From: Bacteroidales bacterium
Lineage (GTDB): Bacteria; Bacteroidota; Bacteroidia; Bacteroidales; P3
Length of the DNA stretch: 59,442 nucleotides
Assembly: GCA_017483575.1 (NCBI GenBank)
Contig: JAFUWF010000008.1
Span: 1 to 59,442 of the forward strand
Direction of reading: 5' to 3'
The notes under the pieces are model-generated. The model did not search any database. It was not told the DNA's origin and saw only the letters and a list, made by a program, of their open reading frames with translations. How positions within the stretch are numbered: the stretch's first letter is position 1; every line of letters starts with the position of its first letter. Made by a program: the position numbers and the translations under genes. Shown one piece after another: positions 1-59,442 of the stretch.

Positions 1-1
1 C

Positions 2-211
2 ACCGACGGTCCTTTGACCCTTGCCACCGACGGCATGGCGCAGGCGGTATTCGTCTACACCCTCAGCGGCAACCCCGTGGGCGGATGGCGCATGAACGCC
101 CTCACCGAGACTTCCCTCTCGCTCGATGTCTCCGCCCTCGCTCCCGGCGTCTACCTCCTCTCCGTAACCACCCCCAATGCCACCACTACCGCAAAGTTCA
201 TCCGCCGATGA
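2..211 (+). CDS. C-terminal tail of a T9SS type A sorted protein (5' end outside window)
   Basis: Only the last 69 codons lie in the window; the frame is open to the left edge. The end has the pattern of a type IX secretion type A sorting domain: an amphipathic beta segment, the motif GVYLLSV, then a basic end KFIRR before the stop. In this family the tail directs export through the outer-membrane T9SS and is then removed. The cargo domain is not visible, so the substrate function is unknown. Three further candidate surface proteins lie in this window (7390-10389, 49349-51916, 53662-57246). Confidence 0.75.
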   Translation, partial: TDGPLTLATDGMAQAVFVYTLSGNPVGGWRMNALTETSLSLDVSALAPGVYLLSVTTPNATTTAKFIRR

Positions 212-241
212 CATGTGGAAGTCTCAATCAGGATTAAGACT

Positions 242-410
242 CAATCAGAATGAAAAGAACTAAAAGATAATATTCTCAATCAGAATGAAAAGAATGGAAA
301 AGAAATTATTTTCAATCAGATTGCAAAAGGTTTTATAAGAAAGTTTCTGATGGTTCTTTTTGTTCTGATTGGGATTATTTTCTTTTAAAATCTTTTACAA
401 TCTGATTGAG
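242..410. repeat. AT-rich imperfect inverted repeat built on CAATCAGA / TCTGATTG
   Basis: CAATCAGA occurs at about 242, 278 and 313 (35-36 bases apart), and its reverse form TCTGATTG at about 364 and 401 (37 apart). The segment from 275 to about 330 pairs with the reverse complement of about 352-410, including the A-rich blocks between the motifs, so the transcript could fold into a long imperfect hairpin. It lies between the 3' ends of the T9SS gene and the HU gene, where a bidirectional 3'-end structure would fit. No coding frame is visible here. Confidence 0.6.
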
Positions 411-431
411 TTTTATTGTGTTATGATTGCT

Positions 432-504
432 CCGGACACACTCCTCCGTCCGCACTCCGTGCGTCCACCTCCCCTAACTTAGGGGAGGAGCCAGGATAGC
501 AGAG
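432..504 (+). repeat. Palindromic interspersed element, copy 1
   Basis: A short unit with two hairpins: a stem around 447-465 (GTCCGCAC / GTGCGTCC-like) and CTCCCCTAA / TTAGGGGAG at 469-488. A second copy on the opposite strand lies at 38711-38785 inside mnmA. It shares the outer ACACACTCCTC, the second stem and the GATAGC end. This suggests a small non-autonomous palindromic (REP or MITE-like) repeat. It sits in the HU 3' intergenic region. Confidence 0.6.
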
Positions 505-561
505 TTGCTGACATAGACTCTGGTCTCATGGCATGGAGGGGGGACGGAGGGGAGAGGGGGC

Positions 562-605
562 AAAAAAAAGGAACCGGGGCGTCCGTGTGGGGGCGTCCCG
601 GTTCG
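562..605 (-). terminator. Rho-independent terminator of the HU gene
   Basis: Read on the minus strand, a GC-rich stem with arms GAACCGGG and CCCCGGTTC is followed directly by eight T residues. It lies about 30 bases past the HU stop codon. Confidence 0.75.
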
Positions 606-636
606 TTGTTGTTCGAAGGCTGTGGGTCAGGCTCGC

Positions 637-900
637 TTATTTGAGGAGCTTGCTGCCGGCTTTGAACTTGGCCACTTTCTTGGCGGGCACTTTGACGGCT
701 TTGCCGGTGCGAGGGTTCTTGGCGGTGCGGGCTTTGCGTTTCACAACGCTGAAGGTACCGAAGCCAATGAGGGTCACTTTCTCGCCTTTTTTCAGCTCGG
801 CCTGGATGGCATCGAAGCAAGCGGTCATTGCCTGTTTGGCGGCGACTTTGGTCATGCCGGTCTTGGCGGCCATGGCGTTAACAAGTTCAGTTTTGTTCAT
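637..900 (-). CDS. HU family DNA-binding protein
   Basis: An 87-residue histone-like protein of standard HU/IHF length. It has the N-terminal helical dimerisation part (start MNKTELVNAMA), the motif GFGTF before the arm, and the DNA-binding arm with the family pattern AKNPRTGK, ending in a lysine-rich tail. It should act as a homodimer that bends and compacts DNA in the nucleoid. It is monocistronic, with its own promoter upstream and a strong terminator downstream. The sequence does not distinguish HU-alpha from HU-beta types. Confidence 0.95.
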   Translation of the reverse strand: MNKTELVNAMAAKTGMTKVAAKQAMTACFDAIQAELKKGEKVTLIGFGTFSVVKRKARTAKNPRTGKAVKVPAKKVAKFKAGSKLLK

Positions 901-948
901 AATGATGAATGTTTAAGGGTTTGTAATTATTTGTCTTTCTTTTCGGTG

Positions 949-981
949 CAAATGTAAGAATTTTTTTTGATACAAAACAAA
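949..981 (-). promoter_or_regulatory. Bacteroidetes-type promoter of the HU gene
   Basis: On the minus strand TACATTTG (949-956) matches the -7 consensus TAnnTTTG. TTTTG copies lie 16 and 21 bases upstream (973-977 and 978-982) as -33 candidates. The expected start leaves a leader of about 40 bases. Confidence 0.6.
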
Positions 982-1022
982 ATTTTTTTTTAATTTTTTT
1001 CGTATTTTTATGAGGGTGTTTT

Positions 1023-1961
1023 CTATAGCTTTGTTTTCCAGTCTTTTAGTTTGTTGCCACGAAGAAAATCTTCGATGGAATTTTTTCGTTTTCCGCTCAT
1101 TTGGAGGCTCAAAATCTGGATGAAACCGTCTGCTACACCGATTTTTAAGACCTTTTTTTCGTCGCAGACGAGGGCGCCTGGGGTGCCGTTGGGGTCGGGA
1201 ATGGGAGCCACGTCGAAGACTTTGAAGAGGACTTCCTGGCCCTGGGGGTTGACGAGGGTGAGGAGGGCGGCGGGGTAGGGTGCGAGGCCGCGGACGAGGT
1301 TGGCGAGGTGGTGTGCGGGCTGGTGGAGGTCGAGGAGGCAGAAGTCCTTGAAGATCTTGGGTGCCGCGGAGGGGGTGCCTTCCTGGGGGCGGGGGGTGAC
1401 GGTGCCGGCCTGGATGCCGTCGAGGGTGCGGACGACGAGGTCACGGCCCATGAGGGCCAGGCGGTCGTGGAGGCTGCCGGCGTTGTCGTCGGGGGCGATG
1501 GGGGTCTCGGCCTGGAGGAGGATCTGGCCTTCGTCGATGTAGTGGTTGAGGAGGAAGGTGGTGACGCCGGTGCGGGTGTCGCCGTTGATGATGGCGTGGT
1601 TGATGGGTGCTGCGCCGCGGTAGGCGGGGAGGAGGGAGGCGTGGAGGTTGAAGGTGCCGTGGGGCGGCATGTTCCACACGGCTTCGGGGAGCATGCGGAA
1701 AGCCACGACGACGAACATGTCGGCCTGGAAGGCGGCGAGCTGTTCGAGGAACTGTGGGTCGCGCAGGCGTTCGGGCTGGAGGAGTGGCAGGTTGTGGGCA
1801 AGGGCATATTCCTTGACGGCGCTGGGCATGAACTTGTGTCCGCGTCCGGCCTGGCGGTCGGGCACGGTGACGACGGCGCAGACCTCGTGGCGCGGTGTCA
1901 GCATGATGGCGTCGAGGCTTTGGACGGCGAAGTCGGGGGTTCCAAAAAAGACTATCTTCAC
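1023..1961 (-). CDS. fmt: Methionyl-tRNA formyltransferase
   Basis: A 312-residue protein that formylates Met-tRNA(fMet) using 10-formyl-THF. The N-terminal transferase domain starts KIVFFGTPDF and carries the formyl-folate motif NLHASLLPAYRG with the catalytic Asn/His. A C-terminal OB-like domain follows. I chose GTG at 1961 because homology begins there: the frame stays open upstream but the upstream residues are Arg/Pro-rich shadow of ribH. The GTG overlaps the ribH TGA by four bases (GTGA), so the two are translationally coupled. Last gene of the dpp7-rpoN-ribH-fmt unit. Confidence 0.95.
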   Translation of the reverse strand: MKIVFFGTPDFAVQSLDAIMLTPRHEVCAVVTVPDRQAGRGHKFMPSAVKEYALAHNLPLLQPERLRDPQFLEQLAAFQADMFVVVAFRMLPEAVWNMPPHGTFNLHASLLPAYRGAAPINHAIINGDTRTGVTTFLLNHYIDEGQILLQAETPIAPDDNAGSLHDRLALMGRDLVVRTLDGIQAGTVTPRPQEGTPSAAPKIFKDFCLLDLHQPAHHLANLVRGLAPYPAALLTLVNPQGQEVLFKVFDVAPIPDPNGTPGALVCDEKKVLKIGVADGFIQILSLQMSGKRKNSIEDFLRGNKLKDWKTKL

Positions 1962-2452
1962 GGCAGGGAAACGGCTTGGTCGGTGAAACGGAGCATCTTC
2001 AGGGCGGCGATGGCGCCTTCGACGCCCTTGTTGCCGTGGCGGCCGCCGGCGCGGTCGAGGGCCTGCTCCATGGTGTCGGTGGTGAGGACGCTGAAGATGA
2101 TGGGCTTGTGGTTGGCCAGGGCCACGTTGGTGAGGCCCTGGGAGACGGCCTGGCAGATGAACTCGAAGTGGCGTGTTTCGCCCTGGATGACGCATCCGAT
2201 GCAGATGACGGCGTCGATGCTGTCGAGCTCGGCGAGGGTGTCGGCGGCATAGGAGAGTTCGTAGGTGCCGGGGACGCGGTAGGTGCGTATGTTCTCGGGG
2301 CGTACGCCGTTCTGTCGGAGGGTGCTGACGGCGCCGTCGAGCATGGCGTCGGTGACCTCGGGGTTCCATTCGGCGGCGACGACGGCGATGGTCCAGGGGC
2401 TGCCGTCGGGCACGGCGGTGGGGTCGTAGTCGGAGAGGTTGGTTTTCTTCAT
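1958..2452 (-). CDS. ribH: 6,7-dimethyl-8-ribityllumazine synthase
   Basis: A 164-residue lumazine synthase, the penultimate enzyme of riboflavin synthesis (5-amino-6-ribitylaminouracil plus dihydroxybutanone phosphate). Visible motifs: VPGTYEL (substrate loop), GCVIQGETRHFE with the conserved histidine, and the end pattern TDTMEQALDRAGG / NKG. Length is normal for the 60-mer or pentamer family. No other riboflavin genes lie nearby. It sits between rpoN (16 bases upstream) and fmt (4-base overlap). Confidence 0.95.
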   Translation of the reverse strand: MKKTNLSDYDPTAVPDGSPWTIAVVAAEWNPEVTDAMLDGAVSTLRQNGVRPENIRTYRVPGTYELSYAADTLAELDSIDAVICIGCVIQGETRHFEFICQAVSQGLTNVALANHKPIIFSVLTTDTMEQALDRAGGRHGNKGVEGAIAALKMLRFTDQAVSLP

Positions 2453-2468
2453 GATGTGTGGGTGGGGA

Positions 2469-4859
2469 TTAAAAATCTTTGATGCTATAGGTGGTTGCCG
2501 TGGGCACGGCGGGGCGTTTCTTGCCGTTCTTGGTTTCTTTGATGATGCTTTGGTCGGCCTTGTAGTCGAGGCTCTGGCCTTTGCGGGGCTGCTGGATGCC
2601 GAAGTAGGTCTTGTCGAGGTGGAGGCGGCGGGTGCGGAGGGAGTAGTTGGTGAAGTCGAGGATCCACTCGGGGTCGAAGGTCTGGTAGAGGAAGCGGCAT
2701 TCGAAGTGGAGATGGGGACCTGTGGAGTTGCCTGTGGAGCCTCCGAGGCCTATGATGTCGCCTGCGGCGACGGGCTGGTTGGGCTGGACGTTGATTTTGG
2801 AGAGGTGGCCGTAGAGGGTCTCGAGGCCGTTGGGGTGGCGGACGACGATGCAGTTGCCGTAGCCGCCCATGCGCGCTGCCACGCGCACCACGCCGGGGAA
2901 GGCGCAGCGGACGGGGTCGCCGGTGTTGAGGCCTATGTCGACGCCGTGGTGGCCGCGCTGCCAGCGCCAGCCGTAGTTGGAGGTCTTGGGGTTGCGTACG
3001 GGGAAGCAGAAGTCGGTGCTGTCGCGGACGAGGAGGAGGTTGATCTCGTCGGGCAGGAGGTCGAGGGTGGTGCGGCCGAGGGGGTTGACGCGGTGGTGGG
3101 GGAAGGCGTCGTACCAGAGGGGCACGAGGGCGCGCGAGGTTTCGTCGACCTCGGTCGCGGGGGCTTTGGCGGCATCGCGGATGGCTTTGACGGCCTGTTT
3201 GCTCTCGGCTTTGCTCTGGGGTGTGGCCTTGGTGGCGGGCTGGGCGTGGGCGCTGCGGCCCGGAGCCTGCATCTGGCGCGAGGCCTCGAGGCGGGCGTTG
3301 ATGAGGGAGTCGTAGTAGGAGACCTGCGCCGCGAGGGGTGAGAGGGCCGTGGAGAGGAGGAGGACGAGGAGCATCAGCACGCGGCGCAGGCGCGCCACGG
3401 GGTAGCCCAGCTGCTCGCGGTATTTGGCCACGGTGCGGCGTGCCAGGGGATAGCCTTGGGCGTTGAGCAGCTGCGCCAGAGCCTCGTCGGAGAGGGGCGA
3501 TTGCTTGTCCTCGGCCTGGATGGCGTCGGCGAGGCGCTGCTTGATGGTCTGGACGGAGATTTCCTCGCCTTCGTTGTTGGCCATGCCCTTGGAGAAGCAG
3601 TCCTTGAGGGGTATAGTGCCGAAGTCGGTCTGGAGGTATTTGCTGTTGGCCATGCGCGAGACGGTGGAGATGTCGAGTCCTGTGGCGTCGGCCACTTCGC
3701 GCTGGCGGAGGGGTTGCATCTGGTCGGGGTCGCCGGAGAGGAGGAAGCGCCGCTGGTGGCGGATGATGTAGCGCATGACGCGGACGATGGTGTCGTGGCG
3801 TTGCTGGAGGAGGTCGATGAAGCCTTGTGCGTCGGCCTGCTTGGTGCGGAGGAAGGAGAGGGTTTCGCGTTCGGAGGGCGGGGTTTTGATGCCGCGGCGG
3901 TCGCGGTCGGCCTTCTGGGCCTCGTACTGAGCGAGGAGGTCTGTGTAGTAGGTGTTGAGGTTGAGGCGCGGGAGGTTGCCGTCGTTGAGGTAGAAGGAGA
4001 GCTCGCCGTCGTGCTGCTGGAGGATGATGTCGGGGGTGAAGGTGGCTGCGGCGGAGTCGCTGTCGGCGTCGGAGCTGCCGGGCTTGGGGTTGAGGCGGCG
4101 GATGAGGGTTGTGATGCGGTCGAGGGTGGCCTGGTCGATGGCGAGGGCGTTGCAGATGCGCTCGTAGCGGTGGTTGGCGAAGTCGTCGAAGTGGTCGCGG
4201 ATGATTGTCAGGGCCAGGTGGATGATATTGTCAGAGTAGTCTGAATGCTCCGAATATTCGGAGGTTTCCGATATCATGCGCTCGAGCTGCAGCAGGAGGC
4301 ACTCCTGGAGGTTGCGGGCGCCGATGCCGGGAGGGTCGAGGCTCTGGATGATGCGCAGCACCTCCAGTACTTCGTCGCGCGAGGCGTCGATGCCCTGGCG
4401 GAAGGCCATGTCGTTGGTGACGAGGTCGAGGTCGCGGCTGAGGTAGCCGGCGTCGTCGAGGGTGCCGATGAGCTCGTTGGCTATGAGCTGCTGGCGGTCG
4501 GAGAGGCGTCGGGTGATGAGCTGGGCGTTGAGACGGTCGGCGAAGGAGAGGCTGTCGGAGAGGACGAACTCGCGGCGTGTGGCGTTGGGGTCGCTCTCCA
4601 GGTGCTCGCGGTAGTCGAAGGCGTTGTAGTCGTCGTCCTCGTCGGCATCCCAGTCGGAGCGGTCGTGGTCGGCAGCGGAGGCGAGGGAGTCGATGTCCTC
4701 GACGCTGGCGGGGACATCGGCCTCGAGGAGGGGGTTCTTCTCTATCTCCTCCTTGATGGCCTGCTCGAGGTCAGTAACAGGCAACTGCAGCAGACGCATG
4801 AGTTGTATCTGTTGCGGAGAAAGCTTCTGCTGCAGTTGCTGTTGCTGGACTTGCTTCAT
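2469..4859 (-). CDS. rpoN: Sigma-54 factor RpoN fused to membrane segment and M23 (LytM) peptidase
   Basis: One uninterrupted 796-codon frame. Residues 1-493 are a complete sigma-54: glutamine-rich region I (LSPQQIQLMRLLQLP), acidic region II, core-binding part, helix-turn-helix, and the RpoN box ARRTVAKYRE at about 473-482. Normal RpoN ends a few residues after VARLRR. Here the frame runs on without a stop into a hydrophobic segment (about 494-512, ending SPLAAQ like a signal peptide). A coiled Ala/Lys region and an M23 metallopeptidase follow, with ligands H637, D641 and H718 plus H716 (HLHFE). Arg-rich residues before the segment favour N-in/C-out topology. M496 could be an internal start giving a separate secreted peptidase. 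An SE/SD tripeptide run near residues 197-211 comes from a 9-nt repeat. It starts 3 bases after the S46 peptidase stop. The fusion is what I see; its functional meaning is inference. Confidence 0.85.
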   Translation of the reverse strand: MKQVQQQQLQQKLSPQQIQLMRLLQLPVTDLEQAIKEEIEKNPLLEADVPASVEDIDSLASAADHDRSDWDADEDDDYNAFDYREHLESDPNATRREFVLSDSLSFADRLNAQLITRRLSDRQQLIANELIGTLDDAGYLSRDLDLVTNDMAFRQGIDASRDEVLEVLRIIQSLDPPGIGARNLQECLLLQLERMISETSEYSEHSDYSDNIIHLALTIIRDHFDDFANHRYERICNALAIDQATLDRITTLIRRLNPKPGSSDADSDSAAATFTPDIILQQHDGELSFYLNDGNLPRLNLNTYYTDLLAQYEAQKADRDRRGIKTPPSERETLSFLRTKQADAQGFIDLLQQRHDTIVRVMRYIIRHQRRFLLSGDPDQMQPLRQREVADATGLDISTVSRMANSKYLQTDFGTIPLKDCFSKGMANNEGEEISVQTIKQRLADAIQAEDKQSPLSDEALAQLLNAQGYPLARRTVAKYREQLGYPVARLRRVLMLLVLLLSTALSPLAAQVSYYDSLINARLEASRQMQAPGRSAHAQPATKATPQSKAESKQAVKAIRDAAKAPATEVDETSRALVPLWYDAFPHHRVNPLGRTTLDLLPDEINLLLVRDSTDFCFPVRNPKTSNYGWRWQRGHHGVDIGLNTGDPVRCAFPGVVRVAARMGGYGNCIVVRHPNGLETLYGHLSKINVQPNQPVAAGDIIGLGGSTGNSTGPHLHFECRFLYQTFDPEWILDFTNYSLRTRRLHLDKTYFGIQQPRKGQSLDYKADQSIIKETKNGKKRPAVPTATTYSIKDF
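4228..4272. repeat. 9-nt TCCGA-type tandem repeat inside rpoN
   Basis: Five units of about nine bases, each carrying TCAGA, TCTGA, TCCGA or TCGGA at the same phase. In the protein this is a run of SE/SD plus one residue, between the region II and core-binding parts. The same type of repeat is in the DUF4159 gene (37754-37799) and recJ (40751-40784). Confidence 0.6.
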
Positions 4860-4862
4860 TCG

Positions 4863-7025
4863 CTATCTAACGATGTCCATCTCTTCAATCAAGTTCTTGG
4901 CACCGGCATAGACGTCGATGACCCAGAGCATGTAGCGGCTGTCGAGGCAGATGCAGCGCTGGAGGTTCTCTTCGAAGTCGATGTCGCCGCTCATGGCCTC
5001 GCTGTTGCCGTCGAAGGCCAGGCCGATGAGCTGGCCCTTGGCGTTGATGACGGGCGAGCCGGAGTTGCCGCCGGTGATGTCGTTGTTGGTGATGAAGCAG
5101 GTGGGCATCTCACCGTTGCGGTTGGCGTAGCGGCCGAATTCCTTCTTGGCGTAGAGCTCTTTGAGGCGTGCGGGGACGTTGAACTCGCTGTTCTCGGGGT
5201 CTTCCTTCTCGATGACGCCGCGCATGGTGGTGTAGTAGTGGTAGGAGACGCCGTCCTTGGGGTCGTAGGACATGACGTTGCCGTAGGTGAGGCGGATGGT
5301 GCTGTTGGCATCGGGGGACATGAGCTTCTTGCCTTCGTTGATCTGGAGGATGCCGTCGGTGAAGTCGCGGATGCCGCGCTGGAGATTCTCCTCAACGTTT
5401 TCGTCAACATTGGAGGCCAGGCCGCGGTAGGCGTCGAGAGCTTCGTTGCCGGCTTTGGCGAGGGGGTCGTTCTCGAGGGTGCGGAGGCTGGGTTTCTGCA
5501 TGAACTTGGCCAGCTTCTCGGGGTCGGCGAAGATGGATTTCTTGAAGAGGTCTTCGGCATACTCGTCGAAGTTGCCTTTGTACTTCTTGTTGGCCTTGAG
5601 GAGGAACTCGGGGCAGAAGTCGGCGTTCATGTGGTCAACGACATACTTGAACATGTTGGCCACGAGGCGGCGGTCGACGTTCATGTCGTAGTCCTTATAG
5701 AAGTTGTCGATGTAGTTCTGGAGAGCGGAGAGGTCGGCTTTGGGGTCGGCTTCGAGCATACGGGCGAAGGAGTTCTTGACGCGAGCGGCGAAGAGGGGGC
5801 CTTCGGGGCCGGAGAGGAGACCTTCGACGAGATACTGCTGAGCCTCCTCGACGGTGGCGCGGGCGGCATAGCCTTTCTTGATGAGTTCGAGGGCGCGGGA
5901 GTACTTGGGGTTGGTCTGGCGGGAGGCCCACTGCATGTATTCTTTCTCGACGTCCTTCTTGACACCCATGGTGTTGAGGGCGCGGAGGGCCTTGTTCTGC
6001 TCGTTGCTGTACTTCCAGTAGTTGGAGCAGGAGGCGTACTTGGAGGCGTATTTGATGCGTGTGGCCTGGCTGGCGGCCATTTCCTCGCGGAGGATGTTGA
6101 TCTTGACGGTGCGGATCTCGTAGCGGAGCTTGTTGGTGATGTTCATGGTCTCCTCGAGGCCGTAGGAGGTGAGGAAGTGGTCGGTGGTGCCGGGGAAGCC
6201 CATGACCATGGCGAAGTCGCCGTCGTTGATTTCACCGGCGTTGACGGGCAGGTGGTGCTTGGGCTGCAGGGGGACGTTGTCCTTGCTGTAGTCGGCGGGG
6301 CTGCCATCGGGGGCGGTGTAGATGCGGAACATGGAGAAGTCGCAGGTGTGGCGGGGCCAGGACCAGTTGTCGGTGTCGCCACCGAACTTACCCATGGACG
6401 AGGGGGGCGCGCCGACGAGGCGGACATCCTTGTAGATGATGTGGACGAAGAGGAAGAACTGGTTGCCGTTGAACATGGGTTTCACCTGGGCGTTGTATAC
6501 GGTGCCTTTGACGGCCTCGTCGGCAATCTGCTTGGAGACCTTCTCGATGGCAGCCTCGCGGTCACCCTCGCTCATCTCGTCGGTGAGGGCTTCCTTGACA
6601 CGGGCGGTGACATCCTCCATGCGGACGAGGATGGAGGCGGTGAGGCCGGGGTTGGGGAGCTCCTGGTCCATGGTGTATGCCCAGAAACCGTCGCGGAGGT
6701 AGTCGTGCTCCACGGTGGAGTGCTCCTGCAGTTTGCCGTAGCCGCAGTGATGGTTGGTGGACATGAGGCCCTTGCTGGAGATAATTTCACCGGTGCAGAA
6801 GTGCCAGAAGGGACTGCTGGCGTTGCCGAGGCCGACGATGGCATCCTTGAGGCAGGACTGGTTGATGGAGTAGATGTCTTCGGGCGTGAGCTTGAAGCCA
6901 GCCTTCTGCATGTCGGAATAATTCTTGCCGATGAGCGACAGGAGCCACATGCCTTCGTCGGCGCGCACGGTGTTGGGGAGCAGCACGGAGAGCGCCAATG
7001 CGAGTACTAAGGTACGAATTTTCAT
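4863..7025 (-). CDS. dpp7: Family S46 dipeptidyl-peptidase, DPP7 type
   Basis: A 720-residue exported serine peptidase with an N-terminal signal peptide (cleavage likely after VRA). S46 enzymes remove N-terminal dipeptides from peptides in the periplasm of Bacteroidetes that live on protein. The chymotrypsin-fold histidine is in TNHHCGY (about 91-94) and the nucleophile is S655 in GGNSGSP. Residue 673 is Gly (AFDGN), the DPP7 signature for hydrophobic P1 residues; DPP11, which cuts after Asp/Glu, has Arg there. Length matches the family. It is the first gene of a minus-strand unit with rpoN, ribH and fmt, driven by a clear promoter at 7073-7103. Confidence 0.92.
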   Translation of the reverse strand: MKIRTLVLALALSVLLPNTVRADEGMWLLSLIGKNYSDMQKAGFKLTPEDIYSINQSCLKDAIVGLGNASSPFWHFCTGEIISSKGLMSTNHHCGYGKLQEHSTVEHDYLRDGFWAYTMDQELPNPGLTASILVRMEDVTARVKEALTDEMSEGDREAAIEKVSKQIADEAVKGTVYNAQVKPMFNGNQFFLFVHIIYKDVRLVGAPPSSMGKFGGDTDNWSWPRHTCDFSMFRIYTAPDGSPADYSKDNVPLQPKHHLPVNAGEINDGDFAMVMGFPGTTDHFLTSYGLEETMNITNKLRYEIRTVKINILREEMAASQATRIKYASKYASCSNYWKYSNEQNKALRALNTMGVKKDVEKEYMQWASRQTNPKYSRALELIKKGYAARATVEEAQQYLVEGLLSGPEGPLFAARVKNSFARMLEADPKADLSALQNYIDNFYKDYDMNVDRRLVANMFKYVVDHMNADFCPEFLLKANKKYKGNFDEYAEDLFKKSIFADPEKLAKFMQKPSLRTLENDPLAKAGNEALDAYRGLASNVDENVEENLQRGIRDFTDGILQINEGKKLMSPDANSTIRLTYGNVMSYDPKDGVSYHYYTTMRGVIEKEDPENSEFNVPARLKELYAKKEFGRYANRNGEMPTCFITNNDITGGNSGSPVINAKGQLIGLAFDGNSEAMSGDIDFEENLQRCICLDSRYMLWVIDVYAGAKNLIEEMDIVR

Positions 7026-7072
7026 TGTATTAATGATTTTAAATTAATAATTTTTTTGTTTACTCAAGGATG

Positions 7073-7103
7073 CAAAGATACAAGAAAAATCCGATATGGC
7101 AAA
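7073..7103 (-). promoter_or_regulatory. Promoter of the dpp7-rpoN-ribH-fmt unit
   Basis: On the minus strand TTTG (7100-7103), 19 bases, then TATCTTTG (7073-7080): an exact match to the Bacteroidetes sigma-ABfr pattern. The start of transcription would be about 40-50 bases before the dpp7 ATG. Confidence 0.75.
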
Positions 7104-7209
7104 AAAATAATTTCCCATTCATCTTTTTCCGTCAACTCGCGGCCGCAGTAACCTGTTCCTGCAAACCATCGGTCGGCCGGCATGCCCTCTGGTCGGGTTA
7201 TATCCCTGT

Positions 7210-7366
7210 CAAACAGGCCCCAAATACGGCCCATGTCATATAGTATTCATATACTTCTCATATAGTATTCATATACCATATATAAATACTATATGAGAAG
7301 TATATGAATACTATATGTATACTATATGAGAACGGTCGAATAAGACACCCCTTGGAGGCCTGTTTG
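7210..7366 (-). repeat. 11-bp phased inverted-repeat element R1
   Basis: Core 7237-7334. It is made of consecutive 11-base units (ATATAGTATTC, ATATACTTCTC and variants). The left arm 7237-7274 is a near-perfect reverse complement of 7280-7317, giving a stem of about 38 bp, and more units follow to 7334. Outside the core CAAACAGGCC (7210-7219) pairs with GGCCTGTTTG (7357-7366). Read on the minus strand it begins CTTATTCGACCGTTCTCATATAG-like, shared with R2 and R3. It lies between the 3' end of the T9SS gene and the dpp7 promoter. Confidence 0.85.
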
Positions 7367-7389
7367 AGAGCTGCGGATGGACGGGTGGG

Positions 7390-10389
7390 CTAGCGGATGA
7401 GGGTGACGGTGCCGATGCCGTCGCGGCGTTCGCCATAGATGTCGGTGAGGTACCAGCGGTAGACGTAGGCACCCTGAGGGACGTGGGTGCCGTCGTGGGT
7501 GCCGTCCCAGGAGATGTTGATGTCGTCGGTGTGCCATACCAGGAGGCCTTGGCGGTTGTAGATGTAGAGTTCGAAATCCTGGGTCTCGAAGGAGGTGTGG
7601 CAGCCGAAGCGGTTGTTGCTCTGCTGGTCGGGGAAGAAGATGTTGGGGAACCAGACGGAGCGTATCTTGGTGACGAAGACGACGGTGGTGTCGGCGCAGC
7701 AGTTGTAGCGGTTGCAGGAGGTCATGGTGACGCTGACGGAGTCCGGCAGGGGGTGGTGGAAGTGGCGTCGGGCGCGCTCGCCGTTGAGGGTGGGGCCGTC
7801 GCTGTATTGCCAGGTGGTGTGGTGGCGGTCGGAGGAGCAGTCGTGGAGGGAGAGCACGGGGTGGTCGTAGTCGATGAAGGAGCGGTTGCTTTCGATGCAG
7901 AGGGTGGGAGGGGGCTCCACACCGACGGTGATGGAGGCAATGACGTTGCCCGTAGCGTCGAGGAGGCTGTAGGTGGTGGTCTGCTCGGGGCGGACGCTGA
8001 TAGGGTTCTGGCCTTGGAGGCTGTCGAGCGACGGGTCGTGCGGCGTGGCGCTCCATAGGTAGGTGTGGGTGCCCGTGGCCGTGAGGACCACCTCCTCGCC
8101 GGGGCACAGGCCCTCGGCGCTGGTCTCGAGGCCGACGGCTTCGTAGCTGACGACGAGTGTGACGACGGAGTCGCAGCCGTTGGCAGCCGTGTAGAGGAAG
8201 CGGTAGGTGCCGGCGAGGGCTATGGCGGTGTCGGCGAAAAGCAGCGTGTCGCCCGCGATGATGCTCCGTAGCAGGGCGCTCTGCGCCGTCGGCATCACCG
8301 TCAGCGTCAGGCAGAGGTGATGGACGAGGGTGTCGTTCTCCTCCCAGCTGGCCCATCGCACCACCGTGCCTGCCGTCGCCGTCTCGCCGGCACGCATTTC
8401 GATGTGCCCCTCGGCGGGCGGGTTGTAGGTTAGCCCGCCGACAGTGAACGTCGCAGGCATACTGTATGCCTCCCCCTGGCAGACGGTGTCGGAGAAGCGA
8501 ATCGTGTCGTGTAGGACCTCCGGCGGCTCGGGGTCAGGGTCGGGCTCGGGGGGCGGTGTTTCGCATCCGAACCCGAGGGAGTATGAATAGCTCTCCCAGT
8601 TGCCCAGCCCGTAGGTGTAGGCCACGAAGGCCCCTTGTGGGTTCTCCACATGGTGTAGCCATTGCTGCGATCCCGCATTGCCGGGTATCAGCCGTATGCG
8701 CCAAACGCGGTAGCGTCCCACGGTGGTCAGCATGTCGGTGGATGACAACGGGGCTCCGTCGACGGTGGTTTGGGAACCCCAGGCGGTGTCGCAGATGATG
8801 TTCAGGAAGTGGCTGTTGCTGGAGATTTCCGTTGTATTCGGCGACACAAAGCGCGATTTCCGTATGCCGTTTTTTACGGGCGGGATGGGGATGGACGAAG
8901 GGTCGCCCGACGAGCCTGCGGTGGCGTAGCTGGTGAGGTAGAGGATGACACACGTGGGCTTGCTGGTGACAATGGTTTTGGCGGCCGTGGTGGGAATCGG
9001 TCGTTCCAAGGACTGGCCTCGGTTGATGATGCCTGTGGGAATGCCGTCGATGGTGACGGAGCAATTGTCTTCGCTGGAGGTGATGCGCACGTAGTTGTTT
9101 CCGTTTTGACCCATGATTCCTGCCACGACGAACTCCGTGCCCCACAGGGTAGGAGGAGTGGCCTGGTCGTAGAGCAGGTCGCTGCCGGAGCCCGAGGTGG
9201 GTACCTGTACGCGCCGGCCTCCTTGGAACATGGCGAAGGGTTTGCCGTTGGAGGAGACTTCCATGCCCGAGAATGACGAATGGTCGCCGTTGCTGATGAG
9301 CATGTAGGCCTGTCCCTGCATGAGGGTGGGTGTGAGGGTGGTGCCGGCGGTGATGGTGGTGCCCTGAATGGCGCAGGGCACGGTCATGGAGAGCACGGTG
9401 TTGTTCTCGGTGGCGACGAATGCCACCTGGGCGCCAAATTCCCATGCGGGGTAGTCCTGCACGATGTATGCGGTGTCGAGCAATGTCGTCGGCAGGACGG
9501 TGGCGATGTCCTGTGTGCCGCGGATGTAGTTGTTGGCGTAGAGCCAGATATCCTCAGTGGAGGTGACGTGGTAGCCTCCGTTGTAGGGGGTTGCAACAGG
9601 GAGGGATGAGTTATCGCCCACAGTGACGGTGCTGAAGTGGTTGTTGGACGATGTCAGCGAGCGGGAGGCAATGGGGGTGTCGCCTTTGGTGATGCTGATG
9701 TTGCAGCCGTCGTTGCTAAGGAGGAAGAGGTCGTGGCTTCCGGGGTTGTAGGAAGCCGTTTCGTGGTAGTTGTAGAAGAAGGTGACCCAGAAGTCGGTCC
9801 CCATGGTCAGAGGGTGTTTGCAGGGATTGGAAGTGGCTCTCCAGGCGCCGATTTCGTCGAGGTAGAGCTCCTGGTTGTAGCTGTTGAGGAGGCGGATGGC
9901 GAGGCGGTGGGCGGTGCCGTGGAGGGCGTAGTAGGGGTGGAGGTCGACGGTGGTACGCTGCCACTGGTTGGAGACGGAGAGGGGGACGGTGTCGTAGGGC
10001 ACGAAGAGGGCGCAGATGTCGGAGGGGGAGGTGAGGGGTGGGGTGTCGGGGATGTAGCCGAATTCCACTTGCGCCGTTTGGCCGTGGAGGTTGGAACCGT
10101 AGAGACGGAAGGAGAAGGTGTCCGGCACCTGGTTCAGGTAGGGCGTGGCGACGACGGTGCCGCTGCCGACGGTGCTGCCGGTGGAGAGGTAGGCGTGGAG
10201 GTCGCTGCGCTGGACGATGGATTGGTCGTTGATGTCGCTCTTGCAGAAAAGCCATCCGTTCACATTGCGGGCCGAGGTGGCGCTGTAGGTGTCCCACTCT
10301 TCGTGGATGGGCAGGTCCACCGTGTCCTGTGCGCAGGCGGTGCCCGACAGCCATGAAAACAAGACGATTAGGACTGATGCATATTGCAT
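7390..10389 (-). CDS. Surface protein with IgGFc-binding-like region and T9SS type B sorting tail
   Basis: A 999-residue exported protein. The start at 10389 (MQYASVLIVLF) gives a clean signal peptide ending in CAQ. The longer frame start at 10443 is excluded because a promoter -7 box covers it. The middle (from GTDFWVTFFYN) resembles IgGFc-binding N-terminal repeats. After an acidic proline linker (PEPDPDPEPPE) come PKD/Ig-like beta modules. The end has the gliding-motility-associated (CHU_C) pattern: FPNIFFPD, YNRQGLLVW, WDGT, PQGAYVY, ending TLIR. Such proteins are exported by the T9SS and fixed to the cell surface. Ligand unknown. A related type B protein is at 49349-51916. Confidence 0.8.
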   Translation of the reverse strand: MQYASVLIVLFSWLSGTACAQDTVDLPIHEEWDTYSATSARNVNGWLFCKSDINDQSIVQRSDLHAYLSTGSTVGSGTVVATPYLNQVPDTFSFRLYGSNLHGQTAQVEFGYIPDTPPLTSPSDICALFVPYDTVPLSVSNQWQRTTVDLHPYYALHGTAHRLAIRLLNSYNQELYLDEIGAWRATSNPCKHPLTMGTDFWVTFFYNYHETASYNPGSHDLFLLSNDGCNISITKGDTPIASRSLTSSNNHFSTVTVGDNSSLPVATPYNGGYHVTSTEDIWLYANNYIRGTQDIATVLPTTLLDTAYIVQDYPAWEFGAQVAFVATENNTVLSMTVPCAIQGTTITAGTTLTPTLMQGQAYMLISNGDHSSFSGMEVSSNGKPFAMFQGGRRVQVPTSGSGSDLLYDQATPPTLWGTEFVVAGIMGQNGNNYVRITSSEDNCSVTIDGIPTGIINRGQSLERPIPTTAAKTIVTSKPTCVILYLTSYATAGSSGDPSSIPIPPVKNGIRKSRFVSPNTTEISSNSHFLNIICDTAWGSQTTVDGAPLSSTDMLTTVGRYRVWRIRLIPGNAGSQQWLHHVENPQGAFVAYTYGLGNWESYSYSLGFGCETPPPEPDPDPEPPEVLHDTIRFSDTVCQGEAYSMPATFTVGGLTYNPPAEGHIEMRAGETATAGTVVRWASWEENDTLVHHLCLTLTVMPTAQSALLRSIIAGDTLLFADTAIALAGTYRFLYTAANGCDSVVTLVVSYEAVGLETSAEGLCPGEEVVLTATGTHTYLWSATPHDPSLDSLQGQNPISVRPEQTTTYSLLDATGNVIASITVGVEPPPTLCIESNRSFIDYDHPVLSLHDCSSDRHHTTWQYSDGPTLNGERARRHFHHPLPDSVSVTMTSCNRYNCCADTTVVFVTKIRSVWFPNIFFPDQQSNNRFGCHTSFETQDFELYIYNRQGLLVWHTDDINISWDGTHDGTHVPQGAYVYRWYLTDIYGERRDGIGTVTLIR

Positions 10390-10440
10390 AAGCCTGATGA
10401 ACAGAGTGTTCGGGTTATGACCATGAGGTGTCATGATTTG

Positions 10441-10472
10441 CAAAGGTACGAAATTTATTTCAGTGGTGCAAA
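10441..10472 (-). promoter_or_regulatory. Promoter that fixes the start of the IgGFc-like surface gene
   Basis: On the minus strand TTTG (10469-10472), 20 bases, then TACCTTTG (10441-10448). The -7 box overlaps the TTG at 10443, so translation must start further in, at 10434 or more likely 10389. Confidence 0.7.
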
Positions 10473-10672
10473 AGTTTTGTGAGAGGAAAAAGTTTTCAAC
10501 AATGGCGTTTATCGAGAATCGGCTTCCAACGGGGATGGACGGACGAGGGGGAGAGGGTTGATTTTCGGGGTTTGGGAAAGTTTTTTTTCGAAGGGATGAA
10601 ACTTTTTTTGCGTTTTTGCGTTTAGGGTTATGAACAACAAAAAATGGTTAAAAAAAACAAATAAGGGAATTT

Positions 10673-10706
10673 TTTGGCAGAAATTGGAAATTTCTTCGTA
10701 ATTTTA
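10673..10706 (+). promoter_or_regulatory. Probable promoter of the dcw cluster
   Basis: TTTG (10673-10676), 22 bases, then TAATTTTAC (10699-10707), 25 bases before mraZ. The same TTTG / TAATTTTAC arrangement precedes recJ (39821-39852). The 10473-10672 stretch before it shows only A/T-rich sequence and no gene. Confidence 0.55.
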
Positions 10707-10730
10707 CAACCTGAAAAATAGTAGGTAAAA

Positions 10731-11213
10731 ATGGCCTTAATACTTGGAAAAGAATACTGTAAGGTGGACTCGAACGGTCGCTTCAAGTTCCCAATTGCGC
10801 TGAAGAGGCAGTTGGAGACTGAGGACGGTCGTTTTGTGATACGCCAGAGTGTCTATGCCGAGTGTTTGGAGCTGTGGACTTATGCCAGTTTCAGGGATGA
10901 AGTGGAGAAATTGCAAGAGAAGCTGAATTCCTACAATCTCAAGGAGCGCAATGTGCTGCGCAAGCTGACGGAAGGCAACGTGATAGAGTTGGATACGAAC
11001 GACAGGTTGCTGGTACCGGCAGAACAGAAGCATGTTATTGCGAAAGCGAAAGAGATTGTTCTACAATCGACCGGCAAGTTCATAGAGCTGTGGGACCGTG
11101 AGACCTACGACAAGATGAACAGCGAAAGCGGCGACTTTGCCAAGATGGCGGAGGAACTGCTGGGGAGAGGACTCCCGCAGAGCGCAAAACCGGTCGAAGA
11201 TGAAAAGCAGTAG
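10731..11213 (+). CDS. mraZ: Transcriptional regulator MraZ
   Basis: A 160-residue MraZ with two SpoVT/AbrB-like halves. The first half has the DNA-binding pattern DSNGRFKFPIALKRQL and the second has DTNDRLLVPAEQKHV. MraZ proteins bind repeats in front of the dcw operon and control it. The C-terminus is somewhat extended (LPQSAKPVEDEKQ). First gene of the dcw cluster; its end overlaps rsmH by 14 bases. Confidence 0.95.
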   Translation: MALILGKEYCKVDSNGRFKFPIALKRQLETEDGRFVIRQSVYAECLELWTYASFRDEVEKLQEKLNSYNLKERNVLRKLTEGNVIELDTNDRLLVPAEQKHVIAKAKEIVLQSTGKFIELWDRETYDKMNSESGDFAKMAEELLGRGLPQSAKPVEDEKQ

Positions 11214-12186
11214 TGAATACGAGGTACAGCAGTATCATGTTCCCGTGATGCTGGGAGAGGCCATCGAGGGGTTGAACCTTCGAGAGGACGGAACGTATGT
11301 GGACGTGACGTTCGGCGGAGGTGGTCACTCGCGGGCAATCCTGGACATGTTGGGTTCGGAGGGACGGCTGTTGGCTTTCGACCAGGACGAAGATGCGGTG
11401 AAGAGAGTGGAAAGCGGTGAGTGGAAGTCGGAGAGCAAGGCCCGGTTCACCCTCATCAACGAGAATTTCCGCCACCTGAAGAGTTTTCTCCGGCTGGAGG
11501 GGGTGCGAGAGGTGGACGGCGTGCTGGCGGACCTGGGGGTGAGCAGCCACCAGTTCGATGTGGCGGAGCGCGGGTTCTCGACGCGCCTGGAGGGCGAGTT
11601 GGACCTGCGAATGGACCGCCGGAACGAGGTGACGGCACGCGACCTTGTGAACAGCCTCGACGAGGAGGAAATGTCCCGGATACTGAAGCTTTACGGCGAG
11701 TTGGCCAATGCGAGACAAATGGCAAGGGCCATTGTGAAATACCGTACAACGAAGGATATCGTGACCACTACCGACCTGAAGGAGGCAGTGAGCCACCACC
11801 TGCCGAAGGGAATGGAGAACAAGTATCTGGCAATGCTTTTCCAAGCTTTGAGAATCGAAGTGAACGGCGAGCTGGAGGCTCTGAAAGAGATGTTGAAGCA
11901 GGCCTGCGAGGTGCTGGTGCCTGGTGGACGGCTGGTGGTAATCAGCTATCACTCGCTGGAGGACCGTCTGGTGAAGAATTTTATGAAGAGTGGAAACTTT
12001 GAAGGCGAAGTGGAGAAGGATTTCTACGGTAATGTGTTGTCGCCAATGAAGATGGTGAGTCGTGGAGCGATACAGGCTGGTGCAGAGGAAGTGATGAAGA
12101 ACAGCAGGGCGCGAAGTGCGCGGTTGAGAGTGGGGGAGAAGGTGGTGGAGCGTGGACCCAGGGCCTTGCCACGGAACAATGCATAG
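11200..12186 (+). CDS. rsmH: 16S rRNA (cytosine-1402-N4)-methyltransferase RsmH
   Basis: A 328-residue SAM-dependent methyltransferase acting on C1402 of 16S rRNA. Motifs: HVPVMLGEAIEGL near the start, the SAM loop DVTFGGGGHS, FDQDEDA, the DLGVSSHQFD region and ISYHSLEDRLVKNF near the end. I chose ATG 11200 because homology begins just after it; the frame upstream overlaps mraZ out of frame. The 14-base overlap with mraZ suggests coupling. Length is normal. Confidence 0.95.
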   Translation: MKSSSEYEVQQYHVPVMLGEAIEGLNLREDGTYVDVTFGGGGHSRAILDMLGSEGRLLAFDQDEDAVKRVESGEWKSESKARFTLINENFRHLKSFLRLEGVREVDGVLADLGVSSHQFDVAERGFSTRLEGELDLRMDRRNEVTARDLVNSLDEEEMSRILKLYGELANARQMARAIVKYRTTKDIVTTTDLKEAVSHHLPKGMENKYLAMLFQALRIEVNGELEALKEMLKQACEVLVPGGRLVVISYHSLEDRLVKNFMKSGNFEGEVEKDFYGNVLSPMKMVSRGAIQAGAEEVMKNSRARSARLRVGEKVVERGPRALPRNNA

Positions 12187-12227
12187 GATTCTGAAACAAA
12201 TAATAGAAATGGTTTAATATATAATGT

Positions 12228-12716
12228 ATGGGAAACAGGTTTAGGGAGAAGGTGACCGAAGAGGGCCTCGACGGGAAAGCCGTCGACAAGAAGGCTGCGG
12301 GAGTCGCTGAGGTTGAAGTAGAGCCCACAGACTCCACTGCCGACGAGCGTCCTGACTCAGGGGAGGATCAAGAAAGCGAGACCCAGCGGAAGGTGGGACG
12401 GTCGGACAAGGTGGCGAAGGGTGTGTCGAAAGTGCTGGGTGGTGACATTTTGGGCGATAGGCTGGTGCTGAGACAAATACCGCTGATGCTGTTGTGCCTG
12501 CTGTTTCTGCTGCTGATTGTGGCGAACCGTTATAAGGTGGAGAGCCTGAGTCGAGAGAAGATTGCCGTCGAAGAGAGAATCAACGACCTGCGAGAAGAGA
12601 GAATACAAATGCAGAAACAATATCAGAAGAGTGTGAAGATTTCGCAGATAGCGGAAGACCTGGGCGAGAGTGGTGTGGGTATTACCAGTGGACCGCCGTA
12701 TGAGATTGAGAAATGA
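12228..12716 (+). CDS. ftsL: FtsL-like divisome protein
   Basis: A 162-residue bitopic protein in the ftsL position. A long charged cytoplasmic part (1-80, Asp/Glu/Lys-rich) precedes one membrane segment (about 85-103, IPLMLLCLLFLLLIV). A short periplasmic coiled coil (REKIAVEERINDLREERIQ) and a tail follow. This matches the Bacteroidetes FtsL type, with a longer cytoplasmic part than enteric FtsL. Expected to act with FtsQ in recruiting FtsW/FtsI. Its stop overlaps the ftsI start (ATGA). Assignment rests on position and architecture more than on sequence. Confidence 0.8.
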   Translation: MGNRFREKVTEEGLDGKAVDKKAAGVAEVEVEPTDSTADERPDSGEDQESETQRKVGRSDKVAKGVSKVLGGDILGDRLVLRQIPLMLLCLLFLLLIVANRYKVESLSREKIAVEERINDLREERIQMQKQYQKSVKISQIAEDLGESGVGITSGPPYEIEK

Positions 12717-12751
12717 AAAATGAGAAAAGAGAAATGAAAAATGAGAAGAAC
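12709..12751 (+). repeat. 7-nt tandem tract at the ftsI start
   Basis: About six units of seven bases (GAAAAAT, GAGAAAA, GAGAAAT types). They span the ftsL stop and the first codons of ftsI, so the FtsI N-terminus is a repeat-derived MKNEKREMKNEKN. Confidence 0.7.
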
Positions 12752-15019
12752 GACACAAGGATGACGAAGGGGATGACCGCCTTCTATTTGCTGCTCACAT
12801 TGGTGGGTGGCATAGCCATCATTGTGAGTATAGTGAATATACAATGGGTTCATGGTGACGAGTGGCGCTCTCGGGGTATGAAGCGCGAGGCGGGATACCT
12901 GACAGACCCTGCCCGCAGAGGGAATATCTACTCCAGCGATGGTAAAATCCTAGCCACTACGGTGAAGGAGTGCGATTTGTTCCTGGATTTATACAATAAA
13001 TATGAAGTAGATGAGAAGGGCAACCAAAAGTATGACCGCAAAGGAAGAAAGATGGAGGCAGGCCCGATTGCGGATTCGTGCTTCGAACAGTATGTGGATA
13101 CGGTAGGTATGATGTTGGCCGATGCCGTGGGTGGCTCGGCGTCGTATTTTGCCAACAAGATGCGTACTGAGCGTGCTAAGAATGGCCGGATGGGGGATGA
13201 TGGCAAGCCGATGACGGCCCGCCGTTGCTTCTCGGTGGCCAAAGGAGTGCCCTATTCTGTGTGGCTGGATATTTCCCGTCTGCCGGGCTGGAACCGGGGA
13301 GTGGTGAAAGAGGTGGACCATGAGAGCGTGGTGCACCATGTTCGAGCTCATATCTACGGCAATATGGCCGAGAACACTGTTGGCTATCCCAATGCGAAGA
13401 CCAACGGCACGTACACAGGGCTGGAAGGCGCCTACGACTCTATTTTGAGGGGGCAGGACGGCAACTTCATCCGTCGGAGACTGACTAAGGGTGTATGGCT
13501 GGCAGAAGACCCTGGAGAACGTCGGGAGGTGCCGCAGAGAACGGATGATGGGCAGACAGATACTATTGTACTGCAAAAAAGAATAGACGGACAGAGTATT
13601 GTTTCTACTATCGATACTCGTTATCAGGATATTGCCGAGAGCTCGCTCCGCAAGGCTTTGACACAGTATGGAGGTACGAGCGGCTGCGCAATCCTGATGG
13701 AAATGGCCACGGGCTATGTGCTGGCATGCTCGAATCTGGTGAGGGACACCACTGGTGAGTACAAGGAAATCCGTCGTGGCCCCATAGCAGGCAATGTGGC
13801 TGTGAGTCACATCAACGAACCAGGCTCTACGTTTAAGACGGTTATCCTCACTGCTATGCTGGAAGACAAGCAAATCCAGATTGATACGGCGATGAAAGTG
13901 CAGGCTGTGTACAAGGATTTCGGCGGCAAGTACGGTGTCATCAAGGACTCTCACCGAAAGAAGGACTCTCTGAGTGTGAAGGAAGTGATGGAGGAGTCGT
14001 CGAATGTGGGCATGTGTGATTTAGGTTGGATGTACTATCGCACTCGAAGGAATGATCTGGTGAATCTGGTGAAAGGGGTATTCCCCTTTGAGAAGCTGCA
14101 TTTGGATGTGGCGTCGTCGGAAAATGCCAGCCATGTGAACGATGTTAACCAGTCCAACCGTGACTTCCTGAACTTTTGCTATGGCTACTCGACGGCTGTG
14201 TCGCCGATGCAGCTGATTACGTTCTACAATGCCCTTGGTGCGGGAGGCCGCATGGTGAAACCGCTATTCTGCAGGGCCATCATGGAAGGTGAGAGAATGC
14301 GTGAGGTAAAGCCTGTGGTGCTGCGTGAGCGTATTTGTTCGAAGGAGACTGCGGCGATGATGAAGTCGCTCTTGGAAAGCGTAGTGGAGAACGGTACCGG
14401 AAACAACATCAAGAACAATACCTATGGCATTGCTGGCAAGACAGGTACGGCTGTGCACAGTTATAAGGACAAGAGTCGGTACAACGGTTCGTTTGCTGGT
14501 TTCTTCCCGTCGGAGAATCCTCGCTATACATGCCTGGTGGTGATTGAGAACAGCCCAGCCTACGGTCGACAGGCGGCGGTAGTTTTCAAGGCGATATCGG
14601 ACTGTGTGGTGGCTGTGGACAAGGAACTGAGCAATGGAGCCGTAAAGAGTGCCTGGCCTCAGCTGAAGGCCGACAGCACAAAGGCTCTGCAGCGTCCGGT
14701 ACTGGAGAAAGGCAACCAGCAGGGCATAGCATCCGCCTATGGACTGATAGGCCAGCCCTATGTTACTACGGATGCATCCAGCGAATGGGTGTTCTATCGT
14801 GCAGAGAACGATTCGTTGGCGGCAAGCTACGTGCCATACGCTCCAGCCGAAGGCAAGGTGCCCAATTGCTATGGGATGAGTGCGAAGGATGCTGTGCGCC
14901 TGTTGCGTGAGATGGGCTATCGGACTCGTGTGAACGGATACGGCAAAGTGGTGTCTCAGCAACCCAAAGGTGGTGTTGCCGCCAAAAGTGGGAGCACGGT
15001 GGTGTTGAATTTAAAATAG
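12713..15019 (+). CDS. ftsI: Division-specific transpeptidase FtsI (PBP) with PASTA domain
   Basis: A 768-residue class B penicillin-binding protein for septal peptidoglycan cross-linking. Order: a charged N-terminus made by a 7-nt tract, one membrane anchor (about 22-42), a dimerisation domain containing RRGNIYSSDG, then the transpeptidase. The transpeptidase has STFK (S372), SSN and KTGT (K576). A single C-terminal PASTA domain (VPNCYGMSAKDAVRLL) follows, as is usual in Bacteroidetes. ATG 12713 overlaps the ftsL stop by four bases. ATG 12734 or 12761 would remove the repeat part, and the anchor is kept in all cases. Confidence 0.95.
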   Translation: MKNEKREMKNEKNDTRMTKGMTAFYLLLTLVGGIAIIVSIVNIQWVHGDEWRSRGMKREAGYLTDPARRGNIYSSDGKILATTVKECDLFLDLYNKYEVDEKGNQKYDRKGRKMEAGPIADSCFEQYVDTVGMMLADAVGGSASYFANKMRTERAKNGRMGDDGKPMTARRCFSVAKGVPYSVWLDISRLPGWNRGVVKEVDHESVVHHVRAHIYGNMAENTVGYPNAKTNGTYTGLEGAYDSILRGQDGNFIRRRLTKGVWLAEDPGERREVPQRTDDGQTDTIVLQKRIDGQSIVSTIDTRYQDIAESSLRKALTQYGGTSGCAILMEMATGYVLACSNLVRDTTGEYKEIRRGPIAGNVAVSHINEPGSTFKTVILTAMLEDKQIQIDTAMKVQAVYKDFGGKYGVIKDSHRKKDSLSVKEVMEESSNVGMCDLGWMYYRTRRNDLVNLVKGVFPFEKLHLDVASSENASHVNDVNQSNRDFLNFCYGYSTAVSPMQLITFYNALGAGGRMVKPLFCRAIMEGERMREVKPVVLRERICSKETAAMMKSLLESVVENGTGNNIKNNTYGIAGKTGTAVHSYKDKSRYNGSFAGFFPSENPRYTCLVVIENSPAYGRQAAVVFKAISDCVVAVDKELSNGAVKSAWPQLKADSTKALQRPVLEKGNQQGIASAYGLIGQPYVTTDASSEWVFYRAENDSLAASYVPYAPAEGKVPNCYGMSAKDAVRLLREMGYRTRVNGYGKVVSQQPKGGVAAKSGSTVVLNLK

Positions 15020-15047
15020 GATTTGAAGTTGTAAAGCGATAAATAGA

Positions 15048-16499
15048 ATGAAACTGAAGGATATCATACAGGGAATTGACTGCGAACTTCGTGGCGGTGC
15101 CGACGTGGAGGTGAAGGACCTCCAGTTCGACTCGCGGAAGGTTGGTGCCGGTACCCTCTTCGTTGCACAGCCAGGGACAAAGGTCGACGGACACGCATTC
15201 ATTGCCCAATCGGTAAAGGCAGGAGCCGTGGCTGTGGTATGTCAACATGTGCCTGAGGATGCTCCCGAGGATATGGTCTATGTGATTGTGGACGACAGCA
15301 GCAAAGCATTGGGAGAGATGACCGCAAACTACTACGGACATCCCTCGAAGGCATTGAAACTGATAGGCATCACGGGTACCAATGGCAAGACCACCACCGT
15401 TACCCTCCTACATAGGATGTTCCGTCAGTTAGGGTACCACGTTGGTCTTGTTTCCACCATTGTCAACAAGATTGACGAGGAAGAACTGCCCACAGGTCAT
15501 ACTACCCCGGATGCTTTGGAACTCAACCAACTGCTTCGTCGTATGGTGGATGCAGGATGTGAGTACTGTTTTATGGAGGTGAGCTCGCACGCTGTGGTGC
15601 AGCATCGCATTGCAGGTGTTGAGTTCGCCGGTGGTATCTTCAGCAATATCACGCATGACCACTTGGATTTCCACAAAACCATGGCCAACTACATCGCAGC
15701 CAAGAAGGGATTCTTCGATGGGTTGCCGAAGGGCGCATGGGCTCTGGTGAATGTCGACGACAAGAACGGGAGAGTGATGGTGCAGAACACCTTTGCCAAG
15801 GTATCGACCTACGCATTGAACCAGATGGCAGACTTCCATTGCAAGATTCTTGAGGAAAGCTTTGAAGGTATGCATCTGCAAATCGGTGGAAAGGAAATAT
15901 GGTGCCGTCTTGTGGGCAGGTTCAATGCCTACAATCTGACGGCTATCTATGCGGCTGCCGTGCTTTGTGGCGCAAAAGAAGAGGATGTGGCTCGTCTGCT
16001 CTCGACGCTAGAGCCTGCACCGGGCAGATTTCAGTATGTCAGCGGACGAGGCATCACTGCCATTGTGGACTATGCCCATACCCCAGATGCCTTGCAGAAT
16101 GTCATATCCACCATCGATGCCATCCGCCGTCCCGCACAGCAACTGATAACGGTTGTAGGATGTGGCGGCGACCGCGACCGCACGAAACGCCCCGAGATGG
16201 CTCGGATAGCCTCGAAAGGGAGTGATAAACTGGTGCTTACCTCCGACAATCCCCGTACAGAAAAGCCTGAGAGCATCTTGGACGACATGGAGGCTGGTCT
16301 CACACCGCAGGAGTTAAGTCATACGGTCCGCATCACCGATCGCCGACAAGCCATCCGAACGGCATGCATGATGGCACGTGAAGGCGACATTATCCTCATT
16401 GCCGGAAAAGGCCACGAGAAATATCAGGAGGTCAATGGCGTGCGTAGCCATTTCGACGATGTGGAAGAGGTGGAACGTGAATTAAGAAATGAAAAATGA
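15048..16499 (+). CDS. murE: UDP-MurNAc-tripeptide ligase MurE (meso-DAP type)
   Basis: A 483-residue Mur ligase adding the third stem residue. ATP loop GTNGKTT with K114; the motif DNPR at 400-403 is the meso-diaminopimelate signature (lysine-adding enzymes differ there). The C-terminal ligase domain has the DYAHTPDAL pattern and ends GKGHEKYQ. Length is normal. It starts 28 bases after ftsI and its end runs into a 7-nt tract shared with the mraY leader. Confidence 0.95.
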   Translation: MKLKDIIQGIDCELRGGADVEVKDLQFDSRKVGAGTLFVAQPGTKVDGHAFIAQSVKAGAVAVVCQHVPEDAPEDMVYVIVDDSSKALGEMTANYYGHPSKALKLIGITGTNGKTTTVTLLHRMFRQLGYHVGLVSTIVNKIDEEELPTGHTTPDALELNQLLRRMVDAGCEYCFMEVSSHAVVQHRIAGVEFAGGIFSNITHDHLDFHKTMANYIAAKKGFFDGLPKGAWALVNVDDKNGRVMVQNTFAKVSTYALNQMADFHCKILEESFEGMHLQIGGKEIWCRLVGRFNAYNLTAIYAAAVLCGAKEEDVARLLSTLEPAPGRFQYVSGRGITAIVDYAHTPDALQNVISTIDAIRRPAQQLITVVGCGGDRDRTKRPEMARIASKGSDKLVLTSDNPRTEKPESILDDMEAGLTPQELSHTVRITDRRQAIRTACMMAREGDIILIAGKGHEKYQEVNGVRSHFDDVEEVERELRNEK

Positions 16500-16512
16500 G
16501 AAATGAAGAATA
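16484..16512 (+). repeat. 7-nt tract between murE and mraY
   Basis: About four GAAAAAT / GAGAAAT / GAAGAAT units covering the last murE codons (RNEK) and the 16-base gap before mraY. Same unit type as at 12709-12751. Confidence 0.6.
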
Positions 16513-16515
16513 ACT

Positions 16516-17694
16516 ATGTTGTACTATTTGTTTGATTGGTTTGACAAAGGACTTGACATCCCCGGTACGGGTGTGTTCCAGTACATCTCTGTCCGCGCTG
16601 CCGCCAGTATGGTTACCTCGCTGCTTATCATGCTGGTCTTCGGCAAGCCCTTCATCCGCTGGATGAAGAACAAGATGGGCATGATGGACGAGGTGCGCAC
16701 CGAGTTGGGTCTCGAGGGAGCGGCCCGCAAGAGTCAGACCCCCACCATGGGCGGACTGCTCATCCTTGCGGCCATCGTCATTCCCACGCTGCTCTTCGCC
16801 AAGCTCGACAATATTTATGTTCTCATCATGCTTGGCACCACGATATGGATGGGTATGATCGGCTTCCTGGACGACTACCTGAAGAAAACGCGTGGCAAAG
16901 CCGGCCTTCCGGGTAAATACAAGGTACTGGGACAGGTCTTGCTGGGCCTTGTTGTCGGATTGCTCATCATTCATCATCCTGACATTTCGGGCTCCACCAC
17001 TACGACGATTCCTTTCGTGAAAAACAACGAATTCGACTATGCATGGCTGGTCACCTGGATGGGCGACTGGGCTGGCGATTTGGTGTGGGTGGTCTATGTG
17101 CTGATTATCATCTTTATCGTTACTGCTGTCAGTAACGCTTCCAACCTCACCGACGGCATCGACGGTATTGCCACCGGCGTGGCATCCGTCAATGGCGGTG
17201 CCTTGGCCATCCTCGCATGGGTCAGTGGCAACGTTGTCATGGCGGGCTACCTGAACATCATGTACCTTTCCAACATCGGCGAACTGGCCATCTTCAGTAC
17301 CGCTTTTGTCGGTGCCACCCTTGGCTTCTTGTGGTTCAACACTCATCCTGCCGAAATATTCATGGGAGACACCGGCTCGTTGGCCATCGGGAGCATCATT
17401 GCTGTCTTTGCCGTGCTAATCAAGAAAGAACTCCTGCTGCCGATACTCTGTGGCATCTATGTGGTGGAGAACCTCTCGGTCATTATTCAGACGAGCTACT
17501 GCAAATATTATCGCCGACGCCATAAACTGCCCCAAAGTCAGGCGGTACCCGTGGAGAAACGTCCCTTCTTGATGACCCCGCTGCATCACCATTTCCAGAA
17601 GAAAGGTGTGGCCGAGGAAAAGGTGGTCATCCGTTTTGTAATCATTGCCATCCTGTTGGCAATTTTCACACTTGTAACATTGAAACTGAGATAA
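16516..17694 (+). CDS. mraY: Phospho-MurNAc-pentapeptide transferase MraY
   Basis: A 392-residue polytopic membrane enzyme making lipid I from UDP-MurNAc-pentapeptide and undecaprenyl phosphate. About ten membrane segments. The catalytic aspartate motifs are visible: GFLDDYLKK, NASNLTDGIDG and FMGDTGSLA. The loop with MTPLHHHFQ is the C-terminal MraY signature. Length is normal for Bacteroidetes, which carry a longer cytoplasmic loop than E. coli. Confidence 0.95.
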   Translation: MLYYLFDWFDKGLDIPGTGVFQYISVRAAASMVTSLLIMLVFGKPFIRWMKNKMGMMDEVRTELGLEGAARKSQTPTMGGLLILAAIVIPTLLFAKLDNIYVLIMLGTTIWMGMIGFLDDYLKKTRGKAGLPGKYKVLGQVLLGLVVGLLIIHHPDISGSTTTTIPFVKNNEFDYAWLVTWMGDWAGDLVWVVYVLIIIFIVTAVSNASNLTDGIDGIATGVASVNGGALAILAWVSGNVVMAGYLNIMYLSNIGELAIFSTAFVGATLGFLWFNTHPAEIFMGDTGSLAIGSIIAVFAVLIKKELLLPILCGIYVVENLSVIIQTSYCKYYRRRHKLPQSQAVPVEKRPFLMTPLHHHFQKKGVAEEKVVIRFVIIAILLAIFTLVTLKLR

Positions 17695-17721
17695 AAAAAC
17701 GTAATATATTAACCATACACT

Positions 17722-18261
17722 ATGACAATAGAAACTTTGGCCAAACAGGGCCGCGATAGAATCCACACCGGGCTGGCCGGCATAGACACACAGCGTCTGA
17801 AAGCGATGCGAAATGCTTCGCTCAGAGCCTGCTTCAACCGTCTGGAGGAGACTCGCTATCGCCTGGAGTTTGTCGCTCGAGTCCGTGGCCGTGAATATAT
17901 CAACGATGCCGCATCGCGCTCCATCAACGCCACGTGGTATGCCCTTGAGAGCACTCAAGGAGGCATTATCTGGATTGCCGATGCGCCCCGTCAGGCTGGC
18001 GACTATAGCCGTCTTGTGCCCTCGGCGCTGCGCAAAGTGCGTATGCTGTTGATAGTGGGTGGCGACAGTGAGAATATGCGCAAGACCTTCACCGGTGTCA
18101 TTCCCACCATCTACGCGTGTCCCAATATGGCTGCTGCCCTGCAAAAGGCGTATCGCTACGAGGCCGACGATGTGAAGGTGCTCTACTCCCCCGCCTGCGA
18201 CAATGGAACGGACGTTGAGGTGGAGGCGGAGGCCTTCCGACATGAAGTAAATGAATTGTAA
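17722..18261 (+). CDS. MurD-derived C-terminal domain only, degenerate (pseudo-ligase)
   Basis: A 179-residue open frame exactly where full-length murD (about 440 residues) lies in related dcw clusters. It aligns by eye with the last third of MurD: RLEFV, then YINDAASRS (60-67, family YINDSKATN), NATWYALES, WIADAPRQAGDY (family GGVDKGNDY), and YSPACDNGTD (155-163, family LLSPACASFD). The ATP-binding central domain is absent. The Ser/Lys of SKATN, the Lys of DKG and the Ser/Phe of ASFD are replaced, so ligase activity is not expected. The frame is clean and keeps the operon spacing, overlapping ftsW, so it looks retained rather than decaying. A real MurD must be encoded elsewhere. Role (scaffold or regulator of the Mur/Fts complex) is inference. 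Confidence 0.8.
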   Translation: MTIETLAKQGRDRIHTGLAGIDTQRLKAMRNASLRACFNRLEETRYRLEFVARVRGREYINDAASRSINATWYALESTQGGIIWIADAPRQAGDYSRLVPSALRKVRMLLIVGGDSENMRKTFTGVIPTIYACPNMAAALQKAYRYEADDVKVLYSPACDNGTDVEVEAEAFRHEVNEL

Positions 18262-19510
18262 CATGAAAGTATCGAAGATATTCAAAGGCGACCGAACGAT
18301 CTGGGTGGTGTTCTTGCTGCTCAGCATCATCTCGCTGGTGGAGGTCTACAGCTCCATCGGCCTCTTCGCCTATTCGTCGCCCGGTGGCGGATGGCCTACG
18401 GGTCTCTTCCTAAAGCATCTCTTCATCGTTATAGCCACATGGGTTGTTGTGGCTCTGGCCTCGCATGTCAACTATCGCTTCTTCTCTCGCTTCTCGGTGA
18501 TGGGATTCTGGATATCGGTGGTGTTGCTGGCGGTAGTGTTGATGATGGGCGGCCGCTGGTTCCGTCTGCCTGTGGTAGGACAGTTCCAGCCTTCGGAGGT
18601 GGCCAAGGTGATGCTGGTACTCTTTATGGCTCGCCAACTGGCCCTCAAAAAGGACCAGGCCTCGGACCTCGGCACTTTCCTCTCTCTGCTGATTTATATT
18701 GTCGGTGTGGTGGTGTTGGTCCTCCCCGAGAATTTCTCCACGGCGGCACTTATCTTCCTCTCGTGTTATCTGATGATGCTCTTTGGCGGTGTGAACCGCA
18801 CGTGGTGGTGGCGCCTTATGCTGGCTGGGCTGCTCGTAGTGGTGGTCGGACTGGGTATTACCTATTTCCGCTACGACAAGAGTCTCAACAACCAGAGTGC
18901 TCAGCCTGCCCAAACAGAACAGTTGCTCGAACGTTCTACCACGTGGGGCCATCGTATCCACTCTTGGCTCCAACCTAATCCCGACGAACTGTCGCAGGAG
19001 AATATGGCCCGTATGGCCATCGCACGTGGAGGTTTCTTTGGTGTCGGACCCGGAAACACTGTTCATGCCCGTCTCATGACGCAGGCACACAACGACTTCA
19101 TATACGCCATCATCATTGAGGAAATGGGCATGCTGACGGGTATCATCGTCTTCCTGCTCTACAGCTTCTTCTATTTCCGCTGCATACGTCTTGCCTGGCG
19201 TTGCAAAGGACGTTTCGGAGCGTTGGCGGTGGCTGGCTTTGGAACAATGATATACCTTCAGGCTTTGGCCAATATGTGTGTCGCTGTGGGAGTGCTGCCC
19301 GTCACAGGACAAACCCTCCCCTTCATTTCCTACGGTGGCACGGCCTACCTCTTCCTCGGTTGCGGTCTGGGCGTAATCCAGTCTGTGGCTGCCGATGTCT
19401 ACGACAAAGAAGCGCAAGAGAATGCCTCTGCGCAGACGGAAACCTCTGGTGAAAACCCGGACGATACAAACCTGGAAAGAATAGATAACGACAATAACAA
19501 CGATAACTAG
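18251..19510 (+). CDS. ftsW: Septal peptidoglycan polymerase FtsW
   Basis: A 419-residue SEDS-family membrane glycosyltransferase that polymerises lipid II with FtsI. About ten membrane segments. Signature GRWFRLPVVGQFQPSEVAK with the family's conserved residues, and near the end the loop TGQTLPFISYGGTA. A hydrophilic C-terminal tail (about 30 residues, Asn/Asp-rich) follows. Two starts are possible: ATG 18251 (overlaps the preceding gene by 11 bases) or ATG 18263 (MKVSKIFKGD), where homology begins. Confidence 0.95.
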   Translation: MNCNMKVSKIFKGDRTIWVVFLLLSIISLVEVYSSIGLFAYSSPGGGWPTGLFLKHLFIVIATWVVVALASHVNYRFFSRFSVMGFWISVVLLAVVLMMGGRWFRLPVVGQFQPSEVAKVMLVLFMARQLALKKDQASDLGTFLSLLIYIVGVVVLVLPENFSTAALIFLSCYLMMLFGGVNRTWWWRLMLAGLLVVVVGLGITYFRYDKSLNNQSAQPAQTEQLLERSTTWGHRIHSWLQPNPDELSQENMARMAIARGGFFGVGPGNTVHARLMTQAHNDFIYAIIIEEMGMLTGIIVFLLYSFFYFRCIRLAWRCKGRFGALAVAGFGTMIYLQALANMCVAVGVLPVTGQTLPFISYGGTAYLFLGCGLGVIQSVAADVYDKEAQENASAQTETSGENPDDTNLERIDNDNNNDN

Positions 19511-19511
19511 T

Positions 19512-20630
19512 ATGAAGATAATTATCAGTGGTGGAGGAAGCGGTGGACATATATTCCCCGCGGTGGCAATAGCCAATGCCGTGAAGGCACGTTGGAGCGA
19601 CGCTGACATCCTTTTTGTCGGTGCCGAAGGTCGCATGGAGATGGAGAAAGTCCCGGCAGCAGGATACAGGATTGTGGGTCTCCCCATTGCCGGTCTGCAG
19701 CGCAAGCTTACGCCGGCCAATATTATGAAGAATCTCCAACTTCCCTTCCGTATCATGAAGAGCCGCAGCAAGGTGAAGAGTGTCATCGCCGACTTTGCTC
19801 CGGACATCGTGGTGGGTGTCGGCGGTTTCGCCAGCGAACCCACCCTCAAAGCTGCTGCCTCTATGGGATACAAAACGCTGTTGCAGGAACAGAACTCCTA
19901 TGCCGGACTGACCAACAAGATGTTGGCTCGCAAAGCACAGAAAATATGTGTGGCCTATGAGGGCATGGAGCGTTTCTTCCCCAAAGAGAAGATTGTCTTT
20001 ACTGGCAACCCCGTGCGTGCCGATATTGAGCAGATGAATGCCACCGCAGCCGAGGGACGCCAGCATTTTGGCCTCGAAGCCGAAGGCCGTGTGCTCCTCT
20101 CTGTAGGCGGCAGCCTCGGCGCCCGCAGCATCAACGAGATGATCATAAGCCATCTGCACTTCTTCCGCGAGAACCGCATCCAGCTGCTTTGGCAGACGGG
20201 GCGTTGGATGTACAACGAAGCCGTGGCCGCCGTCGAAAAAGCGCAAGTCGGACAGTGGGTCAAGGTCCACCAGTTCATCCAACGCATGGACCTCGCCTAT
20301 GCAGCTGCCGACATCGTGGTGTCCCGTGCTGGCGCCATCGCCATCAGCGAGCTCTGCTTGGTAGGGAAGCCCGTCATACTCATTCCTTCGCCCAATGTCG
20401 CCGAGGACCACCAGACCAAGAACGCCCTCGCCCTTGTGGATCGCGGAGCGGCGGTGATGGTGAAGGATGTGGACTGCGGCAGTCAGGGGCTGGCCGCCGT
20501 CAAGGACCTCTTCGATGCCCCCGAACGCCAGGCCGCCATGAGTGCCGCCATCTCCAAGATGGCCGTTCGCGGCGCTGCTGAAAAGATTGTGGACCAGATT
20601 GAGAAACTGATTAAAAACAACTTGAAATGA
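19512..20630 (+). CDS. murG: Lipid II synthase MurG
   Basis: A 372-residue GT28 glycosyltransferase adding GlcNAc from UDP-GlcNAc to lipid I at the inner face of the membrane. N-terminal glycine loop ISGGGSGGHIFPA, GVGGFAS in the acceptor domain, and the nucleotide-sugar region SRAGAIAISEL with the following LIPSPNVAEDHQTKNA. Normal length. It starts one base after the ftsW stop and overlaps murC by four bases (ATGA). Confidence 0.96.
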   Translation: MKIIISGGGSGGHIFPAVAIANAVKARWSDADILFVGAEGRMEMEKVPAAGYRIVGLPIAGLQRKLTPANIMKNLQLPFRIMKSRSKVKSVIADFAPDIVVGVGGFASEPTLKAAASMGYKTLLQEQNSYAGLTNKMLARKAQKICVAYEGMERFFPKEKIVFTGNPVRADIEQMNATAAEGRQHFGLEAEGRVLLSVGGSLGARSINEMIISHLHFFRENRIQLLWQTGRWMYNEAVAAVEKAQVGQWVKVHQFIQRMDLAYAAADIVVSRAGAIAISELCLVGKPVILIPSPNVAEDHQTKNALALVDRGAAVMVKDVDCGSQGLAAVKDLFDAPERQAAMSAAISKMAVRGAAEKIVDQIEKLIKNNLK

Positions 20631-22072
20631 ACTACTACTTCCTTGGCATCGGAGGCATCGGTATGAGCGCTTTGGCGCGCTTCTTCCATCGTCGCGGCGA
20701 CGTCGTCAGCGGCTACGACCGCACGCCCTCGCCTCTCACCGACGAGCTCTCTGCCGAAGGCATCCCCATACATTTCGACGACAATCCCGACCTCATCCCC
20801 GCCCAGGTGGACCTCGTGGTGTACACTCCCGCTGTCCCAACCGACTCGCTCGAGTTCCAGGCCCTTGTCGCACGTGGTTTGAAAATGGAGAAACGCTCGC
20901 AGGTCTTGGGCGAGGTGACACGCGGCAAACGCTGCATCGCTGTCGCCGGAAGTCACGGCAAAACCACCACTACCACCATGATTGCCCACCTCCTCTCGAA
21001 TGCACCTTGCGGTTGTAGCGCTTTCCTTGGTGGCATCAGCAAGAACTTCAACAGCAACCTCCTGGTCGACAATAAGAGCCAGTACGTTGTTGTCGAGGCC
21101 GATGAGTACGACCGCTCCTTCCTCCAGCTGCATCCCTACATGGCAGTCATCACCGCCACCGACCCCGACCATCTGGACATCTACGGCACCCATGAGCACA
21201 TGATGGAGGCCTACCTTCAGTTCGCCAACCAGGTGGATGCCGACGGACACCTCTTCCTTAAGGAAAACATTTTCCTCACTGCCGACGGCGAGCCCTTCGT
21301 GGAGTATGGCGCCCACCATCACCATGAGCACGACGATGAGCATCATCACGACGAGCATCACCATGACCACTCCTCATCGGCCACCCTGGAAGGCAACATC
21401 TCTACCTACACCGCCCGCGGCATCGAGGCCGACTACTATGCTATCAACGTCCGCAACTACGGCGGCAACCTCTTCTTCGACCTCCGCACCCCCAACGGCG
21501 TGCTTTTCGACCTTGAGCTCCAGGGGGCCCCGCTGGTCAATGTGGAGAATGCTGTGGCCGCATCGGCCGTGGCGCTCAGCTGTGGTCTGGACCAGTACCA
21601 GCTGCGCAGCGGTCTGAAGTCCTTCGCAGGCGTACGCCGTCGTTTCGACTACCGCATTCGTGAGAAAGAACTGGTCTATATCGACGACTACGCCCACCAT
21701 CCCAACGAGTTGCGCTCCACTATCGAGGCTGTGCGCTACCTCTACCCCGGCAAACGGGTGGTAGGCATCTTCCAGCCCCACCTCTACACCCGCACCCGCG
21801 ACTTCGCCGACGAGTTCGCCAGCGTACTCCAAACCCTCGACGAAGTCATCATGATGTCCATCTATCCTGCCCGCGAGAAGCCCATCCTCGGCGTCACCTC
21901 CAGCATGGTGCTGCGGAAGATGGACACCATGTCCAAGTACCTTTGCACCCCGGACCAGGTCCTCGAGCTCGTCCCCGCCCTGTGTCCCGATGTGGTGCTG
22001 ACCCTCGGCGCCGGCGACATCGACCGTCTGGTGCCTCGTTTAGAAACCGTATTGAGAGAGAATCTGTTATGA
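20627..22072 (+). CDS. murC: UDP-MurNAc-L-alanine ligase MurC with histidine-rich insert
   Basis: A 481-residue Mur ligase that adds L-Ala to UDP-MurNAc. Rossmann start FLGIGGIGMSALA, ATP loop GSHGKTTT (K112), EADEYDRSF, and the ligase-domain motif DDYAHHPNE. Unusual: residues 230-248 form a run of His/Asp/Glu with 12 histidines in 19 residues, placed in the central domain after a segment following TDPDHLDIYG. This looks like a solvent-exposed metal-binding loop. Ordinary MurC proteins have no such loop as far as I know. Everything needed for catalysis appears intact. ATGA overlaps on both sides (murG, ftsQ). Confidence 0.93.
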   Translation: MNYYFLGIGGIGMSALARFFHRRGDVVSGYDRTPSPLTDELSAEGIPIHFDDNPDLIPAQVDLVVYTPAVPTDSLEFQALVARGLKMEKRSQVLGEVTRGKRCIAVAGSHGKTTTTTMIAHLLSNAPCGCSAFLGGISKNFNSNLLVDNKSQYVVVEADEYDRSFLQLHPYMAVITATDPDHLDIYGTHEHMMEAYLQFANQVDADGHLFLKENIFLTADGEPFVEYGAHHHHEHDDEHHHDEHHHDHSSSATLEGNISTYTARGIEADYYAINVRNYGGNLFFDLRTPNGVLFDLELQGAPLVNVENAVAASAVALSCGLDQYQLRSGLKSFAGVRRRFDYRIREKELVYIDDYAHHPNELRSTIEAVRYLYPGKRVVGIFQPHLYTRTRDFADEFASVLQTLDEVIMMSIYPAREKPILGVTSSMVLRKMDTMSKYLCTPDQVLELVPALCPDVVLTLGAGDIDRLVPRLETVLRENLL

Positions 22073-22827
22073 AGCCTTTGAAACGTTCTACCAAGATTAT
22101 GCTCATCGTACTGGGCGCAGCGGTACTCGCCGTGTTGGTCATTGTGGCCAACGTGGTGCGTTCCCGCTCGCAGGTCCGTGGGCTCGAGGTGGTGATACGC
22201 TACGGCAAGTCTCCCCACCTCGTGGAGGACCATGTGGTGAAGGACACTGTCTTGCACCGGATGCCCAACCTGTTGCAGGTCAGCGTGAAGAATGTCGACT
22301 GCCATCGTGTGGCTGCGATGGCACGCCGCGTGCCCTACCTGGAGAATGTCTCGGCTTCCGTGAGCGTCGGCGGCAAGGTGGTGGTGCGCGCCGACCAACG
22401 CCGTCCCGTCATGCGCCTGTACTACGGCAACCGCGAGTTCTACGTCGATTCCAAGGGCGCTCTCTTCCCCCCGTCGGCTACGGGCTTCTGCGACGTGCTC
22501 GTGGCTGGCGGCAACTTCACCGAACCCCTGCGTCTCGACAGCCTCAACGCTCAAACCACCGCCCTCTGGAAGGTGGCCTGTTTCCTCGACGACGAGGACG
22601 ACTACGCTCCCCTCATCGACCAGATCTTCATCGAGCGCGATGGCGACATCATGATGGTGCCCAAGGTGGGCGACCACGTGGTGGAACTCGGTACGGCCGA
22701 CGACCTCGACGCCAAGTTCTCCAACCTCCTCACCTTCTACCGCAAGGGCATGCCCCGCGCCGGATGGAACACCTACTCCAAAGTCAGCCTTAAGTTCAAA
22801 GGCCAAGTTGTTTGCACGAAAAAATAA
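22069..22827 (+). CDS. ftsQ: Cell division protein FtsQ
   Basis: A 252-residue bitopic protein: short basic cytoplasmic end (MKPLKRSTK), membrane segment about 10-28, and a periplasmic part with a POTRA-like region followed by the beta domain. Bacteroidetes FtsQ is poorly conserved, so the call rests on position between murC and ftsA, topology and size. I chose ATG 22069 because it overlaps the murC stop by four bases; the frame upstream of it is murC shadow. Confidence 0.85.
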   Translation: MKPLKRSTKIMLIVLGAAVLAVLVIVANVVRSRSQVRGLEVVIRYGKSPHLVEDHVVKDTVLHRMPNLLQVSVKNVDCHRVAAMARRVPYLENVSASVSVGGKVVVRADQRRPVMRLYYGNREFYVDSKGALFPPSATGFCDVLVAGGNFTEPLRLDSLNAQTTALWKVACFLDDEDDYAPLIDQIFIERDGDIMMVPKVGDHVVELGTADDLDAKFSNLLTFYRKGMPRAGWNTYSKVSLKFKGQVVCTKK

Positions 22828-22847
22828 ATTAAAAATAGAATAGCATT

Positions 22848-24239
22848 ATGGAAAACGAAATCATTGTAGGACTCGACATCGGTACCACCAAGATCGCCTG
22901 CTTTGTCGGTATGCGTGGCGAGAGTGGCAAAGTGAAAATTCTCGGCTTCGGCAAGACCGACAGCAAAGGCGTCGAACACGGCGTGGTGAAGAGCGTGACC
23001 GAGACCGCCGACTCCATCCGTCGCGCTGTCGCCGAGGCCGCCGACCAGGCCGACGTCGACATCGACGAGGTCTATGTCGGCATCGCCGGTCAGCACATCA
23101 AGTCGCGCCCCAGTCACGGCAGCGTCATGATCCCCTCCGACCACCGCCTCATCGAGCAGGAGGATGTCGACCGCCTCATTGCCGAGCAGTACAACACCCT
23201 GCTCGAACCCGGCGAGGAGATTATCCACATCTTCCCCCAGCAGTACATCGTCGACCGCGAACCTCTCAGCCGCGAAATCTATCCTGTGGGTGTCGTCGGC
23301 AAGACCCTCGAGGCCAATTTCCACATGGTGACGGCCAACGTCCAGAACCTGCAGTACATCAAGTATGCCGTGCAGGACGCCGGACTGAAAATCAAGGACG
23401 TCGTCCTCGAACCCGTGGCTTCCGCCAAGGCCGTTCTCGACGACAGCGACCGCGACGCCGGCGTGGCCATGGTCGACATCGGAGGCGGCACCACCGACAT
23501 CGCCATCTTCCACGACGGCATCATCCGCCACACCTCCGTCTTGCCCCTGGCTGGCAACGCCATCACCAACGACATCCGCGAGGGCTGCAACATCCTCAAG
23601 AAGCAGGCCGAGAGCCTCAAGGTGAAGTTCGGATCCTGCCTCGTGCAGGCCGTCAGCGAGAACGACGTCATCTCCATCCCCGGCATCCGCAGTCAGGCTC
23701 CGCGCGAAATCTACGTCAAAACCCTCGCCGGCATCATCAATGCCCGCACCAAGATGATTCTCGAACAGGTGGACTACGAAATCAAGCTCTCCGGTTTCGA
23801 CAAGAAGCTTATCGCCGGCGTAACCCTCACCGGCGGCGGCGCCCAGCTGAAGAACATCAAGGAACTCTGCGAGCTCATCACCACCACCGACACCCGCATC
23901 GGCATCCCCAACGAGCACCTCGAACCCGACAGTGTCTCCTTCGCCGAGCTCGCACATCCTATGTATGCCACCGGTATCGGCCTTGTGCTCTTCGGCATCG
24001 AACAGTCGGAATCCGAGCACACCGAGGAACCCGAAGAGGAAGCCACTCCCGTCGACAACTCGCGCGTCGACATCTTTGCCGACATGGGTGTCGAACCCAG
24101 CGAGGACCCCACCCCAGCCTCCCAGGACATCCCCGAAAAACCTGCCAAGAAGGAGAAGTCCAAAGAGAAAAAAGGCAACTTCGAGAAAAAGATTTCCCGC
24201 TTTATCCGGGATGTCTTCAACGAGAGTATCGACGATTGA
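22848..24239 (+). CDS. ftsA: Cell division protein FtsA
   Basis: A 463-residue actin-fold protein that ties FtsZ to the membrane. Phosphate loops GLDIGTTKIACFVG at the start and DIGGGTTDIAI in the second half; adenosine motif LTGGGAQLKNI. A charged linker ends in a basic amphipathic C-terminal helix (ISRFIRDVF), the membrane target sequence. It starts 20 bases after ftsQ. ftsZ follows after 136 bases. Confidence 0.96.
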   Translation: MENEIIVGLDIGTTKIACFVGMRGESGKVKILGFGKTDSKGVEHGVVKSVTETADSIRRAVAEAADQADVDIDEVYVGIAGQHIKSRPSHGSVMIPSDHRLIEQEDVDRLIAEQYNTLLEPGEEIIHIFPQQYIVDREPLSREIYPVGVVGKTLEANFHMVTANVQNLQYIKYAVQDAGLKIKDVVLEPVASAKAVLDDSDRDAGVAMVDIGGGTTDIAIFHDGIIRHTSVLPLAGNAITNDIREGCNILKKQAESLKVKFGSCLVQAVSENDVISIPGIRSQAPREIYVKTLAGIINARTKMILEQVDYEIKLSGFDKKLIAGVTLTGGGAQLKNIKELCELITTTDTRIGIPNEHLEPDSVSFAELAHPMYATGIGLVLFGIEQSESEHTEEPEEEATPVDNSRVDIFADMGVEPSEDPTPASQDIPEKPAKKEKSKEKKGNFEKKISRFIRDVFNESIDD

Positions 24240-24282
24240 TGTGCATAAGTTGTTGAAAACTAAACGCTAGACGATTCTGATA

Positions 24283-24307
24283 TTTGAACGGAAATTAGTA
24301 ATTTTAT
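24283..24307 (+). promoter_or_regulatory. Possible internal promoter of ftsZ
   Basis: The 136-base gap between ftsA and ftsZ is A/T-rich and carries TAATTTTATAC at 24299-24309, like the -7 boxes of mraZ and recJ. The nearest TTTG is only 12 bases upstream, so the -33 part is weak. Confidence 0.3.
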
Positions 24308-24375
24308 ACTGCCAAAAACATAACGCATTTTATTATAACGAATTCTTATACAATAAGATAGAAATATACAAGCAC

Positions 24376-26025
24376 ATGGAAGAAGACGCAATTTTCACTT
24401 TCGACTCGCCCAAAGGCCAGTCTTCCTACATCAAAGTCATCGGTGTCGGCGGTGGCGGCGGCAACGCCGTCAACCACATGTTCCGCCAGGGCATCAAGGG
24501 CGTTGACTTCATCGTCTGCAACACCGACATGAAGGCCCTCAACTCCTCGCCCGTGCCCAACAAGATCACCCTTGGCGACCTGGGCCTCGGCGCTGGCAAC
24601 AAGCCAGAGCGCGCCCGTCAGGCCGCTCAGGACAAGGCCGACGACATCCGCGACGCCATTTCGCACAACACCCAGATGCTCTTCATCACCGCTGGCATGG
24701 GCGGCGGCACCGGCACCGGCGCCGCTCCCGTCATCGCCGAAATTGCCAAGAGCATAGACCTCGACAACGACGAGAACAAAAAAATCCTTGTCGTGGCCAT
24801 CGTGACGCTCCCCTTCGGCTTCGAAGGCCGTCGCCGCAGCGAGCAGGCCATGGCTGGCATCAAGGAACTCAGCCAGCATGTCGACTCCATCATCGTCATC
24901 AACAACGACAAGCTCCGCACCTACGGCAACCTCCCCATGTCCAAGGCCTTCGCCATGGCCGACGACGTGCTCCTCACCGCCGCCAAGAGCATTGCTGAAA
25001 TCATCACCAACAACGCCTACATCAACATCGACTTCCAGGATGTCAACACCGTCATGGAACACTCCGGCACGGCCCTCATGGGCGCCGGCGCCGGCGCCGG
25101 CGAGAACCGCGCCATCGAAGCCATCACCGCAGCCACCACCTCCGTGCTCCTCAACGACAACGACATCCGCGGCGCCAAGAACGTCCTCCTCTATTTCTCC
25201 TACTCCTCCGAGCACGAGCTCACCATGGACGAGCAGACCGAAATCACGGACTTCATCATCGAGCGCACCGGCAACGACGCCGACTTTATCTGGGGCGCCG
25301 GCATCGACGACGACCTCGGCGACGAGCTCAAGGTCATCCTCATCGCCACCGGCTTCGAGAAAACCACCGTCGTGCCCCAGGAACCCAAGGTCATCGAACT
25401 GCCCAAGGACGAACCCAAGGTGGAAACCGTTGCCGTGGCCAAGGTGCAACCCGCCCCTGCCGCCGCCACCGAGCCCGTCATCATCCACAAGGATGAACCC
25501 GCCCCCCAGCCTGTTATGGATGTCTTCAAGCCCATCGAGAAAATCGCCCCCAAGCCCGCACCTGCTCCCGAACCCGTGAAGCACGTCATCATGCTTGAGG
25601 ACGACGAGCCCGTGGCTGCCGTCCCCGTCGTGAAAACTCCTGCCACACGGACCGACGTCATGGTGGAGGACATCCACCTCGTCGACACCCTCGAGCCTGC
25701 TCCCGCAGCCAAGGCAGAACCCGTCAAGCCCGCTCCGCAGCCTGCCCCGCAGCCCGCCATGCAAGTCAACCCCAATCCCGCCCGCAGCGCCTTCGAGAAC
25801 GACAACGACGTGAAGACCGCCGCCGAGCGTATCGCCTACATCCACAACCTGCTGCGCAACAATGCCAACGGTGCCGACATCGTGCAGCGCATGCCTGCCA
25901 CCACCTACGCCGAGGGCGAACTCTACGAGGGACGCCCCTCCAACTCCCGCGAAGCTTCTTCCTATACTATGCGTGCCGACGGCATCGTGACCAAAAACGC
26001 CTTCTACGACGACCAGCCCGATTGA
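24376..26025 (+). CDS. ftsZ: Cell division GTPase FtsZ with long proline-rich linker
   Basis: A 549-residue tubulin homologue forming the Z ring. The nucleotide-binding domain has GVGGGGGNAVNHM and the tubulin signature GGGTGTGAAPV; the polymerising core ends near residue 330. A Pro/Ala/Glu-rich linker of roughly 190 residues follows, then a short conserved-looking end (NAFYDDQPD). The linker is long even for Bacteroidetes. Last gene of the dcw cluster; its TGA overlaps the ATG of the exporter by one base. Confidence 0.97.
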   Translation: MEEDAIFTFDSPKGQSSYIKVIGVGGGGGNAVNHMFRQGIKGVDFIVCNTDMKALNSSPVPNKITLGDLGLGAGNKPERARQAAQDKADDIRDAISHNTQMLFITAGMGGGTGTGAAPVIAEIAKSIDLDNDENKKILVVAIVTLPFGFEGRRRSEQAMAGIKELSQHVDSIIVINNDKLRTYGNLPMSKAFAMADDVLLTAAKSIAEIITNNAYINIDFQDVNTVMEHSGTALMGAGAGAGENRAIEAITAATTSVLLNDNDIRGAKNVLLYFSYSSEHELTMDEQTEITDFIIERTGNDADFIWGAGIDDDLGDELKVILIATGFEKTTVVPQEPKVIELPKDEPKVETVAVAKVQPAPAAATEPVIIHKDEPAPQPVMDVFKPIEKIAPKPAPAPEPVKHVIMLEDDEPVAAVPVVKTPATRTDVMVEDIHLVDTLEPAPAAKAEPVKPAPQPAPQPAMQVNPNPARSAFENDNDVKTAAERIAYIHNLLRNNANGADIVQRMPATTYAEGELYEGRPSNSREASSYTMRADGIVTKNAFYDDQPD

Positions 26026-26903
26026 TGAACAAGAAACTTATTGGAATTCTTTGCGCCATTGGCGCTGCGGTGTGCTACGGCACCAACCCGTTAGCCCGCT
26101 TCCTATACGCCGAGGGGATGAACATCCCCTCGGTACTCTTTTACCGCTTCGGCCTGGCATGGGCCATCGTGGCCATCGTGATGCTCTTCCGCAAGGAGAG
26201 CCTCCGCGTCAGCCGTCGCGAGTTCCTCACACTCTCGGCCCTCGGCATCCTCTTCATCCTCTCCTCCACCACGCTCTACACCTCCTTCTCCCTCATGCCC
26301 TCGGGCATAGCATCCACCATCCTCTTCACCTATCCCATCATGACGGCGGCCATCATGACCCTCGTCTTCCGCGAACGGCTCACCCTGCTCACCGTCCTCT
26401 CCATCGCCCTCTCTCTTGTCGGCGTGGCCCTGCTGTCGTTCAACGACGACGGCTCCACCTTCAGCCTCCTGGGCATCGTTCTGGTGCTCGCCTCGGCTTT
26501 TACCTATGCCCTTTACATTGTTGTCGTCGACAAAAGCCCGTTGCAGATGTCGTCGTTCAAAATCAATTTCTATGTCCTTTTCTATTGCGCCCTGGGCAAC
26601 GTGGCCTACGCCCTCCTCAGCGGCCAGCCGCTGATGCTGCCGCCCTCGCCAACGGCCTGGTTCTGGGTGTCGTGGCTCGCCGTCGTCCCCGCCATCATGG
26701 CCCTGGTGATGATGGTCTACGCCGCCAAGTACCTCGGCTCCACGCCCACGGCCATCCTCGGCGCCCTCGAACCCATGACGGCCGTCCTCATCGGCGTCTT
26801 CGTCTTCGCCGAACCCTTCTCCCTGCGCCTCTTCCTCGGCATCGTCCTCATCCTCTCCGCCGTCACCATGGTGGTCCTCTCCAAGGCCAAACGCCAGGCC
26901 TAG
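26025..26903 (+). CDS. EamA/DMT-family exporter
   Basis: A 292-residue protein with about ten membrane segments in two EamA halves (first from KKLIGILCAIGAAV, second from LGIVLVLASAFTY; the second half has GALEPMTAVLIG near the end). Drug/metabolite transporter family; substrate not predictable. The ATG at 26025 shares a base with the ftsZ stop, so it is read through from the dcw operon. It ends before the convergent ABC genes and element R2. Confidence 0.88.
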   Translation: MNKKLIGILCAIGAAVCYGTNPLARFLYAEGMNIPSVLFYRFGLAWAIVAIVMLFRKESLRVSRREFLTLSALGILFILSSTTLYTSFSLMPSGIASTILFTYPIMTAAIMTLVFRERLTLLTVLSIALSLVGVALLSFNDDGSTFSLLGIVLVLASAFTYALYIVVVDKSPLQMSSFKINFYVLFYCALGNVAYALLSGQPLMLPPSPTAWFWVSWLAVVPAIMALVMMVYAAKYLGSTPTAILGALEPMTAVLIGVFVFAEPFSLRLFLGIVLILSAVTMVVLSKAKRQA

Positions 26904-26965
26904 TCTGTTCCTCCTCGACCCTAACGGTTGTGGATGCCTGCATGGCGGTCGGAATAGTGTACCGA

Positions 26966-26988
26966 AAACCCCTGTCAAACAGGGGTTT
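26966..26988 (+). terminator. Perfect hairpin downstream of the EamA gene, part of R2 flank
   Basis: AAACCCCTGT and ACAGGGGTTT pair perfectly (10 bp) around a 3-base loop. No long U run follows, so it may be a weak terminator or a structural part of element R2. R1 has a shortened copy of the same CCTGTCAAACAGG palindrome at 7205-7217. Confidence 0.5.
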
Positions 26989-27014
26989 GATAGGGGTCTA
27001 GTTCGGCCCTTCTA

Positions 27015-27130
27015 ATACAGTATACATATAGTATACATATACTTCTCATATAGTATTCATATACTGTATATAAATACTATATGAGAAGTATATGTATACT
27101 ATATGTATACTATATAAGAACAGTCGAATA
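27015..27130 (-). repeat. 11-bp phased inverted-repeat element R2
   Basis: Between convergent genes (EamA and ABC permease). Read on the minus strand it begins CTTTATTCGACTGTTCTTATATAG and runs through 11-base units (TATACATATAG, TATACATATAC, TTCTCATATAG). It turns at about 27067 and returns as the reverse-complement units. It is nearly identical to R1 along most of its length, with GTATAC replacing GTATTC in several units. Confidence 0.85.
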
Positions 27131-27161
27131 AAGTACTTCTTTGGTGGCTGTTTTTGGGGGG

Positions 27162-28433
27162 TCAGCGGACGAGGTGGCGGCGGTAGGTGCGGGCGGCGAG
27201 GAGGGCGGCGCAGCAGAAGGTCAGCAGGAGGAGCAGGACGCTGAGCGTCAGCTGGATGGCGTTGATTCCGAAAGGTAGGCGCAGCACCACGGCGGCGGGG
27301 GCGGTGAAGGGCACAAGCGTAAGCCACTGGGCCAGAGGGCTGTCGGGGTTTTGTATGAGCAGGGGGATGAGCATGAGGCTGACAATCAACGGCGAGAGCA
27401 GCAGGAGTACCCACTGGAGGGCGTCGGCGTCGCTGTCCAGGCGGGCGGCGAGGGCGGCGAGGAGGGCACCGTAGAGCAGGTAGCCCAGCAGGAAGAAGGC
27501 CAGGAAGACGCCTGCCACCAGGGGCAGGTTGATGGCCGTGAGGCCCTGCACGGTCTCGTCGACGAGGGTGACGGAGGTGTTGTATTGCGCTGTGGCGTCG
27601 GTGCCTTTGGTGGCGATGGTGCGGGCGGTCTGCTGTTCGCGGGCCTGGGCAAAGAGGTCGGGGTTGGCGCGTTGGATGGTGCCGATGGCGGCGGCGGCAA
27701 GGAGGACCCAGAGGACCAGCTGCGTGAGGGCTGTCAGGGCTACGCCGCTGATTTTGCCTACCATGAGTTGTACGGGGTGCACCGAGGCGGCGACGACCTC
27801 GGCCACGCGTGTGGCTTTCTCTTCCTGCACGCTGCGCATCACCTGCACACCGAAGACGACGAGCGCCAGGACCATGAGCATCGCCAGCACGGCGGCGAGG
27901 ACCCCTTTGACGCGGGCGAAGCTTTCGTGCCCTGTGGCGGCGTCGCGTGTGTGGAGGCGTATGTCGGTGGAGGCCACGGAGCGGAAGACGTCGGGGTCTA
28001 GCTGGTAGACGTCCTCGAGGATGGCGTTGCGGAGGAGCATCTGCAGCTGCGCGGCGATGCTTTGCTGCAGGGCCAGGGGAGGGGCTGAGGCGCGGTGGTA
28101 GAGGAAGGCGTCGCGGGGGATTGTGGTTTCGCGGGCGGGGATGTAGAGGATGGCGGCGATGCGGGAGTTGCGGTCCATCTCGTTGTTGGCGTAGTCGAGG
28201 GAGGGCATGCGTCGGAACGAGAGTTCGTCCGAGGAGCGGAGGGAGTGCGCGAAGAGGCCTGTTTCGTCGACGACGAGCACCTCGGCCTGCGCGGCGTTGC
28301 GGTTGGCGGCCACCACGGGCAGGGCATAGAGGGCCGCCAGCAGCAGGGGCACCAGGAGGGTGAGTACCCAGAAGGAGGGGCGCCGGAGGCGCAGGCGGTA
28401 TTCGCGGGCCAGGATGAGGAGGGTCTTCTTCAT
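27162..28433 (-). CDS. ABC-2 type transporter permease
   Basis: A 423-residue NatB-like permease. One membrane segment near the start (FWVLTLLVPLLLAALYALPV), a large extracytoplasmic domain (about 45-180), then about five segments including the conserved EEKATRVAEVV stretch typical of ABC-2 exporters. I chose ATG 28433 because upstream residues are shadow of the ATPase. The ATG overlaps the ATPase stop by four bases. Together they form an exporter; substrate unknown (the NatAB-type group includes sodium and drug exporters). Confidence 0.88.
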   Translation of the reverse strand: MKKTLLILAREYRLRLRRPSFWVLTLLVPLLLAALYALPVVAANRNAAQAEVLVVDETGLFAHSLRSSDELSFRRMPSLDYANNEMDRNSRIAAILYIPARETTIPRDAFLYHRASAPPLALQQSIAAQLQMLLRNAILEDVYQLDPDVFRSVASTDIRLHTRDAATGHESFARVKGVLAAVLAMLMVLALVVFGVQVMRSVQEEKATRVAEVVAASVHPVQLMVGKISGVALTALTQLVLWVLLAAAAIGTIQRANPDLFAQAREQQTARTIATKGTDATAQYNTSVTLVDETVQGLTAINLPLVAGVFLAFFLLGYLLYGALLAALAARLDSDADALQWVLLLLSPLIVSLMLIPLLIQNPDSPLAQWLTLVPFTAPAAVVLRLPFGINAIQLTLSVLLLLLTFCCAALLAARTYRRHLVR

Positions 28434-29041
28434 AGCTGCAGGGTTTTGTGGCAGAGGCTGGCGGCGGCCTCGGTGTTGTGGGTGGAGAGGAGGATGGCGG
28501 TGCCGCTGTGGCTGAGGCGTTCTATCTCGCTGCGGAGCATGGCGGCATTGTCTGCGTCGAAGCCGGAGAAGGGTTCGTCGAGCACCAGCAGGCGTGGGCG
28601 GTGCACCACGGTGGAGATGAACTGCACCTTCTGCTGCATGCCTTTGCTGAGGCGGTTGGCGGGGCGGTGCCACCAGTCGGCGGCACCGAGGCGGTCGAAC
28701 CAGGCGCGGGCCTCGCTACGGGCGTCGGCACGGCTCATGCCCTTGAGGCGTGCGAGGTAGACCACCTGCTCGCCCACGCGCATGCGGCGGTAGAGGCCAC
28801 GCTCCTCGGGCAGGTAGCCCACGGCGGCGAGGTCGGTGCGCGTCATGGGGTGGCCGTCGAAGAGGAGGCTGCCGCTGTCAGGGGCGAGGATGAGGTTGAC
28901 GATGCGCAGGAGGGTGGTCTTGCCGGCGCCGTTGGCACCGAGGATGCCCACCACCTCGCCGCTGTCGGCGGAGAAGCTGATGCCGTCGAGGACGCGCTGG
29001 GCGCCAAAGGACTTGCAGAGGTTGTCGGCTTGGAGGAGCAT
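28430..29041 (-). CDS. ABC transporter ATPase, short form
   Basis: A 203-residue ATPase with Walker A GANGAGKTT, signature LSKGMQQKVQ, Walker B LLVLDEP and the H-loop LLSTHNTEA. It stops soon after the H-loop, so it lacks the C-terminal extension of about 100 residues usual in NatA-type subunits. The nucleotide-binding domain itself is complete. It partners the overlapping permease 27162-28433 and starts 21 bases after the BatA-like gene. Confidence 0.92.
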   Translation of the reverse strand: MLLQADNLCKSFGAQRVLDGISFSADSGEVVGILGANGAGKTTLLRIVNLILAPDSGSLLFDGHPMTRTDLAAVGYLPEERGLYRRMRVGEQVVYLARLKGMSRADARSEARAWFDRLGAADWWHRPANRLSKGMQQKVQFISTVVHRPRLLVLDEPFSGFDADNAAMLRSEIERLSHSGTAILLSTHNTEAAASLCHKTLQL

Positions 29042-29051
29042 GGGAAAGTGT

Positions 29052-29073
29052 TGAGTTATGGGTTATGAGTGGG
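29052..29073. repeat. 7-nt tract at the end of the BatA-like gene
   Basis: Three units (GAGTTAT, GGGTTAT, GAGTGGG). They provide the gap to the ABC ATPase and the last codons of the BatA-like gene. Confidence 0.45.
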
Positions 29074-31108
29074 TGGTGTGTCTTTTGGATATGACGAGGA
29101 GGAGGGTTTCGGCCAGGAGGGCTGCCAGGGCCAGGAGGATGCACCAGTGCCAGAGGGGGGTGCCGCCGTCGCGGGAGCGTATCTCCTGGTCGAGGGGCTT
29201 GGCGGCGTTGCGTACCAGGGAGTAGCCCGGGCGGCCGTCGAGGAGGTCTTCTATCTCGCCGCGCGAGAGGAAGTCGAGCTGCGACTCGAGGCGGGGGTGG
29301 TTGAAGGCGAGGTGCTCGCTGTCGCCGAGGAGGTAGATGCCGTCGGCGGCGAGTTCGCCGTGGAGCAGGAGGGCGGAGCGGTTGCCGAGGCGCCGCAGGT
29401 CGGGGAGGAAGGAGGGGGTGGAGGTTTGAGGGGTGAGGTCGGAGGTGAGAGGTTTGAGTTCGGGAGGGGTGGCGGAGGGGTCGTAGGAGCCCTGGAGGAA
29501 GATGGGGCTGCGGTCGCCGAGGGTGTGGAAGGCAACGGGCTGCGGACGGCTGTAGAGGGCCATGTTGTAGAGCGTGGGGACGAAGAGGGCCTGCGACACG
29601 AAGGAGGTCCATTCGGCGGTGAGGGGCGAGGTGAAGAGGTAGAGGCGGCCGTCGCCGAAGGGTGCGGAGCAGAGCAGGGGGCTGCCGTCGGCGAGGGTGA
29701 TGATGTCCTGGTGCACGACGCCGGTGGCGGCCAGGGTGTAGTGGCCCTGCACGGAGGGCATCTCCATGTCGCTGCTGGTGCCGTTGAAGACACCGCGGTA
29801 GAGGCTGCTCTGGAAGTCGATGGCGGTGGCTTTGGCGGGGCGGCGTTGCCAGGTGGAAAATTGAAAATTGAAAATTGAGAATTGGGGGTTGAGTTGGTCG
29901 GGGTTGACATCGGCGGGGGGAATGATGGCCAGGGTGCCGCCCTGCTCGACCCACGAGGCGAGGGCCTGGGCCTGGCCGGAGGGGAGGTTGCGGGGCTCGT
30001 TGAGGACGATGAAGTTCAGCGCCGAGAGGTCGGAGGGCAGGGGCGTGGCCTGGTAGGCGAGGGCGGAGTCGTCGGCGAAGAGGCGGCGGAGGTTGTCGTT
30101 GGGGGCGTTGCCGTCGACCTGCAGCATCTGGATGCGGCTGCCGGCGAGGAGGGCGAAGTGGTAGCGGTCGTCGAAGGTGATGGGGTAGTCGGTGATGTCG
30201 ACGCTGCCGTCGAGCCATCCGGCGCTGTCGATGGTGAAGCGTAGGGTGGCCTTGGCGGCGGTGCCGGCGGGGATGTCGAGGGTGGCGATGGCGCGTTCGC
30301 GGCCGGCCACGGTGAGGCGTACGGGCAGCTTCTCGGCGTCGGTGGTGCCGCCGTTGCGGATGGTGGCTTCCACGCTGACGCTGCCGCCGACGAAGTAGGC
30401 CGGGGCGTCGAGGCGGAGGGTGTCGATGTAGATGTTGTCGGTGGCCACGCCTTCGAGGGGTACGAGGGTGAAGAAGGCCAGGCTGTCGGCGGGCAGGGCG
30501 TCGAGGTCGGCGGCGGAGCGCTGGAAGTCGCTGACGAGGTAGGCGTGGCGGTTGGCGGCGCCGCTCTGGCGCATGAAGTCGCTCTGGCTTTCGGCCACCT
30601 CGCTGAGGCGGCGGCTGGCGGGGACGATGGGCAGGAGGTCGACGGCGTCGAGGAACTCCTCGCGGCTCAGCCAGCGGTATTCGTCGCCGGTCATGGCGTT
30701 GGAGAGGAGCTGGTAGCGGTCGCCGGGACGGTAGGCGGCGGCGATCTCGCGGGCCTTCTGTTTGGCGGCCTCGAGCTGGGAGCCGTCGCTGGTGCTGTTC
30801 TCCATGGAGAAGGAGTTGTCGAGGTAGACGCTGACGACGGTGGCACCGGAGCGTAGCTGCTGTCCGTTGCCGGGGAGCGAGGGTTGTGCGAAGGCCAGCA
30901 CGAGGAAGACGATGGCCAGGCAGCGCATGAGGAGCACGAGCCAGCGGCGGAGGTTGCTCTGGCGGCGGCTCTCGGTCTGCAGGGCCTCGAGGCGTTCGAC
31001 GTTGCTGAAGTATACCTTGCGGTAGCGGCGGAACTGGAAGAGGTGCACCGCGATGGGGATGGCCAAGGCCAGGAGGCCCCAGAGGAAGGCTGGTGCGGCG
31101 AAGATCAT
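29063..31108 (-). CDS. BatA/vWA-like membrane protein
   Basis: A 681-residue protein starting with the BatA N-terminal pattern (FAAPAFLWGLLALAIPIAVHLF), then a second membrane segment and a von Willebrand A-like part with MIDAS DNSFS. A long extracytoplasmic beta region follows, and a final membrane segment (about 655-675). Bacteroidetes Bat proteins are linked to stress tolerance, but this single-gene form without MoxR is of unknown role. Two 7-nt tracts (29421-29460, 29855-29893) lie within the frame and encode LTSDLTPQTS and FSIFNFQF stretches. Its start is 81 bases after nth. Confidence 0.75.
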   Translation of the reverse strand: MIFAAPAFLWGLLALAIPIAVHLFQFRRYRKVYFSNVERLEALQTESRRQSNLRRWLVLLMRCLAIVFLVLAFAQPSLPGNGQQLRSGATVVSVYLDNSFSMENSTSDGSQLEAAKQKAREIAAAYRPGDRYQLLSNAMTGDEYRWLSREEFLDAVDLLPIVPASRRLSEVAESQSDFMRQSGAANRHAYLVSDFQRSAADLDALPADSLAFFTLVPLEGVATDNIYIDTLRLDAPAYFVGGSVSVEATIRNGGTTDAEKLPVRLTVAGRERAIATLDIPAGTAAKATLRFTIDSAGWLDGSVDITDYPITFDDRYHFALLAGSRIQMLQVDGNAPNDNLRRLFADDSALAYQATPLPSDLSALNFIVLNEPRNLPSGQAQALASWVEQGGTLAIIPPADVNPDQLNPQFSIFNFQFSTWQRRPAKATAIDFQSSLYRGVFNGTSSDMEMPSVQGHYTLAATGVVHQDIITLADGSPLLCSAPFGDGRLYLFTSPLTAEWTSFVSQALFVPTLYNMALYSRPQPVAFHTLGDRSPIFLQGSYDPSATPPELKPLTSDLTPQTSTPSFLPDLRRLGNRSALLLHGELAADGIYLLGDSEHLAFNHPRLESQLDFLSRGEIEDLLDGRPGYSLVRNAAKPLDQEIRSRDGGTPLWHWCILLALAALLAETLLLVISKRHTTHS
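29421..29460. repeat. 7-nt tract inside the BatA-like gene (1)
   Basis: Units GAGGTTT, GAGGGGT, GAGGTCG, GAGGTGA, GAGGTTT at a strict 7-base step, kept in frame. Confidence 0.6.
29855..29893. repeat. 7-nt tract inside the BatA-like gene (2)
   Basis: AAAATTG units (four or five, last ones altered to GGGGTTG). Read on the gene strand they encode QFSIFNFQFS. The same unit is in aroE, in mnmA and in the aroE leader. Confidence 0.7.
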
Positions 31109-31189
31109 ATTTCTGTGGATTTAACGGTCATACTGTTCTGTATTTAACGGCGAATGAATGCTACGCAGGTCAATTTTGGGCGAATGGCA

Positions 31190-31882
31190 CTAATCCGCTT
31201 GCTTCGCTGCGGAGCTGCCGCTGGTAGGATTCGCTCCATTCGCTGTTTTATTATTGCTGTTGTAGGCGCAGAGGTCGGAGAGGAAGCATTGGCTGCAGCG
31301 GGGCTTGCGGGCCTGGCAGACATAGCGGCCGTGGAGGATGAGCCAGTGGTGGGCCGTGGAGAGTTTGTCGGCGGGGATGTGCTTGACGAGGGTGCGCTCG
31401 GTGGCGAGGGGGGTCTTGGAGTTGCGCGTGAGGCCCAAGCGGTTGGATACGCGGAAGACATGGGTGTCCACGGGCATGGCGGGGAGGTCGAAGACCACGG
31501 CGGCGACGACGTTGGCGGTCTTGCGGCCCACGCCGGGGAGGCGCTGGAGGGCGTCGATGTCGGAGGGGACCTCGCCGCCGAACTCGTCGACGAGCATGCG
31601 GGACATGGCGGCGAGGTGCTGGCTCTTGCTGTTGGGATAGGAGACGGAGTGGATACAGGCGAAGATGTCGTCGGCCGTGGCCTGGGCCATGGCGAAGGCA
31701 TCGGGGTAGGCGGCGAAGAGGGCGGGGGTCACCATGTTGACACGCTTGTCGGTGCATTGCGCCGAGAGGACGACGGCCACCAGGAGCTGGAAGGGGTTGG
31801 CGTAGTGCAGCTCGGTCTCTGCCACCGGCATCTCCCGCTCAAAGCGGGCAATCATCTGGTCGTAACGGTCTTGTATTTTCAT
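31190..31882 (-). CDS. nth: Endonuclease III
   Basis: A 230-residue DNA glycosylase/AP lyase removing oxidised pyrimidines. Helix-hairpin-helix LPGVGRKTANVV with the catalytic Lys, the catalytic Asp in VDTHVFRVSNR, and a 4Fe-4S cluster pattern C-x6-C-x2-C-x5-C near the end. A 20-residue low-complexity tail extends beyond the cluster. I chose ATG 31882 because it overlaps the stop of the upstream EEP gene by four bases; the longer frame is shadow. Confidence 0.95.
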   Translation of the reverse strand: MKIQDRYDQMIARFEREMPVAETELHYANPFQLLVAVVLSAQCTDKRVNMVTPALFAAYPDAFAMAQATADDIFACIHSVSYPNSKSQHLAAMSRMLVDEFGGEVPSDIDALQRLPGVGRKTANVVAAVVFDLPAMPVDTHVFRVSNRLGLTRNSKTPLATERTLVKHIPADKLSTAHHWLILHGRYVCQARKPRCSQCFLSDLCAYNSNNKTANGANPTSGSSAAKQAD

Positions 31883-32946
31883 TTGTCGTTGATTTCGAGG
31901 GAGACGAGGACGGGATAGTGGTCGGAGAGGGCGGTCTTGATGCGGCGGTAGCTGAGGGTGGAGAACTGGGGGGAGTGGAAGACCATGTCGATGCGGAAAC
32001 GGGGGAAGCTGCCGTTGTAGGTGGTGCCGAAGCCGAGGCCTTTGTCGCGATAGGTGTCGGCGAGGTATTTGGTGATTTGGGCGTAGAGCCACGAGGAGGG
32101 GATGTCGTTCATGTCGCCGGCGAGGATGAGGGGCAGCGAGCATTCGCTGACGAGGGGCCGCAGCTGGTCGTTCCACTCGGTCTCGTGGCGGATGACGGTC
32201 TCCTTGGCCTTGCTCATGGTGCGACGCGAGGTGGAGTCGATCTTCAGGTGTGCCATCTGCTCGATGTCGGCACGGTCGTCGAGGTCGAAGGCATAGCTGT
32301 CCATGTGGACACAGAGGATGCGGAAAGGGCGGTCGCCGTTGAGGATCTCGACGAGTATCTTCTGTTGGTCGATGCGCTTGACGTAGGTGATGGGCAGTTT
32401 GGAGAAGACCACGGTGCCGCTGGGGGAGGTGTTGGAGCCGTGGGCGCCGTAGTAGTGGTTGTAGCCCATCAGTTCGAGGCTGTCGGTGATGCTGAGCCCT
32501 TTGACGGCGGTGTACTCCTGCAGGCAGAGCACCATGGGCTGGTGTTCGCGCAGCAGGTCGAGGAAGGCGAGGGCGTTGCTGTCCTTGGGGATGGATTCGT
32601 AGCCGTTGCCGCCGAACTGGTGGACGTTGTAGCTGAGGAGGGATACCATCGTGGGGTGCTCCTCGGCGGGGGGGATGGTGGAGGTGCCGCCAATCTGGAA
32701 GAAGAGGCCGATGAAGGTGTAGCGTGCGGCGATGGCGGCAACGGAGAGGAGGAAGTGCCACTTGCCCATGAAAAGCCAGAGGAGGACGAACAGAATGTTG
32801 ACACCGAGCATGGGCAGGTAGGCATAGGCGAACACCGACGGCAGGATATTCTTTGACGGGGCAATGACCCCTGCCAGCGTGGTGACGATGAGCCCCAGGA
32901 CGGCAAGGACGTTGAGTATCAGCAGTATGGTTCTTATTACTTTCAT
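31879..32946 (-). CDS. Membrane-anchored endonuclease/exonuclease/phosphatase family protein
   Basis: A 355-residue protein with three N-terminal membrane segments (about 5-27, 38-60, 66-85) and an EEP domain. EEP landmarks: LLSYNVHQF, CLQEY (catalytic Glu), HMDSYAF, LAGDMND and ALSDHYPVLV (catalytic His). Such proteins cleave phosphodiesters of DNA, lipids or inositol phosphates; the real substrate is unknown. It forms an operon with nth and probably the BatA-like and ABC genes. Confidence 0.85.
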   Translation of the reverse strand: MKVIRTILLILNVLAVLGLIVTTLAGVIAPSKNILPSVFAYAYLPMLGVNILFVLLWLFMGKWHFLLSVAAIAARYTFIGLFFQIGGTSTIPPAEEHPTMVSLLSYNVHQFGGNGYESIPKDSNALAFLDLLREHQPMVLCLQEYTAVKGLSITDSLELMGYNHYYGAHGSNTSPSGTVVFSKLPITYVKRIDQQKILVEILNGDRPFRILCVHMDSYAFDLDDRADIEQMAHLKIDSTSRRTMSKAKETVIRHETEWNDQLRPLVSECSLPLILAGDMNDIPSSWLYAQITKYLADTYRDKGLGFGTTYNGSFPRFRIDMVFHSPQFSTLSYRRIKTALSDHYPVLVSLEINDK

Positions 32947-32958
32947 ATTTTAAAAATG

Positions 32959-32966
32959 CAAATGTA
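32959..32966 (-). promoter_or_regulatory. -7 box of the EEP-nth unit
   Basis: TACATTTG on the minus strand, 13 bases before the ATG. The -33 position falls in the AAAATTG tract, and I see no clear TTTG there. Confidence 0.4.
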
Positions 32967-32971
32967 CTCAT

Positions 32972-33020
32972 AAAAATTGAAAATTGAAAATTGAAAATTG
33001 TGTTTTTTTTAGTATTTTTG
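32972..33020 (+). promoter_or_regulatory. aroE promoter made partly from a 7-nt tract
   Basis: Four AAAATTG units (32972-33000) end just before TATTTTTG (33013-33020). The TTG at 32991-32993 lies 19 bases upstream of it. The tract therefore seems to supply the -33 element in several 7-base registers. Confidence 0.45.
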
Positions 33021-33029
33021 CATTTTGTT

Positions 33030-33764
33030 ATGAAACGGTATGCGTTGATAGGCAAGCGGCTGGGGCACTCCTATTCCCAGCGGTGGTTCGAAGGGCTTTT
33101 CGCCCGGCTCGGACTCATGGACCATACCTATACGTTGCAGGAGATGGCGTCGCTCGACGGCCTGCGGGAGTGGGTGCGGCGCGAGGGTATCTGCGGCTTC
33201 AATGTAACGGTGCCTTATAAGCAGGAGGTTCTTCGCTACCTTGACGCTGTCGACGAGACGGCCGCTGCCATCGGTGCGGTGAACTGCGTCACCGTCGAGG
33301 GTGGCCGTCTGGTGGGCCACAACACCGATGCCCCGGCATTCAGGCAGAGTCTGGAAAATACAGGCTGGCAGGTGAAGCAGGCTTTTATCCTCGGTACCGG
33401 CGGCGCGGCACGGGCTGTGGCCTACGCGTTGAAGCAGATGGGAATTCCCTTCATGTTCGTCAGCCGCAACCCTGTTGGAGAAAACCAGATTGGCTACTAT
33501 CAACTTTCAACTTTCAACCTCCAACTTTCCACTCTATTAGTCAACGCCACCCCCGTCGGTATGTACCCCAACGTCGACGCTATGCCTTTGCCGGAATTTC
33601 AATTTTCAATTTTCAATTTTCAATTCTTATTCGACCTCATCTACAACCCCTCGCCCACGCGCCTGATGCACGAGGTCGCAACCCATGGCGCCCAGACGAA
33701 GGACGGCCTGGAGATGCTGCACCTGCAGGCGGAGATGAACTGGGAGCTATTCCAACAATGTTGA
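33030..33764 (+). CDS. aroE: Shikimate dehydrogenase with two repeat-derived segments
   Basis: A 244-residue enzyme reducing 3-dehydroshikimate. Catalytic Lys in NVTVPYK, Asn/Asp in GHNTDAPAF, nucleotide loop GTGGAARAV, and INATPVGM-like NATPVGM. I chose ATG 33030 (MKRYALIGK) because it lies behind the -7 box. Two 7-nt tracts enter the nucleotide-binding domain: QLSTFNLQLST (33501-33535), just before NATPVGM, and FQFSIFNFQF (33595-33626), just before the DLIYNP strand. The motifs on both sides are intact, so activity is plausible. The 3' end overlaps the convergent gene by 18 bases. Confidence 0.88.
   Translation: MKRYALIGKRLGHSYSQRWFEGLFARLGLMDHTYTLQEMASLDGLREWVRREGICGFNVTVPYKQEVLRYLDAVDETAAAIGAVNCVTVEGGRLVGHNTDAPAFRQSLENTGWQVKQAFILGTGGAARAVAYALKQMGIPFMFVSRNPVGENQIGYYQLSTFNLQLSTLLVNATPVGMYPNVDAMPLPEFQFSIFNFQFLFDLIYNPSPTRLMHEVATHGAQTKDGLEMLHLQAEMNWELFQQC
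33501..33535. repeat. 7-nt tract inside aroE (1)
   Basis: CAACTTT units, five, one altered to CAACCTC, in frame. Confidence 0.7.
33595..33626. repeat. 7-nt tract inside aroE (2)
   Basis: TTTTCAA units (four and a part), the reverse complement of the AAAATTG tract type, in frame. Confidence 0.7.
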
Positions 33765-36323
33765 GACCCATTTCCGCAGGGCATTCACGGCAGGTGACGG
33801 CTCGCTGGGGGAATCGTCGTAATTGTGGAGGGCGTGGAAGTGGTGGAAGCGGCCGTCGAGGATATACTCAAAATGGGTCAGGACAGGCGAAAGACCTAAT
33901 CGCTGCCCAAGGAAGCTGTTGATGTTTTCGTCGTCGACGGCCCTCAGGAGGGCTGTCAGCGTGTCCCGTTCGGCGGCGGTGAGCGCGCGCTTGTGGACGA
34001 TGAGACTGTCGGAATAGTGGTCGGGGTCCTGGTCGATGGTGGTGTCGAAGGGGTCGGTGAGGTCGAAGGTGTTGAAGAGTTCTTTGTCGTAGAGGGTGTC
34101 GTTCTCGATGCGGCGGCAGTAGACAGAGCCGCCATGGTGGTCAACCCAATGGTATCGCAGCACGGGACCTTGCCGCGAAGGCACCAGCAGGCTGGGCTCG
34201 TCCATGGGCGTCAGCAACTCGGCATAGCGGCGCGAGTGTTCGGCGACATCGAGCATGGACGCGAGGTAGTCGTTATCGTAGTAATAGTAAAGGAAGTCCT
34301 CGGTGGGCAGGGGCAGGTACTGCAGGCTGTCGTAGGGCGGCGGGGCCTTCAGCAAGCTGTCGCCGTGGAGGTGGAGGAAGTCGTCGAGTTGGCGCAGGGG
34401 GTAGTAGAGGTAATTGTAGCGGCGAGGGTCGCTCTGGTAGAGCGGCAGGAGGTAGCGGTAGGCGCTGTCGGCGGCGTGGGGATAGGTCTGCCATGAGGGC
34501 ATGCGGTAGAGGAGGAACTCGTTGTAGTAGAGTTGTCCCAGGCGGAAGGCGTCGCCCTGCAGGGTGGCCGTCAGCGAGTCCAGGTAGCGGTCCTTCGCGG
34601 CCTTGGTGGGCAGGATGCAGCGGCTGCTGTCGAGGGTAAGGTACAGGGTGTCGGTCTCCTCATCGTCCTCGCGGCGGAAATACTGCAACTCGGAATGGTA
34701 GTGGCCGGCGGCGCGACGCTCTTTCTCGGCAATGAAAAAGCCGGTGCCGGCGGGGACGTTGCGGAAGAGGCACTCGTGGTTGTCGACGTGGCTGTCCCAG
34801 GCGGCGTTTTCCTCGACGACGGCGGTGTCCACCCCGTCGATGTAGAGCAGCATGGGACCGAGGGCGCGTTGGTTGGCCGAGTAGGCGACGCGCAGGTCAA
34901 TGCGGCGGTGCTCGATGCGGAGGGTGTCGAGCAGGGTGTCGCTGCGCAGGCGGACGGTGCGCTCGTAGGGCTCGTATTCGGGAAACTCGATGCGCAGCGT
35001 GTATTTGCCCTCGGGGGCATAGAAGTGGGTGGGGGTGTCGCCGGAAGGCGAGGTGGTGTTGCGGTAGTTCTTGCCCGTGAGGGTGATGTGAGCGTGGTAG
35101 ATATCCTTGCCCGTCAGGGCGCTGACGATGGGGAACGAGAGACGGTGGGTATAGCGCCGCCACAGGCGGTCGAGGAAGAAGTAGAGGGGCGCCGTCTCGG
35201 GGTGCCTCTCAGGATTGAAGCATATCACGTTGCGATAGCCGTCGGGGCCGGAATATTCGATGTGGACGGTCTGTGCGTCGATGGCCATGCCGTCGTCGAG
35301 GTAGTCTCGGTCGCCGAGGAGGCGCAGCGAGTCGATGCAGACCGCCAGGGTGTCCAGCTCGGCGCGCGTCAGCTTGACGCTCCAGCGCTCCAGCTGGCTG
35401 GCCTCCTCGGGGTGGAAGGACTCGGAGCAGGTTGCGAAGTGCAGACGGCCATCCTCGACGCGCAGGGTGGTGGTGTTGCCCAGACCACTATAGTAGAGTA
35501 TGCGCACGGCGGGCTTGCGGCGACGGGGGTAGACAAGGCTCGGCTCGCCCAGCGAGTTGAACTCTACGGCGAGGTTGTCGTTGTAGTTCTGCGCATGGGA
35601 GAAGCGCTGGAAGAGGGCGGTGGCGGTGTCGTCGAGCCAGTCGGCGGGCACCTCGGGCCGTGGCGTCACCCAGCGGCCGTCCGGGGCTTTGGGAGAACGC
35701 ACACGACGGTCGGGCTTCTGCCCGAGGGCATGTTCCAGTTGGCGGATGGGGTAGTAGAGGTAATCGTAGCGCCGGGGGGGCTGATGGTAGCAGTAGCGGA
35801 AGTAGTGCAGCGCCGTGTCGCGCGAGAAGGTACGCCAGCGCGGCAGGGGAAAGTGCAGGTCGTTGTCGTAGAGGTCGGCCAGGTAGAAGTAGTAGGGGTC
35901 GTTCATCGGCATGCCGTAGAGGGTGTCGACATGCTGCAGGTCGTCTTTCAGCTCCGCCTCGCGGACGCGTAGGACGGAGTCTCGATGGTGGCGCGAAGGC
36001 CATGACGACGTAGGGTGATAGAGATGTGACGGGTCAGTGCCGTCGACAACGGTGTCGTGCTGCAGGTCGAGCACCAGCAGTGGGCAGAAGGCGCAGTCGA
36101 CGAGACAGCGCCCCCTAGGCAGCATGGCGGCGATGCGGCCCGACGAGTCGGCGGTCAGGTAGAGGGCGGTGTCGAGAGCGTCGCAGCAAACGGTGGCCTC
36201 GGCTCTGATCTCGGGATACTGTTTTGTCATGTCGACTATCCGGACCTCCAGCCTGACGTTCTGCCCGACGGCGGCAAAAGGCCCCGCCAGCAGCAGCATG
36301 ATGTAGCAAAGCGTTTTTCGCAT
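33747..36323 (-). CDS. Exported protein of unknown function with internal duplication
   Basis: An 858-residue protein, signal peptide 1-20 (ending AVGQ), no membrane segment after that. I do not recognise the family. It contains two related modules. The N-terminal half has YLADLYDNDLHFPLPRW, then PPRRYDYLYYPIRQLEHAL and later LGEPSLVYPRRR. The C-terminal half has LYYNEFLLYRMPSW, then DPRRYNYLYYPLRQLDDFL and MDEPSLLVPSRQ, each followed by a beta-rich stretch and a similar end. A carboxypeptidase-regulatory-like beta segment (around 420-460) lies between. Probably periplasmic or surface. The gene follows DUF2807 by 7 bases. Confidence 0.7.
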   Translation of the reverse strand: MRKTLCYIMLLLAGPFAAVGQNVRLEVRIVDMTKQYPEIRAEATVCCDALDTALYLTADSSGRIAAMLPRGRCLVDCAFCPLLVLDLQHDTVVDGTDPSHLYHPTSSWPSRHHRDSVLRVREAELKDDLQHVDTLYGMPMNDPYYFYLADLYDNDLHFPLPRWRTFSRDTALHYFRYCYHQPPRRYDYLYYPIRQLEHALGQKPDRRVRSPKAPDGRWVTPRPEVPADWLDDTATALFQRFSHAQNYNDNLAVEFNSLGEPSLVYPRRRKPAVRILYYSGLGNTTTLRVEDGRLHFATCSESFHPEEASQLERWSVKLTRAELDTLAVCIDSLRLLGDRDYLDDGMAIDAQTVHIEYSGPDGYRNVICFNPERHPETAPLYFFLDRLWRRYTHRLSFPIVSALTGKDIYHAHITLTGKNYRNTTSPSGDTPTHFYAPEGKYTLRIEFPEYEPYERTVRLRSDTLLDTLRIEHRRIDLRVAYSANQRALGPMLLYIDGVDTAVVEENAAWDSHVDNHECLFRNVPAGTGFFIAEKERRAAGHYHSELQYFRREDDEETDTLYLTLDSSRCILPTKAAKDRYLDSLTATLQGDAFRLGQLYYNEFLLYRMPSWQTYPHAADSAYRYLLPLYQSDPRRYNYLYYPLRQLDDFLHLHGDSLLKAPPPYDSLQYLPLPTEDFLYYYYDNDYLASMLDVAEHSRRYAELLTPMDEPSLLVPSRQGPVLRYHWVDHHGGSVYCRRIENDTLYDKELFNTFDLTDPFDTTIDQDPDHYSDSLIVHKRALTAAERDTLTALLRAVDDENINSFLGQRLGLSPVLTHFEYILDGRFHHFHALHNYDDSPSEPSPAVNALRKWVSTLLE

Positions 36324-36330
36324 AAACGTG

Positions 36331-37095
36331 CTATTTGTGTGTCACGGTGGACACATCACTCGTCGGGCAGTTCACCACCACCGGGCGACCGATATAGACT
36401 AGTTGGCTGGCGTTCTTCACAGGCACATGCATGCGCTCCGTGCACCACAGGATGGCGTGGCTGGCGCCGTCTATCGTGCCCTCGATGCGTTTCACTTCGA
36501 ACTTCTCGGCATCCAGACTGCTGGCCTCAATCATTTTGAGTTCCATCTTTTTCAGCGCGCGGCCGCGGACCTCGGCCGTCGAGGCGGCGGAGAGGTTGAG
36601 CGAGATGTTCTCCACGGCGGCATGCACCTTCAGGTCCGACGCGCCGGCCTGCTCGATGCTTATCTGCTTGCCCTCGAATCTTCCCCGCAGCGACGAGCTG
36701 CCCGTCAGGTAGATGTCCAGCGCCTCGCGCTCTATCTTGCCCATCTGGAGGCTGGCGGCACCGTTGACTTCGATGTAATTCACACTCATTCGGGCCGGCA
36801 CCAGCACGCGTGGACGCTCTTTCAGCTTGAAACGGATGTCCCTCCGCATGGCGATGCGCAGCGTGCCGTCCGCCTGCTCCACCGTCAGGTGTTTCTGCAC
36901 CGTCTCCGGCGCGTAGACGCGGATGTCTTTCACCGTGTCGGTCAGCGCCACGTCGAAGGCGGCGTTGACTATCAGTTGCTCGTAGTCACCCTGCAAGGCA
37001 ATCGATTTGTAGGTCACCTTCGGCGCTGCGGCAAAGCCCATGGTAGCCATCGCCATGGCCACCACCGCTATCATCGCTAAAATCTTCTTTACCAT
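36331..37095 (-). CDS. DUF2807 (GIN domain) exported protein
   Basis: A 254-residue protein with signal peptide (start MVKKILAMIAVVAMAMA, ending FAAA). A right-handed beta-repeat region follows with the GASxLxV / ASSLxG-type repeats of DUF2807 head domains (EVNGAASLQMG, TGSSSLRG, QAGASDLKVH, EASSLDAEKF). Such proteins are common in Bacteroidetes and are annotated as putative adhesin heads; function is not established. I chose 37095 because it gives the signal peptide; the longer frame adds 22 unlikely residues. Confidence 0.8.
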   Translation of the reverse strand: MVKKILAMIAVVAMAMATMGFAAAPKVTYKSIALQGDYEQLIVNAAFDVALTDTVKDIRVYAPETVQKHLTVEQADGTLRIAMRRDIRFKLKERPRVLVPARMSVNYIEVNGAASLQMGKIEREALDIYLTGSSSLRGRFEGKQISIEQAGASDLKVHAAVENISLNLSAASTAEVRGRALKKMELKMIEASSLDAEKFEVKRIEGTIDGASHAILWCTERMHVPVKNASQLVYIGRPVVVNCPTSDVSTVTHK

Positions 37096-37144
37096 ACTAT
37101 ATGAAATTAATTTGCTATTGTCCTTCTCACTCCCTCTCACTTCC

Positions 37145-37807
37145 TCAGAAACTAAACACATACCTCACAATGTTGCTTCCCATTCGCAGCGCCTTCTGCC
37201 GCGTGGCCTGGCTGTCGTTGTGCACGTCGGGGTCCTCCCAGCCGTCGCCGAGGTCGCACTCCCAAGTGAAGAAGCACACCAGCCGCCCCTCCCATATCAG
37301 GCCGTAGCCTTTCGGTGGCTTGTTGTCGTGTTCGTGGATTTTCGGCAGGCCGTTGGGGAACTGGTACTTCTGGTGGTAGATGGGGTGGGAGAAGGGCAGC
37401 TCCACCCACTCCAGTTCGGGGAACACCTTCTTCATCATGGGCATGATGAAATCCTTCATGCCGTAGTTGTCGTCGATGTGGAGGAACCCGCCGCCGATGA
37501 GGTAGGTGCGTAGGTTCTGCGCCTCGCGGTCGCTGAAGACCACGTTGCCGTGGCCCGTCATGTGCAGCAGGGGGTAGTTGAAGATCTCCGCGCTGCCCAC
37601 GTCCACGGTGGCATAGTCGGGCTTGAGGCCCATCTGCTGGTCCTGGTTGCAGAAGGCAATGAGGTTGGTGAGCGACGTGGGGTTGGCGTACCAGTCGCCA
37701 CCGCCGCCGTACTTCAGCAGGGCTATCTGCGGCTGCGCGCAGAGTTGGCTTGACATTCCGAGCAATCCGATTGTTCCGAATAATCCGAGTATTCTGAAAA
37801 GTTTCAT
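37145..37807 (-). CDS. DUF4159 domain protein
   Basis: A 220-residue exported protein: signal peptide (about 1-24, ending LCAQ) and a DUF4159 domain with ALLKYGGGGDWYANPTSL, HMTGHGNVVFSD and GGGFLHIDDNYG. Members resemble glutamine-amidotransferase-like folds and usually occur in Bacteroidetes membrane or secretion-related clusters; function is unknown. The signal peptide is coded partly by a 9-nt TCCGA repeat (37754-37799). Its ATG overlaps the rsmE stop by four bases. Confidence 0.85.
   Translation of the reverse strand: MKLFRILGLFGTIGLLGMSSQLCAQPQIALLKYGGGGDWYANPTSLTNLIAFCNQDQQMGLKPDYATVDVGSAEIFNYPLLHMTGHGNVVFSDREAQNLRTYLIGGGFLHIDDNYGMKDFIMPMMKKVFPELEWVELPFSHPIYHQKYQFPNGLPKIHEHDNKPPKGYGLIWEGRLVCFFTWECDLGDGWEDPDVHNDSQATRQKALRMGSNIVRYVFSF
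37754..37799. repeat. 9-nt TCCGA-type repeat in the DUF4159 signal peptide
   Basis: Five nine-base units (ATTCCGAGC, AATCCGATT, GTTCCGAAT, AATCCGAGT, ATTCTGAAA), in frame, coding ILGLFGTIGLLG of the signal peptide. Confidence 0.65.
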
Positions 37808-38519
37808 AGGTCGTTAATTAGGTTAAACGCTACGGTGGCATAGAGCGCCGCCGTCTCTGTGCGGAGGCGGCTGGGTCCGAGGCTCACGGGCTGGAAGCCC
37901 TGCTCCAGGGCCAGGGCTATCTCCTCCTCCGAGAAGTCGCCCTCGGGGCCTATGAGCACGACGGCGTCGCGGCCGGGTGTCAGCGCCGAGGCCAGGGGCG
38001 TGCGCGGCTGGTCGGCTTCGCAGTGGGCGATGAGCCGGAGCGCCGGCGTCCCGCCGGCATAATTGTTCAGCCAGTCGCGCAGCCTGACGGCGGGGTTGAT
38101 GCGTGGCAGGGTGAGGTGCAGGCTCTGCTTCATGGCGCTGAGGGCTATGCGCTCCAGACGGTCGGTCTTGAGGAAAGAACGCTCGCTGTGGTCGCAGTCC
38201 AGCAACGTAATCTCGTCCACGCCCACCTCCACGGCCTTCTCCACCAGCCATTCCATGCGCGACGGGTTCTTGGTCGGTGCCACGGCCAGGTGCAGTTTAG
38301 TGGCTTTCCACTTTCCACTTTCCACTTTTCGCTTTCCACCACGCAGGCCCTGTCGTCGGCCGTCACCACGCGGCAACGGTACAGGTGCCCCTGCCCGTCG
38401 GTGACGTTGATGTCGTCGCCCTCGCGCAGCCGTAGCACCCGCACGGCGTGGCGGCTCTCCTCGCTGTCCAGCGTGGCAAATCCCGTGTCTGTTATGTCTT
38501 TACAGTAGAATAGTTGCAT
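37804..38519 (-). pseudogene. rsmE: 16S rRNA m3U1498 methyltransferase RsmE, frame broken at a 7-nt tract
   Basis: Two parts in different frames together make a full RsmE. The N-terminal PUA-like part (38519 to about 38340) starts MQLFYCKDI and includes SRHAVRVLRLREGD. The C-terminal SPOUT domain (38304 to 37804) has AVAPTKNPSRMEWLVEKAVEVGV, LIGPEGDFSEEEI and LGPSRLRTETA. Between them lie five 7-base units (38305-38339). Thirty-five bases leave the second part out of frame; 21 or 42 bases (three or six units) would join them. The tract sits at the interdomain linker, where extra residues should be tolerated. Either a phase-variable OFF state, an inactive gene, or a repeat miscount in the assembly. 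It overlaps DUF4159 (ATGA) and follows mnmA by 7 bases. Confidence 0.85.
38305..38339 (-). repeat. Frame-setting 7-nt tract in rsmE
   Basis: Gene strand: GTGGAAA, GCGAAAA, then three GTGGAAA units. Copy number decides whether the PUA and SPOUT parts are read in one frame. Confidence 0.85.
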
Positions 38520-38526
38520 AGCCGTG

Positions 38527-39717
38527 TTATATAATCATGCCCGTGGCGAGCACCAGGTGGGCGTCCTTGTCGTATATCGTAGCATACTGGCCGGCGGCGA
38601 TGCCCTGGATGGGTTCGCCGCTCTCGATGACCACCAGCCCGTCGTCCGTAGGCCGCAGCATCCCCGGGTGGAACTCCGGCGTGTGGCGTATCTTGAATTT
38701 GATTTGCACCCCCTCGCTATCAAGCTGCTCCCCTAAGATAGGGGAGCTGTCAGCCGCTTGTCGGCTGACTGAGGAGTGTGTGCGGAGGGTCGTGTCTGGC
38801 CATACTCCGCTTAGCAGATGGAACCCCATGAGCCGGATGCGGTCGCCGTACTGCTCCTTGGGATCGTAGCCCTGGCTGACGTAGAGGACGTTCTCCTCGA
38901 TGTCCTTCCTCACCACGAACCACGGTCCCCCGCTGAGGTAGAGGCCCTTGCGCTGGCCGATGGTGTGGAACCAATAGCCCTTGTGCGTTCCCAGCACTTT
39001 GCCCGTCTCCAGCTCCACAATCTTGCCTTCGCGCTCGCCGAGGTAGCGGCGGATGAAGTCGTTGTAGTTGATTTTGCCCAGGAAGCAGATGCCCTGCGAG
39101 TCCTTGCGCGTGGCGCTGGGCAGGCCCGCAGCGGCGGCCACCGCGCGCACCTCGCTCTTCATCATCTCCCCGATGGGGAACATCAGTTTCTCTATCTGGC
39201 GGTATTCCAGCTGCGAGAGGAAGTCCGTCTGGTCCTTCACCGGGTCCACCGCCGTTGCCAGGAATTGAAAATTGAGAGTTGAAAATTGAGAATTATTTGC
39301 CGCGTCAGCCGAATTTTCAATTTTCAATCTTAAACTCTCAATTCTCGCGTAGTGCCCGGTGGCGATGCGCTCGTAGTCCTTGCCACGGCGGTCGTCGAAG
39401 GCGCCGAACTTGATGAGCTTGTTGCACATCACGTCGGGGTTCGGCGTCAACCCCTTGCGCACGCTCTCGATGGTGTAGCTCACCACGTTGTCCCAGTACT
39501 CCTTGTGCAGGTTCACCTCCTCGAAGCGGCAACCGTAATGGTGCGCTATCCACTGCGTTATTTCGATGTCCTCTTCGGCGGGACAGTCTATGTAGCCATC
39601 CTCATCCTCCATGCCGATGCGGATGTAGAAGATGTCCGGCGTGTAGCCCTGCTCCTTCAGCAGGTGCACCACCACCGAGCTGTCCACGCCTCCTGATACC
39701 AATGCTGCAATATTCAT
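38527..39717 (-). CDS. mnmA: tRNA 2-thiouridylase MnmA with two inserted repeats
   Basis: A 396-residue enzyme thiolating U34 of tRNA Lys, Glu and Gln. PP-loop SGGVDSS near the start, catalytic cysteines in [13 protein letters not shown] and SQGICFLGK, and the C-terminal beta-barrel end. Start ATG 39717 ([10 protein letters not shown]) fits homology. Two foreign-looking stretches are in frame. One, about residues 125-152, is coded by paired AAAATTG tracts (39263-39345). The other, about 312-336, is coded by a palindromic element (38711-38785) placed before the KIRHTP strand. Both lie between conserved motifs, so the enzyme may still work. rsmE starts 7 bases downstream. Confidence 0.9.
38711..38785 (-). 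repeat. Palindromic interspersed element, copy 2, inside mnmA
   Basis: Gene strand: ACACACTCCTCAGTCAGCC, a GGCTGAC/GTCAGCC stem, then CTCCCCTA / TTAGGGGAG and a GATAGC end. It matches the 432-504 copy and adds 25 residues in frame with no stop codon. Confidence 0.7.
39263..39345. repeat. Inverted pair of 7-nt tracts inside mnmA
   Basis: AAAATTG-type units at 39263-39294 face TTTTCAA-type units at 39311-39345 across an 11-base GC-rich spacer, so the RNA can form a hairpin. In frame. Confidence 0.65.
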
Positions 39718-39760
39718 ACCTCCCATAACGCGTATGCGAGAAAATTATTGTTTCCTCCGG

Positions 39761-39768
39761 CAAAAATA
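39761..39768 (-). promoter_or_regulatory. -7 box of the mnmA unit
   Basis: TATTTTTG on the minus strand, 43 bases before the mnmA ATG. I see no convincing TTTG at the -33 position. Confidence 0.35.
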
Positions 39769-39820
39769 CACGCCTGTAGATCCAGCGTCACACTTTTTTT
39801 CTTTCGGTTGGAAAAGTTTT

Positions 39821-39852
39821 TTTGGCCATATCGGGAAAAAGTTGTAATTTTA
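39821..39852 (+). promoter_or_regulatory. recJ promoter
   Basis: TTTG (39821-39824), 20 bases, then TAATTTTA (39845-39852), 13 bases before the ATG: a short leader. Confidence 0.6.
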
Positions 39853-39865
39853 CACCCAGAAAAAT

Positions 39866-41704
39866 ATGAAAGAAAAACGTTGGATAATTAGAGAAGACTA
39901 TGATTTAGAGACTGTTGAAAAACTTGCGGCATCGTTGGGCGTTGACAAAATCATTGCCACTCTGCTTGTAGAGCGGGGTGTCACCACCTTTGAAGAGGCA
40001 CGCCGTTTCTTCCGACCGGGACTGGATCAGATCCACGACCCCTTCCTCATGAAAGGCATGAAGCAGGCCATCGACCGTATCAACGAGGCCATCCGACAAC
40101 AGGAACGCATCATGGTTTATGGCGACTACGACGTCGACGGCACGTCGGCCGTAGCGCTGGTCTACTCGTATCTCCGCGAGTTGGACCGCAATATCGATTT
40201 CTACATCCCCGACCGCGAGCGCGAGGGCTACGGCATCTCCTACCAGGGCATCGACTATGCCCGCGAGACGGGCGTCAAACTCATCATCGCCCTCGACTGT
40301 GGCATCAAGGCCATGGAGCAGGTCGACTACGCCAAGCAGTACGGCATCGACTTCATCATCGGCGACCACCACCTGCCCGGCGACGAGGTGCCGAAGGCAG
40401 TGGCTGTGCTCGACCCCAAGCAGGAAGACTGCCCCTATCCCTACAAGGAACTCTCCGGCTGCGGCATCGGCTTCAAGATTGTGGAAGCCCACCTCGAACA
40501 GCGTCTAGGCGTACGCCTGTGCGACCTGCCCGAGCAGCTCGACAACGCCCGTCGCCAACGCCAGGAGGACCTCAAGCTCCGTCTGCTGAAGTACCTGGAC
40601 CTCGTGGCCGTCAGCATCGCCAGCGACATCGTGCCCATCATGGGCGAGAACCGCGTGCTGGCCTTCTTCGGCTTGCGTGTGCTCAACACCAAGCCGCGTC
40701 CTGGTATCGAGGCCATCCTCAAGTACGGCCATGTGGACCGCCGCAAGGCCGACCAGCCCGACCAATCCGAGGCTTCGGACCAGGGCAAGAATGGATACTT
40801 CGAGAAAGAACTGACCATTACGGACCTCGTCTTCCTTGTGGGCCCCCGCATCAACGCCGCCGGCCGCATCCGCTCGGCCTTCGATTCCGTGCGCCTCATG
40901 CTTACCGAGGACCCCTCCATCGCCCGCCGTCTGGCCGACGACATCAATACCTACAACGTGGAACGCAAGGACCTCGACACCGCCGCCACCGAGGAGGCCA
41001 AGCGCCGCATAGACTTTGACCCCTTCTACAAAGGTCGCAAGTCGCTGGTGCTCTTCGACGAGCATTGGCATCGCGGCGTGGTGGGCATCGTGGCCAGCCG
41101 CATCGTCGAGGCCTACTACAAACCCACCATCGTCTTCACCCGTGGCAGCGACGACCTCATCACCGGCTCCGCCCGCTCGGTCAAGGAGTTCGACGTGCAT
41201 GAGGCCCTGGAGAAATGCGCCGACCTGCTGGAGCACTTCGGTGGACACAAGTGCGCCGCCGGCGTCTCGCTCCGCCAGGAGAACATGCGCGCCTTCATCG
41301 ACCGCTTCGAGCAGCTGGTGCGCGAGGGCATGGGAGCCGAAGAGGCCCTGCCCGAAATCGAGGTGGATACCGAACTGGGCTTCTCCCAGATTACCCCCAA
41401 GTTCCTTCGCATCCTCAAGCAGTTCGCCCCCTTTGGTCCGGAGAACAACGTCCCCGTCTTCGTTACGCGCGAACTGGTGGATACCGGCAACGCCCGCATC
41501 GTGGGCTCCAACCACCTCAAGTTCAATGCCATCCCCATCTCCGAACGCTCCGCCCCCTATCCTGCCATCGCCTTCCAGATGGGCGAGTGCATCAACCGCA
41601 TGCGTACCGACCGCTTCGACCTCTGCTATCAGCTCGAAGAGAACTACTGGCGCGGCCGTACGGAGATACAGCTCAACGTCAAAGACATCAAGTTCAACTA
41701 TTGA
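39866..41704 (+). CDS. recJ: Single-strand-specific exonuclease RecJ
   Basis: A 612-residue DHH-family 5'-3' exonuclease of recombination and mismatch repair. DYDVDGTSA (87-95), DHH at 167-169, the DHHA1 nucleotide motif GGHKCAAG, and a C-terminal OB-like domain. A short DQPDQSEASDQG stretch (about 297-308) is coded by a 9-nt TCCGA-type repeat (40751-40784) at a point between motifs. Length normal. A strong bidirectional terminator follows, and the tRNA genes converge from the other side. Confidence 0.95.
   Translation: MKEKRWIIREDYDLETVEKLAASLGVDKIIATLLVERGVTTFEEARRFFRPGLDQIHDPFLMKGMKQAIDRINEAIRQQERIMVYGDYDVDGTSAVALVYSYLRELDRNIDFYIPDREREGYGISYQGIDYARETGVKLIIALDCGIKAMEQVDYAKQYGIDFIIGDHHLPGDEVPKAVAVLDPKQEDCPYPYKELSGCGIGFKIVEAHLEQRLGVRLCDLPEQLDNARRQRQEDLKLRLLKYLDLVAVSIASDIVPIMGENRVLAFFGLRVLNTKPRPGIEAILKYGHVDRRKADQPDQSEASDQGKNGYFEKELTITDLVFLVGPRINAAGRIRSAFDSVRLMLTEDPSIARRLADDINTYNVERKDLDTAATEEAKRRIDFDPFYKGRKSLVLFDEHWHRGVVGIVASRIVEAYYKPTIVFTRGSDDLITGSARSVKEFDVHEALEKCADLLEHFGGHKCAAGVSLRQENMRAFIDRFEQLVREGMGAEEALPEIEVDTELGFSQITPKFLRILKQFAPFGPENNVPVFVTRELVDTGNARIVGSNHLKFNAIPISERSAPYPAIAFQMGECINRMRTDRFDLCYQLEENYWRGRTEIQLNVKDIKFNY
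40751..40784. repeat. 9-nt TCCGA-type repeat inside recJ
   Basis: Units CAGCCCGAC, CAATCCGAG, GCTTCGGAC in frame. Same type as in rpoN and the DUF4159 gene. Confidence 0.5.
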
Positions 41705-41711
41705 AAACAAC

Positions 41712-41739
41712 AAAAGCCACCTCTATCGGGGTGGCTTTT
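41712..41739. terminator. Bidirectional terminator after recJ
   Basis: AAAAGCCACC and GGTGGCTTTT form a stem with A/T runs on both sides. It serves recJ on plus and the tRNA-Leu transcripts on minus. Confidence 0.85.
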
Positions 41740-41751
41740 AAAATGAAAAAA

Positions 41752-41782
41752 AAGAAGAAGACCTCATTTGGTCTTCTCTTTT
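41752..41782 (-). terminator. Terminator of tRNA-Leu(CAG)
   Basis: AGAAGACC and GGTCTTCT stem with T-rich tail on the minus strand, directly behind the tRNA 3' end. Confidence 0.65.
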
Positions 41783-41867
<85 letters not shown>

Positions 41868-41891
41868 ATCTGGTAGCTTTCTTTGAAAGCA

Positions 41892-41912
41892 AAAGACGTT
41901 GTTTGGACGTCT
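41892..41912 (-). terminator. Short hairpin between the two tRNA-Leu genes
   Basis: AAAGACGT and ACGTCTTT stem on the minus strand followed by T-rich sequence. It may end or process the upstream tRNA transcript. Confidence 0.45.
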
Positions 41913-41923
41913 TTCTTCTTTCG

Positions 41924-42006
41924 TGCCCAGGACAAGACTTGAACTTGCACCGCCTATGGCGACTACCCCCTCAAAGTAGCGTGTCTACCAATTCCACCAC
42001 CTGGGC
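41924..42006 (-). tRNA. tRNA-Leu(GAG), CCA not encoded
   Basis: 83 bases. Acceptor GCCCAGG, D-loop GGTGGAATTGGTAGAC, anticodon stem CTACT/GGTAG with loop TTGAGGG giving GAG, long variable arm, T-arm GTTCAAGTC. The discriminator A is followed by CGA rather than CCA, unlike its neighbour. Reads CUC/CUU codons. Confidence 0.9.
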
Positions 42007-42159
42007 AAAACTTTCATCTTTTTCTCTCGAAAGCGGGTGCAAAAGTACAAACTTTTTCTGATATGGCAAAACTTTTTTTTATCCGAGAACTGAAAATATG
42101 GAATTACGGATTGATTTTTAGTGCATTGTGATTATGAAAAATTTTCAATCCAATATCAT

Positions 42160-42196
42160 AAAAGGAGGCAAAACCACCGCGGTTTTGCCTCCTTTT
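42160..42196. terminator. Strong terminator of the 1518-residue gene
   Basis: AAAAGGAGGCAAAACC pairs with GGTTTTGCCTCCTTTT (16 bp, 5-base loop), with A/T runs on both sides, 26 bases past the stop on the minus strand. The stretch between it and the tRNA genes (42007-42159) shows A/T-rich sequence and no gene. Confidence 0.85.
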
Positions 42197-42221
42197 ATTT
42201 GTTTTTTCGGTGTGTCGACCA

Positions 42222-45200
42222 TCAATCGTCGTCCTCGTCCGGATGGGCGGCGCGGCTGAAGGTGGTGAGGAAGTTGTTCTGCACGTAGTTGGCAACGGTG
42301 CCCACGTGGTAGAAGAAGGTGCCAAGGCCTTCCTTGCTGATCTTGCGCTGGTCCGTGGGGAGGGCCTTGATGAGGTCGTCCCAGGTACCGTAGCTGCTGT
42401 AGATGGTGAGGTCTTGCGCCTGGGTGTCGTAGTAGAAGAAGTACCAATGGTCCTTGGCGGCTTCGACATAGATCTTCATCTTCTGATTGCCCTTGTCCAT
42501 GTAGATCTGCGCTTTCATGTTGACGGTGACGCCCATGGGCTTGTCGCCGATGCTCACGAGGCCTACCTTGCCTTCGCAGTAGAGGCCCAGAACGGGGTTG
42601 TACTGCCAGCGGACGTTGTCGAAGAGCATGGTGGACTGCATGGCCTCCGGCACCTTGTCCAGCTGCCCCGTGGCGCTGTACATGGCGTAGGCGGCGCCAC
42701 CCTTCTCGGCACCGAGGTGGTGCATCATGGCATGGCGCATCTCCGCGCTGGTGGTACCGCCGATGGGCATCACGCGCAGCTCGTTCTTGAGGTTGTTGGC
42801 CAGGGCGGTAACGATGGACTGGTCGATGGGGAAGGTGAAGCCGAAGACGGTGGTGAGCTGGTCCTCGTTGTCGTTGCTGATGCCAACGGTGGCAGAACCA
42901 TAGGAGTAGAACGAGGCCTGCGTGCGGCGGCGGGCGAAGTTCACAAGGCCTTCACCCTCGACAAGGCAGTCCTCCGTGGAGAGCGAGAGGTAGGGCTCCA
43001 CGGTGCCATCGGGGTCGCTGACCTTGGCTTCGGAGCCTATCATATACTGTTTGCGGTCGCCGAGGTAGGTGAGGATGCCGTGGGCCGAGAGGAGCTCGTT
43101 GTCTGCCACCTTCTCGTTGGTGAGGAAGGCGGCGTGGGGGCGGAGGGTACTCTTGTCCATGAGTACCGAGGCCGTGATGCGGTTGCCCTTCCAGTCCGTG
43201 GGCAGCTCGGGCACGGTGACGTGCACATGCTCCGGGTCGGTGTAGTCGGCGTAGGCCAGCAGGCCCAGCTGCGCATCGGGGATGCAGGGCTGGATGAGGC
43301 GCACACCGCCTTCGAACCAAGGCCAACGGTGGTTGCCCTCGAGGCGCATCTTGCCGGCAAAGCCGAAGGCCGAACTGAGGGTGAACGACTGCTCGGCGCT
43401 GACGTCGCCCGTGGCCACAGTGATGCCGTTCTTCACCTCGATGTTGTTCATGAAGAGTCGCTGGGTCTTCTCCTGGTCGTTGTGGAAGTCGTAGTAGCCC
43501 TTGCCGGAGAAACTCTCGCCGCTGGCCACGAGCAGGTCGGCGCCGGTGAGGAAGTGGTAGGCGCTGTCGCGGTTGAAGACCACCTGGGCATTGTTCAGCA
43601 CGCGCATCTCGCCACCCTTGGTGACGTGCAGCGTGTCGGCGGCGGGCGCTATGGCGGCATCGGCCACGCTGACCAGGAACACGCCCTGGCTCGACAGCTC
43701 GCCGACATCATATTTGTACACGCTCAGCAGCGAACTGAAGCCGAGACGCTTGCGGGCGGGGTCGGTGCTGGTGAAACGCACACCTGGCATGTCGCCGGCT
43801 TTGGGCAGACGCAGGCGCAGCTCCATGGCGTCCAGGCCCTCTGAGGTGCCGCGGGTGGAGTTGGCCAGGGTCAGCTCCTTGCGGTCCATCTCCCAGCTGA
43901 AACGGTCGGCCCAGGCCTCATACTGCACCATCTGCAGGTCGCTGTGCACGGGGCCCTGCTTGGCCTGGATGTCGGCACGGCGGGTGTCGTAGTTGACGCT
44001 GGAGCTGACATTCTGCGCGCTGAAAGCCACGGTCTTGTAGGTGGTGCTGCGGAGGGTGAAGGCACTCACCTCGGCGCTCATCTCGCGGGAGGCCAACGCG
44101 AAGCGGTTGGACGTGAAGGTGCCCTCGCGCACATCGGCCACACCGGCGGCAGCGGCGCCCTTGGGCATCAGGTCCACACGGCCACGCAGCGAGGCATCGC
44201 CGCGGTACATCCGGAACGGACGTCCGCCATCCACCGTGGCCACGGCCATGGAATCCTGGTACGGATGCCAATGCATGCTGGCACGGCCGTTGCTGATCTG
44301 CGGGAAGCCCTGCTCCTCGCGCACGTTGAAGGTGTCGGTGACGGCCACCGTGGAGTCGAGCAGGAAGAGGTAGTCCTTGGATTTGGAATGCGACGTCAGG
44401 TAGTCCAGCGTGCCGTTGCCACGCAGACCGCTGTGGTCGAGCTTGAGTTTCTTGGTGTACTGGCCTTTGCCGCCGTAGGCGGGATAGCCGCCCTGTGGGG
44501 TCTGCATGTTGAAGCCCAGGTAGTAGTCCTTCTGCACGCGCAGCGGCTCCTTGATGTCCGGGAAGATGCCGCCCGAGGTGAGCACGCCGGTGAACTGCAG
44601 GCTGTCGGTGACGAAATCAACCATGCTGTTGATGGTGAAGGGCAGCAGCGTGTAGTAGAAGCGGTCGCGCACATACTGACCCCCTTGGATATCCGGTGCG
44701 TCGTAGAACACATTGCTGTTCTCCAGGCTCTTGAAGATGGGGTACTCCTTGTTCTTCTTCATGCCGTTGTGGTTGTCAGGCTTGTCCACCTCCAGGGTGC
44801 CCACGAGGTTGCTCAGCGGCGTACGCACCAGCTGTTCGTACTTGTCCGGAGCCTTGAAATCGGGCACGAAGAACTCCATGCGCTGGATATTGGGCATGTT
44901 GAAACTGAAGTTCTCGTAGCTGAAATCGCAGTCCTTGACGGTAAGCATGAACTTGCCCACGTCGATTCGGCCCGAGAAGTGCAGCGCACGGTTGCGGCCC
45001 ACCACGACCTGGCGGCCGGTCAGCGAGTCGGGATAGACAATCACCGACTGGCTGTCGCTCACCACGAAGGGCTCCACGCCACGGATTGTCAGGTTGTTGT
45101 CGGCGAAGGTCAGGCGGGCGTTGCTGCCCGTGGTGGCGGATTCGAGGGCGATGGCGTCGTAGTCGAAGCCCTTGCTCTTGGTCGACGCCTTCTGGTAGTC

Positions 45201-46778
45201 GATGAGCTTGTCCTTGATCCGCACGCGGTTGTTGATCTCGTTGAAGGTCACCAGGCCGTGCTTCGACAGGGTGTGGATGAGCAGCAGCGTCTGGCTCATG
45301 TCGAGTCCTGTGGCGTTCGAAAGGCCCTCGGCCGAGAACTCCGAGCCGTGCGAATCGGCGTACTCGTAGACACGCTCCACGGGGCTCTTCTGGTCTATGC
45401 CCTTGATCTCGCGGTATTTCTTGTAGGTGTAGTAGTTGCTGGACTCGAAACTCGTCGTGCTCGTGGCGCCGCCGGAAGCCAGGTTGGAGAATACCAGGTC
45501 GTTCTCCTCCATACGCCACACGATGCTCTCGCTGTAGATGTCCAGGTTGTGATAGGAGTCGTTGTAAGGACTGTAGAAGTTGCGCTTCGAGTTGTTGACC
45601 AGCACCACCTGCTTCTCGCTCGGCAGATAGCGCACCAGGATACCGGTATTGGTGATGGAATCGTCCTCACCTACATAGATCACCACCGAGGCGTTCTCGG
45701 ACGTCATGCGCTGCTGCGTGATGGTGAACTTCATCGACGTCACCGACAGCTTCACACCGCCGTCCCGGTTGAAAACGAGCCGCGCCGGATGTTTGCTCGA
45801 TGCTGTGATGAACTTCGCTCCGTTCATCATGAAGCTGCCGTTGTAGTCCACCCCGGGCATGATGTCCTTGATCACAAAGTCGCGCTGGTAGGAGCGGAAA
45901 CGGGGATAGCCATACTTGCCGGGCTCCTTGGGACTGTCCAGGAGGTCCTCCACACGGCCGCGGATAGGCGCGGGGAAGTACTGCGTGTTGACGAAGTCCA
46001 CGGAGTCGGCCTTCAGCTTCGGAAACTTGGTCTCGGCCGTGTAGCGCCCCAGGTCGGCATAGCACTCGCTGGCGCCCAGGCCTGTGCGCGTCCACTCTAT
46101 GCGGCCGCCCTCGCCCTTCCATTCGTTCTCCTTGTAGTTGTACACACCCCGTGTGCCCTTGACAATGGCTTCGTCCTTGGCGGAGGAGTAGTGGAGGTCG
46201 GCGGCATTGTCGAACCACACCAGCGGCACACCGTCCTGCACCCCAAGCCGGAACGGGGTGTTCGGCGCAAAACGCCACTCGCAAGTTCCTGAATGATAGA
46301 GCACACGGTTGGCGAACAACCCCTCGCAGAACGACACGTACTCCGTCACGGCCTTGGCCTTGGCATTGCGCTTGGCGAAGGTCTCCAGGCTCGACACGAA
46401 GCCATCCATATTCGGGGCGTTGCTGTAGGCGTTGCCCACATTCTCGCCGCCCGACGGCGTGGTGGCAATGGTCGTCAGCATCTTCGTCAGGCCACTCATC
46501 TCCGGGTTACCCTTCATTTTGGCCTTCACGGCATAGTTGTACACAGCAACCAGCCGCTCCTGCAACTGGCTGTCGAAGCTCGTGTACACCGACTTGAAAT
46601 CCTTCAGTACCTTGGTGTTCTCCTTCTGGCGGTCCTTGTCGCTGGTGGTGCCGTTCATATACTCCAGCAACTCGTCCGGCAACCCCGCAGGAGTCAGCTG
46701 CACCGTCTTCGGTTTCTGCGCCATCAGCGTGGACATCAGCAACATAGAGAGCATCAAAGTGAAAAATCTACTCTTCAT
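42222..46778 (-). CDS. Very large exported protein, unknown function
   Basis: A 1518-residue protein with signal peptide (1-20, ending LMAQ). A helical segment (about 20-150) is followed by long beta-rich sequence without clear short repeats, some acidic and tyrosine-rich parts, and an Asp-rich end (HPDEDDD). No T9SS tail, membrane segment or catalytic motif that I can name. The pattern FFVPDFKAPDKYEQL and VVGRNRALHFSGRIDVGKF suggests a beta-helix-like middle. I believe similar large proteins occur in Bacteroidales, but cannot name a function. It has its own -7 box (46811-46818) and a strong terminator, so it is a single-gene unit. Confidence 0.75.
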   Translation of the reverse strand: MKSRFFTLMLSMLLMSTLMAQKPKTVQLTPAGLPDELLEYMNGTTSDKDRQKENTKVLKDFKSVYTSFDSQLQERLVAVYNYAVKAKMKGNPEMSGLTKMLTTIATTPSGGENVGNAYSNAPNMDGFVSSLETFAKRNAKAKAVTEYVSFCEGLFANRVLYHSGTCEWRFAPNTPFRLGVQDGVPLVWFDNAADLHYSSAKDEAIVKGTRGVYNYKENEWKGEGGRIEWTRTGLGASECYADLGRYTAETKFPKLKADSVDFVNTQYFPAPIRGRVEDLLDSPKEPGKYGYPRFRSYQRDFVIKDIMPGVDYNGSFMMNGAKFITASSKHPARLVFNRDGGVKLSVTSMKFTITQQRMTSENASVVIYVGEDDSITNTGILVRYLPSEKQVVLVNNSKRNFYSPYNDSYHNLDIYSESIVWRMEENDLVFSNLASGGATSTTSFESSNYYTYKKYREIKGIDQKSPVERVYEYADSHGSEFSAEGLSNATGLDMSQTLLLIHTLSKHGLVTFNEINNRVRIKDKLIDYQKASTKSKGFDYDAIALESATTGSNARLTFADNNLTIRGVEPFVVSDSQSVIVYPDSLTGRQVVVGRNRALHFSGRIDVGKFMLTVKDCDFSYENFSFNMPNIQRMEFFVPDFKAPDKYEQLVRTPLSNLVGTLEVDKPDNHNGMKKNKEYPIFKSLENSNVFYDAPDIQGGQYVRDRFYYTLLPFTINSMVDFVTDSLQFTGVLTSGGIFPDIKEPLRVQKDYYLGFNMQTPQGGYPAYGGKGQYTKKLKLDHSGLRGNGTLDYLTSHSKSKDYLFLLDSTVAVTDTFNVREEQGFPQISNGRASMHWHPYQDSMAVATVDGGRPFRMYRGDASLRGRVDLMPKGAAAAGVADVREGTFTSNRFALASREMSAEVSAFTLRSTTYKTVAFSAQNVSSSVNYDTRRADIQAKQGPVHSDLQMVQYEAWADRFSWEMDRKELTLANSTRGTSEGLDAMELRLRLPKAGDMPGVRFTSTDPARKRLGFSSLLSVYKYDVGELSSQGVFLVSVADAAIAPAADTLHVTKGGEMRVLNNAQVVFNRDSAYHFLTGADLLVASGESFSGKGYYDFHNDQEKTQRLFMNNIEVKNGITVATGDVSAEQSFTLSSAFGFAGKMRLEGNHRWPWFEGGVRLIQPCIPDAQLGLLAYADYTDPEHVHVTVPELPTDWKGNRITASVLMDKSTLRPHAAFLTNEKVADNELLSAHGILTYLGDRKQYMIGSEAKVSDPDGTVEPYLSLSTEDCLVEGEGLVNFARRRTQASFYSYGSATVGISNDNEDQLTTVFGFTFPIDQSIVTALANNLKNELRVMPIGGTTSAEMRHAMMHHLGAEKGGAAYAMYSATGQLDKVPEAMQSTMLFDNVRWQYNPVLGLYCEGKVGLVSIGDKPMGVTVNMKAQIYMDKGNQKMKIYVEAAKDHWYFFYYDTQAQDLTIYSSYGTWDDLIKALPTDQRKISKEGLGTFFYHVGTVANYVQNNFLTTFSRAAHPDEDDD

Positions 46779-46810
46779 ATCTGTTAAATTTTACATTATA
46801 TTCCAAAATG

Positions 46811-46818
46811 CAAAATTA
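46811..46818 (-). promoter_or_regulatory. -7 box of the 1518-residue gene
   Basis: TAATTTTG on the minus strand, 32 bases before the ATG. The -33 element is not clear. Confidence 0.45.
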
Positions 46819-46930
46819 CGACTTTTCCCGCAACTACCGCCCCCTCCGCCCAACAAGTTATCAAAAACCGATTGTTTATTACCCTCCCGCCCAACGCCCC
46901 GAAAACGCCCTCCAAACACCCCCCTGAGAC

Positions 46931-47075
46931 GTGTCTTATTCGACTGTTCTTATATAGTATACATATAGTATACATATACTTCTCATATACTTCTTATATA
47001 TAGTATATGAATACTATATGAGAACTATATGAATACTATATGTATACTATATGAGAAGGGTCGAATCAAGTGGCT
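46931..47075 (+). repeat. 11-bp phased inverted-repeat element R3
   Basis: Read on plus it starts GTCTTATTCGACTGTTCTTATATAG, the same head as R1 and R2 on minus. It goes through TATACATATAG, TATACATATAC, TTCTCATATAC, TTCTTATATAT, then turns into ATATGAATACT / ATATGAGAACT units and ends AGAAGGGTCGAATCAAG. It lies between the promoter of the 1518-residue gene and the 3' end of the broken toxin. Confidence 0.85.
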
Positions 47076-47100
47076 GTTATATAGGGCTTTTCTACACATT

Positions 47101-47411
47101 TTATTCTACCTGCCGTGCCTGTCTCTGGGGCTCGCGGCGTGTGTCCCAGAAAGCTGCAATGTGTATTGTGTCGTTTTCATTGTAATAGACTAATTTGCTT
47201 AGTCCGTTTATTATTACGTATGGTATGCTTTGGATCGTCCGTTAAACAGCGGGTCTGGTTTGCCGATGTGGGGATTGTCCTTGAGGAGTCTCTCTTCGTC
47301 GCGTACTTTGGTGAGGAAAGTCTTTCTGGCTGTGGTTCCAAATCTGGTTTGGATGTATTTTGCGACCTCGGCAAGGGCATCTTTGGCTTGTGGATGCCAT
47401 ATTATTTTCAT
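47101..47411 (-). pseudogene. ParE/RelE-family toxin broken by a one-base frameshift
   Basis: The toxin starts at 47411 (MKIIWHPQAKDALAEVAKYI) with typical ParE content up to FNGRSKAYHT, where the frame meets TAA at 47214. In the next frame the rest of the domain continues at once: VIINGLSKLVYY, then NDTIHIAAFWDTRREP to a stop at 47101. One missing base around 47217-47219 explains it. The normal product would be about 103 residues. The ATG overlaps the antitoxin stop by four bases. As sequenced it should not give active toxin. Confidence 0.8.
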
Positions 47412-47671
47412 ACGGTTTCGGCTATCTCGGAATGAAACATCTCGTCTATTTCCCGCCAAACTTCCTCGTCGGGGATTCCGAGTCCGGCATCAAAATCTTT
47501 CTCTGCCTTGTCCAGCATGGCGTTGATTTCCTCCATGGTGTAGGGCTTTAGCGGGGCTTCCTCCATCTGGTCGGCATGCTCCATAAGATGATTCGCCACC
47601 CACCGCATGTTGTTCGGTGTCAGCGTGCCATAAAGGTATTCCAGCAGGTTGTTCAGTACAGAGGTACTCAT
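47408..47671 (-). CDS. Antitoxin of a ParE/RelE-type toxin-antitoxin pair
   Basis: An 87-residue acidic protein with no clear known DNA-binding motif by eye. I chose ATG 47671 (MSTSVLNNLLEYL) because the promoter -7 box at 47694-47701 puts the transcript start near 47687, past the upstream ATG at 47689. It precedes the toxin with an ATGA overlap, the usual order. The partner is frameshifted, so the antitoxin may be an orphan. Confidence 0.75.
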   Translation of the reverse strand: MSTSVLNNLLEYLYGTLTPNNMRWVANHLMEHADQMEEAPLKPYTMEEINAMLDKAEKDFDAGLGIPDEEVWREIDEMFHSEIAETV

Positions 47672-47693
47672 AATCTTCATTGTTTTCAATTTG

Positions 47694-47724
47694 CAAAATT
47701 ACGGAAAAGATTCGGACTGGCAAA
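47694..47724 (-). promoter_or_regulatory. Promoter of the toxin-antitoxin pair
   Basis: TTTG (47721-47724), 19 bases, then TAATTTTG (47694-47701) on the minus strand. Confidence 0.7.
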
Positions 47725-47816
47725 ATTTTTCTTTTGTGCGGTGTCAGATTTGATGGCGAAAATGTGTATTTGGTTGTTAGGAGACAAAAAAAGTTTTAAT
47801 TCTAAAAACAGATACA

Positions 47817-48230
47817 ATGAAACATCACAGCATCAAAATCATCACTGCATTCTTTGCGGTGCTGACCCTGGCGGCCACCGTGGCCTGTCAGAAGGAAGAG
47901 GACGGCAATCCTGCGCCCGGGACACATGTCTTTTCACTTGTCGGGACGGCCTGGGACGGCCGGATGGTCAATCCGACATTCGAGGACACCTATTGGGACG
48001 AGACGATGGTGTTTCTCTCCGACACCAACGTGCTGCTGTTCCGCCGTGCTTTCTTCGAAGGCGAGCTGACCGGCGCCCGCACCATCAACACAACGTACTG
48101 TTTCGACGGCTCAGGTTCAGGTACGATATTCCGGGACGAGGCCATCCCCTTCCACTACGACACCCTTGACAACGTCCCCGCCATCACCATCGAGGACTAC
48201 TATCCCCACGTGTTCACACGCTCTTTTTAA
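47817..48230 (+). CDS. Small lipoprotein of unknown function
   Basis: A 137-residue protein with lipoprotein signal (hydrophobic 8-22, cleavage before Cys in TVACQKEEDG). The mature part is short and beta-rich (GTAWDG, FLSDTNVLLFRR, TYCFDGSGSGTIF), resembling small Bacteroidetes lipocalin-like lipoproteins. Not assigned to a family. The 3' end overlaps prfA tail to tail by four bases. Confidence 0.75.
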   Translation: MKHHSIKIITAFFAVLTLAATVACQKEEDGNPAPGTHVFSLVGTAWDGRMVNPTFEDTYWDETMVFLSDTNVLLFRRAFFEGELTGARTINTTYCFDGSGSGTIFRDEAIPFHYDTLDNVPAITIEDYYPHVFTRSF

Positions 48231-49297
48231 CCAACGGAGGCTTTTAGTTTCTCGGCGTTTTCGGCGAGCTGGAGGGCTTCGATGCAGTCCTCGATGTCGC
48301 CGTCCATGAAGGCGGGGAGGTTGTGCATGGACCAGCCGATGCGGTGGTCGGTGACGCGGCTCTGTGGATAGTTGTAGGTGCGCACCTTCTCGCTGCGGTC
48401 GCCTGTGGCCACCATGGTCTTGCGCTTGGAGGACATCTCCTCCATGTATTTGTTGTACTCGCGCTCGTAGAGGCGTGTGCGCAGCATGGCCATGGCTTTT
48501 TCCATGTTCTTGATCTGCGATTTCTGGTCCTGCATGCTGACGACGATGCCCGTGGGCACGTGGGTGAGGCGGACGGCGGAGTAGGTGGTGTTGACGCTTT
48601 GGCCGCCGGGGCCGGAGGCGCAGAAGATTTCCTTCTTGATGTCGGCAGGGTTGAGCTCGACGTCGAACTCCTCGGCTTCGGGCAGCACGACGACGCCGGC
48701 GGCGGAGGTGTGGATGCGGCCCTGCGTCTCCGTGGCGGGGACGCGCTGCACGCGGTGGACGCCGGATTCGTATTTCAAGAGGCCGTAGACGCCCTCGCCG
48801 CTGACGGTGAAGCTGATGTCCTTGTAGCCGCCCGAGGTGCCCTCGTTGAAGTCGTTGACCTCGATCTTCCAGCGTTTCTTCTCGCAGAAGCGGGTGTACA
48901 TGCGGAAGAGGTCGCCGGCGAAGATGCAGGCCTCGTCGCCGCCCGTGCCGCCGCGGATTTCGACCACGGCGTTCTTGGAGTCCTGTGGGTCGGCGGGGAT
49001 GAGGAGGATGCGTATCTCGTCCTCCATCTTCTCGCGGCGTTCCTGGCTGGCGGTGAGTTCCTCCTTGGCCATGTCGCGCAGTTCGGGGTCCTTCTCGTTC
49101 TCCAGCAGATCGCGGCACTCGGCGATGGTGTCCAGCAGGGACTTGTATTCGTGGTAGGCCTTGACGACGGGCTGCAGGTCCTTGTAGTCCTTCGACAGTT
49201 TCACATAGCGTTTCATGTCCGCGGTGACCTGCGGGTCGTTCATCTGTTGCTCAATCTCTTGATAGCGAGCGTATATGGCTTCTAGTTTATCTAACAT
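48227..49297 (-). CDS. prfA: Peptide chain release factor 1
   Basis: A 356-residue class I release factor for UAA/UAG. N-terminal helical domain, codon-reading motif PAT in RVPATETQGRIHTSA (RF2 would have SPF), GGQ at 231-233 (GPGGQSVNTT), and the conserved DQKSQIKN. Normal length. A -7 box TATCTTTG at 49306-49313 leaves almost no leader. It converges on the lipoprotein. Confidence 0.96.
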   Translation of the reverse strand: MLDKLEAIYARYQEIEQQMNDPQVTADMKRYVKLSKDYKDLQPVVKAYHEYKSLLDTIAECRDLLENEKDPELRDMAKEELTASQERREKMEDEIRILLIPADPQDSKNAVVEIRGGTGGDEACIFAGDLFRMYTRFCEKKRWKIEVNDFNEGTSGGYKDISFTVSGEGVYGLLKYESGVHRVQRVPATETQGRIHTSAAGVVVLPEAEEFDVELNPADIKKEIFCASGPGGQSVNTTYSAVRLTHVPTGIVVSMQDQKSQIKNMEKAMAMLRTRLYEREYNKYMEEMSSKRKTMVATGDRSEKVRTYNYPQSRVTDHRIGWSMHNLPAFMDGDIEDCIEALQLAENAEKLKASVG

Positions 49298-49305
49298 AAC
49301 GGTTG

Positions 49306-49313
49306 CAAAGATA
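49306..49313 (-). promoter_or_regulatory. -7 box of prfA
   Basis: TATCTTTG on the minus strand, 8 bases before the ATG, so the mRNA would be nearly leaderless. The -33 part is weak. Confidence 0.45.
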
Positions 49314-49348
49314 CGAATTTTTTTTGAGTTGGGGGATAAGACTTGTGA

Positions 49349-51916
49349 TTATCGGAGCAGGGTGAGGGTGCCCTGGCCCTGGTGGAGGCGGTCGGGTTCG
49401 GTGGCTTCGGTGTAGGAGTAGTGGTAGACGTAGGCGCCCTGGGGGCAGGGGGTGCCGTGCTGGTCGTTGCCGTCCCACTGAGGCTGGAGGTCGGTGGAGT
49501 GGTAGACGAGGAGGCCGTTGCGGTTGTAGATGTGGAGTTCGAAGGTGATGATGTCGAGGGTGGAGACGTAGGAGAAGCGGTTGTTGATGGCTTCGCCGGG
49601 GGTGAAGGTGTTGGGCAGCCAGAAGGTGGTGACGGTGACGGGCAGCGAGACGGTGGTGTCGGCACAGCAGCGTTCCTCGTTGCAGGCGTTGAGGGTGATG
49701 GAGACGGAGTCGGAGGAGGTGCCGAAGGTGTGGGTGATGTGGTTGCCGGTGGCGGTGAGGCCGTCGCTGAAGAGCCAGTGGGACGAGGTGCTATAGGGCG
49801 AGCGGTCCTCGAGGGTGAGGGTGGGGTCGGTGAGGTCGAGGACGGGGCGGCTGGTCCAGATGGTGGGCTCGGGGTAGGGGAGGACGACGATGGTGATGGC
49901 CGAGGCGTTCTGCAGGCAGCGTGTCTGCTGCGAGGGTTGCACCATGTAGGTGGTGGTGACCTGCGGCGAGACGTAGACCTGCTCCCTGCCGCCGCCATCG
50001 GCCAGCAGGCTGTCGTAGGGGTTGGAGAACCAGAGGGGCTGGGAGATGCCGCTGGCGGAGAGCAAGGTGCTGTCGCCGAGGCAGAGGATGGAGCCGTCGG
50101 CATCGGAAGTGACGGTGGTGTTGCCCAGGGCCGTGAGGGTGATGTCGCTGGTGGCGGGGCAGAGGGAGTCGGTGGTGGTGGTGAGGGTGATGTAGGTGCT
50201 GCCCAGCTGTGGCCACCAGCGGATGGTGTCCAGCGGATTGCCGGGCGAGGAGCGGAGGGTGCTGTCGCCGATGTGCCACACCTTCTCCAGGTGGCATTGC
50301 GAGGTGCAGCGCACTTCGGCACGCTCGCCTTCGCAGACGATGGCCTCCTCCAGCTCGATGGCGGCGGGGTGCTCCTGCAGGGCGCGGACCACCACGGTGG
50401 TAGTGGCGCCGCAGTCGCGTCCGGCAACGGTGACACGCATGTTGACCTTGTAGTAGCCGTCGGTGGGGAACCGGTAGCTGACGTGCTGCCCCCACAGGGT
50501 GTCGAGCACCGTGGTGCAGAGGGTGTCGCTGTAGATAATCCACCGGGTGGAGTCGTTGTCAATGCTGTTCTCGTTGTAGATGACGCTCTCTTCGGAGAGT
50601 TGTACGCTGAGGTTGCAATCCGACACAAAGGACACGTAGGGTATCGGCTTGTTGTTGGACACGTTGGCGTAGACCTTGGAGGTGAAGGGCTTGTGCGGGT
50701 CCAGGGCCGAGGTCATCACGCACATGAAGGTCTGCTGCGGGATGGTGTCGCCGGCGTCGGGACCCTGTGTCAGGACGAAGTCGGCGAGGGTGGGGGAGTA
50801 GGTGTTGCTGTCGAGCAACCCCGTCACCGGCCGGAACGGCACAGAGTCCATGTGGTAGGAGTTGTTGATGTCCATCTCGAAGCCGTTGGTGGCCACGAAC
50901 CACTGGTACGACAGCATCCCTGACGGGGCGTTGAGCGTGGTGACGGCGTCGCTCTCGGCGTTGGCGCAGCCCGAGGTGTCGATGCGCATGGACTGGAAGT
51001 CGCCGCAGATGTAGGCGTAGATGGGGTCGGCGCTGTAGATGCAGTCCGAGGTGTACATCTCGATGCGTATGTTCTGGTAGATGTACTTGGTGAGGCTGAT
51101 GGCTACCTTGGCCCAAGGCTTGTAGGCGTAGGTGCAGGGCCAGTTGTTCACGTCGCCGGCTCCCACCTCCCATCCCATGGGCAGTTCGGCACCGTTGAAG
51201 TTCGGCGCGCTGACCTTGTACCACATCGAGTCGTTGATGGGGGCGTTGGGCCAGCTGCCGTCGGCGTTCTGCTTGACGACGCGGATGAGGAACTCGCCGG
51301 CGTCGTAGGCCGTGTGGCTGTAGCGCCGCGCCACGACGGCATAGTTGATGAAGAGCAGGGCGTTGAGGGGGGTGACATACATGGTGTAGAACAGCGCCTC
51401 GGCGCCGCGCTTGCCCGTGCTGTTGCTGATGTTGCCCGTCGCCTGCGCCTGCCCTGTGTTCCGCATGTCCCCCAGTCGCACGCTGTGCGTGTAGCCCGGC
51501 GGTATGCGCGGCATACCCGTGGCGCTGCCCGGCGCCACGGTGAACTGGTCGATGCCGGCATTGCCGGGTCCGATAATCTGGAAGCGCGAGTCGTTGGCAT
51601 CGAAGAAGTTGTGGCTGCATTGGGTGATGGCGTTGTCAGACCCCGAATGCAGCGATGCGCTCATGATGTTGGCGTGTCCCGTGATGTCCGGCGTGGAGGT
51701 GCAGGTACTCATGATGTGGTAGCCCGTGGTCGTATCGCTTGTGTTGCCGGGCGTGTAGGTGCGTTCTCCCACGCGCGCTGTCCAGTAGTAGTAGGAACTA
51801 CCGGTACTGAAATTCGTCGGGTTCCTGAACCCCGGACATTCGGGATCCAGCCCCTGCCCCCATGTCGTCAGCCCGCACAGCATCGTCGCCACAGTCCATA
51901 ATAATATCTGTTTCAT
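49349..51916 (-). CDS. Surface protein with T9SS type B (CHU_C) sorting tail
   Basis: An 855-residue exported protein: signal peptide (1-20, ending TTWGQ), a beta-sandwich N-terminal half, Ig/PKD-like modules, and a gliding-motility-associated end. The end shows WLPNTFTPGEAINNRFS, YNRNGLLVYHS, WDGND, CPQGAYVYHYSY and TLTLLR. The layout and end resemble 7390-10389, but the N-terminal part differs and has no IgGFc-like motif. Ligand unknown. It follows the flippase by 114 bases of 7-nt repeats and may share its transcript. Confidence 0.8.
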   Translation of the reverse strand: MKQILLWTVATMLCGLTTWGQGLDPECPGFRNPTNFSTGSSYYYWTARVGERTYTPGNTSDTTTGYHIMSTCTSTPDITGHANIMSASLHSGSDNAITQCSHNFFDANDSRFQIIGPGNAGIDQFTVAPGSATGMPRIPPGYTHSVRLGDMRNTGQAQATGNISNSTGKRGAEALFYTMYVTPLNALLFINYAVVARRYSHTAYDAGEFLIRVVKQNADGSWPNAPINDSMWYKVSAPNFNGAELPMGWEVGAGDVNNWPCTYAYKPWAKVAISLTKYIYQNIRIEMYTSDCIYSADPIYAYICGDFQSMRIDTSGCANAESDAVTTLNAPSGMLSYQWFVATNGFEMDINNSYHMDSVPFRPVTGLLDSNTYSPTLADFVLTQGPDAGDTIPQQTFMCVMTSALDPHKPFTSKVYANVSNNKPIPYVSFVSDCNLSVQLSEESVIYNENSIDNDSTRWIIYSDTLCTTVLDTLWGQHVSYRFPTDGYYKVNMRVTVAGRDCGATTTVVVRALQEHPAAIELEEAIVCEGERAEVRCTSQCHLEKVWHIGDSTLRSSPGNPLDTIRWWPQLGSTYITLTTTTDSLCPATSDITLTALGNTTVTSDADGSILCLGDSTLLSASGISQPLWFSNPYDSLLADGGGREQVYVSPQVTTTYMVQPSQQTRCLQNASAITIVVLPYPEPTIWTSRPVLDLTDPTLTLEDRSPYSTSSHWLFSDGLTATGNHITHTFGTSSDSVSITLNACNEERCCADTTVSLPVTVTTFWLPNTFTPGEAINNRFSYVSTLDIITFELHIYNRNGLLVYHSTDLQPQWDGNDQHGTPCPQGAYVYHYSYTEATEPDRLHQGQGTLTLLR

Positions 51917-51937
51917 CGCAATAGTGTTTTGCTTTTC

Positions 51938-52046
51938 CTGTTTAACTTACCTCTTACCTCTTACCTCATACCTCATACCTCTTACCTCTTACCTCATACT
52001 TCTTACCTCTAACCTCTTACCTCATACTTCTTACCTCTTACCTCTC
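51938..52046. repeat. 7-nt CTTACCT tract, about 15 units
   Basis: The longest 7-base tract in the window. Units CTTACCT, CATACCT, CTAACCT and CATACTT cover the gap between the flippase and the T9SS gene and form the last five flippase codons and its stop. Confidence 0.8.
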
Positions 52047-53536
52047 AGTATCATCCCGTTCACCGTCGGCGACACCTTCCAAACGTACATCGCCGCCAGC
52101 AGCCCTCCCCCCAGCACCACCGTGCGCACCACCGCCGCCACTATCAGCCCCATGCCCAGCGCCGGCTCCACTATCTCGCTCCAGGCCAGCCAGGCCACCG
52201 TCATCGCGAACATGATGACCGCCATCTTCGCCTGCCCCCAGCTGAAGACGTTCACGCCCAGGTGCACCTGCAGCTCGCGGAAGAGCATGACGAAATAGCA
52301 CGCGTAGGCTATCAGCGTGGCCCCCGCGGCCCCCTCGATGGCCCCCTCGCCCCCCGTCAGCGCGCTGTTGAGACCGATGGCCATCGCCGTCAACAGGGTG
52401 ATATACAGCAAGCTCCAGCGGTAGCGGCGCGAGAAATTCAGTATGTCCGTGCACACCGAGAACGACGAGTTGACCACCTTGGCCAGCCCCAGTATCAGCA
52501 CCACCGTCTTCCCCCCCGCATAGTCCTGCCCGTTGGGAATCAGCGCGAAGAGAGTGTCGAGGTTGATGTAGATGAGGTAGAGGATGCTCGTGCTCACCAT
52601 CAGCTGGTGCAGGCTCACCTCCCGCCCCAGACGCTTCACCTCGTCCCACCGCCCCTCCCTCGCCGCCGCCGCGATGACCGGCCGCGAGATGGCCCCCAGG
52701 CTCCGGTACGGCACCTCCACCACGTTGGCGATATACGACGCGATCGTGTACACCCCCGTCAGCGCAAGCCCCGCCTTCGCCCCCAGGAAGAGCGAGTTGA
52801 AGAGCGGTATATTGCCCGCCAGCACCGTGGCCGTCATCAGCAGCGTGTAGCGCAGCATCTGGACCCCCCGCGTCCCCCCGGCATCCCCCTTCCCCTTCAG
52901 AAACCTCCAGTCCACCCGGAACGATATGTGCCCCAGGCTCAGCAGGTAGCACAGATTCAGCACCATGGCCAGTCCGTAGCTGCCGCAGAAGAGCCACACG
53001 AACACGTCTATCGAAATCAGCCCGTAGCCGTAGAGCAGGTAGGCCGCCAGGTTGAACAGCCGTATCCCCACCTCGCGCACCAGCTTGGGCACCGTGATGC
53101 GCAGCAGTACCGACGCATTCGTCTCGAACACCGTCGTGTACAGCGCAAAGAACGTCAGCATCGGAATCAGGTAGAAATAGTCCGCCACCAGCGGCGAGTT
53201 CGCCGAATAGGCAGCCACCAGCGGCTCCCTGAAAATCAGCAGCGCCAGCGCAAACAGCGCAAAACCCGCCAGCGGCAGCAGCACGCTCAGCCCGAAGATG
53301 CCGTGGTTGTTGCGGTTGTCCTTGAAGTAGGGGAAGAAGCGCACAATCGACGCATTGGTGCCCAGCTGCGCCAGCGACGAGAAGAGCAGCGCCGCGTCCA
53401 CCATCACCCTCGTCAGGCCTATCTCCTCCTGCGTCAGGTACTTGGTCAGCACAAAGAACGACACAAAGAACCCGATGGCCACCCCAAGATAGTTGGCCAG
53501 CGCCCCTTTGATGCTCTGTCGTGCTATGACTCCCAT
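52031..53536 (-). CDS. Polysaccharide flippase (MATE/MVF-like, Wzx type)
   Basis: A 501-residue protein with about 12-14 membrane segments. The first is after the basic start (RQSIKGALANYLGVAIGFF), as in oligosaccharide flippases that move lipid-linked sugars across the inner membrane. No sugar-transferase genes adjoin, so the cargo (O-antigen, capsule or lipid-linked oligosaccharide) is unclear. The last residues (LRGKR) and the stop codon come from the CTTACCT tract. Confidence 0.85.
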   Translation of the reverse strand: MGVIARQSIKGALANYLGVAIGFFVSFFVLTKYLTQEEIGLTRVMVDAALLFSSLAQLGTNASIVRFFPYFKDNRNNHGIFGLSVLLPLAGFALFALALLIFREPLVAAYSANSPLVADYFYLIPMLTFFALYTTVFETNASVLLRITVPKLVREVGIRLFNLAAYLLYGYGLISIDVFVWLFCGSYGLAMVLNLCYLLSLGHISFRVDWRFLKGKGDAGGTRGVQMLRYTLLMTATVLAGNIPLFNSLFLGAKAGLALTGVYTIASYIANVVEVPYRSLGAISRPVIAAAAREGRWDEVKRLGREVSLHQLMVSTSILYLIYINLDTLFALIPNGQDYAGGKTVVLILGLAKVVNSSFSVCTDILNFSRRYRWSLLYITLLTAMAIGLNSALTGGEGAIEGAAGATLIAYACYFVMLFRELQVHLGVNVFSWGQAKMAVIMFAMTVAWLAWSEIVEPALGMGLIVAAVVRTVVLGGGLLAAMYVWKVSPTVNGMILRGKR

Positions 53537-53661
53537 GCCTGTATTTTTCCACCCCTAACGCAATTTCCTTTTTTTTATTGTATGCGAACATAAAAAAAAC
53601 ATGCCTTTGCACGCACATGGGGGAATCCCTGCGAAATTTTTTCTCGTAAATTGAAAAAAAA

Positions 53662-56600
53662 ATGTATTTTTGTTTTCGAAAAAAATATTATACAACAATT
53701 TATCTGTATGATGACCAGTATTTTACCCCCCCCCATTACAACGCGGAAGGCGATAATGCCCTGCTACGGCATGACGTAGAGAGAAAAACAGTCCTGTGTG
53801 CAGTGGCGTTTTTGTTGTCCATTGCCATGGGTTTCAGAACCTCGGCTCAAACACCCATCTATTCGGTTTCCGACCTTGCCGCCATCGACGGCAGCAGTGC
53901 GTGGTATGTCATCCAGGGCGACCTCGACGTCTCGTCGCTGGCCACCATTGCCACCTTCGACGGCACGTTGGAGGCGGCCATCAACCCCGCGACCCACATG
54001 CCCTACCGTCTCACGGGCCTCACGCAGCCCCTCGTCGGCACCCTCACGGGCACGGTGCGCAACCTGGTGCTGGAGGCTGTCGCCATCAGCGGCCACAGCG
54101 GCAACACCGGCGCCGTGGCCTGCACCGCCACCGGCGCGGCACGCGTCTACAACGTGGGCATACTCAGTGGCTCCATCGGCGGCACCGCCTACACCGGTGG
54201 CCTGGTGGGCGCGCTGGGGGCCGACAGTTATGCCCGCGTGGTCAACTGCTACAGTTTCGCCACCGTCACCGGCGGCACCACCGTGGCAGGCATAGTGGGT
54301 TACAACCCCACCCTCTCCAAGCAAAACAACACTGGCGGCCTGAAGACCATGATTGTGAACTGCATGTTCTACGGCGACATCACCGGCGGGACGACGAAAT
54401 ATCCCGTCTATGGCGGCATCAAGCAGAACAACGCGGCCAACGACGGCCTCAACAACTACAACTACTTCCTCGAGTCGGCAGCTACCTTCGACGTGAGCTA
54501 CAGCAGCCTCGACAACTACAATCTGGCGTGGCCGGTCAAAGAGGAACGCCTCACCCGATTCGAGGTCTACCGCAGCATACTGAACAGCAACCGTCGCCTT
54601 TGCACATGGTGGGTGGCGGGCACCTACGGCACCTGCCCCACCGACGCCGAAGTGGACGAGGTAGGCATTGCCAAATGGGTGCTCGACCCGGCCGTGGCGC
54701 CCTACCCCGTCCTCAAGGAGTGGGGCAAATATCCGTCGGTGGTAAACATCGACCCCGAGCGAGTGTGGAACCCGCAGACCAAGGCGTGGACCAACCGCAG
54801 CAGCGCCCACCCGTGGGAAGGACGCCGCCTCGGCACCCTGGCCGTCACCGTCAAGGCCGGCACGCACCACTCGGCCTCCCACGTGGAGAAAGACCTCGTG
54901 ATTACCGACATGGACACCCTCGGCAGCGATTACTGCTACGGCAAGGTGCAGCTGCCCTACTACAACGAGGTCTTTGGCAACCCCGCAAGCGGCGACCACC
55001 TTGTGCGCTACGTCGACAACTACACCGACAGCGTGGTGACAGGCTGGAAGGTGACCGCCGTGGACCACCACGGCACCACATCCTTCGAGGCACACTGGGA
55101 GCACGGCTACAACTTCGCCGACCCGCACTGCACCGGCAAGGACCTCTACGACACCAGCGGGCGTGTCTTCGCCCAGGGCGGCTACTATTATGTGCCCGTC
55201 GGCGTCGAAGCCATCACCATCGAGGCCTACTGGGGCAAAGCCGTCTACCTGCGCGACAACAACCAGCGCATGGACCGCGTCAACAACGGCAACGCCGACT
55301 TCACGGCCGGCGGCGCCCTGCCAGCCTTCGGCCCGGCAGGCAGCCCCTATACCATCCAGACCAGCCTGGCCAACGCCGTGGCCCAGCTGGCCGTGCAGCC
55401 CGCCAAGAGCGTCTACGACCAGGCCATTGTCCTGGTGGGAAACTATCAGCAGAACAATTTCCACAGCAATATCAAACTCGAAGGCAACAAGTACAGCACC
55501 GACGCCAAGCCCTTCACCATTATGAGTGCCGACCTCGATTTCGACAACGAGCCCGACTTCTGCTTCCAGGCGGGCATGAGCGGCGGCGGACGCGAGAACG
55601 TGCAGCCCATCAGGTTCGACTTCCTCTTTGTACCCGACATCACGTGGGCCATTCGTACCGACGGCAACTACTACGGCATGCGTATTTTCTGCCTGCAAGG
55701 CCACTTCGAGGTCACTGAGACCTCGTACATGTACACCACACAGTTCGAGTACGACAAGCGCGACAACGGCGGCTACGACAAACACGAGGCGCCCCTGATT
55801 CTCAACGGGGGCGAGTTCGAGCAGATAGTGTCCACCGAGGGCAGCATCATCACCTATGTCGACCGCACCTCGTACATCATTGTCGGCGGACGCCTGTGGA
55901 TGAAGGCCTTCACCCCCGGCACCCACGGCAACCGACAGGTCAAGACGCGCCACTGCGCCGTCAATGTCATCGGCGGCGAGTTCCCCGAGTTCTACCTCAG
56001 CGGCATGTTCCGCTCCGACTTCTACAACAATACCGACAACCCCCACTGCTACACCTACGGCGGCAAGATAGACCTCATGGCCGGCGCCGGCATGGAGAGC
56101 GTGGGCGCGCAGAACGAGACCAACGGTGGCGACGTCACATTCCAACTCAACCACTCCCTGATCCACGAATTCTACGGCGGCGGCATCAATGCCCTGCACC
56201 CTGTGACGGGAAACATCGAGGTCTCGGCCGACTACTGCTTGATACACAAATACTGCGGCGGCCCCCGCGCCGGCGACATGACTGCGGGCAAGCACATCAC
56301 CAACCATGCCACCGGCACCACCTTCGGCGTCTTCTACGGCGGAGGCAACGGCGGCAACAGCAAGCTCCGCGTCAGAAAATACGACAGCAACGGCAGTGCG
56401 GCTCCACCGTCCGAAAACACATGGAACACCACTGGTCAGTTCAATGGTTTCGCTCCGTTCGCCTATAATGCCACCAACGGCTATCAGGCAGAATACGAGT
56501 TTGAGTTGCTACCTTACCCCAGTGGAAGTGTCAACGTCGTTATCCGTTCCTACGGCTGGTGGTACAACTTCGCCAAGACCTCCGTGGCCCCGGTCACCAC

Positions 56601-57246
56601 GACGCTCGACGACTGCACCGTGCGGACCAACTTCTACGGCGGCGGTTTCCTCGGCGCCGTGGTGGGCGACATCAGCTCCACCCTCACCGACACCCGCGTC
56701 CTCGGCAACGTCTACGGGGCAGGCTATTCTGCTTCGATACCGACTTTCCCCGTCCACGACAAATCCACCGTGCAGTATGCCTACGTCGACAAGGCCAACT
56801 ACATACACGACGGGTCGCTCGACTACGCGAAGTATTCGGCTGACGACGAATACGGCCACCATGCCGGCGACACCATCCAATACATGTGGTGCTACAAAAA
56901 CGGCGACGTCGTCATCCCCGAAGGCGTAGTGGTCCCGGCAGGTGTGAACACCGGCAACCCGACGTTCCTGTACAACGGCCAGTGGTATGTCGTCACCAAT
57001 ACACCCCTGCAGGACCTCGGCACCGTGCAGGGCACCGTCACCCTCACCATCGAGGGAAATAGCAGGATAGGCACTGTCGTGGGCGACGAGGATTCGGGCA
57101 ACGTTTTCGGCGGCGGCGACCAGAGCAAGGTCGACGGCAGCACCTCCGTCATCCTCCGTGGCAACACTAATGTCCGTGGCAACGTCTACGGCGGCGGCAA
57201 CCATGGCTCTGTCTCCGGCAACTCCGCCGTCCTCCTCGCCGACTGA
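53662..57246 (+). CDS. Large exported GLUG-like surface protein, probably truncated; start uncertain
   Basis: A 1194-codon frame. A signal peptide lies at about residues 42-63 (KTVLCAVAFLLSIAMGF, ending TSAQ), so the first 40 residues are unlikely to be coding. A C9 tract (53726-53734) lies before it. ATG ATG at 53708-53713 would read into the signal peptide only with ten or seven C. The mature part has GLUG-type segments (GGLVGALG, AGIVGYN), long beta-rich domains, then late glycine repeats (NVFGGGDQ, GNVYGGGNHG). In such proteins these usually continue much further and end in a T9SS tail. Here the frame stops in a repeat at 57246, with no sorting tail visible, just before element R4. Function unknown; adhesin-like. 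Confidence 0.65.
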   Translation: MYFCFRKKYYTTIYLYDDQYFTPPHYNAEGDNALLRHDVERKTVLCAVAFLLSIAMGFRTSAQTPIYSVSDLAAIDGSSAWYVIQGDLDVSSLATIATFDGTLEAAINPATHMPYRLTGLTQPLVGTLTGTVRNLVLEAVAISGHSGNTGAVACTATGAARVYNVGILSGSIGGTAYTGGLVGALGADSYARVVNCYSFATVTGGTTVAGIVGYNPTLSKQNNTGGLKTMIVNCMFYGDITGGTTKYPVYGGIKQNNAANDGLNNYNYFLESAATFDVSYSSLDNYNLAWPVKEERLTRFEVYRSILNSNRRLCTWWVAGTYGTCPTDAEVDEVGIAKWVLDPAVAPYPVLKEWGKYPSVVNIDPERVWNPQTKAWTNRSSAHPWEGRRLGTLAVTVKAGTHHSASHVEKDLVITDMDTLGSDYCYGKVQLPYYNEVFGNPASGDHLVRYVDNYTDSVVTGWKVTAVDHHGTTSFEAHWEHGYNFADPHCTGKDLYDTSGRVFAQGGYYYVPVGVEAITIEAYWGKAVYLRDNNQRMDRVNNGNADFTAGGALPAFGPAGSPYTIQTSLANAVAQLAVQPAKSVYDQAIVLVGNYQQNNFHSNIKLEGNKYSTDAKPFTIMSADLDFDNEPDFCFQAGMSGGGRENVQPIRFDFLFVPDITWAIRTDGNYYGMRIFCLQGHFEVTETSYMYTTQFEYDKRDNGGYDKHEAPLILNGGEFEQIVSTEGSIITYVDRTSYIIVGGRLWMKAFTPGTHGNRQVKTRHCAVNVIGGEFPEFYLSGMFRSDFYNNTDNPHCYTYGGKIDLMAGAGMESVGAQNETNGGDVTFQLNHSLIHEFYGGGINALHPVTGNIEVSADYCLIHKYCGGPRAGDMTAGKHITNHATGTTFGVFYGGGNGGNSKLRVRKYDSNGSAAPPSENTWNTTGQFNGFAPFAYNATNGYQAEYEFELLPYPSGSVNVVIRSYGWWYNFAKTSVAPVTTTLDDCTVRTNFYGGGFLGAVVGDISSTLTDTRVLGNVYGAGYSASIPTFPVHDKSTVQYAYVDKANYIHDGSLDYAKYSADDEYGHHAGDTIQYMWCYKNGDVVIPEGVVVPAGVNTGNPTFLYNGQWYVVTNTPLQDLGTVQGTVTLTIEGNSRIGTVVGDEDSGNVFGGGDQSKVDGSTSVILRGNTNVRGNVYGGGNHGSVSGNSAVLLAD
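53665..53672 (+). promoter_or_regulatory. Possible -7 box for the large surface gene
   Basis: TATTTTTG at 53665-53672, overlapping the most upstream ATG (53662) of the following frame. If used, translation must begin further in. The 53537-53661 stretch before it shows no gene. Confidence 0.35.
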
Positions 57247-57261
57247 CGTCCTTCCGACCCC

Positions 57262-57413
57262 CACCCGATAGGTACCCGGTTGCTCCGTTCTCATATCGTT
57301 CTCATATCGTTCTCATATACTTCTCATATACTTCTCATATACAGTATATGAATACTATATGAGAACTATATGAGAACGATATGAATACTATATGAGAACG
57401 GTGCTATCGGGTG
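57262..57413 (+). repeat. 11-bp phased inverted-repeat element R4
   Basis: Core 57285-57399. Units CGTTCTCATAT (three), ACTTCTCATAT (two), a turn at ACAGTATATG, then ATATGAATACT, ATATGAGAACT, ATATGAGAACG, ATATGAATACT, ATATGAGAACG. Outer CACCCGATAG (57262-57271) pairs with CTATCGGGTG (57404-57413). The flank differs from R1-R3 but the unit grammar is the same. It lies between the large surface gene and the EF-G2-like gene. Confidence 0.85.
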
Positions 57414-57473
57414 GGGGGCGGAGCCCGCTTCAACCCCTGGGAAAACTTTTTTTGCCCGAAAGGCGATTTTGTG

Positions 57474-57503
57474 TTTGGAATTGAAATATTTTTTGTATCT
57501 TTG
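57474..57503 (+). promoter_or_regulatory. Promoter of the EF-G2-like gene
   Basis: TTTG (57474-57477), 18 bases, then TATCTTTG (57496-57503). The leader is about 90 bases long and I see no known riboswitch in it. Confidence 0.65.
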
Positions 57504-57597
57504 CAGCCACGTTGCTTGCCGCCAGCCATGGTGCCGGTGTGGTGCAGCGTATTGACAGTTAGTGAAATAGAAATAAAATAAATAATATGTAAATAGA

Positions 57598-59442
57598 ATG
57601 AAAATTTATCAGACTCAGGACATCCGCAACATCGCCCTCGTGGGCGGTGCCAAGAGCGGCAAGACCACCATGGCCGAAGCCATGGCTTTCTGTGGCGGCC
57701 TCATCAACCGCCGCGGCAGCGTGGACAACAAGAACACCATCAGCGACTATCGCGACATCGAGCACGACCGCGGCTACTCCGTGGAGAACACCCTCATGTA
57801 CACCGAGTTCGGCGGCAAGAAGATCAACATTCTTGACGTCCCCGGCTTCGCCGACTACCAGGGCGAGCTCGTCAGCGCGCTGAATGTCGTCGAGGCCGCC
57901 GTCGTCGTCGTCAACGCCCAGAGCGGCGTCGAGGTCGGCACCGAGATCGCCAACCGCTACACCGCCAAGCTCGACACCCCCATGCTCTTCGTCATCAACC
58001 ACCTCGACGCCGAGAAAGCCAACTTCGACGAGAGCGTCAACCAGCTGAAGGACTTCTTCGGCGGCAAGTGCACCGTGCTCCAGTTCCCCACCAACGCCGG
58101 TCTGGGCTTCAACCAAGTGGTCGACATCGTGGCCAACAAGATGTACACCTTCACCGATGGCAAGATGACCGAGGCCGACATCCCCGCCGAGCACGCAGAC
58201 AAGGCCGAGGAGATGCGCATGGCCCTCGTCGAGGAAGCCGCCGCTGCCGACGACGCCCTCATGGAGAAATACTTCGAGAACGGTGACCTCACCCCCGAGG
58301 AACTCACCCAGGCCCTCAAGCTCGCCATCGACAAGCGCGACCTCTTCCCCATCCTCTGCACCTCCGCCAAGGAGAACTTCGGCGTGGGCCGTCTGCTCGA
58401 GTTCATCTGCCAGAACGTCCCCGCCCCCTGCGAGGTCCTCGATGCCAAGAAGACCAAGGGCGGCAAGGAGCTGAAATCGAACGGCGCCAACCCCACCGTG
58501 GCCTTCGCCTTCAAGAGCGCCAAGGACAAGAACCTCGGCGAGATCACCTACCTTCGCATCTTCGACGGCGAGCTGGCCGAGAGCCAGGATGTCGTCAACG
58601 CCTGCAACCAGAGCAAGGAGCGCGTCAGCCAGGTGCTCGTCTGCAGCGGCAGCAACCGCCAGAAGGTCGAGAAGGCCTGCGCCGGCGACATCGTCTGCAC
58701 CATCAAGCTGAAGGACGTCAAGATCAACCACACCCTCACCACCCCGAAGAACGCCGACGACGCCGTCGAGGAAATCCAGTTCCCGACGCCCATCTACACC
58801 GTCGCCGTCAAGGCCGCCAACAGCAACGACGACGAGAAGGTCGGCGCCGCGCTGAAGGACCTCACCACCTACGACCGCAGCCTCACGCTGGAGAACAGCC
58901 GCGAGCTGCGTCAGGTCATCCTCGGCTGCCAGGGCGAGCTGCACCTCAACACCATCAAGTGGTACTTCGAGAACCAGTACAAGCTCGGCGTCAACTTCAC
59001 CGCCCCCAACGTGCCTTATAGAGAAACCATCACCAAGAGCGCCGAGGCCATGTACCGCCACAAGAAACAGTCGGGCGGTAGCGGCCAGTTCGGCGAGGTG
59101 CACATGCTCATCGAGCCCTACTACGAAGGCATGCCCAACCAGACCAAGTACCCCATCCGCGACACGCAGGAGTATCCGCTGGAGTGGGGCGGCAAGCTGG
59201 TCTTCAACAACTGCATCGTGGGCGGCTCGATCGACGCCCGCTTCATGCCCGCCATCCTCAAGGGTATCATGGAGAAGATGGAGCAGGGTCCTCTGACCGG
59301 TTCCTATGCCCGCGACATCGTCGTCAACATCTACGACGGTAAGATGCACCCCGTGGACTCCAACGAGACGGCCTTCAAGATTGCCGGCCGCACCGCCTTC
59401 CGCGAGGCCTTCAAGCAGGCTGCCCCGAAGATCAAGGAGCCC
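57598..59442 (+). CDS. EF-G paralogue (EF-G2-like) with altered GTPase motifs, 3' end outside window
   Basis: 615 codons from ATG 57598, open to the window edge; the family is about 720 residues, so domain V is missing here. The strong antisense frame is a shadow. G1 is GGAKSGKTT (EF-G: GHIDAGKTT), the RGIT switch is RGYSVENT, G3 is DVPGFADY, with Phe where EF-G has the catalytic His of DTPGH, and G4 is NHLD (EF-G: NKMD). A Bacteroides EF-G paralogue that works without GTP hydrolysis has been described, and this sequence fits that group. Domain IV has the RETITKSAEA and KKQSGGSGQFGEV patterns. Single-gene unit with its own promoter. Confidence 0.88.
   Translation, partial: MKIYQTQDIRNIALVGGAKSGKTTMAEAMAFCGGLINRRGSVDNKNTISDYRDIEHDRGYSVENTLMYTEFGGKKINILDVPGFADYQGELVSALNVVEAAVVVVNAQSGVEVGTEIANRYTAKLDTPMLFVINHLDAEKANFDESVNQLKDFFGGKCTVLQFPTNAGLGFNQVVDIVANKMYTFTDGKMTEADIPAEHADKAEEMRMALVEEAAAADDALMEKYFENGDLTPEELTQALKLAIDKRDLFPILCTSAKENFGVGRLLEFICQNVPAPCEVLDAKKTKGGKELKSNGANPTVAFAFKSAKDKNLGEITYLRIFDGELAESQDVVNACNQSKERVSQVLVCSGSNRQKVEKACAGDIVCTIKLKDVKINHTLTTPKNADDAVEEIQFPTPIYTVAVKAANSNDDEKVGAALKDLTTYDRSLTLENSRELRQVILGCQGELHLNTIKWYFENQYKLGVNFTAPNVPYRETITKSAEAMYRHKKQSGGSGQFGEVHMLIEPYYEGMPNQTKYPIRDTQEYPLEWGGKLVFNNCIVGGSIDARFMPAILKGIMEKMEQGPLTGSYARDIVVNIYDGKMHPVDSNETAFKIAGRTAFREAFKQAAPKIKEP

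What the first reader, a model, noticed from the sequence alone, without database searches (positions are those of the whole stretch)
7210..57413. Four dispersed intergenic elements built of 11-bp phased units on inverted arms
Seen at 7210-7366, 27015-27130, 46931-47075 and 57262-57413. Units of exactly 11 bases (ATATAGTATTC, ATATACTTCTC, TATACATATAG, and on the other arm ATATGAATACT, ATATGAGAACT) succeed each other, then turn into their reverse complement. R1 and R2 on minus and R3 on plus share the head TTATTCGACYGTTCTYATATAG; R4 has other flanks but the same units. Inner sequence varies mainly by exchange of units, as if recombined while keeping the step. An 11-base step is close to one helical turn, so units face the same side of the DNA. 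Inference: a protein-binding or nucleoid-structuring site, a cruciform, or a large 3'-end hairpin; not a CRISPR.
Basis: partly seen in the sequence, partly recalled or inferred. Interest (0 to 1): 0.85.

Follow-up and report, generated by a model that had tools for sequence, protein, structure and literature searches.

The report
Evenly spaced mirrored 11-base DNA arrays
In one uncultured bacterial genome, 74 sites between genes, spaced more evenly than chance, carry mirror-image stacks of 11-base DNA units; a sister species keeps 13 of the 14 sites that could be compared but spells its units differently throughout, so the stacks are likely landing strips for a protein that would divide the chromosome into domains.

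Summary
The four elements belong to a family at 74 known sites in the window's genome (1.96 Mb held). Each copy is a near-palindrome of about 176 bp built in exact 11-bp steps. Their units are often unrelated in sequence between lineages. (2) Copies are over-dispersed: 1 of 50 neighbour intervals is under 8 kb, against 17 expected; a species with other units shows the same tendency. (3) At 13 of 14 mapped sister-species sites the orthologous site here holds an element, yet those copies are no more alike than random cross-species copies (0.66; 0.91 within this genome): concerted evolution at fixed sites. (4) Of 52 copies, 20 lie between divergent and 7 between convergent genes, so a terminator or 3'-hairpin role does not fit as the common function; the shared sites speak against recent transposition. 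I favour a DNA-level, one-face protein-binding array that marks chromosomal domains. Architecture, spacing and turnover are shown; the protein and the domain role are inferred.

The parts
7189..7365 (+). Element R1, about +-88 bp around its dyad; strand given by the conserved end AGAACRGTCGAATAA, here on the right
   Evidence: inner arms 7237-7275 / 7279-7317
26977..27153 (+). Element R2, in the gap after eamA (convergent)
   Evidence: arms 27002-27064 / 27066-27128
46914..47090 (-). Element R3, conserved end on the left; orthologous site holds a G007 element (L402)
   Evidence: arms 46938-47000 / 47004-47066
57255..57431 (.). Element R4, same units with other outer ends
   Evidence: arms 57274-57342 / 57344-57412
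22848..24239 (+). ftsA, used to fetch the orthologous region around R2 from named relatives
   Evidence: Pfam FtsA
26025..26903 (+). EamA-family gene next to ftsZ; the gap after it is the orthologous site compared across species
   Evidence: Pfam EamA

Best explanation
These elements are evenly spaced, site-conserved arrays of 11-bp units that likely work as DNA: a lineage-specific protein is predicted to bind the units side by side on one face of the helix on both mirrored arms, and would so mark or hold boundaries between chromosomal domains at borders of transcription units. Shown here: the exact 11-bp step, the mirrored arms, spacing more even than chance in two genomes, sites shared with a sister species while the units are respelled in concert, and placement in gaps of all orientations. 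Inferred: that a protein binds, that it is an oligomer with one contact per turn, that respelling follows a change of its specificity and/or gene conversion among copies, and that the result is a domain boundary rather than ordinary gene regulation.
For: Period 11 is kept while letters are not: 60 arrays in 2.06 Mb of congeners and near relatives (periods 10, 12, 13: 3, 2, 0), 0 in 0.68 Mb outside the genus. Over-dispersion: 50 intervals in G000, minimum 7.9 kb, 1 under 8 kb against 17 expected, 14.5-14.7 when sites are drawn from real intergenic gaps (49 intervals); in G029, which has other units, 3 of 80 tested intervals under 5 kb against 17-20 expected. Sites inherited: 13 of 14 mapped G007 sites, 16 of 17 flanks, baseline 0.35-0.38, P 2e-6. 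Concerted respelling: identity 0.907 within G000, 0.881 within G007, 0.657 across, 0.663 at 9 orthologous pairs. The gap after eamA holds an array in 10 of 20 near relatives with a gap of at least 100 bp, against 6 of 111 other gaps, with units that differ between lineages. DNA level rather than RNA: 20 divergent, 25 tandem, 7 convergent of 52. Precedents: CarH binds one face of tandem 11-bp direct repeats (passages of PMC9304148); each ParR dimer binds one parC iteron and the dimers build a superhelix (passages of PMC5016525).
Against: No binding protein was identified or looked for. Coverage is uneven: contig C26 (213 kb) holds one known copy. L159, nearest by FtsA, has no element at the R2 site. 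With unrelated unit families the flank test of site sharing is not significant (G029 9 of 17 flanks, P 0.15; G012 3 of 4; together P 0.056). Pairing between arms is slightly but clearly above permutation (53.91 against 53.38, sd 0.15, 0 of 2000 as high), as a hairpin or cruciform would predict. G012's listed sites alone do not show a minimum-distance effect.
Confidence: 0.42

Rival explanations
1. Neutral concerted repeats: old intergenic repeats kept alike by gene conversion, spaced out because close pairs recombine and delete genes; the 11-bp step would come from how arrays are copied.
For: Sites by descent and homogenised letters need no function; selection against close repeats could give an exclusion zone.
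Against: Does not explain why unrelated unit families share period 11 and not 10, 12 or 13, nor why the same post-eamA gap is filled with unrelated units in different lineages.
Confidence: 0.22
2. RNA hairpin, terminator or Rho-loading site at the ends of transcription units.
For: R2 folds to -83.5 kcal/mol as RNA, z -13.7; many units are C-rich on the strand read after eamA, and the arrays of L172 and L173 look like a hairpin followed by a T-rich stretch.
Against: 20 of 52 copies lie between divergent genes (checks); no T-run follows the G000 arms; several arrays have no inverted arm; some units, such as those of L181 and G012, have the opposite polarity.
Confidence: 0.14
3. Mobile element of REP or MITE kind, perhaps with target immunity that spaces the copies.
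For: Dispersed, intergenic, palindromic, high copy number; target immunity would space copies.
Against: Sites are shared with G007 by descent; no sharp ends or target duplications were seen in 53 aligned flanks; G017, G019, G026 and G029 have arrays but no Y1 transposase match (G029 97% complete); no match in plasmids.
Confidence: 0.12
4. DNA wrapping or gyrase site: only the helical phase matters, letters are free.
For: Would explain free letters with a fixed step; gyrase has an extended motif with phased 10-bp G/C variation and favours BIME-2 elements in E. coli (passages of PMC6379681).
Against: In 34 hand-read units G/C letters are not clustered on one side of the turn (0.32 against 0.35 expected, P 0.86); copies are far more alike within a genome than shape alone needs.
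Confidence: 0.1

Closest known systems
REP / BIME / REPIN elements
   Same: Dispersed intergenic palindromic repeats, lineage-specific in sequence; BIME-2 are bound by gyrase in E. coli (PMC6379681 passages)
   Different: REPs are 20-40 bp (PMC3733652, abstract in the listing); here about 176 bp in 11-bp steps, evenly spaced, at sites shared with a sister species, and without a Y1 transposase in some array-bearing genomes
parC centromere of type II plasmid partition (ParR)
   Same: Clusters of tandem iterons, in plasmid R1 split in two; one ParR dimer per iteron (PMC5016525 passages; the 11-bp length of the R1 repeat is recalled)
   Different: One locus per plasmid next to parMR; here 74 chromosomal sites with inverted arms and no partition genes seen beside those checked
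CarH operators
   Same: Tandem 11-bp direct repeats bound on one face (PMC9304148 passages)
   Different: Three or four repeats at a carotenoid promoter, consensus nnnnTnnACAn; here up to eight units per arm, mirrored, genome-wide and of free sequence
11-bp sequence periodicity of bacterial genomes
   Same: Same step, commonly interpreted as the pitch of negatively supercoiled DNA (PMC4132750, abstract in the listing)
   Different: That is a statistical bias in nucleotide frequency; these are discrete repeats of whole 11-mers

Membership tests
REP/REPIN | Short palindrome of 20-40 bp | tested here: not met
   About 176 bp, arms of 39-69 nt
REP/REPIN | Y1 (RAYT) transposase in the genome | tested here: not met
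   G000 has 3 matches, but array-bearing G017, G019, G026 and G029 have none. Of the three G000 matches two have no element in the 6 kb fetched around them, one has a copy about 2.3 kb away
MITE / transposon | Sharp terminal repeats and target duplication; sites differ between relatives | tested here: not met
   Gradual ends and no duplication seen by eye; 13 of 14 mapped G007 sites shared
Intrinsic terminator | Lies at gene 3' ends, hairpin followed by a T-run | tested here: not met
   20 of 52 divergent; no T-run next to the arms of the four window elements
DNA uptake sequence dialect | Single units scattered through the genome, also in genes | tested here: not met
   18 of 18 unit matches in the window lie inside the four elements
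Gyrase / curvature site | Phased G/C content along the helix | tested here: not met
   No G/C clustering within 34 hand-read units, P 0.86
ParR-parC type partition site | Adjacent parM and parR genes; ParR binding | tested here: inconclusive
   None among the neighbours given Pfam names; the genome was not searched for ParM or ParR
CRISPR array | Direct repeats separated by unique spacers | tested here: not met
   Units abut without spacers and turn into their reverse complement
Nucleoid domain marker (matS-like role) | Bound by an architectural protein | not testable with these tools
   Only the spacing and sites could be tested

The most novel reading that the evidence does not exclude
A bacterial counterpart of fast-evolving centromere satellites: a chromosome-wide set of domain markers whose positions and 11-bp helical step are inherited, while the unit sequence is rewritten genome-wide in step with a fast-evolving binding protein.
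Probability: 0.35. Interest if true: 0.95.

Novelty: categorically new. Interest (0 to 1): 0.85.

Why it matters
What is conserved here is a step length and a set of chromosomal addresses, not a sequence; sequence-based repeat finders would see many unrelated small families. If the domain-marker reading is right, this is a natural experiment on how a genome-wide recognition code is replaced, with many species each carrying its own spelling, and it would make the spacing of bacterial chromosomal domains readable from sequence. Even under the neutral reading, concerted evolution at fixed, evenly spaced bacterial sites would be notable.

Tried and rejected
Terminator or 3' hairpin: rejected as the common role by gene orientation (checks). 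REP with Y1 transposase: rejected. Uptake-sequence dialect: rejected. Curvature or gyrase wrapping by phased G/C: not supported. Rho loading with a YC every 11 nt (recalled model): considered because many units are C-rich on the strand read after eamA, but L181 and G012 arrays have the opposite polarity and 20 of 52 G000 sites are divergent. Recent mobility: against it stand shared sites with G007; plasmids gave no match, viral contigs one different array. Rfam: only the two tRNA-Leu genes in the window. No candidate binding protein was sought.

Literature: ten searches listed no paper that, by title or abstract start, describes such elements; some lists were cut (one search showed 30 of 115, 15 of 49, 12 of 16). 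I read passages of PMC6379681, PMC12306157, PMC5016525 and PMC9304148 and saw the rest as listings. The library is open-access only; subscription journals and preprints were not searched.

Limits of my methods. The gene caller is a home-made codon model. In one search G029 contig lengths were set near the last element. alone misses copies: on contigs C1-C3 of G029, 7 of 19 sites came only, whose list is cut after C4, so the true minimum distance in G029 may be smaller than 3.3 kb; a random thinning does not make a random set look even. One search had a bug (odd centres missed), repaired. Of 74 G000 sites 55 were extracted; two with a shifted or even centre were left out. One search parsed 14 of 30 G029 elements and was superseded. 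In one search, 24 of 30 G007 elements could be centred and some hold N. Stretches that read mostly N were skipped. The units were picked by eye.
Full report
What is there. In the window the unit TATATGAGAAC with up to one mismatch occurs 18 times, all 18 in these elements, against 0.19 expected. The window is one whole contig (C27) of a 1.96-Mb draft genome, 77.7% complete, here G000. A 22-mer of two units has 72 forward and 73 reverse matches in G000 and none for the reversed control. The conserved end motif, the window (R4) and a copy cut by the start of contig C25 give 74 distinct sites. Two more patterns made from R4, the most deviant copy of the window, found only known sites. I extracted 55 sites with flanks.

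Anatomy. The 53 copies with a regular centre align without gaps. The inner 40 positions on each side are mostly fixed; the arm with the conserved end stays so to about position 66, the other arm varies more. Unit 3 is swapped on both arms together (offset 30: 0.89 paired within copies, 0.50 expected; offset 41: 0.62 against 0.42), and pairing over offsets 1-66 exceeds all 2000 permutations, though by little (53.91 against 53.38). Other positions are mismatched in nearly all copies, for instance C.A at offset 7 in 48 of 53. Information falls to background at about +-88 bp, and the 11-bp phase continues outward through C-rich units (AAACCCCTGTC AAACAGCCCCC AAATTCGACCC), so a copy is about eight units on each side of a dyad. 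As RNA, R2 would fold to -83.5 kcal/mol, z -13.7.

Relatives. The G000-type pattern matches in 3 of 61 genomes: G000 (200 and 208), the congener G007 (52 and 44) and G019 (2, part of another array); the backward control matches twice in G000, five times in G015 and three times in G019. The architecture is wider. Stretches from congeners show hairpins whose arms are 11-bp repeats of other sequence, for example TAGTATTACGG and AGTTCAACTTG in G012, TTCTCCCATAT in G017, GTACAGTACTT and ATCAACGATAT in G025, TGTTCTTCGAT in G029. In 2.06 Mb from congeners and from relatives near by FtsA, period-11 arrays number 60; periods 10, 12 and 13 give 3, 2 and 0; period 7 gives 84 and period 9 gives 20. In 0.68 Mb from outside the genus period 11 gives 0 and period 7 gives 4. 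Some units are shared by several species. Several arrays are tandem only.

A shared site. A scan with FtsA brought 70 named loci. I treated 44 (64-93% identity) as near relatives; many titles name rumen or other ruminant-gut samples. ftsZ is found in 43 of 44 and eamA in 42 of 44, one of them cut. Of 41 loci with a nearly complete eamA, 12 carry a clear period-11 array within 300 bp after the gene; a thirteenth hit (L196) is a G-run, although L196 holds a partly masked G007-type element there and L160 a G000-type one cut by its contig end. With called gaps of at least 100 bp, 10 of 20 post-eamA gaps hold an array, against 6 of 111 other gaps in the same loci (Fisher P 3e-6; the loci are related, so this is not a strict probability). 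Except for L161 and L162 the flagged units differ from each other. L159, nearest by FtsA, has only a 32-bp gap there and no element.

Fixed sites, rewritten letters. Of 30 G007 elements, 14 have a flank that maps at 70% identity or more to the 19% of G000 that I hold. At 13 of these the facing G000 gap holds an element; by flanks 16 of 17, baseline 0.35-0.38, P 2e-6; the two flanks of one (L401) map to two different G000 element sites. Within G000 copies are 0.907 identical on average, within G007 0.881, across 0.657; at orthologous sites 0.663 (9 of 11 pairs usable). So sites are inherited and letters evolve in concert. With unrelated families the flank test is only suggestive: G029 9 of 17 flanks (P 0.15), G012 3 of 4, together P 0.056.

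Spacing. In G000, 74 sites give 50 within-contig intervals: minimum 7.9 kb, mean 21.5, coefficient of variation 0.47. One interval is under 8 kb; uniform placement gives 17 and a coefficient of 0.94, 0 of 20,000 simulations as even (one search gave the same with 49 intervals). Random choice among intergenic gaps of at least 100 bp gives 14.5-14.7 under 8 kb. In G029, 98 elements with other units give 82 intervals; of the 80 tested, 3 are under 5 kb (17-20 expected) and 11 under 8 kb (25-29 expected), coefficient 0.73 against 0.92-0.94, P 0.001-0.003. So the exclusion zone is shorter in G029. For G012 the exact-match list of 23 sites shows no minimum-distance effect (P 0.24) but less variation (0.48 against 0.76, P 0.014); all its arrays in the 60 kb sampled, of four unit families, lie 4.0-8.6 kb apart (8 sites, P 0.001, looked at because it seemed regular). 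Against uniform coverage, contig C26 (213 kb) of G000 holds a single known copy.

Context. By a simple codon-model caller, 25 of 52 copies lie in tandem, 20 in divergent and 7 in convergent gaps; 3 of the 55 lacked a called neighbour. In 139 kb of G000 read whole, gaps of at least 100 bp are 23 tandem, 10 divergent, 3 convergent, so the copies follow intergenic space rather than gene ends. Centres lie mostly 70-180 bp from stop codons and mostly 160 bp or more from start codons. At 10 divergent sites I sent 19 neighbour proteins to Pfam; 18 of 19 hit a family, two only below the curated cut-off, and at 9 sites both neighbours hit. Among them are TsaD, a queuosine enzyme, a class I tRNA synthetase, peptidyl-tRNA hydrolase and SecA. 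This argues against a common function that needs the element to be transcribed.

Mechanism. A fixed step of one helical turn with free letters, tandem repetition, dyad symmetry, even spacing, inherited sites and orientation-independent placement fit best with a protein that binds every unit on one face and builds a nucleoprotein block at borders of transcription units. CarH is a proven case of one-face binding to tandem 11-bp direct repeats (passages of PMC9304148). ParR on parC is a case of one dimer per iteron forming a superhelix (passages of PMC5016525). The binding protein, its oligomer and the domain role are inference. Gene conversion among copies, co-evolution with the protein, or both could rewrite the units; the data do not separate them, and a neutral version of the first remains the main rival.

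Novelty. REP/BIME, MITE, terminators, CRISPR, uptake sequences and gyrase-type phasing each fail at least one tested feature (membership table). The literature searches named under Tried and rejected listed no such element. I rate the class of element as categorically new and its function as open.

Noticed in passing
window 51946-52045, 12707-12747, 29856-29891, 32973-33000, 33597-33625, 38304-38335: Tandem arrays of 7-bp units (such as TTACCTC, AAAATTG, TTTCAAT), a second common period in the genus: 84 arrays in the 2.06-Mb sample against 4 in 0.68 Mb outside; some form hairpins with an A-rich left and T-rich right arm.
   Followed up: partly
L172:14383, L191:16132, L052:16644 and others: Arrays of 9-bp units (such as TTAAGGTCC) are a third, weaker period: 20 in the genus sample, 1 outside.
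   Followed up: no
L069:110-218 (G019): A tandem-only array of TATATG-N5 units of 11 bp without an inverted arm, in a congener.
   Followed up: no
L265:7183-7235 (G000 contig C26): A weak G-rich 11-bp array of another unit in the window's own genome, about 340 bp from a stretch that matches the flank of a G029 element (L384).
   Followed up: no
G000 contigs C9, C13, C21, C25, C29: Several contigs begin or end inside or right beside an element, so the repeats probably break the draft assembly.
   Followed up: no
L419:5000-5060: A viral contig carries four tandem 11-bp units TATATGAAAAC in a gap between phage genes; the only exact match of the G000 grammar in the viral collection.
   Followed up: partly
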